This document shows, in pieces, positions 1-64,000 of a stretch of 64,000 nucleotides of DNA. A program made the translations under genes and the position numbers. The stretch spans positions 19,262,358 to 19,326,357 of the forward strand of contig OY987244.1 of assembly GCA_963920765.1 (NCBI GenBank), in the 5' to 3' direction. Numbering within the stretch: position 1 is the stretch's first letter; every line of letters begins with the position of its first letter. Under the pieces are notes generated by a model. That model was given only the letters and a program-made list of their open reading frames with translations. It was not told where the DNA came from and ran no database searches. This stretch comes from Ulota crispa (Eukaryota > Streptophyta > Bryopsida > Orthotrichales > Orthotrichaceae).

Positions 1-161
1 ATAGTAAGTAGTTGACTATAGTGGCAAACTATTGACAATTACCTTTAAACAATGAGTAAAGAGCAAGAATATTGTAAGTGTATTCCAAATTATGCATACA
101 TATAAATTGTGTCTTTATTTGTAATTACTTTGCAATTTTGCATCTCTTTTGTATGTTCTTA

Positions 162-669
162 TAAGAGCATCTCCACTAGCCCTAGCTCATTCAAAGGTTT
201 CCAAATATATTTGAAGGGCCCTCAAGCTCCTTGATCTCCACCCATGCTCTTCAAAAGGGTGGCCTTGCACTACTTCAACATGCCCCATAAATAATCATTG
301 GACCACTTATTACGGAAAGTAGAGGATGAAGTACTCTAAACTTAGGACATATAGTAGTGAATAATGTTTTTGTTGAGAAATATTCTATTAATATGCTCTA
401 CACATAGTTAACTAGAGTTCATTAGTGTTTATTTTGGTAAAGGGATCCCATGGACCAATAGTGGAGAAGGACTTTTGCTTTCTATATTTGGTCTTCCCTT
501 GTATATAGTAGGGAAACCTTACTTGGATTATTACTCTTGTTACATCTTCTCCTTGCATACTTTGTTATATCTCATTTGTGTCCTCGTTGTGTTTTCTATT
601 CCCAACACTTCCCTTAGAGTCTGTAACTCTATCACAACAGTTTTGAAGGGCCCTTGCTAGGCATGCTAA
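162..669. mobile_element. Possible PIF/Harbinger-like MITE
   Basis: The left end reads TAA followed by GAGCATCTCCACTAGCCC, a plant Harbinger-type terminus. The right end, GGGCCCTTGCTAGGCATGC then TAA, is only a loose inverted match. The TAA on both sides fits a three-base target duplication. The interior has no coding region I recognise. The right boundary is uncertain because another element starts at once at 666. Confidence 0.35.
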
Positions 670-995
670 GGTAGACAGCTCAAGAACTGGGCAGCTAAGG
701 GCTAAAATTGAATTTTGGGGAGGTGAAACTTCTTGAAATATTTTTAAGTAAATTTTGCTTGAAGACAAGAGGAATTGACATCTTACCCAACTTATTTCAT
801 ATTTTTTGGAGCTTTGTAAAATTAATTATGAAATTTTAAAGTGGAAAGTCATAGGACTCTAAAACCGTGCACCTTCTTAAATGTACATTGCATGTACATT
901 ACTGAAAACTATAAAAAACAACATGTATGTCCCAGATACATCTAAGAAGGTGCACGATTTAAGACGGTGCACAATTTATAAGCCGTCTACCTTAA
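666..995. mobile_element. AGGTAG-family MITE, copy 1
   Basis: The ends are inverted: CTAAGGTAGACAGCTC on the left and GCCGTCTACCTTAAG on the right. The interior (gggctaaaattgaattttgg, then a GAGGTGAAACTTCTTGAAAT stretch) is shared with copies near 21.6 kb (inverted) and 50.9 kb. It is about 330 bp with no coding capacity, so it is non-autonomous. The target site looks like TA, with the element starting AGGTAG. Confidence 0.75.
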
Positions 996-1817
996 GACAA
1001 AATATCTTGGAGAAGATTTTGAAAGAGCCCTTAGCACTTTTCATCCACTTTGGGAGTCGGACAGACGGACCACACTGAGGTGAGCTTGCATCTGCCGCAA
1101 GCTCCGCGGAGCTCACGCAAGGCAGGGGCCAGGGAGAACCTCTGACTTCATGTGCTGGGAGCCCTGTTTGTTGGCCATGGACGGCTGGCGGAGATTTTCA
1201 GGGTTCGCTCGCTTGATCAACTGATGGAGTGATCGTATTCAGGTGTGTTTCATTGAGGATTCAGCAATTGCTAGTTAAATGTAAGGTTGGTGAGTTTCAG
1301 AGAACCCACTTCCATTTATCTCATCGTTGGACACAACCTGCCGTGTATTGTGCATTGGCATTATTAGTGCGTCTCGTGCGTATCGCGTCAATGACCTCGT
1401 TAAAGTCAAAATTCTGCCTCTAGAGTAGAGATTTCTATTCAACAAACTTCGTTGTTGAATAGATGTGTGCGAAACTCAATTTTTTCTTGTTGACGCTTTC
1501 GATGTTGGAAGTTGTTACTTGCTTCCTTTGTAACGATTGTTAATACTCAGAACTAATCCGGGCATTTTGAAGTCCCCATTCTTACATTGGAAGTGCCCAG
1601 CGTTGAGCATTGTACCGCCGCAGTAGTATAAAACACAAGAATGGTTTGAATTTAGGGTTTGATAGTAATTGGATGTAGGGTTGGAATTTGGAAATGTACT
1701 GGTTGTTTGCGGCCATGGTAGTGATAATGTCATGGTTTTTATGCTTGGATTAGGAGGTGTGGGCTTAGTAGTCATGTGTTGTGGCTGCAGGGTTCTGTAT
1801 AGGAAAGCTCTCCAGCC
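996..1817. other. Upstream flank of the F-box/LRR gene
   Basis: This stretch is richer in G and C than the DNA before it and holds no convincing reading frame. It is best read as promoter and 5' leader of the gene starting at 1818. A TATAAAA lies 185 bases before the ATG. No repeat end is visible in it. Confidence 0.4.
1627..1633 (+). promoter_or_regulatory. Candidate TATA box
   Basis: TATAAAA lies 185 bases before the F-box gene's ATG, which would give a leader of about 150 bases. It is the best TATA match in the flank. Use is inferred from sequence and position only. Confidence 0.3.
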
Positions 1818-4800
1818 ATGGCAAAAGAGCAGGCACGCAACGGAGCACTGATATGGACGCTTCCCGATGAGACGTTGCTGACGGTGTTGGAGAATCTGAC
1901 GGCCGAGTGCGATCGCCAGTCATGGTGCATGGTATGCAAGAAATTTCTGGAGTTGGAGGCCATGAGTCGAAAGTATGTTGGTGTGATGCGGGCTGAGATT
2001 CTGGAGCCTGTGCTGCAACGCTACCATCATGTGGAGCGTCTGGGCCTGTACTCGTGCGTGGAAGTGAATGACGTGTGCTTGGCGACTGTTGCCAAGTTCA
2101 CAAGCCAGCGGCTCTTGTCCATCACGCTCAGCGGGGCGACGGGGTTTGGGCCTGCGGGAATGAGGAGTCTGGTGGAATGCACGTCTCTCCAAGACGTGGA
2201 CCTGTTCTTCTGTAAGCAACTGAGAGACAAGGAGGTGATTGCGCTGAGCAAGCTTCAGCATTTGCAGAAGCTGCAGCTCAACGGATGCCAGTATGTCACA
2301 GATGTGGGACTATCGGCTCTGAGCAATTGTAAAGAGCTCAAAACTCTAGGGCTGAGTTTCTGTTGTGGTATCAGCGATGTCGGCATTCAAAGCATTGCAA
2401 CCGGCTGCTTGCAGCTTCGGGATATTGACCTTTCGCATACCGAGGTAGTCTCTGTTGCCTACACCTTGGTCACAAACCTCAAGATCCTTCATTTTGGTGG
2501 TAGTAAACCTTAAGATCCTTCATTTTGGTGGTTGTAAACCTTAAGATCCTTCATTTTGGAATCAAAATGGAGTACGTTGTATTGTCATATAAGGTTTGAT
2601 ATACGATCATTTTTGGACTAGGATTCAAGTTCACCCCAAGTGGCCAAGTGGCCAGGAAGTCTCCTTTTGGAGTTAATAGTTGACTACATTGACTTCCAGA
2701 GTATGTTTCGGCTGTTCAAAATTGCCCCCTAGTGCCCAAATGCCAAAAGAGATTGCTTCCTTATCTATCTGAATTGAAATATTCCCCCTAGGATGTCTTT
2801 CAGAAGTTAGTCAAAATATGCCGACAGAAAGTGTAGACAAAGTCATATATACCTTTTTTTTTTGTCACTAAAAGTATGTTTTGGAAGTCATTATAATTGA
2901 TTGAAAGCTTACACAAGTGATTTCTAGTTTGGCACTAGCTTGTTTCAGATTTTTGTGCATGGAAATTCTTTTGTGACTTGTTCTGTATTGTAAGATGGAT
3001 TGTGTTTTTGTTTTTAATCTAGGTCTCACACAAAGGACTGGCCTTCCTCGCTCTTTTGCAAAATTTGGAGTGTCTTGTTCTCCAGGTATGTATGAATGTG
3101 ACTGACGAGGGCCTTGAACATCTTAAGAGCGGATGCGCAACTTTACAGGTGCGGTCTTTCTTTCATGCCCATGAGTCCCAAATTTGTAGTCACCATCCGA
3201 TACAATGCATGCAATGTTTTGAAACCATCCATTGCATAGTGGGTGCCAGATCTCATGGGGGAGAAAGCAATAGAGTAGAAAGTTTGAAAACTGAGTAGAA
3301 CCTGATTTTTAAGGTAGAATTGGCTTGTTGATGCTTTTCAAAGTTGCACAATAATACTTTCAAACATCTCAAAAATAGTGCTTCACATGTTGTAATGCGG
3401 ATCTGCTTACTTTCTTGTGATTTTTGTTGTGCGGCTGATTATAGGCTTTGTTGACCCTTGAGTTGGTATGGTATTTGCACTTTTACAGAAGCTGGATGTG
3501 TCATGGTGTCCAAATGTTAGTAGCCACGGTATAGCTGCCTTGACCGAGAGGTTGGTGCAGCTTCAAGAGTTTGATCTCTTGTACCGCAAGCTGGTATGTG
3601 GTTTGCTAATTTTTCATAATGGGCACAAAGTTTGCAATTTTATGAATGGTTTTTGGAGGTTTTCAAAGTTCGTTGGAAAGTTGTCTGTGCCGTACTCTCT
3701 TGGGGAGATTGTATAACACCTGTGGATTCTTTCTTGTTTGGTGGTTGGCAGACCAGCAGTATATTGTTTAATAGTCTCCAGAAATTGAAGATGCTGGAAG
3801 TGATCAAGCTGGATTACTGTTCTTTTGACGAGGCCAGTTTGAGCCTGGTTGGCAGAGGATGTAGAGAGTTGAAGGAGCTCAGTTTGAGCAGGTGTGAAGG
3901 TGTGACTGATGTTGGTGTTGTGGGCGTTGTAATAGCCCACACTAATTTGCAAAGACTAGGTCTTTCCTGTTGCCGCAATATCACAGATGTAGCTTTGGAA
4001 GCTATTGCAACAAATTGCAGAGGCTTGTTGAGCTTAAGAATGGAGAGTTGTTCCTTAGTGACAGATAAGGGCCTGGTTTTAATAGGGAAGTTTTGTCTTT
4101 CTTTGGAGGATCTCGATCTTACGGATTGCAAGTTAAACGATGATGGTAAGAGTCTGCCTTCTTTTTAAAACTCTTGTTGAAGTATTTATGCACGTAATTG
4201 TGTTGTTTGATGGAGGGGTGGGTAAGGAAAATGCGACCATGCTAAGTTTTCACCTAGAGGTCTTGTGTAATCGAAAGTCGTTTTATTTTTATTTTTGAAT
4301 TCTAATCCAACATTCTTTGGAAATTCTCATCATTGTATTGTACTTGAAACTCTTACTGGAGAACTAATACTTGGTGATTGGAACCGGCTGCTTATGTGGC
4401 AGGGCTAAAGTCCATTGCGAGGTGCACTAAGCTTAGATTCTTGAGAATTGGCCACTGCACAAATATCACAAATGCCGGACTTGTGCATATTGGTGCAACT
4501 TGCAAGAACCTGCTAGGACTTGATTGTTCCAGGTTTGTCTTGTACCGGAGCCAAGATTATCTACAATTGTAGGATCCTTGCAGTTGAAGCACAATTCCTA
4601 TTATAGGGTTTACTACTGGTTTTTTTTGCAGTGAGATCTTTAATTGAGCAATGTGCACTATTCTTTTCTCATTCTAGAAATTTAGTCTTTTGGAACCTTA
4701 TAATGAATATTGTAACTTGGTTAGAGAAGCTTGAGCAAGCCGTAGCAATTTTGTGCTTCTAGAAGTCCGTGTTCAGCTTTTCAAACCCCTGACGTGTATG

Positions 4801-5542
4801 GGCACATTCAGGTCGATGGGAGTCGGTGATGAAGGTATTACAGCAATGGCAAGTGGTTGCAGACGTTTGAAGAGACTTATTATGTCATATTGCGAATCTG
4901 TCACAGATGCAAGTTTGCAATCCCTTGCATCTCTAAGAGATCTCCAAACGTTAGAGTTACGGGCTTGTAAGCAAGTGACATCGATAGGAGTCTGCCACAT
5001 TGCTGCATTGTGCAAACACTTGCACGAGTTAGATGTCAAGAGTTGTAGCCTTGTTGGAGACCCTGGCATATTGGCTCTCTGCCATGGATGTCAAGATCTG
5101 CGGAAGGTATACTAAAGCATTTTCACAAGATTTTTGTATGTAAATCAGCTCTTAATTCTAATGTTGACGCTTAGAATAACACCACTCCTTGGTTGGATTT
5201 GTCAAGAAAGAGAAGAAGACTGTACATTAAGGTCTAGTTGGTGATGGCAATAGCAGAGTTGTAATTATACTTGTTGGATGGTGAGCCTTGCAGATCAACC
5301 TTTTATATACGGAAGTGACAGACATGGGGATGATGGCGGTGGCAAGTATGCCCTGTCTACGAGATATGGAGTTGGGTCATATGAAGGTTTCAATTGATTG
5401 CCTTGCCAAAGCTCTCCTAAAATCCAACAGCTTGAAGTATTTGGCGCTTCCCATAAGGTTGCGTTTGGCTTTGCCTTCCAAGGTGATTATGCAACTGGAG
5501 GAACGCGGAACCAAGCTGAGTTGGATGGACGAGCCGGACTAA
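1818..5542 (+). CDS. F-box/LRR-repeat protein (FBL3-like)
   Basis: This is a substrate-receptor subunit of an SCF ubiquitin ligase; the F-box binds SKP1 and the repeats bind the target. Seven exons: 1818-2444, 3023-3148, 3489-3593, 3752-4145, 4403-4532, 4812-5106 and 5294-5542. All junctions are GT-AG and phases agree, giving 641 residues, normal for the plant FBL3 group. Residues about 13-53 are the F-box (LPDETLLTVLENL, then DRQSWCMVC). The rest is Cys-type leucine-rich repeats of about 25 residues with LxLxxCxxVTDxGL cores (for example NGCQYVTDVGLSAL and LSRCEGVTDVGVV), continuing to near the C-terminus. The start is the first ATG before the F-box. The layout resembles Arabidopsis At5g01720 (RAE1/FBL3), but orthology is from memory. 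The target is unknown. Retention of intron 1 would stop the protein at 231 residues. Confidence 0.92.
2481..2559 (+). repeat. 31-bp triplication in F-box intron 1
   Basis: The unit AAGATCCTTCATTTTGGTGG plus an 11-base tail (GTAAACCTT at its end) occurs at 2481-2511, at 2512-2542 with one change, and in part at 2543-2559. It starts 36 bases inside the intron. The in-frame stop of the read-through form lies at the unit 1/2 junction. Confidence 0.8.
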
Positions 5543-7537
5543 ATGCTGGTTAGCTACCCAAAGTATAGTCATATGCTGAAGTATGAACCTGTGGAGGTAT
5601 ATCATTTATGCAAGTAGTTGAACATGGTTTCCTTCTTTGCAAACCTTTTTTTTTTGGTATCGAAATCGTTATTTTCAAATGTGAAGATCAAATACCATTG
5701 ACTTTTTTTTTTAATCACCCGTTTGCAATACATTCTTTTGCAGTATAGATACTTGTGAACACTACGGCTTATAGTCCTGTAGTGTACAATGGTTATTTCA
5801 GTGCAGCATCCTAAAGAAACTGTACTACCTTCATTAATTTTTAGATTTTGAGTCCACGTTACATTCCATTGTTCAATAATGTAGGTGACGAGATTCTAAA
5901 ACATCAAAATCCACTAAATGTAAACCCCGAAGTATATTCTATTTAGATTAGAATTGCTTCTGCAACTTTGAAGGACCTCTAACTTGTTTTTCAAGGCAAA
6001 TCCATTGCTTCTCTCGTGATTTGTTCAACCAAATGTTGCCATTGTGAAGGAAGAGATGTTTTAGGGTTTATCTTTCGCTCATGCCCAAACTTCCGCAAAG
6101 GTGTCACGCATTGACCTCGGGGTGGTACCATTGAAAATTTCACCTGCTTCTCTCACAATTCGAGTGGTTTTATTTCTTTCCTCATGTTAGTTTCTGCTCC
6201 TTGCTTCCGTTTGCGATGGCCTACGGCAATCATAGCAATCTATTAGAATTGGTGCTTATGGTTTGAAGCTGAAATTGACCCTTTTCTTGCTTGAAGATTT
6301 TTGTTGCATATATTGGCACATACATTGTAGCAAAGCATTGAAACCACTTTGACTGATGCTTAGCAATTCTTATGGTATTATTAGTGGAGGCTAGGCGCGA
6401 ATGAAGAAGTATACAACCAACATGCAAGCAAGGAGTCTTACAATCTCAACAAGTGCGGGACATGAGCTCTTGCAAGAAAGGTCAATTTGTGGAATGTTAT
6501 CCAAGCTTCAAAATCTCGAAAGTGGAAATTTCAAAGAGGAAGTGTCGGTACTTCTCCAAGACTTTGTGTCGAGCAAACCATCCACTTTATAATTGATGAA
6601 AGAGAGACATTTGGTGCTACAACGGCTCTCTTGGTTGCATCCAAAGAGGACAAAGGAAAGACAGAGAAGATGTCCCTAGTCCAGCTCAGGACGTTGACGG
6701 CCAAGTCGGCTGTTGCAGATTCAACAGCCAGGTTTGCAGCTCTCTCAACTCTTTGACATACCAAATGCTGCTGGTCCATGCCTCTCCACCCACGACCCCC
6801 TGAAGATTATCATGCGATTCGAAGAGCGAGTGTGCGGAGTTTTGATGTTTTTTGAATTAAAAGGACCTGTGAATGCATCACAATGTTGAATCTACTGATA
6901 CCTCAAAGCCAATAGCTTGCGTGTCACTTGTGCCATATATAGACACCGTGGTTTTTGCGATGTCAAGGCAGAACTGAAACTGTTCCGGCATGTTGTTTGA
7001 TGTTCATGGCTCATGATCTTATGGCCATTCAGAGGTTGTTTCTTTCTTATCGTTGATGCAAGACAAACAGCGATTCTCTGCACCCAAGAAATACCGTCAA
7101 CGTTTATGATTCTCTCTGAAGTTGTCTGTGTGAACACTGGTGCAAGGATTTTTTTTTTTTAATTTGTTTGATTGTTTGTTTGTGTATTGTTGTTCCGCAA
7201 AATGAGAGAGTGTGTGATTGGCAGGCAAATACAAATGCATGAACCCCAGCTGGCCAGTGGAGGCTGGTTCCAATCAGTCAAAGATCATCAAAGAGCAGGG
7301 ACATCTCCACCGATGCAAGAAGATCTCGATATCAGAAACTTTCTGATGATAGATCTAGAAAGATATGCAGGATACTTGTTATGTTCCACTCGGATACCTC
7401 GTCGTATTCAAGATCGACCAGTGGGCAGTTTCATCATGTGCAAAAATCTAGTCATTGTTTATCGGCTCTGGCCTGCAGGGGAGGAAGCTTTGCAAACAGA
7501 GAAGCTGCCTTGAGGAAGTTCAAGTAGGTACTTTATT
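5543..7537. other. Intergenic DNA after the F-box gene
   Basis: The first few hundred bases are T-rich and probably hold the 3' untranslated region. Short open stretches at 6401-6592, 6487-6756 and 7172-7513 have no family match I know, no clear splice partners and no conserved motif. I see no repeat ends. It could hold fragments of an old gene, but this is unsupported. Confidence 0.3.
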
Positions 7538-7890
7538 TGAAAAATGAGAAATATTCATGGATACCGCTTAAATTAGTAATATTTATACCGCTTAAGTTAG
7601 TAATATTTATATAGATACCCCTGCTTTTTAGGAAATTACACAAATACTCTTGGAACAAAATTTTAAGGTGTTTGTTTTGTTGTGCATGTCACCTCCCTTC
7701 CTCTGATGTGTGCATGTTATTTCTTTTTTGTTTCATTACATTCCCTTCTTCAACATTGGTCATGAAGGAAGTACAAGCACAACAAATAAATGCCTAAAAA
7801 TTATGGTCCAAGGGTATTTGTGTAATTTCTGAAAAAGCAAGGGTATCTATGTAAATATTGCAAACTTCAAGGGTATCCATGAAATTTTCC
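7538..7890. mobile_element. Foldback MITE, copy 1
   Basis: The left side reads GAAATATTCATGGATACC and ATAGATACCCCTGCTTTTT. The right side reads as the inverse, with AAGCAAGGGTATCTATGTAA then CAAGGGTATCCATGAAATTT. The two halves therefore pair over most of the length. The left end carries a short internal duplication (TACCGCTTAAATTAGTAATA, repeated with one change). A better-preserved copy lies at 50379-50700. Confidence 0.7.
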
Positions 7891-9794
7891 TTTGAAAAAT
7901 TAGTCTAGAATAGTGCCACTTGGACTATACTATTTTGTGAGCATAAGACGGTGAGACATGAATGGGTGAGTCAAAAGATTTGTGAGCATAAACCAATTTG
8001 AGCTCAAAATTAATAGAAAACATTAAAAAATGATAAGTTTTTCAAGAAATGAAAGTTAAAGATATTGATGTTTTGATGTTAACATCAAAATTCTTGACCA
8101 CTTAATAGTTGAGTTGATTTCCATAACTCCTTGGCTTCAAAGTTATTTTCTTATAGTGTACTTTTGCCACAAACTACAAATTTCCAATCAAGATGAGAAC
8201 TTGCATAATTCAAATATACTTAAAGTAAATTAGTAAATCCCATGCTATCTTATCTAGCTTGCAATTATAAGATGTATTAGAAATGCATGTGTCTGAATTA
8301 GTGGTGTAACACACCATGACTATGGCACACTATTAGAAATTATGGATCACAAACACATGATATCATTTACAAAGGTTGGACTATACAAATAATTATGAGC
8401 ATGTTACCCACAATGCATGCAAAACCACTTGTAATATTATAGAATTATTATGTGTTAACAAATTGAAATTGGATGAAAAAGAACTCATTCACAAGTTTAC
8501 TTGTTATTCAAAATTTGCACTTTGTGTCTCCTTTAGTGACAAACACTTTACTATTAGATCTACACTATCAAAAAGAAGTACTTTAGTTTATTCTTCCTTT
8601 ATTGAAATCAAGATTTGAGGAGAACTAGAAGTTAGTGTATTGTTAGCCTGGTTGATATCATAAAAACATCATTTGGAACTTGAAATTACTTAATAAAAAA
8701 CCAATCATTTTTCTCCAAAAAGTCTAATTACAATATATTACAATATATTACAATAGAAATATAGAAATTTTACAAGAAATAGTTGGTGCATGACAATGAA
8801 AATTTCATTGAAACTAGAAAATGCTAGATTTCAGCCTGTGAAGCTAAAATTTCTCCCCAAACACTGATTGAAATTACTTGGCATTTACAGAAAGTTTGTT
8901 CTTCATAGATGAAATGACAACTATGTAAGACTTTGCACCTTCTAAGTTTAGCTCATAGTAAAAGGCACACAAGTTTATTGCTATATTTGATTTAAGAATC
9001 CTCAAATACTTCTAATTAGATTTGATGTGAAAATTCTCTAATCTTCAAGTAGAATTGAAATTTGATTGAGTTCTACACTAATGGCAATACTGCTCTTTCA
9101 TTTTGATTGGCATCATACCTAAAATATCTCCCGTTACCTTCACGTACAACTGTTGCAATACATTACATTTTTTAGTCAAACCAACTACATAATGCAATAC
9201 AAAAGAAATTTGATTACAATAAGGAAGGAGAGTTCGTAGTCCGTTAGGAAAATGGAGCAGCCATACAATTCAACTCTTCAATTAAATGAAATGAGAATGA
9301 TCATTGCAGAAAAAATGTTTGATAATTTTTTGATAAATTCACTTTAAAATAACACTCTATAAGGATATATTTTAACATTGTTTGGAAGCTACTATGAAAC
9401 CGTCATCATGATATGATTTCAACAAGTACTGTGAATAGATGTACATACCAACAAAAGAGGCATGTTTCATTTAATATTTTGGCGCCAAACAATTATTTTT
9501 TCATGACTAGTAAGGTACATGCTATTAACAGCTGATGCCTTGTCTATGTACCAAGGGCAAAAAGAATAGTTGTCAATTTATTGAAATAGCATTGAGAAAT
9601 TGTGGCAAATCTTTTATAAAACTATCATGAAAGATTTGTTGGATTGCTCAAAGTGACAGTGTTCAATGGAATTCCCTAATTATTTAGAAGTGTTTTAAAA
9701 AATCATGCTGCATAAGAACTTATTCTAGAAAAGTTGGCTCAAAGTACACTAATATTATTGTGTCACTCATTCTATAGTACTTTAGACAGGAACA
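7891..9794. other. AT-rich intergenic DNA
   Basis: No gene is recognised. Bases about 7915-8120 (ctattttgtgagcataag onward, through tgagctcaaaattaatag) match roughly 60595-60780 inside the TTAA element at 59896-60861. This part is therefore an orphan fragment of that family. The rest shows no terminal repeats or motif I can name. Confidence 0.4.
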
Positions 9795-10042
9795 CCATAT
9801 TAGGTAACTTGGGAAAAAGGGTACATCTTGGGACTTTTGAAGGTTGTAGGTGATCACCTACAACCAAGCTCAGCGTTTTTTTTTTGTACACATGCCCTCA
9901 CCTGAGAGGAGGAATTTGCAAGGGAAAAAATCTTAGCAGCTCAACTGAATCTGATACCTTCAAATCTGGTTTTGGGTGACTTCTTTGGATCCAGGTGACG
10001 TACAAATTGGGACCCCCCGTTTTCCCAATTTACCTAATATGG
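9795..10042. mobile_element. Short TIR element with CCATATTAGGTAA ends
   Basis: The left end CCATATTAGGTAACTTGGG is matched in inverse by CCCAATTTACCTAATATGG at the right end, about 19 bases with one mismatch. A GGGAC block is also shared. The length is about 250 bp and there is no coding capacity. A perfect 24-base palindrome sits inside at 9842-9865. The superfamily is not clear, as I could not fix a target duplication. Confidence 0.65.
9842..9865. repeat. Perfect 24-bp palindrome
   Basis: GGTTGTAGGTGA is followed directly by its own reverse complement TCACCTACAACC, with no spacer. It could form a cruciform or be a dimeric protein site. It lies near the left end of a TIR element. Confidence 0.9.
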
Positions 10043-10558
10043 CGTCTGACGCTCACAATTTCTGTTTGGTGTTTCGTGGTTTCTCATGGAATCCATCCTT
10101 GATTTTTAGTTTTTCTTTTGTAGCTGGTTTGTCGATATAAGCTGGGTTGTATGTTTTCCTTTGCTCTACAACGAAGAGCACTTCTTTTATTTCCTAGAAA
10201 ATATACAATACATTGCGGCATTTGCAAACATAATTGACATGTGTGACAAGCATTGAAGATGGTCAATGAACTGGGGCCGTTAGTTCCAGACCGGTGGATG
10301 CAGGGAGCCAGATTTCGGCACCCGGAAAGCAAAATTTGCCTGCCAGCCTAAGTTGAAGTGATGAATAATCTTTAAAACACCATGATTGATGAACAACTAG
10401 GGCAACTTCGTTAGGTGAAATTCATCAGTTTTAATGAAAACGCCAATGCACATAGGCGCCTAAAAGTAGCCTTTTCTCGAGAGTACAGCATCTTTTAACA
10501 AGAAAAGTCAAATATATGAAAGGAACAGTTAAAGCTCTGGTGAAGACAAACCTCTTGT
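10043..10558. other. 3' flank of the GT14 gene
   Basis: This lies just past the stop codon of the minus-strand gene and presumably holds its 3' untranslated region. I see no second gene and no repeat ends. Confidence 0.35.
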
Positions 10559-13500
10559 TTATGTACTGATTTCATTGTTTCCTTGGTGTGCACTCGGTAG
10601 TGGTCTTGCCCAGATTTTGCTTGGTAACAATTCAAGGAGGGCCTCAGATGTCTCTGGGAGGAACTTCCGTGCAAATAGAAAGCAAGGTTGTTGCTGACCA
10701 TTCCACATGCATGGCAACACGGTTTTTACATGCTGCATCAAATCATGAACGCATCCACACGCTTAGTGCCATCAGAAAGACGCTTTAGTCATTACAAACT
10801 GCGTGCAGGAATTACTTAACTTTGGTGACACACCTTCCTTCAAAATTATGCAGAAAAGCAAGAACTTGATTCTACACAAATTCAAGTCCCAAAGATATGG
10901 GTAGACCGACTAATAAATGACAACACAAGTATCATGACATGATCTACACACGATCGACATTCTTAATGGATTCAAGTGCAACTGACGGAAACTTGAGTCT
11001 ACAGCGTCTACTTTTATTCAGGTAAAAAAGATGTACAATTGACAGATCACTTACATGTCCATCACTCGTGATGTGTTCATGGTTCTTAATGGCCTGCATC
11101 ATTGCACAACGTGTAATATCAGTGACAAAACCTAGAGGTGATTGAATAGGAAGGTCAACCTACAAACACCCGTACTGTGTGGCACGGTCAGTGAAAACCG
11201 TTTCTTAAAGAAGACGCCCTCTAGAATAGATTTATATGAGAAGAGGACCTTCAGGAATATTCTCTATGTTGGTGTATGACCAACGAACTTGTTGCGCTGG
11301 CCTTACCCTATAGGTATGTACAATGGCCATAAAAAAATGTGACAATCTAACTCCACAAGGGTAAGAGAAATGAAACAGAAGGTACAGTCGCTAAGCCTGC
11401 ACTAAGCTGCTGGCCTCGCACTGGATCATTCTGTGTTACAAAGTTGAGAGCTGTAAATTCTTCACATTCGGAAAAAGACGTTACCTGAATAGATCGAAGG
11501 GTTGCCTCTGTGACATCCCCCTTTTCATAGGACTTGGGATGCCATTTACCCTCGGACCAATCCACATTAGTTACGGTCCAATTTGAGATATGGTCGCAGT
11601 CCATCATCTGACGTCCATAACATTGCACAAATGCTGTCAAGAGCAATATTCGACGAATCGTTGCAGGAAAACCAGATCTAGCAGCGTGTTGTTACAACAA
11701 CGATGGCTTATTTTTGAATCCTTGAGCAACAGGTGAAGCATAATCTTAAGAGTTGAGGACGTTCTAGACATGTACAAAACGAACCTGGTTGAAAACTTTT
11801 CTTGACATTAACTAGTCAACTAAGTTTATGTAATCAAAATCCTAGAGAACCAAGATTTCAAATTGCGCCTCATGTTTCATTTTAGCAGTTCAAAGTAGGT
11901 CATATAAGAACTTTCATTTTGCTCAATTTTGGTTAAATTTTGACTAACACATGCAGTGTTCTTCTAAAATTATAGTGATAGAGTTTTTGACCCCATTTGA
12001 ATTGAATTTTATATAATACGATCAGTCAGACTAGTCAAATAAAAACCATGAATGCTTGGTCGTTTAGGGATGAAGAAGACCCGAAGGGTATAAGCTACAT
12101 ACATGTAAGAATGTCTGAATGTAGTGTTCGTCAGGGTAGCAGTTCTTATTTTCTTGTCCAGGCTGCAACCATACGATGCACCCATGCATGTCAGAGGGTC
12201 TCAATCGAAATGTAGGACATTCTGAGTTGCTAGAATGTTTAAAAAAACGAACTATTTAATCGACTGGGTGTAAAGAAATCACAAGACCTGGAAAGAGGGG
12301 TAGTCTTTACCATCATATTGTATAGGAATCAGGTGACAGTAAGAGTTTCATAGACCTCGAATACACAGAGATACATCGAGTAAGATGAATGTGCACCTTA
12401 CAATAATCTTTGAACTTATTGTAATAAAGATGATCCGATACAATCAACAGTGCGTGTTTTCGGCGAACAGCAAACCACTGCAAGCACAGCCAACACTCCA
12501 TTATTTCAATCAATCAGACTTGAAGTATCTAGCAAACAAAGGGGCTCTAGAAAGGCTACATTAACAACTTGCCAAGCAGGCATGCACAAAAGAATGTCAA
12601 TTCTATTGCCGCGGTATGCTGCATGATTGATTCCTTGGAAAGTTCAACCTTCAGAACAACACATGCATAACATGTGCAGCTATAATGAAGTTTGCAACAT
12701 AACCATGAGCACAAGCTCAAAAGGTATTCTTACAACTGAACGGAACAAGCCTGTGACTCTCCCCTTACGAATCAATAGAAAAGGAAAACTTCTATCAAGT
12801 AAAAACATGCATACCTGTGCCCCCTTTCTCCAAGAATCACGTGATACTTCAGGAGCCATGTTGTCGTGGTATCGGCCTTGTCCATGAGGGCCACGATCAT
12901 CAAAGCTATTATCATGTACAAAGAACCCCAGTCCCAAAACAAAATCATGGAAACAGTTGACGGAGAGCTATTTTCACACCAAAGGACACCGACTATGCTT
13001 TTTGAAGGCAATTTCAAATCTCAATAGCCGCATAATACAAAAAGCAGAACCTACACCTGAATACAATGTCCGGAAGCAAAAAACAGAAGAAGTATCGACC
13101 GTAAACCCTGATTTTTCATTGTTTTGTGATTTGAGGACACTTCTCAATTCTCGTGGTAGTATGCAACAAAATGAACGCCACCGAAAACGAGTCATTACCT
13201 AATACGAACTAATGTAAGGACTCGGGCATAAGAGCATAAAGTAATGCGTATTCGGATAGTGAGGCATATTAGCAGCTATGGATACTTGGTGTGAAGACAT
13301 AGAAGAACAGCACGAGGGTGTTAAGGAAAATCTATGAACATGCCTGTCAACATAACTCATGCGACCACCAAGCAGATATTCGTAGGTGTAGTCAAAGCTG
13401 TAAAGAGGTATACATCTGCATCACGATGAACGGGTTATTACAAAAGACTTCTAGTACCTTCAGAACTAGAATACAAAATTTGCAGCATACGAAATTTCAG

Positions 13501-15241
13501 CCCTTGTATAATATAAAAACTCTCATTGAAAAATATTGGAGTTTCTGTGCCACAACTTCAGACCATTGGGTGTCTAGGGCCGGAAGACCTACGATTCAGA
13601 AACTAGGGCGAAATGCTTGTTGCTCGGATCCGTGAGGGCATTGGCAAGAAGACGTCGCTCAGCATCAATCATCTCTATCTTTCCCCAATAGACCTGCAAG
13701 ACATACGTCGTTAGAATCACCCATATCATATGCACACCGAAAACAGGATATGTGTTTCAAGCCAACTGATGGCCCTCCAAAATGCAAGTGAACTGGGCTG
13801 CGGCTGATAGAAGGTAGAGGATACAGAAACCATTAGGAACACGATCCCCGTGTCCTAAACTGACCCCTGTTACCAACAACAACTTTCTTTTGATACTCTC
13901 GGTCGCAGCCTCTCACATTGAAATTTCGTAGGACATTCATACATTGTGATAAAATTTGAACCAATAGATTCGGCTTTTGTACCCAACGTGATCTCTATAC
14001 AGCTCTATGCTGATCTCCCCAAAAGAGTACTCCTATATATCGATTAACATGCATACGGTGAAGTAAAGAGTGTCCTCTATCTTACAGAATCAAAGTGATG
14101 ACCTGCTAATTGAAGAATCCATTAAGTGCAGATGTAAGCAACCATCGTCATTACTGGCCAAACCACTACTTATTTACCCCTCAAATTATCCAACCACATC
14201 TGATTAAGGAATCGACGTAGTTGAATACAAAGTGAGATGATGAGAAAAGGACCTCTTGGCTGCGAATTTCCCGGTCAATGAATATGGAGGAGTTCCAGAC
14301 GCTTTGCAATTCTGCCCGTCTGGAGGCATGCACATAGATAGAGTAGAAACCTGCATGTCCCTGTCCAAGGAGAAAGTCGGGGATCAGAACATTTCAAACG
14401 AGGTACATATCTCAACTCAGCCAAGGTCTCCTTTATGCATGGCCTACAGTTTCCCCTGTTTACAAACTATCTTTATGGCAACCTCAAATCAATGCAGATT
14501 TATCGAATCCTACGATTTCATTTGTGGACATTATTTGATTGTAACTTTCTCATGTAACACTTTAAAGAAACATTTTAAGCACGACCTCGTGATTTGATCT
14601 TGAAAGAGGCGCCGCAGTAACTTTGAAAATTCACAACTAACTCAACATAGATCCAAAACTTCCGAAAAAACTTGGGCTCAGCTCCATTTTCTCTTGCGTT
14701 ACGCTTACCTTTGGGAACAATCACTGGTTCACACACTGAGCAATATATAGAGCTACAATTCCTCAGAAGGTTTATCAGAGACTGCACCGGGTATAATAGC
14801 CATTCCATAGAAAGCATGTGGACATTCATAATGCAACAATTGCACACGACGTACCTGGAAGAATTTCTCCCATACCCGTTCAAACGGGAGATTCCCCGCC
14901 GTCAAAAACATGAACGCAATCTTCGGCTTCGAATACTTCCGAGGTCGTTTGGAGAGAACGTCTTGTGCGAGTACTCGCGACGCAAGCTCCTCATCGGTCA
15001 GGGGTCGCGAGGGTAGCGTCTGTGAGAACAGGGAGTCGGGGCACACCTTGGTTCCAAACAAGTCACACGGATTCATATTCTGTCCCGACTTGTGGAGGTT
15101 CAGCTTCGACGTATATATCAGTGCCGAAATGGCTAGAACCAGCATCAGTCCCAGTAGCAGACACCATCTCCGCGGCTTTCTCCTCCGCTGCTTGTCGTTG
15201 TTGAACCTAACACTACCTACACTGCTGAATCCCTTGTGCAT
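10559..15241 (-). CDS. GT14 (DUF266, core-2/I-branching-like) glycosyltransferase
   Basis: A probable Golgi type II membrane glycosyltransferase of the plant DUF266 branch of GT14; donor and acceptor are not known from sequence. Nine exons from high to low: 14855-15241, 14253-14360, 13593-13693, 13344-13415, 12815-12905, 12397-12477, 12103-12162, 11485-11607 and 10559-10732. Phases all agree and give 398 residues, close to the family's usual 380-400. Residues 1-25 are basic, 26-43 are the membrane anchor, and the catalytic domain starts at PKIAFMFLTAG (106). Family motifs follow in order: FYSIYVHAS, IEMIDAERRLLANAL, SESCIPL, SFDDRGPHGQGRY, the CYPDEHY motif, NVDWSEGKWHPKSY and PCFLFARKF. The fourth intron uses a GC donor (13342-13343). 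About ten residues usual in the family before PCMWNG are absent at the last junction, so a missed small exon is possible. Confidence 0.9.
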
Positions 15242-16036
15242 TTTGATCGCACAGTCAACCTAACAAGCGAAGACCGCATCGCTCAATGGATTTTCTTGGA
15301 CGATTGCTACGCGGATAGCTCCTGCTCATAATGCTTGCCCCCAATCTAGTATGTTTCCACGGTAGCTCTAAGGTTAATGTCCAGCTGTCAGATCATCTTG
15401 AAATGGGCGGCAAAAAGCCACATTTCGAGAAGTACTTCAAACGCAGCATTCGTCATACCGCGACCTATCCAAAGAGTCAAACCTATACCACTCAAATTTA
15501 AAACCCCAAGTATGTGATTAAGGCGATGAGCGTGAAAACCGTCGCGAGCTCACCAACACAAAGCACATTGCTACACGATCGGAGCGATTGGCCCGCTGGA
15601 GCTCGTGGGAGACGATCGATACCAAAAAGCTCGCCATCACTCGCAAAAATGGAAGACGTGAAATGTTCAGAACTGTGGGCAACCATGGTACAGTAAGCTT
15701 ACTAGTCTATATACAGCAAAACTGAAATTAGGGCTGGAGGGCCAAGTGCCACCGCTGGACTCCAGCAAATCCCGCAAGCACGCGCAAACCTATTAATAGT
15801 CCCTGTCGACTCCCGTAGGTCAGCTAGTCTAGAACCTCACTAGACTATGACATCACGAGGTTGAAAACCCACAAAAGGAGCCCTGCACGTGCGTTCGTGG
15901 ACCCTTGTGGTTCGGAGCATTAATCTGTAGTACCGGTACACTCCTCAAACCCGAGTCAAGGAAGTCTGTCGGTGGCCAGTTCTTGACCTAAAAGCTTCCA
16001 AAACCTTGAGTCTTCAAAGACGACTATGGGGTAATG
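15242..16036. other. Upstream flank of the GT14 gene
   Basis: This is a moderate-GC stretch without a supportable reading frame, directly before the minus-strand ATG. It is read as leader and promoter. No clear TATA box was picked out. Confidence 0.35.
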
Positions 16037-16425
16037 TAGGGTAGAAGCACCTAAATGTGACACTTTTGTTATCGACATTCTGAAATCGTAGAAGGGTTAG
16101 GAAACCTGCTGAAAATTTGTTATTGGAATTTTTTGAGATTGTATGAATATGCTACGAAATTGTTGAAGGTAACTCCTTAAACTCACCTATTGTGGACACT
16201 AGATCCTTATTAAAATGGTTGTATTGAAATGAAAAAACGACCACATAAAGATCATGCAACATGCAATCCTAAATTGCCACTTACATGATTTGTGTTCCTA
16301 TGCTCAATTATGGTAATAGCTTAAACTAACCTGCTTGTCTGATTTGGGTATCTATTGTATCAGATACTGGTGCATTTCTAGGTGTCTGTAAACAAATGGT
16401 GTTAGATTTAGGTGCTTCTACCTTA
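16037..16425. mobile_element. AGGTAG-family TIR element (AGAAGCACC subtype)
   Basis: The left end GGGTAGAAGCACCTAAAT and the right end ATTTAGGTGCTTCTACCT are inverse copies over about 18 bases, each next to TA. It is about 390 bp and non-coding. The TIR core AGGTAG-AAGC-CC is shared with the elements at 39.7 and 44.6 kb, which points to one superfamily with TA target choice. Confidence 0.75.
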
Positions 16426-16660
16426 AACACACCCAATCTAGAGCGGTATTCAATTCTGCACCCTACATTTGAGGGTTTCATAGTACACTAATGAACACAA
16501 AGTGGACGCTACTTGCATAAGCAAATTTTGCCACATGTTAGTTGCTAAGCTACTTTTGGGAAGGTTGGGATTGAAACCGTCAAATGCCATTATAGGAGCA
16601 CATCCAAGCAATTTCAAGGTTAGTCTAAAGTTGGGACTCTGTGAGCTATAACTATGCCCT

Positions 16661-16908
16661 TTAACCCTGGAGCGCCCCACAGGCAAAAAATGGGGCGCTC
16701 AGTTTTCAAAAATGTCTATGTTTGACTCTGATCTTCTTCTTAATGGTAAAGTAAAAGGACTTGTACTTTTTCATGTACCTTTAGGCATGTGTCTACTACC
16801 ACTCAAAAAAATTCAAGCTATTTGACTCTACTTAGGTAATACTTTTATTGGACTAAGTACACAAGGGTATGGATTTGAGTGAATATGGCCTGGGCGCTCA
16901 GGGGTTAA
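16661..16908. mobile_element. piggyBac-type MITE (TTAA) 1
   Basis: TTAA then CCCTGGAGCGCCC on the left; GGGCGCTCAGGGG then TTAA on the right. The 13-base ends are inverse with one indel. TTAA on both sides and a CCC start are the piggyBac hallmark. The 248-bp length leaves no room for a transposase. Confidence 0.85.
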
Positions 16909-17042
16909 TACAAAATATTCTATAATATTTTTTCCCACAAAAATGTTCTATGATAGCTTGTTGAAAGGCTAACCCTATGGATTTTTTACTTGAATTTTCC
17001 GAGACCCTAAAGTACACTAACTCTTAAACGCTTGGGTATAGA

Positions 17043-17471
17043 TAAGGTTACCTTAGTCACACCTTTGTCACCCCAATTCTCAATCTTCAAAGAATGAGGG
17101 CATCGCATTCTTTCCTTGATCTATGGAGGCCCTACTTTTTGAAAATTGAGAAGTTTATTTCTTCACCTTTAGAGGAGAAGAATGGGTGTGAAGAAGTTTT
17201 TGCACGTGAAATTTTTGTTAATGCTTGTCTTTTTTTCATCTAGTCTTCTTGCTTTCATCCTTCTTGTAGTTAGAAACCTTGGCTGAGTGTGTGAATGCAA
17301 CTTGCTTTTCTATTGCATCACCATTTTCTAAGTGAACTCATTCTCCATCTTCCATAGCTTACAAAAGGATAGTCACACCTTCATGACAAATTGCTTCCAT
17401 TACCTTGTATTTCCACTCCACAACTTCTCATTTTTCAAAAAAGTTTCATTCTTGGAGGTGTGACTACCCTA
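17043..17471. mobile_element. Possible AGGTAG-family TIR element
   Basis: The left end has TAAGGTTACCTTAGTCACACC and the right end GGTGTGACTACCCTAAG. The GTCACACC block and the AGG-TA start pair inversely, though the left end has extra bases. It is about 430 bp and non-coding. Confidence 0.5.
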
Positions 17472-20400
17472 AGTGCAGAACAATATTTGAAGAGTTTTTC
17501 CAAAGTTATCCACTAGTGTCCTTGTTTTGTCTAGTGTCAAACTAAATCGGTTTTTTCTAGCACTAGCCAATCATACATGTTAAATATTTAAACACACCAA
17601 TTCATTTCTGCTAATCTCATGGTCAAGCCAATTAATTTCCTTGAGTTTTCTCACAAAACTGGCTAAAATCCAATACATCAAGAAAACTACTAATTTAAGG
17701 TGCTTAAAATTCACTTAATACGTGGTTTCATATTTGTGGCAAAATGTGAATTTGGCATTGCCTTTCTTCAAGTGAAGACTAAGGATTGTCCCAACTCACT
17801 AAAAATAAGTTGGAATTGATTCAAAAAGATGTGATAGTAGCGGATTTAGATATTAGAAGCACTATCTTCACCAATTACTTCATTATTGTCTTTCTAATGT
17901 ACCTCTAAGGGTTTAACATCAAATCACAAAATTTAGTTGTGTTTTTCTAAAAATCTAGACCCTTCATTAATATATATTATCAAATTCAATTGGTGGTTCT
18001 TCCTTTGTCACATACATGCAAGGAACTTTTTAAATATATTGGTGTCATACAATTATCCTTCTCTTTTATACAAATTGCACTAAAAACACTTGTTTACATG
18101 TTGTCGTACCTTATGTAGTTACATCTAGCTATCTCAAATAGTATTAGTAAATTTAGATACTTCACTTTTAATGAAAAAGTGCAACAAATAGATGACCACA
18201 ATTCTTCAAAATCCCTATCCATCTACTTTGTGGAGCCTTGCTACTTAAGATTAAAGAATTCAAGCCTACATGCTACAGCGTTGATCACTGGTCTTACAAT
18301 AAATATACTCTCATTTTTCCTTTTTCATACTATTTTTGAGAGGGTGTTCAATGATGCTACACTTCATGATTCTATATGAAATTGACATATGTGAATTGGA
18401 TTCAAAATTTTAACGCATCAATAATGTTATTATCTTCAAATCTAATTTACATTGCATTACAAATTATTTCAACTTATGTTTTTTGAAACTCTTCTTAGAT
18501 TATTTTCTTGTCATCTTTGCAATACAAAAGTTTAATTTACAAATTTCTTTGAACAACATGCAAAAACATCCATCAAGTGGATCATAATATGGTATTATGT
18601 GATATCTAGTGTTCAAATTTTGTATGTCTTCATTTAAGTCACAAGAGTCCACTATAAAATCCGTTTAAATAACTATTAATTTAACACTTATTTGTGGGTC
18701 CTACATTAGAAATACCAACATAATTCTATTGAAAGTTCTTGGATAATTTTAATAGCATTTGTGGTATATGTTAGCAAGAAAGTACAATATGAAAATTACT
18801 TTAAACACTTTTAATTTTTCAATTAACATTGGAATTTTTATTTATTTTAGAAACTCAATGCATCTTTCAAATTCCAATGATTAGCCACATAAAGTTTTCA
18901 TGACTTGCCATCTTAACAACCATAGTATCTTGTGATACCTCTTTAAAAAAATTGTGCATCATGGAGTTTGTTTTGTAATGCTTACAAAAAAAATGTCTTT
19001 ACTAAAGCATAAGTTGTGTTGCTAAAAAGTTTAGCATGCAATCAATTTCAATTAACACTTATTTATACAAGTCAGTCTTAGAAACCTCTAATGCAACCAA
19101 ATTCATTCTATATGCCACACAATGAAATGAAGTTAGAGATGAAATTACTTATTTTAATTGTACAACAACTTGCACTTTTACCACCATCATTTTCGCTTCA
19201 TTTGAGCCAAACCTTATGCACCTCTTTATATCTAGCCCCCAATTTTTTTCTTGCAATTACAAATGTGCCACCTTGGCATCTATTGGTATTTCCCATCAAC
19301 TATCCATAGCAAACCTAGGAAACGTGTCACTTGATATTCTTAATTTTGTAAACAAGGCTAACACAATCAAATGTTCTCTAACCCAAATGTTAATAAATTC
19401 ATCAACCATTCATCCAAAAAAATTCAAGCCTAAATTCTATCTAAAGCATGCTCTTGAAACATTTGAAATGCTTAGAATTAATTCAACACATGCTTTCTCA
19501 TTGTATTACAAGTTTTTGAGCATTGTTACACTACAAATGTGAAAAAGGGCATAAAATAAGAAATCTATAAAAATGCATGTATTCCTAGTCAATACAATAT
19601 TCAAATCTAAACAATGTCATCAAAGCTCTATTACATAATTTATTGATTATGAAAACGATTTTTTTTAGTAATTTTTGTACCGCATATTTGATCCATGTTC
19701 ATTTTCTATATTCAACTTTTTAAGGATAATATTGTAAAGAAAACTCTTATTGATCATTGAACCCTTAATAGCATACACAAAGTTTTTTTCTTCTTTTTTG
19801 CAAATTTTTACAAAAAAACTCTTTCAATATTCTTATTAAGCTCTATTCAACATATGTATCATACCATGTTTCCTTCCTTGAGGAGATCCCTCCTTGTAAT
19901 TTTATGGTATACACCTAAGTTAAGAAGGTATTTGACATATGTTATTTGTCAAAAATATTACATTTAAGATGACCACATTTTTATATAAAAATCTATACAA
20001 GGCATGTTTCCAACACCTATGTTTTTTTGTAAATTCACTCATTTAGTTTTTAAATGGGGCTACCTTATAAATAAATTTTATTTATCCAATTTTATCCTAT
20101 CCCTACTATTCTATCAAAAAAAATATTTCTTTCTATTACATACACTGTGTATATGATGTACACCATGGATTCAATAATAGGCATATGAATTAAAGGGCCA
20201 TTATTCAATTGACATCTTTTAATTCACAATTTTATGCCATGTATTTGAAACAATTTAACATGGAGAGCAACAAGCAACGTACACTATAAATTTTCACAAT
20301 TTCTATTTGTCAAGGCTAATTTACTAATAAAATTTCCTACTACCTTATGTTTTTACATACCCTCATTTGTACATATTAAAATATATAGTGTTTTCTGACC

Positions 20401-21615
20401 CTATAGTAGCTTTGCATATTATATAATTTTTTTATTTGAATTAAAAATAGATCTTATCTTTTAACTCCCATAGGTTTCAAAACATGGGCTAGTAAAAGTA
20501 GTGATTTCCCCAAGCTTCCTTCCAACCTTCATCAAATTTTGTATGATTTTTTTAAAGTATTGGCATTATACAAATTGGGAATACGTTAGTTATTGAGAAT
20601 ATTTTAGTTTGTTGAACTATATGTGTAAATGACATTTCTATATATACCAACTTTAACCAATGTATATAGTATAAATCCTTGACATTTACTCATTATAATT
20701 GAAGTTACAATGAAAAAACAAATTTTTTCAAAGTTTTGATTGAAGGCATGTGTATCCCTAAATCTTAGAAATATAACCAAACAAAGATTCTGAGCTTTTG
20801 AGCTAGTTAGTAATATAAATAAAATTTTCCTTTAACACTAGCAAGTAACAACGGAATAAAACACATCAAGAAAGATTGTAAAAAGGAGAACATGCAAAAA
20901 ACATACTTGCCAACGATAAATTGTGAATTTGTGATTAACTTGATTAAAATGTTCCATAGTGAGACTAAGCACCAAGCAGCTGCAACAAGAAAGAAGAGTA
21001 GCAACACTACAAGCACAACTAGCATTTTGCGGCCGCTATAAGGAAAAAGAGCATCACTACAAGCATAATCAAGACCACAAATCCACAATCACTACAAGAA
21101 GAACCATAATGAATTGATCACCTTTACCATTGAAAGGAGGACCAACAAACATGGTAAGTAGAACCAACAACCACAACAAGGGCCACAAGAACCAAAGCTA
21201 GTCATCACAACAGGTGAAAATGATGAAACAACCAATTCCCATGTTGAGTACAACCAAGACCAACTATCTTGAAACTTAAGAAGAATAGCAACTAACACTA
21301 TACTTGATTTGGAAAAAAACCCAATTTTCAAAATTTTGAATTTTATGTTTTTGAAAGAATGTTCAATAAATATTTTATAGTGGATGTAAAAACTTAAAAG
21401 TCCCAAAATCCTATTTATTTGTATTAATAAAGTATTGTGTTAAATGCTACAAATTGAGTGAAGACAATCTTGATCACCAGCTTTCAAAAGAAGGCACTAG
21501 AAGTGGCAACAATTTGCAAGTTATCAAATCAACTTATAAAAGAGACCAAAGGCGGAAGCATAAAACTAAGCACGCTCTACAAGTTACAGCAACAGCAATA
21601 ATGATTAGCTTGGTG
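17472..21615. other. Long AT-rich gene-free stretch
   Basis: About 4 kb of very AT-rich DNA with only short chance open frames. I see no protein family, no clear terminal inverted repeat, no tandem array and no RNA gene. Old, decayed transposon sequence is the likely content, but nothing in it can be named. Confidence 0.4.
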
Positions 21616-21943
21616 ATAAGGTAGGAGGCTTTAATTTGGAGGAAGCTCTAAAATGGAGCACTTACTCAAATTTACTCTATTTGTACATGTTGTTTTTCAT
21701 AGCCCTTCAACAATGTACTGGTGATGTACATTTGAGGAGGTGCACCATTTTAGAGCCCTATGGTCTTTCCACTTCAAAATTCCATAACTAATTCCACAAA
21801 GTTCCAAAAAATATGAAACAACTTGGGTCACATGCCAATTCTTCTTTTGTTTCAAGGAAAATTTATTGAAAAACATTTGAAGAAGTTTCACCTACAAAAA
21901 ATTCCATTTCAGCCCTTAGATACTCATGAGCCTCCTACTTTAT
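21616..21943. mobile_element. AGGTAG-family MITE, copy 2 (inverted)
   Basis: The left end is TAAGGTAGGAGGCT and the right end AGCCTCCTACTTTA. The interior is the reverse complement of copies 1 (666-995) and 3 (50933-51260), including the GTTTCACCT and CAGCCCTTAG blocks. About 328 bp, non-coding. Confidence 0.8.
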
Positions 21944-22053
21944 TAGGAGGACCAATTCTTGGCTCCAAAGTTATTATCACATTTAAAAATTAAAAAAAAT
22001 CTAAAACAATAAAACTCTTTTGAGATAGTCCACATTGTAAGATGGAATAAAAA

Positions 22054-22639
22054 TACTCCCTCTATTTTTGAAAGAATCCCGTATTTGAGAATTTGTGAGA
22101 AATTAAGGAATATTAACAACAAATTGTATCTAGAAGTTATTGGATATTAGGCATAAACCATTCCAAACCTAATTTTAGTTTTTTACAAAATTAAGGTTTT
22201 TTAAAAAGGAGAGAAAATTAGTACCAAAGTTTTGAAATTTCAAGTGTTTATTATTGTCACAAATGGTTAGAAAAAAAATTGATATGAAGTGTGTCAATGC
22301 AATTGTAAGTAAAGAACATGTTATCCTAGTTGCCCAAATAGTTCCATCTATCAAAAAATCAAATCTTAATGTTGATACTATTAATGGTTCTAGCTTAATG
22401 ATAGGAACAATTTGCAAACAAAAAGCACTAAATCAAATTTGCATTGCTAACATTGGCAATGGATGAGCTTAAAATCCTTACAAAATATCATCAAACATGC
22501 CAAGCAATTCACATTATTTTAGAAACAAACACAGGCTTAGTTTTTAACAAAAATCAAATTAGTAAACAAACACAGATTTTTTTTTTGAAACAGAAAAAAA
22601 AGCATGAATCCCGAGTTTCTTTCATAAACAGAGGGAGTA
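22054..22639. mobile_element. Stowaway element (Tc1/mariner MITE)
   Basis: TA then CTCCCTCTATTTTTGAAAG on the left; CTTTCATAAACAGAGGGAG then TA on the right. This is the canonical plant Stowaway end with its TA duplication. At 586 bp it is longer than most Stowaway MITEs. Only short non-homologous open frames lie within. Similar ends carry the phrase 'atcccg' next to the TIR on both sides, so the inverse match extends past 25 bases. Confidence 0.85.
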
Positions 22640-25600
22640 TCAACAACTTTACTTCATTTCTTTTCTCATCTCTTTTCTTTTTTCTTCCCTTTTCTCTTAA
22701 ACTTTTTCAAGATTTGCAATAGCAACCTCAACCTTTTGGTCTCAAGGCCGTTACACACAAAGACCCTTGTTATACTCTTCGTATAACGGACGCTTGAAGC
22801 TATTCTGAGGCAATTTGAAGTGAAATTTGGGTTGAATTGACCCCAAAATTGCATGATCTTCAATCCTAGTTTAAAACAACCCTTGAAACCATATCAGCTA
22901 TATTTATTGTTCAAACAGCCCCAATTTATGAAACCGTTGACTGCTAAAAGGCCCTTCCCAGTGTTACACTACAAGCAAGTGGAGCTAACTTAATTATGAA
23001 GATCTCAGTAGGGACCAGCAATCATAAAATTGGCTTAATTTTGCATTATATTTATCAAATATTGGACACAGCTTAAAAAAAACATGTGAACTATATAGCG
23101 ATAATATCTGAAAATTTTGGCTTAATAAGTTAGTAGTGATATTGACCACTTGAGCTGAAAGTGGAAATCATATCTGGGATTCCTGGTGGGGCACTCGAGG
23201 GAGTGGGGAGTGAGGACAGTTGCTCTCACAGAGACTGCTGGGAGACGCAGTCAATTAACTTACAGTAGAAGATTTCATTAGAAGATTTCAAATCAAAATC
23301 CCAGATTGTCTGCCTCTTGGCAGTACCAGACTAAGCTGCAAAATGATTGGGCAGAGCGACAACGCTTGTGAGTCCAAGGAACTTCAGATTTCAGAGGACC
23401 AAGTATTATTGGCTTTGTCATGGTGCTCGAAATCAGTTTATTATTGCCGGCCTCATTGCCCCCATTCAGTTTTCTTGTGCATTCAAATATTCAATCATGC
23501 GAAACTTTGACCCCGTAAAGGTACAGCCCACTGCTGCCCGAACCAGAGCTTCGCCATTTCTCAACAATGACTGCAGGTTTTGTAAAGTCAGCTTAGGAGA
23601 ACTGACCTAAATACCCAACTGGTATCCAAAAACCGACCCTCATGAATCCACATGATCTTAAGTAGTTACATTTCAAAATATTCATTCCAAAATGCTCCAC
23701 TATAAAACATCGAAAACACGAAACTATCATGGAAAATCTACCAATTGACTTTTGACGGTTTGACCTCTTGGAACACTTACTAGTAGAAACATCCAAGTTC
23801 TGACGTAATTTGATGCCACAATGCCACGTTTTCTGGTAAGATATTGGCATGTCATCTCTAAACTTCAATGCCATATAACGTGTAACTCATTCAACGGTGT
23901 CAACATACACATATCATTGACAGAACTGTTCACAAGATGAGAGTCTTCCATTCATGTTACAACATGAACACAAATTGTCTCACGATTAGTAAGTAAATTT
24001 CTAGGTTGTGCAACCTTCTAAGAATAGGAACATAAGAGCAGCGTCGAGAACCAAGGGATGACAAATTGTTTATGTCAATTCATATTTGAGAAAGGGAAGT
24101 GAGTAGATACTGATACAATTTGCAGAATAAGAATCTTAAAACCCAACATAAGCTTACAGCAAAAATGGAAGACTGAGGATATCTAGGGGGGGCGCGGGGG
24201 AAGAGAGTGCCTCCTTCAGTGAGTCTCAACTATTCCTCATATCCAGGGTCAATAATCCACATCGTTCTGTGAGTTGAAGTAAAATACAAACTCTAAGATT
24301 TGAAAGATTCCTTGCTATCGCATCCCGGAATTCACAGCAAGATACATTTAAGTTACTTTCGTGCACCAAAGTCCGTAATACCACGGCACTAATGCTATCT
24401 GTCAAATGACCCTGACTCCTGATTCTCGATACGAGAACTCAATCATTCTCAAACGCTCCCCTACATCACAATTCAACCAATCGCGAACTCTTCGTACAAA
24501 AAATCCTTACGGGAATAAAACAGGGGACGGCGGTGTTTATTTCCATTAATTTGGTGAGATATACATTTGAAAGAAAACCCCTTTAGGAGAAAAAGAATCG
24601 TGGACTCTTCGTGACAGAGTCTCCGATGCCAAGTCTCCGATGCCAAGATTGATTAAGTTAAAATCTAATTGGCCTTCTATATCACAAGTGGCCCAAGTCA
24701 CTTATTTCCTGATTTGGCTGCTACCGTACTTCAATATATTAGCCCTAAGACGTCACTTTAGTTCCTGGCGGGATGTCTTAAGAATCACGTAACACATAAG
24801 AAGCAGGCTGGCATGGATGCACGACCACTCACAATCAAGAGTTTTGAAACTTGGGCAAGAATCAAATAGACCTTCATACCTAAACCTCCGCTTCAAGCAA
24901 GCATAGAAGACACTTGCTATTGCAGATAAGTACAATCCATGACCCGCATGGAGGAAGGACCCCTGCCATAAAGCTACCAACTCAACGCCTAAGTGGGAAG
25001 AGAGATTCTGGGGAATTAGGGTGACGTGTAAGGGATAAGCAAACGACATTCCAGATTTCACTACTCACCTGCAAAGAGTGTACGTAGAGCTGACTTACAT
25101 CGAATACAATCTGGATCAGATGCACAGTATGCCATCGGCAATGAATGGTTCTGCTGCTGCAGCGTTGATGTGCACTCACTTTTATATATAGTGCAGTATG
25201 CTTACGTAAGCACAATCCGTACCTGCAGATCGGAACATAAACGGAACCCTGGCAAATCGATCACCTGGACTGTTCAGGATTTTCATAAACTACTTTCACT
25301 GCAAAAGTGCGTATTAATGCAAGCTCTACAGCTATTTTATATGAAGTGCAGAAAAAGTTAGTAAAACGCACATAAGGAACTGTGTTCTTTCAACTACCGG
25401 TACTTCGTTTCTGAATCATATACTATATCTCAATCCCCTAATATTTAAATTCGTCTTTTGTCAATAACGTACATGTGGCAAGAACACCGCAATCACGAGC
25501 AGCATTCAAGACCGATTAAAAAACGCTTACGTCCTAAAGAAGCGACGAGTTCTCCCATCATCAACACCCTAAGGGTCAACGACCATCCCGTAACCACAGG

Positions 25601-26021
25601 AAGAGAGGATCAAGGTCGCCAGGACATGATTTTCTATGCCTGGAAATTGTTGCGACGTAACCACCAATATCCTCTCGAAAAAAGCTACATCTACACCATG
25701 GAGAAAATTTCTACAAACGCACGCAGACTTGAATAAGTGAGTTGCAACGAAAACATAAGAGGCCGTCGTAAGTATGATCGGTTATTACAAGGCATGCCCA
25801 AAATCCACGAAGGAGTACGAGCCTAAGCATCACCCGTGCGGCCAACTACAGGCCCTGCATCGTGGTACCAACCAAAAGCTCATCGTTGAGGGATTACGAA
25901 CATCGCCAGCCCAACGGAGTTAACATACTTACATACAAGGCAAGATGGACTAGCCTAATCATACTTCAGATCTCCATCAGTTGGGAGATTAGGATTAAGG
26001 GCAGAACCTGCGTTCCAGCTC
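22640..26021. other. Gene-free stretch before the PDF1-like gene
   Basis: Base composition rises from AT-rich to mixed across this stretch. Open frames such as 24753-25061 (-) and 25458-25736 (+) have no motif or family I recognise. A short G run (GGGGGGGCGCGGGGG) lies near 24185. The part next to 26021 probably includes the 3' untranslated region of the minus-strand gene. No repeats with clear ends were seen. Confidence 0.35.
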
Positions 26022-27664
26022 CTAATTCAGACACTCGTTCGGCCCATACGCATGGTTAGCATTGAGGAACTTCTGCGCTTGAACGCCGGCCGCCGTCCTG
26101 GTCGACAGGGCACCGAGGAACTGGTCGATCACGGCGTCATGGCGAAGAGCATAGTTGGGCATGCCGTAGGCGTTCATCAAGGCGGCAGTTCCATGGCTCA
26201 GCAGCTGGCTGTACCCATCCTCTCGGGTGTCATACAACGCCTGCAACAGCGTGGTGGTGCCGTAGACTTCACCTGCCTTCGTTCCGAACGCCTGCGCTAC
26301 CTGCGTGTTGATGCCGAAGAACGACGGCCACTGCTTCGTGTGCTCCGCCCAATACCTGTTGACAGCACCACCGAAAGATAGTCAGCATTCACACATGACC
26401 AATGCAACCCAAACACATCCCATGTACTATTGTTTCTAGATGCACAGAGAGATCAATTGCTGATTTTCAGTGTTACACTAAGCAGCGGCTCCGTTACATT
26501 CTGCATACGTAACCCCGAAAGCTACATCAGAGCTGACCACATCTCAAGCATCCACAATGACAATTTTCACATGCCCTGCGACCTCCTCACGGAAGTGGTG
26601 ATACAGTTGAAAATCGGGGACTAAACAGCAGCAGGGTCATCAACAGAAATCAGCAGTGTGGAGAGATCATGGGAAACAAGTGCTGCATTTGAGATCGAGA
26701 GAGGAGATCTCAGGCCTCGGTAGTATGATCTTTCAACACCGACACTGTCGAATGACTAACACATTTGCCACGCTGCCATTGACAGTGCCACACATTCAAA
26801 CTAAGACATGGTGAAAAAGTCGGGTAAGAGTACAGAGGCTTACATGTTGGCGCAGCCATGGCCGGCGGCGGCAACAGGGGAACGCTGTTTCTGCACATTC
26901 TTGGCAGCGAGAACGGGGGCGGTGCTGCCATACGTAGCAGTGGGATCGTTCGTGGCGTCGCTGTTATCGAAGTTGAACTGCGAGTACACCTTCTCGTCAG
27001 CATTGTTGTCCGCCTTGAACTCGTTGTCACCGAAACTGTTCGACTCAGGCTTCGCGAACCGGAACGCGAAGTCAGGGTCGCTGGCCGGCGTGTAGAACCG
27101 GTTGGAGCCATGCGCCTTCACAGGGGCGTGCTTCATGTTCGTGAGCCGCACCTCGTTGTCCGCGAAGGACTCGTACCCCGCCTTGTTGTTCCCGTTCTGG
27201 CGCGCGTTGATCAAGTCGTACGACGACGGAAATCGATTGCCCACATCGGAGCCTCGGTACTCGGCGTCCCCCGTCTTGTAGAACACCTGCGTCCCCTGGT
27301 GCGCATCGAACACCACATCGTCTTGCGCGGTGAACGTCTCGTGGTTCTCGAACTGCCCAGGGAAGCGGTCGCTCGCGTCCAAGTTGTGGTACTGCCCCTT
27401 GGCGAACTCATTGTGGCCATCGCCATTGACCGGCGTCTTCTCCTCCGTGAACTTGAAGTCGCGGTAGTTGTTGGGCTTGTTCTCGCGGTGATTCTCCTCG
27501 ACGAACTCATAGTTCTGGGGCTTCACCTCCGCCGTGTCCTGCACCGGCGACTCATGGAACTCGAAGTTGGGATAGTTGTTGGGTTTCACCTCCTTTTCGA
27601 ACGCAACGACCGCGACGACGCACAAGCTCAACACCACCGCAACCAGCACCTGTCCTGCCGCCAT
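26022..27664 (-). CDS. Secreted protein with PDF1-like C-terminal domain
   Basis: A probable cell-wall or apoplast protein. Two exons, 26844-27664 and 26022-26355, are joined across a 488-bp GT-AG intron that splits a Met codon, giving 384 residues. Residues 1-21 are a signal peptide (hydrophobic VLVAVVLSLCVVAVVA). Three short repeats follow: KPNNYPNFEF, KPQNYEF and KPNNYRDFKF. Then comes a long hydrophilic region rich in Asn, Asp, Phe and Tyr. From about residue 270 the domain GCANMYW, AFGTKAG, LLQALYDTREDGYSQL, HGTAALMN and AGVQAQKF matches the C-terminal domain of plant protodermal factor 1 proteins as I recall it. An in-frame ATG 57 bases upstream exists; I chose the inner one because it opens directly into the signal peptide. 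The coding DNA is far richer in G and C than its surroundings. Biochemical role unknown. Confidence 0.85.
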
Positions 27665-29106
27665 GGCCACGCCTCGACCACCTCGAGATGAAAACACCAC
27701 ACAAGAGCTAGTGAGCGTCACTCGTACACTAACTTAAGTTACAACTAAGGACACGCAGCTGTGGCTGGAGCGATCGCCTGCGAGCAATCCGTTGCGTCAA
27801 GTAAAGCTTACTCGTGCTAATGCCGATCCATCAATGGCGTTAGCATGCAAATGCGAGATGAGTGCTGCAACTGGTCCAGACGTTGTTGAGCAGAAGTCAC
27901 GGACGATGGCAGGCCTGCCATTACAGCTAGTGCTGCAGCTTGCCATGCTGCTCTTTAAGGGCAGCTGTTCGCGGTCGTTGGGCGGTGCTCGTTCCACCGT
28001 GGGTTTGCCCCTTTGAGGTTGTAATGCGGTTATAGGTCGTCCGTTGCATCTCTATACCATTCGGTTGTACCCCATGTAAGTTAACTTAAGTTGAGAGCAA
28101 ATGCATCCCGGACCCAAGAAGACCACCAGCAACAGCGACAAATGAACACTCAATTTACTCTGACCAAACCTCCTCATTTGTAGGACTAAAAGCTTCTGTC
28201 AGGACTTTCTGGCCACTCATAAGTGACCACAATGATAAAAAATTGTTTGTTGTAATATGCACAAGAAAATTTAGGTGGAAACTTGTTCCCAGTATTTACA
28301 AAGGGGAATAATGAAATGTTAGCGGCTCTATTTTGTGCTCTCTTCTGCGGATCGGAGAGGTGCACCTAAACATCCACCTAAGCGTGCAGCTAATATTTTG
28401 AGAACACGTATCATCTTTTGTGCTGGGAAAATGATTGACCCAAAATTGGGTGACCTCATAAAAAGAAGAATAAATTACCAAGCGTGTTTTCTTTACACTC
28501 TCGCTTCTTATTGGCATTTTTTTGTGCTCCAAATAAAAAGGTCAAAGAATCAACACACAAAATTTAACAAGTAATCAGAATTAGGAGTTTGAATTTGGGT
28601 GCACCACAGGTTCACTGAACAACGTGACACCACCCCTTGATGGTTGAGAGTTTGAGTTTGTTTGAATAATGGGGCTGGAACTACAAGGTAGTCTGCACAA
28701 ATTCGGTTCATGCGTTTGGAACGGACCATCTAGGGTCATGAAAACAATGCATAGAGGTTCTTAAATGGATCACATTTTTATGTGTAGAAATTGTACTCGT
28801 GTATGCACCATTTTAGAAATTTAAGAGAATGACATGAGCCATTGTTTTGTGTGCTTTTTGGTCATATATGTGTTCATATTTGAGTTTCAATAAAATATAG
28901 ATATATGTCATACAAAAATAAATGAAAACTTGTTCTCAATCAAGATTTGAATATTAGAGTATGGAATGGGTGCTTGCACGCTTTAAGAGCCTTGTTGGAG
29001 CATTCTTGACTTTATAGTGGTTGCTTTTAGGACTCATGTGCTCCATTTACAAGCCACCTTTGCATCATGAATGCTACCACCTATGATCAAGAATAGCTAC
29101 CATATG
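27665..29106. other. Upstream flank of the PDF1-like gene
   Basis: The first 400 bases keep the higher GC of the gene and are read as its leader and promoter. Beyond about 28100 the DNA returns to AT-rich. No gene, RNA or paired repeat end is supported. Confidence 0.35.
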
Positions 29107-29390
29107 CACTTTCGCTTTGATAAATTGTAGTCAAGTCATACTAATTCAAATAATTTCAAAATAAATGGCCACACAATTGTCTCTTCTTTGGCTTTCTACT
29201 AAAAGTATTTCCATTTTACCAAGTTGCCTTGATTTTTCCACAGCACAGCACTTTTGCTTTGATAAATTGTAGTTAATTCATACTAATTCAAATAATTTCA
29301 AAATAAATGGCCACACAATTGTCTCTTTTTTGGCTTTCTACTAAAAATATTTCCATTTTACCAAGTTGCCTTGATTTTTCCACAGCACAG
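29107..29390. repeat. 142-bp tandem duplication
   Basis: The block starting CACTTTCGCTTTGATAAATT (29107-29248) is repeated directly as CACTTTTGCTTTGATAAATT (29249-29390). Only a handful of substitutions separate the copies. The first 13 bases of the unit occur once more after copy 2, so the array begins a third unit. There is no coding capacity. Confidence 0.92.
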
Positions 29391-29509
29391 CACTTTTGCT
29401 TAGATGGTCCATTCACAAGCAAACTACCTTAGTACTCGACTCAACTCAATGAATTGCAACTTGTTGACATTCTTGGCTTGAATAGGGGTCTATACTTAAG
29501 TTTTAACTC

Positions 29510-29742
29510 TTAACCCCAAAAGGATTGAGTGTGCCACTGCGACCAGTATAATACGAGGTGTTTTTCTTGTATTTGGAATGGATCCACAGCTCTACTACAT
29601 TTGAGATCAACAAAGAAGTTGGAGAATAAATCAAAGAGATTCTAGTGAGCTACTTGAGATCCCAAATTAGTATTTCTTACTGATAACAAACACCAATTAT
29701 ACAATAGCTTATATATTATGCCTATGGTCCTTTAAGGGTTAA
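29510..29742. mobile_element. piggyBac-type MITE (TTAA) 2
   Basis: TTAA-CCCCAAAAGGA on the left; GGTCCTTTAAGGG-TTAA on the right. The ends pair with a few mismatches. It is 233 bp and non-coding, with TTAA on both sides. Confidence 0.65.
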
Positions 29743-29835
29743 TGCAGTTGAATAACTATTGGGTTTGATACATAAATTGAAAGAGCATTTGAAATGCCTT
29801 TGAGGGTGGTACTTTTGGTGGCCACAAGGCCTTCC

Positions 29836-29985
29836 TTAACCTTTAAACGTCCCAAATGCCCTCTATGGCCGTTTGTCCACCGTATATTGATTTGACAAAA
29901 TGCGTTGTTCAGTAGTTTGATTGCGAGGGTATTTTCAAAAAATACGGTCTCGTAGCTTAGCTCCCAAGGGCCGTTCAGGGGTTAA
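29836..29985. mobile_element. piggyBac-type MITE (TTAA) 3
   Basis: The left end is TTAA-CCTTTAAACGTCCCAAA and the right end GGGCCGTTCAGGGG-TTAA. The pairing is partial: CC-T-AACG-CCC. At 150 bp it is among the shortest of the group. It ends 110 bases before the large piggyBac element. Confidence 0.6.
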
Positions 29986-31259
29986 TGCTACCTTAACTTA
30001 TCTCACTCATGTCTGCTATAATTTGGTCTCAAACAAATGCAAAACCATTGAATGCAGGTCCTTGATGTGCAAGCTTGATTGATTTGAGTGGGAGTTAACC
30101 CTACGCTGCCCACGGTCCGTTTCAGCTCCTTGTCCACAGTTATACAGGGTTGCAAAAAGGGGAGGCACGGTCAAAATTTTGTGAATGTCAGCGCAGATTT
30201 CTCTGTGTAGTGGGGTCTTCATTTCAGCAAGAAGAGTACACTGCATAGTAGAAGCAAGTTTCATGGTTATATGTCTTAGAATTTTGCAAAATTCACCACA
30301 AGAGAACAAGCTAGACTTTGTTTGAAAAGAAGAATGTTGCACTTCGGGAATTGTACAATTCGTCAAACCCACTGGAATTTTGTGAAAATTGGAGGGTGAG
30401 TCTCATTCATTGTTAGCAATAATCCTCCAAAATTTGAGCATCAACAAAGCAATTGTTCAACCCCGGTGTGACATGAAGATGAGTCCACGAGAAGGTCTAC
30501 TATGGGAGGTTACCGAGAAGCACTTGCTGCCAATGCAAACCTTTACCAGCTGCCTCAGTGTGCTGCCGCTGCAATATGAAGTATTGGACAAGGACCAAAA
30601 TTGTTGAGACTTCTGAGAGCCACTTGATGTCAAGAATGCAATAGAAAAGCTAAGGAGGAAAGCATTACTTCTGATTCCATTTGTAGGATTCCAAATACAC
30701 TGTACACTCAATGCAATGTTGGTCCAAAAAATCCTCAACTCCAAACGCAATTCCAAAAATTATGAGCTTGCAAGGGAGATCTAGAGTTCCAAAATTCCTT
30801 GGCTCATGAGAAACACACTACACGACGGCAAACTGAAGAACATGCAAGGCTTGTGAACGACAATAGCTTGCCTGCAACTAGCTACACCAACTCAAAATTA
30901 ATCTACCACACTAGTAACGAAGGGAATGGAATCAAAACTTGGCCATGCCTCCCACCCGAGTCTGCAAGATCTTCTCCCCAAAACAAGCTTGTGAATCACT
31001 GTCACAAGCCCAAGCCACCAACCACTTCAGCAAAGAAAGGAAACCGCATCAGTTTGAAGGAGAAGGTGACAAGGGCGAGCCTGCCCAAAAGTTGCTTTAG
31101 AAACAAGGCTTGAAGTGAGGCGTCTTGAAACGCGCACGCCTGCCGCTGCGACTCATAGATCTAGGCTTGAGTTCTGGGCTAGCCGCTTGAATCCACACTA
31201 TAGCCAAGGACACCCACGACATCTATTAGTTATGTTTTAGGAAAACAAACTGCACGCTC

Positions 31260-33165
31260 CGATGCTTGAAGTGCCCATTTCTTGGATGAGTGAACCTTTG
31301 CAAAGCAGAGGTCCTGGCACATAAATACAAAGCCACACGCAAGGCAGTACCCCGCTTGCTTGCACTTGCAAACACAGCAACGCTAGTGGAGCTCTGTATG
31401 GGTTTGTACGTGATGAATTGAGGAGGGATTCTGATTCCAAGGGCAGCAGGTTCGAGGCATATTTGTGTGCGGAGTGATCAAACCAAATGCAACTTCATAG
31501 AGAAAATCAACCCTCCAAATTCTCTTGCCACCCCTACTACTTCAATCCTGATGATAACATACCCATGCATTCTGCAAGATGGAATCTACCATGAACATTA
31601 GAAACCAATGCTACCACTTATTACTGTGGAATTGGATAGTATAGTATCCTCGCATTTGATCAATGCGGTCCACGCCGCACATGTTGGATTGGTATTCCAC
31701 TTGCTATGGCATGGTGGAGATTTCTTCATGCTTCCCCTTCAGCCATCAAAGCGCCACAGCAGGCCCTACAAGGTCTGCGGATGTGCTCAGAAAAGCAACC
31801 GATTTGGAGTCATACCAAACCGAGGCTGCCATTCTTCCACTTGCATGTGTGGCCCAAAACAGAGTAGAGCGTGGGTGCTCTCTTTTCTTGAATCTCGTCA
31901 TCAATGTGGGAAAGCCAACGCGCCATCCTTTCACAGTGCTTGTAGTATAGATACCCCTTCGCATTAACCCATCAAACAGAGAGGGGGAACAAAAGAAGTT
32001 ATCCCCATAGGCAGCGTAGCCCAGACCCTGCAATCCGCTTGTTAGCTGGTGAACAATTTGCTCCCCTAAGCCCACTTCCGTCTTGCCTGCTTGCTTTCCC
32101 AAATAAAAAGTGACGTTCCACATATAACCTGACTCTAGGCACACTACAACCCAAATTTTAAACCCATAACATGTGGGTTTAGCCAGCATATACTGCCGGC
32201 ATGGTGACCTAAAGCCCTTGTAGGCCACCATAATTTTGTCATAGGTCAACCACTTCTATAGACTGTACAACCTCTAAGACGCTTCCACAAAATGCTCTAG
32301 CAACCACCTTACTTTGAAGAGCTTGTCATACAAAGGATCTTCTTTACCTTGGTAAGCGGTGCTATTATCTACGTAGTGAATGCAACGGAGAAGACTCTCA
32401 AAACAGTTTCTAGAGAGAACCGAGGTAATGATGGCGCATCTCTAGAAAGGGTTCTCTCTCTAGTAGTCCCTGATTGACGGTGACAATTTTAGCCCCATCA
32501 AGATCGTTACACCAAAGAAAGCTCTAATCTCAACTGCTGTTGTTGGCATCCACCAAGGCCCACCGTTCATCCTAGCAGGCTTCCCCCTCCGTCTGGGATC
32601 AGCCAAATTTGTACAAGGCTATTGTGCATAGACAATAGTCTCGAAGACAATACAATGCACAGACACGTCATCCAGCCATCGATCAAAGTACGACTTTGCA
32701 AAAGGCTTGTTGCAAATATACTGTTGTGCAGGTCCAGGAAACGAGCCTCTAAAATTAATTTGGTCACAAAGCAAATGCAGGCAACTCTAATCCCACTCAA
32801 AATCTTGATATACATACCGGATTTGTTCCAAAGCGCCTACTTGGATTGGATCTATGTATGTGTACTCACGGAACCAACCAACGTCCAAAGGCTCTACGTC
32901 ACTATTGGCTAACTCTTCTTCATCAAGCAAAAGCCAATCTGAGTTGTTTTTGTCAGAAGAGTCAATACTTGAGAAATCGGAGAAGTCAGGCATCCAGTTG
33001 CTCTCTTGTGAATCATAGGTCCATCCATTGCTGACATCAACATGGCCTCCAGATGGTGTTCCTTGAAATGCAGGCAAAGGTGTATTGAGGCCATCTCCAC
33101 CATCAATCTTGAACATGCACCCCTCCCATTTGTTGCTTGCCACTGCCACTTGGTTTTCCAAGAGA
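31260..33165 (-). pseudogene. piggyBac transposase (DDE_Tnp_1_7), broken
   Basis: A cut-and-paste transposase that would act on TTAA ends. Family blocks appear in order on the minus strand but in changing frames: an acidic N-terminal region (32787-33161), FFGVTILMGLKL and RDYW near 32480, CIHYVDN near 32380, then an open block at 31746-32249. That block carries TYDKIMVAYKG, ESGYMWNV, GYAAYGDNFFCSP and VWYDSKSVAFLST, which hold the three catalytic Asp (residues 4, 83 and 147 of the block). Next come MCGVDRIDQMRGYY near 31660 and a Cys-rich tail at about 31290-31380 (CVCKCKQAGYCLACG, then C-x3-C), as in active piggyBac proteins. At least four stops or frame changes separate these blocks, for instance stops after residue 167 of the open block and just before it. 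Confidence 0.88.
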
Positions 33166-33446
33166 TCAATAGAGCCTTATACTATGGTTGCTGGACTAGT
33201 GTGAATCATGTCCTCCACTAGAGCGGTAACTGGCAATTCCCCGGGGGAACGTGGAACCAGAACATGTTGCCGGCAGTCATCTACTCGCCCACTGAATTCC
33301 TCGCTGATGGGTATTGCCTCAGTTGCAGCAAGGTCAGTCACTCAATCACCATATTTAGAAGCACTGGCGACATAATTGAAGGCGTTGTACAGGTTGATGG
33401 CAAGTGTAAGCGCCAATGCTATTGAAATTAGTCCTTGCAATGCAGA

Positions 33447-34690
33447 TCAATCAGCTGGCATGGACGGTGATGCCTGCCGTCTACGTGGTCCACCTTGTCT
33501 CACTTGTCGTTCAAGGTAATTGCACCTGGATCCAAGCAACCGCGACGGTGACCTTGAGTAACATTGCTCCCACAAGGCGCACAGATTGTTCACATCCCCC
33601 AATGTGTGGACCAAACCGCAAGCAGGACAATTTCTTGTTACCACTCGCGATGCCTCTGAGGATTGCAAAACAAGGGGCAATGTGGGTGTAGGCAGAATTG
33701 GAGACGGCACCCAGCCCCTTGGCTTTTTAGATGCCTTTCCCTTATCCTGTCTCGCTTGGCTTGGCTCTGCAAGTGGCTCACAAAATTCCCCATTTTCAAG
33801 AGCCCCTCCCTGTGAATTCGAAGCTTGTGATTGCAAACCCCGTCCACCCAGTCGAGACCCCTTCCAAATTGAGCCTTGTGGCTTCCTAGTTGCCTTATTG
33901 CAACTCGCTCCCCCTTGCTTTGTAACTGCCTCATTGCATTCCCCATTGCCAGAAGCCTGTAATTGTAAACCCAAATTTTGCGAGTGCAAATCCCAACCAC
34001 CCAACTGAGACACCTCACCAAGTATTTCCAAACATTGTCTAGCTTTGGTAGCCCCCCCTCCACCTCCCCGACGACACCCACCATGTCTTTCTCGTCCACC
34101 CCATCGAGGGCCCTCTTGCCCTGCACCCTCTTGCAATGGCATCCCACAACCGTTGTCCGTGACCACAAAGCCAATTTCAATCGACAAGGTTGGTGTCCAA
34201 GTCTCAGGTATGGCAGATTTGCTTTGTGCTTTGAAGTTGGTCATTGCTGGTATTGCCGCTGCTTCTACGATTGCCTCCATAAGCTCCCCCCTTTGAGTGG
34301 ATGCAATGTCCGTCCTCGCAGCACCCTTTGTTTTGGCTGCTCTCTTCATGTTGAAGCGAATCTGGCCACTGCTTTCTCCGTAAAAAATCGTTTAGAAATG
34401 GGGGAATCCCTCGCTCATCTCCTTCTGGGTATTGCTCTCTCCACCCAAGGAATTTTGCAATCTGCCATCGACAGAGGTACCTCCAGTTCCAATTTGTGGG
34501 CTTCAAAGACCAACAATGCTTTCTCCCTAGCGGAGGCAAACTCAGTAGGAAATCCTCACGTAAGCATTTCACTATGTTCTGGGCGGTGGCGGGTGATGCT
34601 CCCCTATGAAGCGCCCAATGGAGCAAGTCCTCTTGCACCTGCAGGATCTCCTCCTTTATAACGTGTTGAACCTCCAACGTAGTTGACATC
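33447..34690 (-). CDS. Uncharacterised reading frames in the piggyBac element
   Basis: Two overlapping frames run toward the transposase: about 34204-34690 (starting MSTTLEVQHVIKEE) and 33447-34349. The second, up to 300 residues, is rich in Gly, Gln, Ser and Cys. It contains an imperfect internal duplication (LGGWDLHSQNLGLQLQASGN versus LGGRGLQSQASNSQGGALEN) and later CPACGLVHTLGDVNNLCALW, whose paired Cys suggest a small zinc-binding knuckle. The frames probably belonged to one gene, either a long N-terminal part of the transposase or a separate passenger. I do not recognise the family. Confidence 0.45.
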
Positions 34691-35603
34691 TTGAAGCTAA
34701 ACCCTAATTGGAAACACAATCCCACAAATCAAAGATCGTTGTGTGTGAGAGTACTGCACCGCCTTGCTCCCTCCACTTTGTAGCCCCCCAAGAGCGCCAC
34801 TCTCTCAACCCAATTCAAAGAATGATTCAATACAAACCGCTTCCCACTCTCCCTACTCGTATTGCCTCCACATTGTACTTGAGCACCTTTGGATCCTCCC
34901 CTGAATCCGCTCTTGAAACCTTGCGTTGTTGTCCTCCACAAACCAAAACAAGGCGGAGGTTGTAATCGAAGAGTTGATACGATCAATTTGCGCGTACCAA
35001 AAATTGCCCCTACACCATGCGCAAGTGTGAGCCGCCTCGTAATAAGGACCACATGCTAACGGTCTACCGGTCACTTTTGGGACATTCAGACCAACTCCAA
35101 AGTCCCAAGTCTAATTATTGCTAAATCTGCCAAGAATCTGACTCATTGCAACACTCAAATTGTTCATGTGAAATCCCTCCTCACTCACAAAATTCCTTAG
35201 AACCCTGCCCCACAATCTAAAACACAGAGAGGAGTCACCAGGATGTTGAGAAGGGCATTCAAAAAAGCGGTGCGGACAGAATATGGCCGCATGGGCGGCC
35301 TAGGATTAAGTTACTTACAGCTGTGCGGCTTGTGCCTTACAAAGTTTATTCTGTTAAAAACAAATCTGAATTTACCATTGCACCGAAATGTTCATTGGTG
35401 GGTCTAGGACTTTGTGAAGGACGTGCCAAGCTGCCTCCACGCTGTAGTTTAACAAATGCAAATGTTTTTAATCAAGGCTGCTTATTCTTAACGGTTCATT
35501 TATGGCAACGGTGACATTGAATGATGTGATTTCTTATCAAACTGTAAATACAATTTGAATGAATACAATAAATTTTCAAATATACTCTTCTATGCTCGTC
35601 TAG

Positions 35604-36028
35604 TAAGGGCATCTCCAATGCAGTAGTAAGAGAGGCAGGCAAAAGCTTGTGCAGTGCTTTCAACCAGACTTGAGCAAAAACATGGGTTCCAATGCAGTAG
35701 GTAAACTATACTGCATTTTTCAGGGCTCCCTACAGAAGAGCCCCTCCCCTACAAATATTCACTATTTGGAGAGTCATGCATACCACTCCAGCTCTGACTT
35801 TGACGCAATTTTAGGGAATTTCAGATACTTCTGACATGAATCAACCACATATAAGCACTTTAAAAAGACATAAACTATTAAAATACTGTGTTTAGTGAGT
35901 GTCATAATTTATGTGCATTGGAAGGTGGTGGATTGGGAAATAGCCCTGCTTTGTAAGAGAGCTTGCATTAGACACGCGCTGGCAGGTTTTCAAGAGCCTA
36001 TTTTCCAACTAGATTGGGGATGCCCTAA
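35604..36028. mobile_element. PIF/Harbinger MITE, copy 1
   Basis: TAA then GGGCATCTCCAATGCAG on the left; GGGGATGCCC then TAA on the right, so a three-base TAA duplication with inverse ends. The interior matches 49524-49952 in inverted orientation at high identity, including AAAAGCTTGTGCAGTGCTTT and TGAGCAAAAACATGGG. About 425 bp, non-coding. Confidence 0.88.
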
Positions 36029-36119
36029 GGGTAGCTGGGACACTGTTGCAGATTCTATGAGCCACGGTGCTATGAAAATTTGGGGAGGATTGCTTGCCTG
36101 GGCAGCCCAAAAACTTCTT

Positions 36120-36828
36120 TAAAAATTACATTTTTTTAAAATTAAAATTTGAAATTGGTTCTTTAGATTTTTTTATAAGTGAGAAGCTTTGAATCTATCA
36201 ATTTCAATCAATGAGATAAAATTTATGAGGAGTTTTTGTTTGCAGGCACTTATGGATCCTCTACTCTAAAATAAATTTTGAAGTCCTTTATTTTACTCAA
36301 TTTTCATTACTTTGGAATAAAAATTAAACCAAAGGAAGTTGATTGTTTATCACAACATTATGACCGTTGGGATTTGAATTTTTCATTTCAATAATTAAAT
36401 TCTTAACAATTTAGTGATTTGACTCATTCTCTACTTCTTTTTACTTACTATGTTTTTCCCATGTGTTGTATAGTTCCAATTGATTTGAAAATTCTCCCAC
36501 ACATACCTAACTTGATCTCCTACATGGAAAAAAAAAGCACAACTTTGGGTAGAGCAACCTTTTTGTTATAAGAGTGGTCAAAGGCTTTTGAAATTTTTGG
36601 GCAGCATGGAAAAAAACTTATTTTTTCACTTTAGATGTAAATATCTCACTCCTCTCCATTTGGAATGAGCTGGTTTTTTTCCCATGAGTACCTCTTCTAG
36701 TCTGGAGCAAGATCCTACGGTTGGATTTTGCAAAAACAAAACACAAAATCCCTTTTTACTAAACCTCGTAGAAGTGGCAATTTTTAGTGATTTTCATAGA
36801 AAAAAGGGCGTGATCCTTTAGAGGTTAA
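36120..36828. mobile_element. piggyBac-type MITE, sub-family B, left-truncated
   Basis: The right end GATCCTTTAGAGG-TTAA is preserved. The body matches 59305-59899 and, inverted, 47195-47870 (CTCCCACACATACCTAACTT, CAATTTTTAGTGATTTTCA). The left terminus is missing near the Harbinger element that precedes it. Non-coding. Confidence 0.7.
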
Positions 36829-37502
36829 AGATTTCAAAAGAGAAGGGATGAAGAAGGAGACCAAGTGTAGCCATGGAGATTTCAATTCCGCCTTATGAGG
36901 TAACCTATTCCCCACAAAATCTATTTATTCCATAAGAATATTTACATGTCAACAAATATGATAAATTATCCCAATGTCACAAATTGGTCTTCCATTTTTT
37001 GTGGACCCAAATTTAGTACTTTGAACATTAAAGTGCTATTCAAATATTTGGCCTTGAATAGTTGAGTCCCATTGTAAAGATTTTGGGGGCAAAGTGCAAA
37101 AATGAACCAATGATAGAGAAGGATTGGGACATGCTGGGGTTCCAAAACCTCCATTTAATTCGTATTGTAAAGCTATCCAAAGTCCTTGTATTCTGAATAT
37201 GCAAAAACATGTGGAGAACCTATCTAACACCCGTATGGTGGTGGTGTAGTCCTGTGACTTGTCATGTTTTTTTTTGGATGAAAGTTGGATGTGTCAAGTA
37301 ATATAAAAAATAAGGAGGAAACAAGGTATTGGGCCAAAATGTCTTCCTGCAAAAACAAGTTTGCCGAGTAGCAAATGGGTTGGTTTGGTGTTGATGTTCC
37401 AATTTATGTTGACATTGTGGAAGAAGCCAATGCCAGTCCTTGTATGACTTGCATTTAGCATGTGCTCAGAGCCTCAAACTGCTCACCAAATCAGTAGTAA
37501 CT

Positions 37503-38403
37503 TAACCCTCTAAAGACCACACACATTTTCCCAAAATCCACTAGAAACAGGGGCAATAAAACTAGATGCGCATTTGAATCAAATATGGATTTAATTTTAA
37601 TAATCCAACTCTACAAATGTGAAGAACATCTTGTTTGTTGTAATGTATCAGAAATGTTAGTTAGATTTACTGTTGGAGGTGAAATATTATAATGATTGAG
37701 TGCGCCGTATATGGAAAATGTATAGTTTTTCATGCTTGTGTGGTTTTGAATGTTAATGCTTCATGCAAGCTTTGCTTGAGAAAAGCCTTACATTTTTAGA
37801 AAGCAAGGTTTCCCACCTTTCCAACAAGATTAGTCTCACACAAAGTAGACAAAAATAGCAATCACAAGGTGTAGCTAAGTGGACAAAAAGGGTCAAAAAT
37901 CCCGCAACCCTAAAACGGTTCTACAAGAAATTTGATAATTGTATGGAAAATCCAATTGGTGAAACCAATCAAGAATTGGCTCGAAATGTAGGATGATTTT
38001 TTTAATAAATAAAATGATAGTATCGTTTCAATGGATTCTCAAATACTACAATTGTGCTACTACCATATAGAGAAACAATACAAGAGTATTCCTTAGGCAA
38101 TTTGAAATTTTTTAAAATTGCACAATTGAAATGCGGCATTCTTCTTGGATATTTGATGTATTATGTTGTTGCTTTGATCCAACTTTGACCAAATATGGAT
38201 ACGTATTTTGAGGCCATGATGTATAAACACCATTATCAACTCACATATCCAATTCCATTGTTGTTTCTTGGGTTAGATGCAAAATTCTTGTGATCACAAA
38301 CGTTCTTCAAGATCGTGTTCCAAATTGTTGAGCGATTTTACTGTGTAGACCAAAAACTACTCTCCCGAACCAAAATATGGTTCGGTGGTCTTTAAAGGGA
38401 TAA
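37503..38403. mobile_element. piggyBac-type MITE, sub-family C
   Basis: TTAA-CCCTCTAAAGACCAC on the left; GTGGTCTTTAAAGGG-ATAA on the right. Fourteen of fifteen terminal bases pair, and the right target site has one change from TTAA. The interior around 37790-37910 is the inverse of 52264-52390. About 900 bp, non-coding. Confidence 0.85.
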
Positions 38404-38614
38404 TGGTGTGGCCGGCTGTTTCTCAACAACGCAGGGACCCATGTCAATTTTGTGCCTGTTCACATCCAGCATTTTCCACAGATCCACAAGGACAATGTAC
38501 TTTGAAGACGTAGCATTTTTATTGAGAGACACATGTTAGCAGTAATCCTAAATGTGATTCTTACGTTTAGTTCATGTGGCTAAGAATACTATTTAAAAAA
38601 CTAAATTTGCAAAT

Positions 38615-39535
38615 TTAACCCCTATAGGACCAAGGGTGTTTTTTGAGAAAAAATCTCAGAAACTGCCAACTTTTAGTGCATTGCCCAAAATCAAAATTAA
38701 AAATCTTTTTTCAACTGTACAAAAGTGTGCAAAACAGATAAAATAATATGTGCAAAAAAAATCAGCCCACTTGACCACATGGATTGTAAGATTATAATGT
38801 TTGAAGTGAGAGAAACTACTAGTTTTTATCCTTGCAAAACAAGGTCAACAAACTTTGACCCTTCCTAGAGTAAAATTTTTGCTCTACATAAATTTGAGCT
38901 TTTTGACCATTCACAAGTATATGATGTTAGGTTCACTCAAAAAAATTTCAAATTGCAAAAAAACAATCTAAGAGGTTAAACGAATTGGCAATACATTAGT
39001 CATTATTTCATGATTTCTATGCAATGAGGAAGTCTTTTATTTGAAATCTGAATGGTGAAAATTTAGAGACAAACATTTGAAACATATAAAAAAAAGTTTC
39101 AAGAGCTTTGGATTTATAAATTGAAAGATAACAAGACATGAAGTTAGAGGATTTTTTTTTCTTGAAACTGCCCAAACAGAGTTAACAAAGTTTGACTCCC
39201 TTCAAAATGTAATGTGAGAGCTCTTATTTTTTTGACAATTGTACACCATGTTTTTTTAGTAACATATTTGCCAAATTTCAAAAGTTGATGAGAGTTTTAG
39301 CATAAGATTCTCCAAAAATGCCCAAACTGCCCATATTGCTCAATTTCTTTTGGGCAACATAACTTTTGAACCGGGCATCCAATTGGGAAAAAAATTACAT
39401 TTCCACTTGGGGAATACTTATCTCCACCTTGTATAACAATTTTGAGAAAATTGAATAAAAATTAACTCCATATGACCCTAGCTACCCGAGTTCTCAAGTG
39501 GCTGTTGAACGGGCACTTGGTCTTTTGGGAGTTAA
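38615..39535. mobile_element. piggyBac-type MITE (TTAA) 4
   Basis: TTAA-CCCCTATAGGACCAAG on the left; CTTGGTCTTTTGGGAG-TTAA on the right. The ends pair with about four mismatches in sixteen. Both target copies are intact. About 920 bp with only chance frames. Confidence 0.82.
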
Positions 39536-39685
39536 CATTGTGTAGTTCACATGTTTTTTAACTATACACATTACAAATGTTTGGTAGAAGTCCTTTGAAA
39601 TTTAGCCAGTTTAAAGATTGCTACTTGTAAGTGGATGCTCATTTGTGAGCAGTCACGTTTGCAATGCAACAAGGCTATGGTGATT

Positions 39686-40823
39686 TAAGGTAGCAACATC
39701 CATAAGCTTGAAACCATGGACTAAGGAATAGGAAAATCAATTGATGAACTTTGAAAAATACATTGTTAAGTAAGCAAGAGGAAACCAAAATTACTGGCAT
39801 CAATTTAAAAGTTCCAGTTGTAAGCGTTTGTTCACAAAGATTTTTCAAGTCCAAAATCACTAAAAATAGAGTCTTGGACACAAAGTGACAATCTTTTTTT
39901 TTAAATTCTCTCATGCAATCAATAATTAATCAAATCTAGAACTAATTACATATTTGAAAAGCTTAGAAAATGGGGCAAATTTTAGTAAAGTTTGACATAA
40001 ATCTAATAAGGAGAAGTGTTACAAAAAAAACATTTCAAAAAAAACATCAAGTCATGGTTTATATGCTAATAAAATCACTATAGGTTTGTCAACCATGTAT
40101 CAACAGCATATTTTCTATCTATTCTCCATGTACAACAGGCTTGCAGTTTATGAGATAATTTCAAATTCTAAAAGGTGGTTAAAAACCACAAAGAGGTCAA
40201 TTATGTTGATAAAAGTTGATATATATGGCATACTCATTTGTGCAAAATTGCATTTGACATGGATAAACAGCATTGATTAGGAATACTCTACTCTTCAAAT
40301 TCTAATATGTTTTAACCTCCTTAGCAGGCTTTTCAAATATGTAATCACTTTTAGATTTGATGAAAAAATGAGTGTGTGGGAGGGGTTTCAGTGAGGACTA
40401 CTCATTTATGTCCAAGACTTTGTATAGTTGTGTGTAGGGGATGCTCAAAAAGACTCTTATTGAAGCCTAGAATGTGCTCATACTCTTGAAAAACTAGTTT
40501 AAACATTTGCTTAAATGTAAGATGAAGCACCCATACCTGTCTTGAAAGATGAAAAAATACCGTACTTGGGGTATTTGAATGGTGTGTTCACCTACTTTGT
40601 TTATTTCCTCATGGTATTGCAAAACTATTTAAAGCCATCCTCTTAACCTATTTTCAAACCCATTGGCATTCAAATGCGTTGCACTTGTCACCCAAAATCA
40701 TTACTATGTCATCTATAACAATTTTTTTGTATCTGTCAATCATGGGACCAAAAAATACAAATATGAGTACAAATGTAGGTCACGCCCATGGGGATAGTCA
40801 TAGTTAAGGGTGTTGCTACCTTA
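39686..40823. mobile_element. AGGTAG-family element (AACATCC subtype), long copy
   Basis: TA-AGGTAGCAACATCCATAAG on the left; GGGTGTTGCTACCT-TA on the right. The segment near 39780-39860 is the inverse of 44880-44960, so it is a longer relative of the 44632 element. About 1.14 kb and non-coding. Confidence 0.8.
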
Positions 40824-41022
40824 GAGTGCTTTGCTCATACATGCAGTGTGAGACTTGTAAATTTGTAACATGCCTGTCCAACTACACTGATAATTGTATT
40901 TTGTGTTATGGTACCAGTAGTGTTACCTGCACTTTAACTTCACTCACTCTAAATTTCAACTAGTTTGCATTTAGAGTTGCCTTCTTTTATGCACATCACT
41001 CTTTGTTGCCCTCCTCTGAACT
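40824..41022. other. Short spacer
   Basis: Unassigned AT-rich DNA between a TIR element and the GGGAACTTT array. Nothing is recognised in it. Confidence 0.3.
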
Positions 41023-41236
41023 ATGGGAATTTTGGGAACGTCATGTGGGAACTTTGGGAACATCATGTGGGAACTTTGGGAATCATTGGAAACCTTGGGA
41101 ACATTGTTGAGAACTTTGGGAATGTCACATGGGAACTTTGGAAACCTCATTGGGAATGTGGGAACGTCATATGGGAACTTTGAGAACTTCTTTGGGAACA
41201 TTGGGAACGTTGGGAATGTTGGGAACTTTGGGAACA
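41023..41236. repeat. Degenerate GGGAACTTT tandem array
   Basis: The core GGGAACTTT alternates with GGGAACATCATGT, GGGAACGTCATGT and similar variants over about 210 bases. All three-base-periodic readings stay open on both strands (GNFGN on +, FPKFP on -), which explains the open frames here. There is no sign that they are translated. Confidence 0.85.
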
Positions 41237-42429
41237 TCTGATTATAACATTAAATTAAAAAATTAACTTTTTCTTTAACAAAAAAAGTTATGACATTTTT
41301 TAAGAAATTATCACAATTTTTGGATTTTTGGATTTTTTGGATTATTTTTATAATTTTCCATTAATGAACACTGACAATGATTTTAATTTAATGAACAAAC
41401 TCAATTTGGCCCAAGCTTGTAGTTTGTGCCAAATAGTTATTTAGATATAAACTCATGAATTTAATTTATATTTTTTTGTTATAATTAAAATGAACTAGTT
41501 TCTAACACTAAATGTAAACTTGTAAAAAAAGTTACTCCCAAAAATTACAATAGTTGATAAATAGTGTATAAGTTGACATTTAGTGTTGATAACATTAAGG
41601 GAATTGTTGACATTTAGTGTTGGGATTTGTAACTAGAGTTGCCAACACTAAGTACCATTATTAGTGTACTGGTATTACATTCACACAAATTACACTGTCG
41701 ATTTCTGACTTCTGATTGAATTTTCTCAATCTAGAGTCTAAACTCCTTTCTGACGCTTTCGAAATCTTCACTAAGTTATCAATATAACTCTATTTGGCTT
41801 GGTTGTGGTTTCAAAGAAGATTGTATGTGTAATTTGCAAGGGCACAATAACAAAGATGAGTTTTCTTTTTCCTTTTTCCTTTTTTCACTTCGTGATGGAC
41901 TGCTTTGCAATATCGGAGGGTGTTGCTTGCTTTGGTGGCAGATGTGATGGCAGAGCAGAAGGCGTTCTTGCAGGAAGTCAGTCAGGATCACATGAAAGTT
42001 GACCAACTCTGGCCGTCAGGCTCAGGCCAGTCTGCTCTGTCATTTAAATGCTCCATCATTTCCCTTGTGAAGCCAGTAGCATTCAGGAATCCCAAAACGT
42101 TATCTCATAATGGGCTCAAGTGCCTAAAAACCTCGCCTTTGCAATAAATTTTCAATTCCTATTCTGTGCTAACTTAGTAGCCACACCAAGAAAATGTTAA
42201 AGTTTGCCACACTACAGTAGTGAATACTGGTAACAAGATCTGCAACTTTGGTATTAATTTCACCATTTCTAACAAGCAAAGATGTATTGTTACATGTTAG
42301 CTAAGGTTATGCAATCAAGTACTTTTATAAATGGGTCCTACAATCAGTTGTAAGAAGGGGGAAGTGTGGTGTTCACACTAGTGTTCTTTGGGAGTTACCG
42401 AACCTACATGGAGAGTGCGGAGGCACGGT
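41237..42429. other. AT-rich intergenic DNA
   Basis: Contains a small imperfect inverted pair, CTAACACTAAATG near 41504 and CATTTAGTGTTGGG near 41609, perhaps ends of a decayed MITE. No gene is recognised; the open frames at 41779-42147 show no family motif. Confidence 0.3.
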
Positions 42430-43057
42430 TTAACCGCTAGATGTCTGAGTCACCCAATTTGCGTGTCCACTATACTTTGAAATTCAATGATCCTAATTAA
42501 GTTCCTATTTTTAGTAGTTTATATTTTTAAATTATTCTTTTGAAGTTTAGTTTTAGCATCAAAATTTTGATTTTGAAAATAATTAATTATTATTTTTTAT
42601 TCAAGATTTTGTGCTAAGGTATTGGATTTTTGCAATATTGAGAACTCTTTGAAATGAGCCTCACAAATATTAAATTTTGGAGAAAATTTTACTTTAGAAA
42701 TTCATTTTAAAAATTTGTAGAAGAGATTTTGAAAAGCCGCAAAGTGATTGGAGTTATGTATGTCGTGTTCTTTAACCTTGTATTTTTTTTGGTGACCAAT
42801 TATTTAGATTCAACATGTGAAAAGAAGTTTGAAAGACTTTGAGTCATTTTTGTAGTTCTATCAAGTATTATGATCTTTCACTCCATAAGTAATATTGTTG
42901 TATTTTATTTTCCTATATAATTTTTAACATATCTAGTTTATACTTACAAGGTTACAATTTTAAAAAATGGATACAACTTATGAGAATGTTGACTTTTTGT
43001 TCAATTTAGATCAAATTCCTAGAAGCTTAAAAAAGGCCTCAAGCATTTAAGGGTTAG
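42430..43057. mobile_element. piggyBac-type MITE, sub-family A, copy 1
   Basis: TTAA-CCGCTAGATGTCTGAG on the left; CTCAAGCATTTAAGGG-TTAG on the right, a worn inverse pair. The interior (AATTATTCTTTTGAAGTTTAG and the AACATATCTAGTTTATA region) matches 43438-43989 directly and 46012-46646 and 59896-60500 inverted. About 630 bp. Confidence 0.7.
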
Positions 43058-43437
43058 GAATGGTTGTAAATGAATGGCATCAAAATATATTGCAAAGATT
43101 TCAAAAAAAATGACGAGCAACTTTTACATATTAATCACAAATCTATTTATCTTGAATAATCAAGAAGAAATTATTGGTGTTACTTATGCAAGGGTTAGGT
43201 GGTCATTGGTTTAAGAGCATTGCTCCTATTAGTGAGTCCAAAATGAGTTTGTCCTCACATCAACAAAGGAGAGCAACACAACCAAAACTAAAGGGATTTG
43301 CTGCCAATTCTGAAATGAATGTGTGTGCATGGATTTCGGTTGAAGCTGCTTTGTATAAAGCAAAACTTGCTTCTAGTGCAATTGCGCATCTCGCTTTGTT
43401 TTAAGAACTTGATTGATTTGGGTTGAAGCTGCTCTAT

Positions 43438-43989
43438 TTAACCCCTAATTGCCTGGCACCAAATTTTGGTGTCTCCAATACTCTAAAGTTTAATAAACCT
43501 ACCTTAGTTACAATTTTTAGTAGTTTACATTTTTGATTTATTCTTTGTGAAGTTTAATTTTAGGATCAACAATTTGATTTTGAAAATGATTAATAATGAG
43601 TTTTTTATTCAAGTTTTTTTGCAAGAGTTTTGACTTTCTCTAGTGTTGAGAGTTCTTGGAAGTGAGCCTCAAATACACTAGATCTTGGAGAAAAATTTAC
43701 ACAAAAAATTCATTTGAAAAATTGTAGAAAAGATTTTGAAAAGCTATAAAGTGATTTGGGCTACGTATGTTATTTTCTTTAACCTTATATTTTTTGATGG
43801 TCATTTTTAAAAATCCAGCATGCAAAAAGAGGATTCAAAGGTTTCAAGTCATTTTTGTAGTTTTAACACCCTCATGATCAAACATTATAATCTTTCAATC
43901 CATTAGTGATATTGTTGTGTTTTCTTTTCCTGCGTGATCTCTAACATATCTGGTTTGAATTTGTACAGTTACAGGCATGTAGGGGATAA
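43438..43989. mobile_element. piggyBac-type MITE, sub-family A, copy 2
   Basis: TTAA-CCCCTAATTGCCTGGCA on the left; AGGCATGTAGGGG-ATAA on the right. The terminal pairs agree at about 11 of 13 bases. The body is a direct relative of copy 1 (TTTAATTTTAGGATCAACA, AGTGAGCCTCAAATACACTA). About 550 bp, non-coding. Confidence 0.78.
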
Positions 43990-44102
43990 ACCAAGGCTCG
44001 TTCCTTAAAAATTAGATGACACCCTTTGCATTCTTGTTGCCTAAAACCTTTTACATTTGAGTACCATGACATCCTTTGCATTTGGGTTGTGTGAAACTGG
44101 TA

Positions 44103-44478
44103 TTAACCCCTAACTGTCCAAGAGGACAAAAATTGTCCTTTCAATGCCAAAAATGCACCCCAAGGGTGGAAAATGATTTTTTTTTCAATTTTTTTTCTTG
44201 AAAGTAGTTAGAGAGATGTGCTACATCATTGAATGCCAAAAATAGCTGCTTTTAATGCCTCCATGTTTTTTTAAACACCAATTTGTAAAGAGATGTACAA
44301 GGTCCCTCTTGCCCTTTTTGTGAGGGCAGGATACACTATTGACTTTTCCTTCTTTTGAGGAGAAAATTATCTCTCTTGGACACATGTCACAGGCTATTCA
44401 CTGCCCATGAACAGTGCACTCTCCTCGATCTGAGCCTTGGGTTGGCCACGGGTTCACGGTGAGTCCTTTAAGGGTTAA
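44103..44478. mobile_element. piggyBac-type MITE (TTAA) 5
   Basis: TTAA-CCCCTAACTGTCC on the left; GTCCTTTAAGGG-TTAA on the right. TTAA is intact on both sides and the ends pair loosely. 376 bp, non-coding. Confidence 0.7.
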
Positions 44479-44631
44479 GGTGTAACGTCCTTCACCTTTG
44501 CATAGATAATCAATAATGCAGCTTGTGGTCTTGCAGTTGGTAGGTACAAAATTGTGAGACTATTTTTGTGAAATTTGAACACAATAATTTACATTTGACA
44601 TGAATTTTACATGTTAGTCCCATTTTGGACT

Positions 44632-45051
44632 TAAGGTAGCAGCATCCATAAGCGTTGCGTCCCCATGCCTGTCACTTGACAATGGCAGGGCTAATCAATA
44701 AAAAAACAAATGGTTGTGGGTGACTGAGTGATGGTTATGGGTGATGAAATGATGGTTATGGGTGATGAAATGATGGTTGTGGGTGACTAGCATGAGGTTT
44801 TGAGTACCCATCTCACTATTTAAGAACCAACAAGCCTTGTTTTTAGCATCTCTTACACATAGTTCCTACAATTTCAGTGATTTTGGACTTCAAAATTTTT
44901 TTGTGAACAAATACTTGCAGTTGGAACTTTGAAATTGATGCCAATATTTTTGATTTCCATTTCCTAACATGCAATATTTTATTCAAAATTAGACAATTGT
45001 TTTACCTACTCCAAAACCCTTATTTCCATGCTTATGGGTGCGCCTACCTTA
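44632..45051. mobile_element. AGGTAG-family element (AGCATCC subtype)
   Basis: TA-AGGTAGCAGCATCCATAAG on the left; CTTATGGGTGCGCCTACCT-TA on the right. About 16 of 20 terminal bases pair. It contains a small 21-bp tandem array. The right half is an inverted relative of the start of 39686-40823. Confidence 0.82.
44711..44790. repeat. 21-bp tandem array inside the TIR element
   Basis: The unit TGGTTATGGGTGATGAAATGA occurs twice exactly (44732-44773). It is flanked by a diverged unit on each side carrying GTGACT in place of GTGATG. About four units in all. Confidence 0.9.
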
Positions 45052-46011
45052 TACATGAGTTTCATCTTGTGTTGCATATCAAAACAGTGACAACAAATAT
45101 AATATAAACGATTGCTACTTTGATTGCTTTTATGAACCTTGCATTTGTATGTTGCATGTGTATAGTGCTTATGATGAAAATGATTTTGTGTTTTTTTAAT
45201 AGGCAATTACTACAAAGAACCTATTAGACATGCAAATGTATGGAGCTCCAATCCAGCCTTCAATAATCAAGGAAATCTAATTAGTGAGAACCAATATAAA
45301 CATGTTAATTCAATTTGGATGATTTTGGAGGAACCATGCACATTGTGTGTAATCATTTATCGTAAAATAGAGATTTCTTTGAGAACAAAACATCAAAGAG
45401 TGAATAACTTGACGTTTGTATTGAAATTATAAATATGAATCCGAAACACAAATCTAAGAGTGACTTGATTTTTTTTTATAAATCAACTTTGTTTACCATA
45501 CATGTTAAACAAGAAATGAGAATTTTCTCAACTTTGCAAAGATTGGATATGTATAATTGGAAGAAGGTGGTGTTTTATGATGAAATAATGATAAACTGAA
45601 ATCTCTTGAAATTTTACAGAATTTTATATACATCACATGCAATCATACAAATAGTAAAACATGGTAAATGTTTATTAATTTTTTGTGGTTTTGAAAACAA
45701 GAGGCAATAGATGTAAAGTACGATTTGATAAGTGATGTTTTTGCACTCATTTTGATAGATTTTGAGCAATGTTTTGCATTAACTTTGATACAACCTACAT
45801 AATGTTAAAAATATCGAGTGAAAGTTAATTTTATCACACAAGGAATGAAACTTGCTAAAACATCATAGTAAATGTTTTTTTTGTTTTGTTAACTACTGAG
45901 ACATGTTTCAATATTATAGACGTCCTTTCCTTATACATGTACTAAATATTCTTTGGATATATTTTATTTTATATGAAATGATGTATAGTTATATTGAGTT
46001 TCCATTTTTTT
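45052..46011. other. AT-rich intergenic DNA
   Basis: No gene and no paired repeat end is recognised. Only short chance open frames occur. Confidence 0.3.
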
Positions 46012-46646
46012 AAATCACTAAATGCTTGAAGGTCTTTTTTGAGTTTCTAGGAATTTGCTCTAAACTAAACAAAAAGCCAACATTTTGATAAGTTGTATCA
46101 AAATTTTTAAAAGTTGTAAGCATACAAATTCAAACTAGATGTGTTAAACAAGAAAAGAAAACACAACAATATCACTCCTATGGATTGAAAGATTATAATT
46201 TTTGATCAAGGGCGTTAAAACTCCAAAAATGATTTGAAGTCTTCCAATCCTCTTTTCACATGTCAAATCTAAAACGTTGGTCATCAAAAAATATGAGGTT
46301 AACAGACATAACATACATAACTCCAATCCATTTACGGCTTTTCAAAATCTCTTTTACATTTTTTAAAAATGAATTTCTAATGAGAAATTTTCTCTAAGAT
46401 CTAGTGTATTTGAGGCTCATTTTCATGAACTCTCAATACTAAAAAAAGTCAAGATTGCAATGAACACCCTTGCACAAAACCTTGAATAAAAAAAGCACAA
46501 TCAATAATTTTCAAATTCCGGTTTTTGATGCTAAAACTAGACTTCAAAAAGAATAATTCTAAAAAGCAACATACTAAAATTAGCATATTAGTTGGGTTTT
46601 ATTGAACTGAAAAATATTGTTGGCACCTGGGCATTTAGGGGAAGAA
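46012..46646. mobile_element. piggyBac-type MITE, sub-family A, worn inverted copy
   Basis: Ends CACTAAATGCTTGAAGG on the left and CTGGGCATTTAGGGG on the right. The flanking TTAA sites are lost. The body is the inverse of 42430-43057 and runs parallel to 59896-60500 (AAGTTGTATCAAAATTTTTA, CTCTTTTCACATGTCAAATC). About 635 bp. Confidence 0.68.
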
Positions 46647-47194
46647 ATCATGTATGAAGTAAGTGATTTTGAACCAAACTACTCTTGAATGCTTACAATA
46701 AATCTCACTAATTGCTTAAAACTTTTTATATTTTAATTTGGCAATTTTAGCTCTTCATCACCACCATTTTCATTGAAAGTTCAGTGTTCTCAAAGTGCTA
46801 GTGGTGAATTTTTTAGCAAAGACTAATAATTTATTGCAAGCCAAATTGTAGGGTTTAATGGCTATATATGTTGTTATTGAACTTGTTGCTAAAAATATTT
46901 TATAGGTTTTTGTAGCATTGCATGTAATCTAAAATACAAGACATGATATATTGTCTACAAATGCACTAGATTCTGCTGCTAAAGTTAATTTCCTCGGTAA
47001 AGAACAATTAATTTCATATGATAGCCTAACTATACGAACATTACAACAATCAATGCATTTTAGGATATTTGGGCTTTTCAGAGAATAAAAGACAACTGCT
47101 AACCATGTTACAAATTTCAATTTTCTTTTGTTTGATACGATTGATGCTTGGTTTCATATGATTCCAAAAAGTTTTGCAACAAGTACATGGTTCT
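46647..47194. other. AT-rich intergenic DNA
   Basis: Unassigned spacer between two TTAA-type elements. Nothing recognised. Confidence 0.3.
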
Positions 47195-48145
47195 TGAACC
47201 CCTAAAGACCCAAGCCCTATTTTCTGTGAAAATCACTGAAACTGTCTTTTTTGGGAATGAGTAGAAAGGTAGGCAAAAGAGTTTTTTTTGGAAATTCAAC
47301 CACAAGATCCTATCTTAGACTATGGGAGGTATTTATGTGAAAAAAATCAACTCATTCTAGATGTAGAGGAATGAGATATTGACATTTGAAGTGAGAAAAA
47401 TAGTTATTTTCCCATCTACTCAAAAATTTCAAAAGCCTTTCACCGCTCCCATATCAAAAAAATTGCTATATGCAAAGTTGAGGTTTAATTTTCCCATGTA
47501 CAAGACCAAGTTAGGTAAGTGTGAGAGATTCTCAAATGAATTGGAGGTGTGAATCATACTTTGTAAAATCTTGCAATGCCATAAGGTCATGAAAATTGCA
47601 TACACACTAGGCAAAATTGGAGGATATATGTAAAATTCAAAAATTTGAATTATTGTGATCCAAATGGTAAAAACCAAGGAATCTTTTTCAACTGCAACTT
47701 GGAAAAAAAAGAGTCAAAAAACAAATACACAAATTGCTTAAAAAAGTATAGCACCAAATTTTACAAGGGGCAAAAGGAATGGAGGTTTGGGAGTCCCATA
47801 CCTACCCGCAAACTAAAACTTCTCATAACTTTCATCTCATCAATCAAAATTGAATGATTCAAATCTTTCTACATAAGTGTAAATCTAAAAAACCAATTTC
47901 AAAGTTTTGTTTCAAAAAAATGCAATTTGTTTTTTTGAGCTACTTGATTCTCCTTCATTTATTCAAAAGTTCATGCATAAATTCTTCAATAAATGTTGGA
48001 ATGAAGAAAAAAATTAGATGCCCACGCATATTTTTGAATTCCCCATCTTCCATAAAAGTTTCAAAATATCACACAAGGTAGTTTAGCTATAAGTACATAC
48101 CCTAAATCCTAACCCCGAGGGACCACTTGAGCCTTTAGGGGTTAA
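47195..48145. mobile_element. piggyBac-type MITE, sub-family B, full-length copy
   Basis: TGAA-CCCCTAAAGACCCAAGCC on the left; TGAGCCTTTAGGGG-TTAA on the right, with one change in the left target site. The left 600 bases match 59305-59899 inverted at very high identity. The right 350 bases match 54261-54614 directly. About 950 bp, non-coding. It is the uninterrupted reference for the split copies elsewhere in the window. Confidence 0.85.
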
Positions 48146-48320
48146 TATCACAGCCTAACTCTTTAACATCACAACTTAACTCTTTAATATCAGAGCCTAA
48201 CCTCTTCAATATCATATTGTAACCTCTTTAATATCACATCTCCACTTGGTGTGATATTGTTGATACATTCATAATGACCTTTGTAACATCACATCTTGAC
48301 CTACGTAATATCATATCTCC
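48146..48320. repeat. Degenerate ~22-bp tandem array (TTTAATATCACA)
   Basis: Units of the form CTTTAATATCACA-CCTAA-CT repeat about seven or eight times with many changes (ATCACAGCCTAACTC, ATCACAACTTAACTC, ATCAGAGCCTAACCTC and so on). It begins at the right edge of a TTAA element. Confidence 0.75.
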
Positions 48321-49523
48321 TCTCTTTTCGACATTGTCACATATACACAATTTGAATACTTACTGAAACTTTTATCATGTAGTTTGTGAAGCTTTGCAAG
48401 GGTGATAACTTTGTAGATTGTGGTGCTTGGTAATTCTTGCCCTTGATGTAGATTTTCACATAGAGAGAAATGCAGTTGTGTATTTCTTCTCTCTCAAGTA
48501 GTCCTTCTTGTATCCAAAGTAACTCATCCACAAAGCCAAACAATGTGGGATAAACCCCACTCTTCCTTAGAAGTTGTTCTATGAATAGAGCTGGCGGAGT
48601 GTACTCTGCAAGATGTTGGAGCCTGACAAGGAATGGGGTTGTGAGCCTTGTGGCCAGGCAGACATGGCCCACGCCCTGCCCAAGGCGCCACGTCAAGTGG
48701 GGCCCACTTTCTTGGGCAACATTTAATTTCTTGCGTAGAACAAGGTTGCACAGCAAGGTTTTTTTTTTTGGGCAATTAAAGGTCCAATTGCCTCAAAGAA
48801 AAGATGAGCTTCAAGCCTATAGAAAAAAATGGGGATAAAAACTCAAAAATGCTAGATTGCAATAATGAAAGTTGCATTGGAGCCTAGGCTTTAATAAAAT
48901 TCTTACCAACTTGAAAATTGATGCCATCATTTAAAAATCATTTGAGGTATGGTATTGCCCAATCCAATTCTATGCAATAATTAAGTAATGCCAATGACTA
49001 TTTGGATATTTAATAAATAGAAGCCAATGAACAATTTTTGTCTACAAGAAAAATACCATGATGCTGTAAAAATCTATGCATAGAAGCCTCCTTCAACTCC
49101 AATTAAAAATAGGGATGGAATCCGCAAGCTACAAACCATTTTCAGAAAATGCCACACATCCATTGGTCACAAAACAAATATAAAAACCCTTGCACTGGGT
49201 GCTTGCAGGGGCAAAATGTTGTGAAACAAAGTTTGGAATCATGTTTCTCATTGTGATAATATCCTAGCTAGTGACCATAGATGAGGTTTTCACAATTATC
49301 TCACTGCTAAAGGTGCTAACAACTCAGATCTAAAACTACCAAAATGCACATTTCTTGTAGCTAAAAGAAAGATCTGAATAATGCTATGCTAAGTTAGCCC
49401 AGTTGGAAACACTGGGTCAAAGCGTCTCCTACCACTGGCTACATGTCCAGGTCTAACTTTTTTTAGATGAAAAGCAATTAATTTTAGAGATATTGGTCTC
49501 TACATTTATCTTCTCTTTTTAAA
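48321..49523. other. Intergenic DNA with a GC-rich patch
   Basis: Bases about 48580-48760 are richer in G and C than the surroundings, with overlapping open frames on both strands but no motif I know. The rest is AT-rich. No terminal repeats were found. Confidence 0.3.
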
Positions 49524-49952
49524 TAAGGGCATCTCCAATCCAGCCGCGATTCTAGCCATAGGAAGTGTATCAGCCAGTGTATGACTTGGAGTCAGATACA
49601 CAGCGAGCAAGGCTATTTCCCGAGTACAGTAGCCCCAATGCAAATTAGATCTAACACACACTAAACATTAGTTTTTAATAATTTACGTCTTTTTCAAGTG
49701 CTTATGTGTGGTTGATTCATGTTAGAAGTATCTAAAATTCCTTGAAATTGCGTCAGAGTCAAAGCTAGAGTGGTATTCATAACTCTCCAAATAGTGAAAA
49801 TTTGCAAGGGAGGGGCTCTTATGTGGGGAGCCCTAAAAAATGCAATATGGTTTAAGTACTGCATTGGAGCCCATGTTTTTGCTCAAGTCTGGTTGAAAGC
49901 ACTACACAAGCTTTTGCCTGCCTCTCTTACGGCTGCATTGGGGATGCCCTAA
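49524..49952. mobile_element. PIF/Harbinger MITE, copy 2 (inverted)
   Basis: TAA-GGGCATCTCCAATCCAGCC on the left; GGCTGCATTGGGGATGCCC-TAA on the right. TAA is duplicated and the ends pair well. It is the reverse complement of 35604-36028 over nearly its whole length. 429 bp, non-coding. Confidence 0.9.
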
Positions 49953-50378
49953 GCCATATTTGAAAAGGGCCACTAAACCCTCTACAAGCTATAGTTAATA
50001 GTGATCATAACTTATTTTATTACTTTTGGAAGTTCTTTGACTTGTGATTGGTTGGCACTATACTTCATGAGTTACACTGTTGGGTATACAAGTGGTCATT
50101 CCCTCTAAAATAAATAGAGAGGAATTAGAGGGACCTGCACAATTGAAGGGTTGTAGGAGATGCTCTCACTGACCACAACACACAAGCTGACAGAGACTTG
50201 TGGACAAATGGCATTGGGTGAGGGGTGCCATTATTCATCCAACAACACACTGAGACTCAGACTGCTCGAGTGTACCAACCCCTGCATTTGTACCCCAGCA
50301 TTTGTACTCCAGCATGTGCTGGGTCCTACGATATAACTACACCGTAAGTCGCGGGCTATTGCAGTCTGGTTTATATTA
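49953..50378. other. Intergenic DNA with an orphan MITE end
   Basis: A lone GTTGTAGGAGATGCTCTCA near 50150 looks like the right end of a GAGCATCTCC-type Harbinger element (compare 162), but I could not find its left partner. Nothing else is recognised. Confidence 0.35.
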
Positions 50379-50700
50379 GGGAAAATTTCATGGATACCCC
50401 TGAAGTTTGCAATAATTTCCCAGATACCCCTGCTTTTTCAGAAATATCACATAAACCCTTGGACCAAAATTTTAGGCGTTTGTTTTGTTGTGCATGCCAC
50501 TTCCCTTCTTCCTTTGTGCGCATGCACAATTAAAAAATAAAGAATTGTGTGCACAAAGGAAGAAGAAATTGACATGCACAACAAAACAAACGTCTAAATT
50601 TTTTGACCCAAGGGTATTTGCAATATTTCTGAAAAAGCAGGAGTATCTATGAAATCTATGAAAATATGGCAAACTTCAGGGGTATCATTGAAATTTTACC
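50379..50700. mobile_element. Foldback MITE, copy 2
   Basis: GGGAAAATTTCATGGATACC on the left pairs with GGGTATCATTGAAATTTTACC on the right. The pairing continues inward (CCCCTGCTTTTTCAGAAATAT with ATTTCTGAAAAAGCAGGAGT; TTCCTTTGTGCGCATGCACA with the inverse GTGTGCACAAAGGAAG). Almost the whole 320 bp forms one hairpin. It is related to 7538-7890. Confidence 0.82.
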
Positions 50701-50932
50701 GTCACATTAACATGCATTAACATAACCAGCTACTGTACTTTGTCTTTAGCAAACTCTTACCAGAATGTTACCTCATTTCGAAAATTTGTCATACACTAAG
50801 AAAATCAGGTGGAAAATTTAAGATGAAATTGCCAATTCATCTCAAAAATCATCGATATTGCACGGGCGGTTCTAACAATAGTTTTTTTTTATGAATGAAC
50901 TCGCACACTCCTATGATTCCACCCTCTCTTTC

Positions 50933-51260
50933 TTAAGGTAGGAGGCTCTGAAACCGTCCTTCTAAGGGCTGAAACTGGATTTTGGGAGGTGAAACTTTTT
51001 GAAATATTTTTCAGTAAATTTTTTTTGAAAGACAAGAGGAATTGGCATCTAACATAAGTTATTTCATATTTTTTGAAACTTTGTGGACACAGCTATAAAA
51101 TTTTGAAGTTGAAGTGCATACGGCTCTAAAACCGTTACCCTCCTCAAAAGTACACTTATTATACATTTCAAAAACCAATAAAAAAACAGCATGTACATAT
51201 AATGCACATTTAAGAAAAGGGACGGTTTCAATGCCCGAACGATCAGACCCGTCTACCTTA
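50933..51260. mobile_element. AGGTAG-family MITE, copy 3
   Basis: TTAAGGTAGGAGGCTC on the left; GACCCGTCTACCTTA on the right. The interior matches copy 1 directly (GGCTGAAACTGGATTTTGGG, AGACAAGAGGAATTGGCATC). About 328 bp, non-coding. Confidence 0.8.
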
Positions 51261-51469
51261 TTTCATGATTAGCTGATGTGGACGCTGTATAAAACAGAAT
51301 TGCCCAATTATTTTTTACCTGTAGCTAGACTTATTATATATTTTTTGCCTTGTATACAGCATGGAGGTTGTTGCATTCAAACAGAGGGAATTGAGGCTGC
51401 ACGTGGAGCCCAGGTATCTCGAGTCTCATTATTATTTCTTTATCAATATTGCAGCCATCTACATCGAAG

Positions 51470-51893
51470 TTTTACTCAAACCTGCGTTGGGAGGTTTACT
51501 CAAACCTGCGTTGGGAGGTTTACTCAAACCTGCGTTGGGAGGTTTACTCAAACCTGCGTTGGGAGGTTTACTCAAACCTGCGTTGGGAGGTTTACTCAAA
51601 CCTGCGTTGGGAGGTTTACTCAAACCTGCGTTGGGAGGTTTACTCAAACCTGCGTTGGGAGGTTTACTCAAACCTGCGTTGGGAGGTTTACTCAAACCTG
51701 CGTTGGGAGGTTTACTCAAACCTGCGTTGGGAGGTTTACTCAAACCTGCGTTGGGAGGTTTACTCAAACCTGCGTTGGGAGGTTTACTCAAACCTGCGTT
51801 GGGAGGTTTACTCAAACCTGCGTTGGGAGGTTTACTCAAACCTGCGTTGGGAGGTTTACTCAAACCTGCGTTGGGAGGTTTACTCAAATCTAC
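51470..51893. repeat. 24-bp minisatellite, 17 identical units
   Basis: The unit TACTCAAACCTGCGTTGGGA plus GGTT is repeated seventeen times from 51473 to 51880, with no difference I can see, plus a partial eighteenth. Because 24 is a multiple of three and the unit has no stop, several frames stay open on both strands as eight-residue peptides (FTQTCVGR, YSNLRWEV, LLKPALGG, and LSKPPNAG on minus). There are no unique spacers, so this is not a CRISPR-like array. No start context, splice signal or family supports translation. Confidence 0.97.
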
Positions 51894-51977
51894 ATTATGC
51901 CTATGTGAGTGGCAGTAAATAGTAATGGCGGTAATTGCAGTGATAGTGGTGTTCATCCCAGTCACCTCACAGTGCAG

Positions 51978-52564
51978 TTAACCCTCTAAGGATCAAAGCA
52001 ACAACACAATACATCAAGTATGCAAGAAGAATGTCAAATTTCAATTGCACAATTTTAAAAAAATTCAAATTACTTAAGAAATACGTTTATTATTTTCCTG
52101 TATGGTAGTAGTATAATTGTAGTATTTGAAAATCTACTGAAATGTTGTTGTCATTTTGGTTTTAAAATTTGTCATCTTACATTTAAGGCCAATTCTTGAT
52201 TGTATTCACCAATTGGATTTTCCACAATAATTATCAAATTTCTTGTAGAACCGTTTTAGGGTAGCAAAGAAAGTGGGTTTTTTGACCCTTTTTGTCCACT
52301 TAGCTACACCTTGTGATTGCTATTTTTGTCTATTTTGTGTGAAACTAGTCTTGTTGGAAAGGTGGGAAACCTTGCTTTCTAAAAATGTGAGGCTCTCAAT
52401 CAAAACTTGCATGAACTATATAAGAATGAAACACAAGAGAACTTCTCATTTGTGTGGTTGGATTATTGAAAATGAGTCCATATTTGAGTCAATTCCAAAT
52501 CTAAGCTTATAGCCCTTGTTTTCAATGGATTTTGTGAAAATGGGTGTGGTTGTTAAAGGGTTAA
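51978..52564. mobile_element. piggyBac-type MITE, sub-family C, inverted copy
   Basis: TTAA-CCCTCTAAGGATC on the left; GTGGTTGTTAAAGGG-TTAA on the right. Both target sites are intact. The body at 52264-52390 is the inverse of 37790-37910 (GACCCTTTTTGTCCACTTAG). 587 bp, non-coding. Confidence 0.8.
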
Positions 52565-52824
52565 GCTTATGTAAGCAATTGAAATAGGATGTGTCAACTT
52601 GCACATCAATATAGTGAAATTAACCCGGTAGGTGCTTTTAAGACCTAACACTACTTCCTTCCAAAAATCTTCACTTGAATTTGTATAATGATAAATCTAA
52701 TAGTAGATTACTAAGTAGCTTTAATTAAGTGTGAGGTTTTAATAATTTAAAGTGGAATCATTATAAATTGCATTGTTAAATTGACTAAACTTCATCCTTG
52801 AATTTTCAACTATCTTTTCCATAA

Positions 52825-53946
52825 TTAACCCTTAAATGTCCGTACTTCCAAAAAGTGGATGTGCTTTGATCAACCCTAATTGTAACTTTCAAATTATCAA
52901 TTTTTGATATGTGGTTAAATCAAAGAAAACCAAGCTTAACAAGTTTCCTTCCTATTCCAATTTTTTTTTTGAAAAATGTTAAGAATTGAAAGAGTTATTG
53001 CCATTGAAAGTTCCAAGTGTGAGAATCCAAATAACACAATATGGTGTGTTTTTCATTCATGCTTTCTACTCTTTAAATCACTACAAGGGGGCTATGTCAA
53101 TTCAAACATTTCTAGTCAATTAGGACTACTTGACTCAGACATATTTATGTCAATTTGGACATTTTTTGGTCAATTTTTGGTCAATTTGGACAAATTGATT
53201 TGGACACTATTTTCTTGTAGTGAATGCATTTTAAATTTGAACTACAAAATCATGTTTCTCATTCTACCATTCATTTATAATAGAAATTATAGATTTTTTT
53301 AATATATATGTAAATAGATAATGAATGTGTCTTCCAGCAAAAAATATCAGAATTTTATAAATTGATTAAATATAAGGATAAACTTGGTTAGATAGGCAAA
53401 TTTGGCTTGAGATTCTTTGTTATGGCTGTTTTGGGTGTAAAAAATAAAATAACCAATTGAATTTTTTCACACTTATCTTTAATGCTACTTGTACCTCTTG
53501 AAAAAAATTCAAGTAATTCAGATTTTTTTTGCTATTTTAACTTATTTATGTTCATTTTTTGAAAAGAAAATGATAAACATTACAATTTTTCATGAAACAA
53601 ATTGAAATTTCTTGTAGTGATATGTCATTCATAGTTTCAAGCAACAAAAATACAAAATTGTTGTTTGCACACACTTTAAAAGGCAAAATTGAGCTTAGAA
53701 ACCTTAGTGTTGGTTATGGGTGCAATGGCAATTTGCTGTTTAAAAATTCACAACTTATTCTCACAGTATCCAAATAATACATTCAAAAGTACAAAGTCAT
53801 CTTTTTCTATTCCTAATGGGATCGTATAATTTACTAGCTATTTGTTAATAGTCATCTAAATTCCCAACTCGGGGCATACAATGTTTTTGAGCATGGTCCC
53901 TCTTGACCTCATTATCTTGATTTTGCTGTGGGCGCTTAGGGGTTAA
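52825..53946. mobile_element. piggyBac-type MITE (TTAA) 6
   Basis: TTAA-CCCTTAAATGTCCG on the left; GGGCGCTTAGGGG-TTAA on the right. The ends are similar only in the first eight bases or so, so the pairing is a best guess. About 1.1 kb of very AT-rich, non-coding DNA. Confidence 0.55.
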
Positions 53947-54260
53947 CCCAAACCATTGCATTTTGATCAACATATTGTCTTCCGTCTTGCAATTTGTGTG
54001 ATTCTAAATTATCTAAGTATTTCCATGTTGTGGTTTCTTTCTTAATAGTGTATTATGCTGTATGCTGCAGATTTACCTGTCCCATATGTTCTATGTCAAC
54101 CCAAGACATGTCTAGAATCTAGGAGTGAATGGATCAAGAAGTATATTCATGTTCACATGTTGTACATCCTTGTAATTACATCTATTCCTTTCCACAAGTT
54201 TTCCAAGATTTCAGAGGTGATGGTTATGGGGACATTGACGCTTATGGGTGTTCTTACCTT

Positions 54261-54614
54261 ACCTACAAACTAAAACTTCTCAGAACTTTCACCACATCAA
54301 TCAAAATTGAATGTTTCAAATCTTTCCACATATATGTAAATGTAAAGAACCAATTTCAGATTTTTATTTGAGCAAAATGCAATTTAAAAAAAGTTTTGGG
54401 CTGCCCACTCTCTCCTGTTTTTTCAAAAATTCATACTTAAATTCTTCAATAAATGTCGAAATGAAGAAAAAATTAGATGTGCACATACATCTTGGGATTC
54501 CCCACCATACTCACAATTTTCAATGAATTTATAAAAATTAGTTTAGTCCTAGGTACATGTCTAAAATCCCATTTGTCCCTTGCCTAAGGGGACAGTTGGT
54601 CCTTTAGGGGTTTG
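54261..54614. mobile_element. piggyBac-type MITE, sub-family B, right half
   Basis: Matches 47801-48145 directly (AAACTAAAACTTCTCA, ATCAATCAAAATTGAATG) and ends GGTCCTTTAGGGG followed by TTTG, a changed target site. The left edge begins exactly where an AGGTAG-type right terminus (GGGTGTTCTTACCT-TA) stops, so the copy was split by another element. Confidence 0.72.
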
Positions 54615-54764
54615 ATTTTAATGTCATACAAAGTAAGTAGTTTTTTGCGTTTTTTGCATTTAAAATTTCCTTGCACCATGTTTTCCAAAGATATCTATGA
54701 GTTTTTTTTGTCAAACTATACAAGTTGTGAGACATTCCCCCTTCAAAAAAATGAAAGATGAACT

Positions 54765-55138
54765 TTAACCCCTAAATGAATTTATCCATTTTGAAATAGT
54801 CAAACTTCATTGAGCTAGTATGCTGAGAGGTTGGAGAGGGATTTAAGTCACTGATTGGAGCTAGGAATGCCGAGGGGTTGAGCTAGGAATGCTGGAGGCT
54901 GAGTTGGGATGCTATAAGCTGAGCTAGGATGTCAAGAGGTTGAGAGGGGGCTATGATAGTACTAAGGCTTAGGCTCTGATAGCCAACGTGAGTGGAGGGT
55001 GATGACTAAGCTAAAGATGGTGTCTATTCTAATGGGTTTCTTCGAATGTTCTAACACGTATCCACAACTAAACTAGGACTTCCTAAAAATGGTGGAAGAG
55101 TGGCATTGCCAAGTCATAATCCGTCTTCCTAGGGGTTA
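54765..55138. mobile_element. Possible piggyBac-type MITE (TTAA) 7
   Basis: TTAA-CCCCTAAATGAA on the left and TTCCTAGGGG-TTAG on the right. Only seven or eight terminal bases pair. The interior holds short direct repeats (GAGCTAGGAATGC and GAGCTAGGATG variants). The boundaries are tentative. Confidence 0.4.
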
Positions 55139-56536
55139 GTATGACTTAAAAGAGGAAAACTACAACAAACCTCACATCCACTACTAATTTGGGGGTGCCA
55201 ACACCCTCCAAGCCCCAAAGGGACTCCTAGTTTGGTTGCAAGGGAAAAGAACTCTACTAAGGTGTGACAAGGAGACTTTCAAGGGAAAAGAATGTGGTGA
55301 TGAGACATGGTAAGTGATGTTGGAACTTGGAGGTGAGAATAATAAATTACAATGAAAGTGATGATGAAAAAATGAGTACAAGTGATGGTTTGAAAGGAGG
55401 TGGGCCTTCTTTTATACATTTGGAGGAAGACACCTTGGCCTTCTATCTAGGAGATCCATAGATCCCTTGAAATCTACCTAAAATTTAAGAAAAACTCAAA
55501 ATAGATGAAATCCTCATAACTTTTGGAGCGTAGCTCCAATCAACAAATGAACGATGCCATTGAATTTTTTGGCTCCAAAGTAGTTGGTTTTGATTGTTCA
55601 TGCTTCCAATTCCAAGCTACAGGTCATTGAGAAGCTTCAAGAAAGGTTTAGGTGTGCATGGATGAAAAATCCAGAATTGGGAGTTCAATCCAATTTATGA
55701 AATGGACTTCCCAAGTTCTTCTAATGTTGTCAAAGGAGCTAAGAAGCATTCATTGCTTCAGTCAATTGGACTTTGAATGGTTGATATCTTGTAATTGGGT
55801 GTCTCGCAAATTCTTGATGTCAATTGGCAATTGTTGTTTGAAGCCTTGCCGCTATCGAAACGACTTCAAACTTAGGGAAGTGTCTTGAATCCTCAATTGA
55901 GAAACTCTTTCATGAATTTTGGTGGCATTTTACTGCCATTTGTCAACCCCCTTGGCCGGAGTTGACCAGTAGTTTAGCAGGGTTGACTGCTTAGAATTGC
56001 GCCTTCTGAGAAGTGAAAGGTATTGGGAAATTTGGGAATAGACGCACCAAATGATGTTATTGTAGTTGTTGCTTTAGAAACTGGTGATGTGGCCCTTGGC
56101 CACGGCATAGCTAATCTATTTCTAAACCAACCTTCTCTAATTAGGTTAGTGGAGCTTTTTAGAGGGGATCCCAAGCCCCATAGATGTGTGTCACTCAAAC
56201 TAGCTAAAACCTATTAAATCTCATTAAATTGCTCTTAATGACTTACCAAATGGAGTAGGATAAATAGCGTACCGCTATCCATTTGGTCTAACTAATCAAA
56301 ATCAAGATAAACGGCTATTTTGCTTATATCAATGCAATTTCAAAGCTAAATAAAACGAAAAATAAATTCAGGCCTTTTGGTGCTAAATCTTGGACTCATA
56401 GTGATCAATGCAGTGTTGTAGTTTTCCTTGCCCTTGAGTGTTGCTGCAAATATTCTACAATAGAAAGGTTGTTGAAGTAATTTGTGTTGCAAGTTTTTTG
56501 GGAGTTCTTTACAATTTGTTTGGTTCCCTTTTGTAG
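55139..56536. other. Intergenic DNA before the CHY/RING pseudogene
   Basis: Mixed composition. Open frames at 55652-55888 (+) and 55974-56198 (-) have no recognised motif. No repeat ends seen. The missing first exon of the pseudogene, if ever present, would lie here or has been lost. Confidence 0.3.
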
Positions 56537-58690
56537 CTGCGAGCATTGTAGAAGGCAATGTCAAATTCAAGCCTATGTTGCAAGGAGGTCTTTGATTTTT
56601 GTCATTGTCCTAATGAAACAAAAAAATTTACTTTTTTCTATTCAAAACTTCAAATCTTATTTCAACTTGTCATATTTCTTTGGTGTACCTTCAGATTGGG
56701 ATTAACCAACCCATTTTTTCTTTACAACTACTGATCTGCTAATATGTTTAGGGTTTTTTAATTGATTTTTACATGGGTATGCACTATAGGTTAGCAAAAC
56801 GACCTAGAACGTCAAGAGTTAGTTTTGCACCTGGATTCTGGTTAGACTAGTTGAAGACCGACCTCCAAAATGAGAGCTTGCATTGTTCATGAACATTTTC
56901 TTGGTCCTTGTCCAGAATACCAACGAGGTTGACAATTCTAATCGCCATGATATTCCAAGACACCAAGTTGAAAAGGTATGTTATGCACGGTTGATGCAAC
57001 TCCCTTCTGTGAATGAGGAACATTAGAATGATTTTCTATCTTCACTAGGTTGATCTAGTAAGAAGTTAAATAATGAATGGTCTAATCTGATGCGTGCTGG
57101 TCTACAAATTGATAATGGAAAAGTTCTGAAAGATTAAGAAATGTGCTTCATTACGAGAGATTTGGATCCAAGAAGGGGTTGTGAGTTTGGCTGTTCCCGA
57201 TGATGGGAACCAGCCCTTCCTAGTCGTCAAAAAATAAATAATAAATAAATAATAAATAATTGTTTGATTGTTTGATTTTATTAATTAATTAAATTTTTTC
57301 AATAAAATAGTACTATTTGACGTGGTCGCCTCAGTGCCATGTCATACTACTATAGGCTGCTGCAGACTGCCCATGTGGAAGGTGTTCCCAAAGTTCCCAT
57401 GAATTTGGGGGAAGTGGCCTCTTTTTGGGTCCAAATCACCTGTAATGTTGATGTGCTAGGTCATGTGCTCCCTTTGTGATCTTGAGCAAGATGCAAAACA
57501 ATTTGCAAAAATTGTGGTGTTTGCATGGGTGGTTGTTATTGCGCCAAGTGCAAGTTTGTCAACAATGAGGTTAGTGTGATCCTATGAATAGCTCTTTGTG
57601 TAACTGCATCAATCCATCAAAAGTTTGTTTTTTTAGAGTGAACCTCCTAATCTTTTTTCTTGGTAGAAGTTTGATCATTTTAATCTCAAGTGTAAGTTAT
57701 ACAATTGCATATCTTATGAGTATGCGTCACGTTTTGTATGATGTTGTATGACACATTTTAAACCTACTCAATTTTTTTTTACAAAATTAAATCTTTCCCA
57801 AATGTGGATCCTTGTGTGGCTGCTAATGCACTATATTGATTTGATATACGCAGACAGTGAAGGGACAATATCATTGTGATCTTTGTGGTATATGTAGAGT
57901 TGGTGGCCATGAAAACTTCTTTCATTGCAATTGTTGTGTTACTAATCTCCTCTTGACACTGTCTAGTGCCTTCTCATGTTTGTTCCGACATCTCAGGATT
58001 TATTTCATGCTCATGTACTTTCATAATCTAGTTTTGAAGGTTTGATGTTTGTCTATTCAGATGTGCACCCAATGTTTGGGATTTACAGATACTTTACTTT
58101 GGAGTAAAGTAGGTTACTTTATATCCTTTTTTTATAATTTTAAATCTGGAATACTGTAGGTTTGTATTATAGAAATGCACTCCAAAATGGGCATCTGTGT
58201 GTTGAGAACGCTATGCACCAGAATTGTCCCGTATGTATAGAGGTAATAGGTGATCTTGTCGGAACATGTTTCCTTCTTTATCGTTAGTAGTTCAAGCTAC
58301 GAGTTGTATTGTAGGGTGAGTTTTGCATTGAGGTGAAATAAGACCATGTTCTAGGATAGTCTTGTTTTTGGGTGAATTTTTGATATTTGGTCTTTTGCAA
58401 AGGATGTTGTATAGCTTCTAATTTTAACTTGATGTTGATCATACTGCAATATTTATTTGAACCGGTAATGGATATTTCCGTATTACCTTGTGGTCACACA
58501 ATACACCAAATTTGCTTGGGACAAATGAACATGCACTCTCAGTATTGCTCTTCACCCCAGAGCGCCCTAGCAACCATAATATGGTTGCTTGAAATCAAAA
58601 TTTTCACAAAACTAGGTCTATATCAAAAGTATTTCTCGAAAATTGGTACTTGGTTTAGGGTATGGTACTACTCTCACTTCACATAGTGTG
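56537..58690 (+). pseudogene. CHY zinc-finger and RING-finger protein (RCHY1/MIEL1-like), decayed
   Basis: The family are E3 ubiquitin ligases with a CHY zinc finger, a CTCHY segment and a C-terminal RING. Exon-like pieces: 56537-56625 (CEHCRRQCQIQA, then after a one-base loss CCKEVFDFCHC), 56916-56975 (NEVDNSNRHDIPRHQVEK), 57460-57569 (VMCSLCDLEQDAKQ, then after another one-base loss CKNCGVCMGGCYCAKCKFV), 57854-57937 ([20 protein letters not shown]), 58160-58242 (NGHLCVENAMHQNCPVCIE) and 58450-58686 (VLPCGHTIHQICLGQM). GT-AG sites remain at several borders, but the last acceptor reads CAA instead of CAG. The final RING Cys pair is replaced by CSSPQSA. The N-terminal exon and the rubredoxin-like tail were not found. 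It is a former host gene, spliced copy in origin since introns remain. Confidence 0.82.
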
Positions 58691-59297
58691 TGATGGGGAT
58701 TTTGCCACTTGTACAAGCATGGATTGTACAAGTCAAGTATGACAATAGTACGCAAAAACTTCATTTCATGCGGTTTAGGGTTTAGGTGCAAGGATAGAGA
58801 CCACCAGCTATGGTTGGTTCCATACCGTTAGGGGTGTTTTGGTACATCTACCTCATACTAGAGAAGGGTTTTGCATCTTTACCACCGGGAGCCATGCCCT
58901 TTTGGAGGTCAAAGTTGTATCTATACCCCATCTATTGTCTACCATGCTGCGCGAGCCTTGCAACTTTGGGCTTCTAAAAAAGCACCTTGCAATAATCAAA
59001 ACATCACCAAATTTGCTAGCAAGCAAGATACTTGTAAGTTGCACCTCCTGCCTAAATTTCATCAAATGGAGCCCCTCTAAGGCATGAATTTTGCATCTTA
59101 GCCACAGACTCCCCCAAAATTGGCCAATTGCCACAAAATTAATTGTACTTTGATTATTACAATTTACAAAATGGTGCGGTCAAAAGTTCTGCAAATTCCT
59201 GGTTAGGTGCATCAAGCACCTTTTTTGCTATTTCAGCGGTGAATCCTCTCATCATGTTCAAAACCCTTAGTTTGACATTTATGGGTGCTCCTACCTT
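58691..59297. other. Intergenic DNA ending in an AGGTAG-type terminus
   Basis: No gene is supported. The right edge, TTTATGGGTGCTCCTACCT-TA (59278-59298), is a right terminus of the AGGTAG family. Its left partner was not found, so the element is truncated or worn. Confidence 0.4.
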
Positions 59298-59304
59298 AAG
59301 TATT

Positions 59305-59899
59305 GGACTCTCCATAACCTTCGTTCCTTTTGCCCCTTGTAAAATTTGGTGCTATACTTTTTTAAGCAATTTGTGTATTTGTTTTTTGACTTTTTTTTCC
59401 AAGTTGCAGTTGAAAAAGATTCCTCGGTTTTCACCATTTGAATCACAATAATTCAAATTTTTGAATTTTACATATATCCTCCAATTTTGCCTAGTGTGTA
59501 TGCAATTTTCATGACCTTATGGCATTGCAAGATTTTACAAAGTATGATTCACACCTCCAATTCATTTGAGAATCTCTCACACTTACCTAACTTGGTCTTG
59601 TACATGGAAAAATTAAACCTCAACTTTGCATATAGCAATTTTTTTGATATGGGAGCGGTGAAAGGCTTTTGAAATTTTTGGGTAGCAAGAAAAATAACTA
59701 TTTTTCTCACTTCACATGTCAATATCTCACTCCTCTACTTCTAGATTTTTTTCACATAAGTACCTCCCATAGTGTAGGGTAGGATCTTGTGATTGGATTT
59801 CCAAAAAAAACCTTTTTGCCTACCTTTCTACTCATTCCCCAAAAGCAGCAATTTTTAGTGACTTTCACAAAAAATAGGGCTTGGGCCTTTGGGGCTTAA
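59305..59899. mobile_element. piggyBac-type MITE, sub-family B, inverted half
   Basis: Inverse of 47195-47790 at very high identity, ending GGGCTTGGGCCTTTGGGGC-TTAA. Its left edge stops at an AGGTAG-type terminus at the position matching 47799, as in the 54261 copy but with the other half kept. Its terminal TTAA is shared with the next element. Confidence 0.78.
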
Positions 59900-60861
59900 C
59901 CCCTAAATGCCTGAGCCCTTTTTTGAGATTCTTGGAATTTGTCCTAGCTTGAACAAGAAGTCAAAATTTTAGTAAGTTGTCTCAAAAATTTTAAAATTGT
60001 AACCATACAGATTTAAACTGGATATGTTGGAGGTTACATAGGAAAAGAATACAGAACCATATTGTTCATTGGACTAAAAAATTATAATGTTTGATCATGA
60101 GGGTGTTAAAATTGCAAATATGACTTATAGTCTTTTAATCCTCTTTTCACATGTTAGATCTAAAAAGTTGGTCATCCAAAATATATACAAATAAAGAAGA
60201 CAATGTACAGAACTCCAGTCACTTTATGACTTTTCAAAATCTCTTCTAATATTTCTTAGAAAATGAACTTATAGTGTAATTTTTCCTCCAATATCTAGTA
60301 CATTTGAGGCTCATCTCCAAAAAGCTCTCAACACTATGGAACGTCAAAACTCAAGATCCTTGTACAAAATCTTGAATTGAAAAATCATAATTATTCAATT
60401 TTCAAAATCAAATATTTGATGCTAAAACTAAACTTGAAGAAGAACATTGCAAATATGTAAACTACTAAAAACAACAGCTTAGGTAGATTTGATGAATTTC
60501 AAAGTATTGTTGACACCAAAATTTGGTGCATTAATTTTTTAAACCATGGTCAAATTTACAAAATGTTGACAAAGATTGTGACCTAATGTATAGTAGGATG
60601 ACACTATTTTGTGAACGTAAGTTGGTGGGCCTATGAGCAGTGAGTCAAGATTTGGTGAGCAAGAATCAATTTTGAACTCAAAATCAATGATTTTTTTTTT
60701 AAAAATGTAAATGTTTCAAAAATAAAAGTTAAAAATACATAATCATAAGGCCATACATACACAATTTTAGATAAAATTAATGATTTTGACCAAAAATCTG
60801 AGCTCACGACTCACGGATCCCTGCTCACAATATATAGCATTCCCCCGCATTTAGGGGTTAA
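59896..60861. mobile_element. piggyBac-type MITE, sub-family A, full-length copy
   Basis: TTAA-CCCCTAAATGCCTGAG on the left; CCCCGCATTTAGGGG-TTAA on the right. Twelve terminal bases pair perfectly. The left 600 bases match 46012-46646 directly and 42430-43989 inverted. The right part matches a fragment near 7.9-8.1 kb. 966 bp, non-coding. Confidence 0.85.
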
Positions 60862-61352
60862 AAGACACAAACAAACTACGATTTCTTATGTGATTATGAA
60901 ACTCATGGAATGGTTGATTTCGACACGTGGACAATCTCTTCTGACGGCATTTTCGTTGGTCTTTGGCTACGAAAATTGATTTGAATTGCTCAAGATTCAC
61001 GGTGATGGGTCCTATATTACCAGCTGTCGTGTATTGCCCCAAGCCCAGTTACTGCTTACCTGCTCACATGTTCCGTTACACTCTGGAAGCTTTGCTTTGG
61101 TTCTCATTCTCAAATGTGCAAGAAGATTTGAGAGAATTTACAAATATTGCCCCAAAATAAAAAAATAGTTACAAACTGGCGCAGAACTTGAAAATGGTCA
61201 CAAAAGGGGGTTCATTCTCAACATTGCCGTTATCCTATTATTCATCTATTTGTCTCACCAGAGAAGGTTTGCCTCCTCAAAGTTGTAGTGGAGAATCAAG
61301 GACATCGAGAAAAATGCGGTAAAAAAGAAACATAACCTCTGTAAACTTGCAT
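60862..61352. other. Intergenic spacer
   Basis: About 490 bases of mixed composition. The overlapping short frames at 60963-61168 show no family motif. No repeat ends. Confidence 0.3.
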
Positions 61353-63105
61353 TCAACCCCTAAAAGCCCATTGTCCCTAGCTACCAGTGACACAGTGAGA
61401 TTTTGGGCAAGCCTACTTTATTGAGATTGATCAATTTTTTTAAAATTCTTAATTTAAAATAGAGTTCTGCAAGGGCTACGTCATGGTATAAGTTTTATTG
61501 AAATCAAAATTATGGTTAAAATGATAATGGTGATTTATGGGTTTATTTTGTTCAAGGGGCAATTTGGGCAAACCATTTTCCATAAACTTCTCCCAAAAGC
61601 AACCAATGAAAGTATGAACCTTCATTGGAGTACAATGCCCTTGCATATCTTTACACCCACCCCATTCTACCATTCCAAGAACTTAGCATTTTAAAGAATA
61701 TAATTGGCAATTTTATATTTTGTATTGTTGGCCTAAAATTCTTATACAATCCTAATCAAGCATACCAAGTTTGCAGTTCCAAAAATCAAAATTGTATTTT
61801 TGGTGAATTATTTTAAATAAAGTTCATGGTTTTACTTGACAATTGATTAAAACACATTGGTGATGAATTTTTGAGATTTGATTGCATGGGTATGTAGGAA
61901 ACATCCAAATGCACATCTTTCCTTTGAACCAAAATCTCCAAAAAGTTTCAAAATTCCTTCAATAGAGATTTAAGTGTTAGGCCCATTATGACCAAATTTA
62001 GTAAAACAAATATCTCCATATGGTAATTAGATTTTAATATTTGACTTATACATTGTGGTTAAGTTTGCATCTTTGAGTACAATAATATGTTTATTTTGCC
62101 AAAAACTAATTACGATATGGAGATATTTATTTTACTAAATTTGGTCATAATGGGCCTAACACTTAAATCTCTATTGAAGGAATTTTGAAACTTTTTGGAG
62201 ATTTTGGTTCAAAGGAAAGATGTGCATTTGGATGTTTCCTACATACCCATGCAATCAAATCTCAAAAATTCATCACCAATGTGTTTTAATCAATTGTCAA
62301 GTAAAACCATGAACTTTATTTAAAATAATTCACCAAAAATACAATTTTGATTTTTGGAACTCCAAACTTGGTATGCTTGATTAGGATTGTATAAGAATTA
62401 TAGGCCAATGATACAAAACACAAAATTGAAATGCTAAGTTCTTGGAATGGTAGAATAGGGTGAGTGTAAAGATATGCAAGGGTACTACATCCAAAGTAAT
62501 AATGCACTACATGAATCCATCATTCTTTATGATAAATACAATAAAATTTCAAATGTAGTAGCTACTAGAGGTTTAGTTTTTTTTTAGATTTTTTTAATGA
62601 TTTTCAATAAAGATAAGGGCTCTCAATCTACCATTTGGATCTTTGTAATATAAAATGAGCCCTTAGAAATTGGGTTTTCAAAAATTTCCAATGTAGCATG
62701 AATTTCAAGCACATGTTTGCAATACAATGCCATGTAGGGAGTGTTCCATGTCTTCATTGAAAATTTGAGGGGAACATGTCTAACATGATTTAGAGCATGT
62801 TGTACAACTCTTCACAACACACATGCTACAAATAATGTTCACAACATACAGTTAAAAGCGTTTGAGAATTTTGGGCAAAGGTAAAAAAAAGTTCATATTC
62901 TAACTTCAAATGATCATATCTCTCAATTTGTACAATCAAATGTCATGAAGTTTTCACCATGGCTCCTTGCATAAGGCTAATGTAAGATCTTACAATTAGA
63001 TTTGTAGAATAAAGATTAAAAAAAAAGTTTGGGATTAAATATTTGAAAATGGCAATTCTAAGTGTTTTTTGAGAAACTAAATAGGCCTAGGCGTTTAGGG
63101 GTTAA
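61353..63105. mobile_element. piggyBac-type element with a long internal inverted repeat
   Basis: TCAA-CCCCTAAAAGCCC on the left; GGCGTTTAGGGG-TTAA on the right, with one change in the left target site. At 1.75 kb it is the longest of the small TTAA elements. Its centre is a near-perfect palindrome with arms at about 61638-62035 and 62101-62483. There is no transposase, so the element is non-autonomous. Confidence 0.78.
61638..62483. repeat. Long inverted repeat (two ~390-bp arms, ~65-bp loop)
   Basis: The left arm (CCCTTGCATATCTTTACACC onward to TATCTCCATATGGTAATTAG) is mirrored by the right arm (TACGATATGGAGATATTTAT onward to GTAAAGATATGCAAGGG). A central run of about 170 bases, including TTTTTGGAGATTTTGGTTCA, looks identical between the arms. 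RNA crossing it would fold into a long duplex. Confidence 0.93.
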
Positions 63106-63424
63106 GCAACACCATGAATTAGGAGTTCTTGGAAATATTAAAGACTGAAAAATGGTTAACAAATGACCAGCACATACAACATGATCAAAGGGCATAGATT
63201 GTTGATATGCTCCTATTCATAATCAGCTCTACACGATGCCCCTGCTTATGCCCCTACTTATGCCCCTATTTGTGATTATTTTGTGCCATTGTTTGCAAAT
63301 TTCTTAATTTCTAAGTTACTTTATAATAAGCATAAGAGAATGTGATGAAGGTCATGCTATAATGTTGCCAAGAGAGGCCATAAGATGGTAGGTGAGTCAA
63401 AAAAATTTGAGTTACCTTTGGTGT
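63106..63424. other. Intergenic spacer
   Basis: AT-rich, with a small run of imperfect repeats of TGCCCCTACTTATGCCCC type near 63236-63275. Nothing else recognised. Confidence 0.3.
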
Positions 63425-63931
63425 AGGGTAAGTATTTCAATGTGACTTGTGATATGCCCAAATTTTGTGAAACAGACATTTCTCTACGATGTTGTGACTA
63501 AGTTTGTACCTTTGAACATGATTTTATGTTTGCTTGGTGAAAAGCTAGTAATCAAATTAAAACATCTATTTCAATTATAGAATTTGGGCCTATCGCAAGT
63601 TTTACAAAATCTTTTGTAGCTCATATTTTTGTTACTTAAGGGGGATATTTTTTGCATAGAAAATTTGCTTAGAGATGTTTCCTACAAACCCATGCAATCA
63701 AATCTCAAAAATTCATCACCAATATTTTTCAATCAATTATCATGTAAAACCATGTAAACCCATGAATTTAATACAAAACAATTCACCCAAAGTAGGGTTT
63801 TGAATTTGAGGAATCAAAATTTGGTATACTTGATTGAGATTGTGTAAGGATACAATGCTAATTTTTTTGAAAGAAACATACCAATGATACTCACATTTTA
63901 CCAAAAAAATTGAATGGTCAAAGTAGGCCAT
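63425..63931. repeat. Diverged partial copy of the long-inverted-repeat element
   Basis: The stretch around 63490-63560 matches the loop of the 61638-62483 palindrome, and 63660-63850 matches its right arm (CATGCAATCAAATCTCAAAA, ATTCATCACCAAT, ATACTTGATTGAGATTGTGT). The left arm is nearly missing. No TTAA terminus is seen before the window ends. Confidence 0.72.
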
Positions 63932-64000
63932 TGGTAAGAATAGTGTACCCCAGTGTACACCAAATAGTGCATTTAGGTTGCCTTTCCATGGAAAGTTACC

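Follow-up and report, generated by a model that had tools for sequence, protein, structure and literature searches.

piggyBac-like elements have been reported from fungi, plants and animals (PMC8086355, PMC10140906). By definition they carry terminal inverted repeats (TIRs) of 12–19 bp beginning with CC(C/T)T (PMC2872659), and their excision runs via hairpin intermediates, with joining at TTAA (PMC7351741). PiggyBac is listed as one of seven superfamilies of angiosperm MITEs (PMC10004981), and an automatic tally for the fern Ceratopteris counted 1230 PiggyBac repeats (PMC6890710). The accessible text of a survey of 207 plant genomes uses five MITE superfamilies, with piggyBac absent (PMC12550479), and elements of this class could therefore be missed or misfiled under such a scheme. 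In the literature we searched, which covered few subscription papers, no title or abstract described TTAA MITEs in a seedless plant. piggyBac elements and their MITEs are already known in plants, and the elements described here add to this known kind.

The window, that is, the whole stretch of DNA analysed, is 64 kb long with a GC content of 37.7%. Its host is likely a plant, as judged from a plant-like F-box/LRR gene at positions 1803–5115 and a fragment at 14753–15259 that matches Core-2/I-branching enzymes below the threshold. Rfam and tRNA scans of the window returned no matches. A previous sequence-only reading had proposed that the window harbors a swarm of short, TTAA-flanked elements. 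The end motif TTAACCCYTAAANGNCC, allowing a maximum of two mismatches, matches 25 times in the window, compared to 0.29 expected matches (mean of 100 dinucleotide-preserving shuffles, maximum 2) and a mean of 0.08 in a second-order Markov control (12 simulations, maximum 1). Twenty motifs with scrambled inner bases after TTAA gave 0–1 matches each at two mismatches; at three mismatches the real motif had 39 matches and the scrambles 0–7, with one exception of 19. Swapping TTAA for 11 other 4-mers yielded 1–17 matches at two mismatches, the highest numbers belonging to TTTA (14) and TAAA (17), each one base off TTAA. As exact words, TTAACCC occurs 14 times and GGGTTAA 9 times, against approximately three times each in Markov sequences. 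Because the motif was derived from the same ends, these controls test its recurrence and not its independence.

Altogether we delimited 17 elements, which bears out the proposed swarm. Thirteen of them have two ends and measure 150 to 1753 bp, in one further copy an end is decayed, and three are one-ended fragments. Exact TTAA target sites flank eight of the 13 two-ended elements on both sides, and in the remaining five a single base is changed on one side, as the sequence-only reading had noticed for some of them. Seven of the 13 are shorter than 800 bp and six are longer. The 17 elements cover 11.7 kb in total, and the 14 located within 36000–63105 occupy 11,097 of 27,106 bp, or 41%, so that the earlier description of a large share of this region holds. 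None of the 28 stop-to-stop frames of at least 120 amino acids in the window lies inside an element.

Six of the two-ended singletons have TTAA on both sides. These are E1 (16661–16908, 248 bp, ends CCCTGGAGCGCCC and CCCCTGAGCGCCC; 11 of 14 TIR bases matching), E2 (29510–29742, 233 bp; 9/14), E3 (29836–29985, 150 bp; 10/14), S1 (38615–39535, 921 bp; 10/14), S2 (44103–44478, 376 bp; 8/14) and S3 (52825–53946, 1122 bp; 9/14). The longest element, S5 (61353–63105, 1753 bp), is flanked by TCAA and TTAA, has a TIR of 12/14 and is palindromic at 90%. It contains an inverted repeat of 845 bp (61638–62482) whose arms are 97% identical over 328 bp, and an arm related to it lies at 63660–63754. Treated as single-stranded DNA, this repeat folds at z = −61.8, and it is a possible source of hairpin RNA.

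Across the 13 two-ended elements, the TIR pairs match at 8–13 of 14 bases. The best partners of 52 random TTAA sites reach 7–13 of 14, with at least 10 in eight cases, and S2 (8) as well as E2, A1 and S3 (9 each) would therefore not stand by their TIRs alone. This overlap is what might be expected if the elements were a product of chance in an AT-rich window with many TTAA sites and telomere-like CCCTAAA words, CCCTAAA being the plant telomere unit. Some single TIR pairs indeed do not exceed the best partner obtained by chance; as a whole, however, this explanation can be dismissed with near certainty, and is ruled out by the excess of the motif (25 against 0.29) together with long family alignments that extend to the ends. 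Since chance partners reach this range, the case rests not on each TIR but on the motif common to the ends, the paired TTAA sites and the alignments within families. Among the 25 matches are ten left ends, and for seven of them the next match is a right end 80–2000 bp away (label shuffles, mean 4.0; P = 0.025). One of the three others is the left end of A4, whose partner is hidden behind the end of B4, with which it has a TTAA in common. A strict TIR scan (12 of 16 bases and exact TTAA) returned five pairs, three of them parts of the S5 palindrome and two corresponding to the real MITEs S1 and A4; control 4-mers gave 0–19 pairs, and a criterion of strict TIR length therefore detects such elements poorly by itself. 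For the candidate ends at 705, 12074 and 54765 we found no partner better than chance. The TTAACCC at 54765, with an unconvincing best partner of 8/14, was excluded from the element set.

The sub-families A, B and C proposed previously are recovered by blastn alignment. Family A has four copies with 74.5–76.5% identity. A1 (42430–43057, plus strand, 628 bp; TTAA/TTAG, TIR 9/14) is 75–76% identical to A2–A4, and A2 (43438–43989, plus strand, 552 bp) is flanked by TTAA/ATAA with a TIR of 12/14. The end and the target bases of A3 (46011–46645, minus strand) are decayed, and it aligns to A1, A2 and A4 at 74.5–76%. A4 (59896–60861, minus strand, 966 bp) has TTAA on both sides and a TIR of 12/14, and is 74.5–76.5% identical to A1–A3. 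By eye, about 310 bp of extra sequence (about 60534–60845) separates its right TIR from the body of family A, and probably stems from a later insertion or from the exchange of an end.

The four copies of family B are 74–77% identical, except for B2 and B4 at 92%. Only B2 (47195–48145, plus strand, 951 bp; TGAA/TTAA, TIR 12/14) has two ends. B1 (36080–36828, minus strand) is one-ended and aligns at 74–77% to B2 and 74% to B4; the one-ended fragments B3 (54257–54614, plus strand) and B4 (59299–59899, minus strand) match B2 at 77% over 314 bp and 92% over 609 bp, respectively. The terminal TTAA of B4 is at the same time the left TTAA of A4 (59896–59899), as expected if one element targeted the target duplicate of another. 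In family C, C1 (37502–38403, plus strand, 902 bp; TTAA/ATAA, TIR 13/14) and C2 (51978–52564, minus strand and thus inverted relative to C1, 587 bp; TTAA on both sides, TIR 10/14) align in two blocks of 84% and 78%. Directly before C2 lies a 24-bp unit repeated 17.4 times at 100% identity (51471–51888), which is open in several frames.

Most pairs within families are 74–84% identical, which indicates that the swarm built up in layers long ago and not in a recent burst. The single MITE burst of the sequence-only reading thus gives way to several, mostly old rounds of amplification, as suggested by the identities of 74–92% inside the families; the B2/B4 pair is younger than most of the swarm.

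Other repeats are interspersed with these elements. A second family with TAAGGTAGNANCANCCATAA ends, apparently flanked by TA, is represented at 39686–40823 and 44632–45051 (7 matches, 0.35 expected), and single TAAGGTAGNANCANCCATAA ends at 54261 and 59298 cap the broken copies B3 and B4 at a nearly equal position of the B sequence. Two elements at 35607–36025 and 49527–49949 have GGGCATCTCCAAT ends, flanking TAA and 87% identity over 316 bp, and are suggestive of PIF/Harbinger MITEs. An element with long TIRs and ATACCCCTGAAGTTTGC-like ends is present in two copies, at 7585–7890 and about 50380–50690.

The element starting at 30095, whose extent and nature had been misjudged before, is a piggyBac-like transposon of 5215 bp (30095–35309; in the following called PB) with a broken transposase gene on the minus strand, TTAA on both sides and a TIR of 12/16. 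Looking from its left end at TTAA sites 500–7000 bp away, the best partner matches at 12/16 and the next at 7/16, and a best partner of at least 12/16 was reached for only six of 356 TTAA sites. The catalytic core of the transposase (31746–32255, minus strand) matches DDE_Tnp_1_7 (PF13843) in Pfam with an E-value of 3.9e-24 and the PDB entry 6x67, the T. ni piggyBac complex, with 2.4e-7. LTYD and GDNFF, presumably containing the first two catalytic aspartates, align to 6x67. On the same strand, a further piece in the same frame beyond stop codons (32463–32618) passes the cut-off for DDE_Tnp_1_7 (E = 6.9e-5), and another at 32277–32441 fails it (E = 6.7e-4) and had no piggyBac match in the PDB. 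The piece with the GVDRIDQ motif (31614–31703, minus strand) has no Pfam match and an E-value of 0.059 to the piggyBat entry 9c0f; it probably represents the region of the third catalytic aspartate. With nine stops in the 576 codons of the transposase frame, this copy is dead. PB also holds another open frame of 314 codons (33447–34391) without a Pfam match.

Searching for relatives of this transposase, we obtained no pattern matches in viral contigs and 96 in bacterial and archaeal contigs, none of which was confirmed. The 15-base pattern TTAACCCCTAAANGCC occurs exactly in 23 stretches of viral contigs, probably by chance given the very large collection.

The transposase remnant, the TTAA target and the CCC-type ends make the assignment of the MITEs to the piggyBac superfamily well supported by sequence, in agreement with the type proposed before. 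A point against it is that, among the 26 ends that the 13 elements have, only ten start with the piggyBac hallmark CC(C/T)T, as CCCT or CCTT, whereas 14 start with CCCC and two with neither. TTAA is also the target of Kolobok elements (PMC6004289), and the MITEs could on this ground be placed in that superfamily. We regard this as very improbable, since Kolobok ends begin with RR and those of T2-MITEs with AGGRR (PMC6004289), whereas none of the 26 ends starts with two purines and 24 start with CCCT, CCTT or CCCC. The transposase found is moreover of the DDE_Tnp_1_7 type, and Pfam scans of 19 window proteins, which were not aimed at a named Kolobok profile, gave no Kolobok match. Kolobok is thus largely ruled out by the end sequences.

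More difficult to judge is the relationship of the MITEs to PB. The inner TIR bases had been described as different from those of the 30095 element; this stands base by base, yet both have the layout CCC-N5-YGCC in common, which provides a modest link. In the PB ends CCCTACGCTGCCCAC (left) and TCCTAGGCCGCCCAT, CCC or TCC is followed by five variable bases and then by YGCC, in register with MITE ends, for instance CCCCTAAATGCCTGA and CCCCTAAGCGCCCAC. We scored the inner ends of PB with a weight matrix trained without PB on 31 ends, two of them out of register (B3 right, A3 left); among 796 other TTAA sites, 7.8% and 3.3% scored as high or higher, which is a modest signal. By blastn, no internal sequence common to PB and any MITE was found at an E-value of 1e-3, and no MITE is therefore demonstrated to be a deletion derivative of PB. 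It is a serious possibility, just short of an even chance, that a different, unseen piggyBac lineage moved the MITEs, and that PB, having ends of its own, is a bystander. This would fit the lack of internal similarity, the differing end bases 4–8, the only moderate match of the inner ends and the GC content of PB of 47% compared to 34% for 36–63 kb (39% for 1–29 kb). Against it, the ends of E1, E3 and S3 are intermediate between PB and the A and B types, as seen for the right end of S3 (CCCCTAAGCGCCCAC) and the left end of PB (CCCTACGCTGCCCAC). The common end layout is no more than a hint that the PB lineage moved the MITEs; their superfamily we regard as firm, and parentage by PB as loose.

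We are confident, though not certain, that these elements, which sit in a plant-like nuclear genome, are non-autonomous members of the piggyBac superfamily of DNA transposons, moved in trans by a piggyBac-type transposase, with the 5.2-kb PB as a dead relative of an autonomous source. The ends, TTAA pairs, families and transposase remnant are observed, while the mobilisation in trans and the transposase lineage responsible for it are inferred. Such an enzyme, encoded by intact relatives elsewhere in the genome, would bind the CCCYTAAANGNCC ends and pair them. As known for the superfamily, excision would then run via hairpin intermediates, and the freed element would be joined at a TTAA site, with duplication of the TTAA. 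The amplification of families A, B and C and of the singletons may date to different times, mostly long ago, with the non-coding copies spreading in trans until their source decayed.

We also searched within the window for empty sites using 18 queries of joined flanks. A single, weak match spanned the junction, for S1 (23077–23185; 68% over 109 nt), where the paralogue has TTAT instead of TTAA. The joined query scored 44, compared to a maximum of 34 for the single flanks and also for 20 shuffles against the whole window. Under the same spanning rule, five of 60 random joins also gave a match, several of them at their own locus, and the S1 match is no more than suggestive of an empty site.

The interest of the finding lies in the local density of the elements and in the co-resident transposase, whose remnant offers a handle for finding intact relatives. 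If the share of 41% over 27 kb held genome-wide, TTAA MITEs would be a main builder of the intergenic DNA of this plant. We raise only tentatively the idea of a plant lineage in which several non-autonomous piggyBac-type families form a major intergenic share beside what is left of their own transposase, and in which they escaped notice because the usual classifications of plant MITEs lack a piggyBac class.

With the angiosperm piggyBac-class MITEs, the elements have the superfamily and a likely plant host in common (PMC10004981). For Ceratopteris, whose genome has the same GC content as the window (37.7%), the accessible part of the report describes no ends or families, unlike here (PMC6890710). 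PB is longer than both the full-length piggyBacs of corals, 2.2–3.7 kb (PMC2872659), and the complete ones of bees, 2.23–3.52 kb (PMC10140906). The coral CMITEs, as reported, resemble the present elements in the TTAA duplication, in the occurrence of several families beside piggyBac transposase genes and in short CCC-type TIRs, e.g., CCCCTCAGTGTCCG and CCCTTAGAGACCTA, and the ends of coral family III also begin with CCCC, like 14 of the 26 ends here (PMC2872659). They differ in being about 100 bp long with a conserved core, whereas the two-ended elements in the window range from 150 to 1753 bp and have family-specific interiors (PMC2872659).
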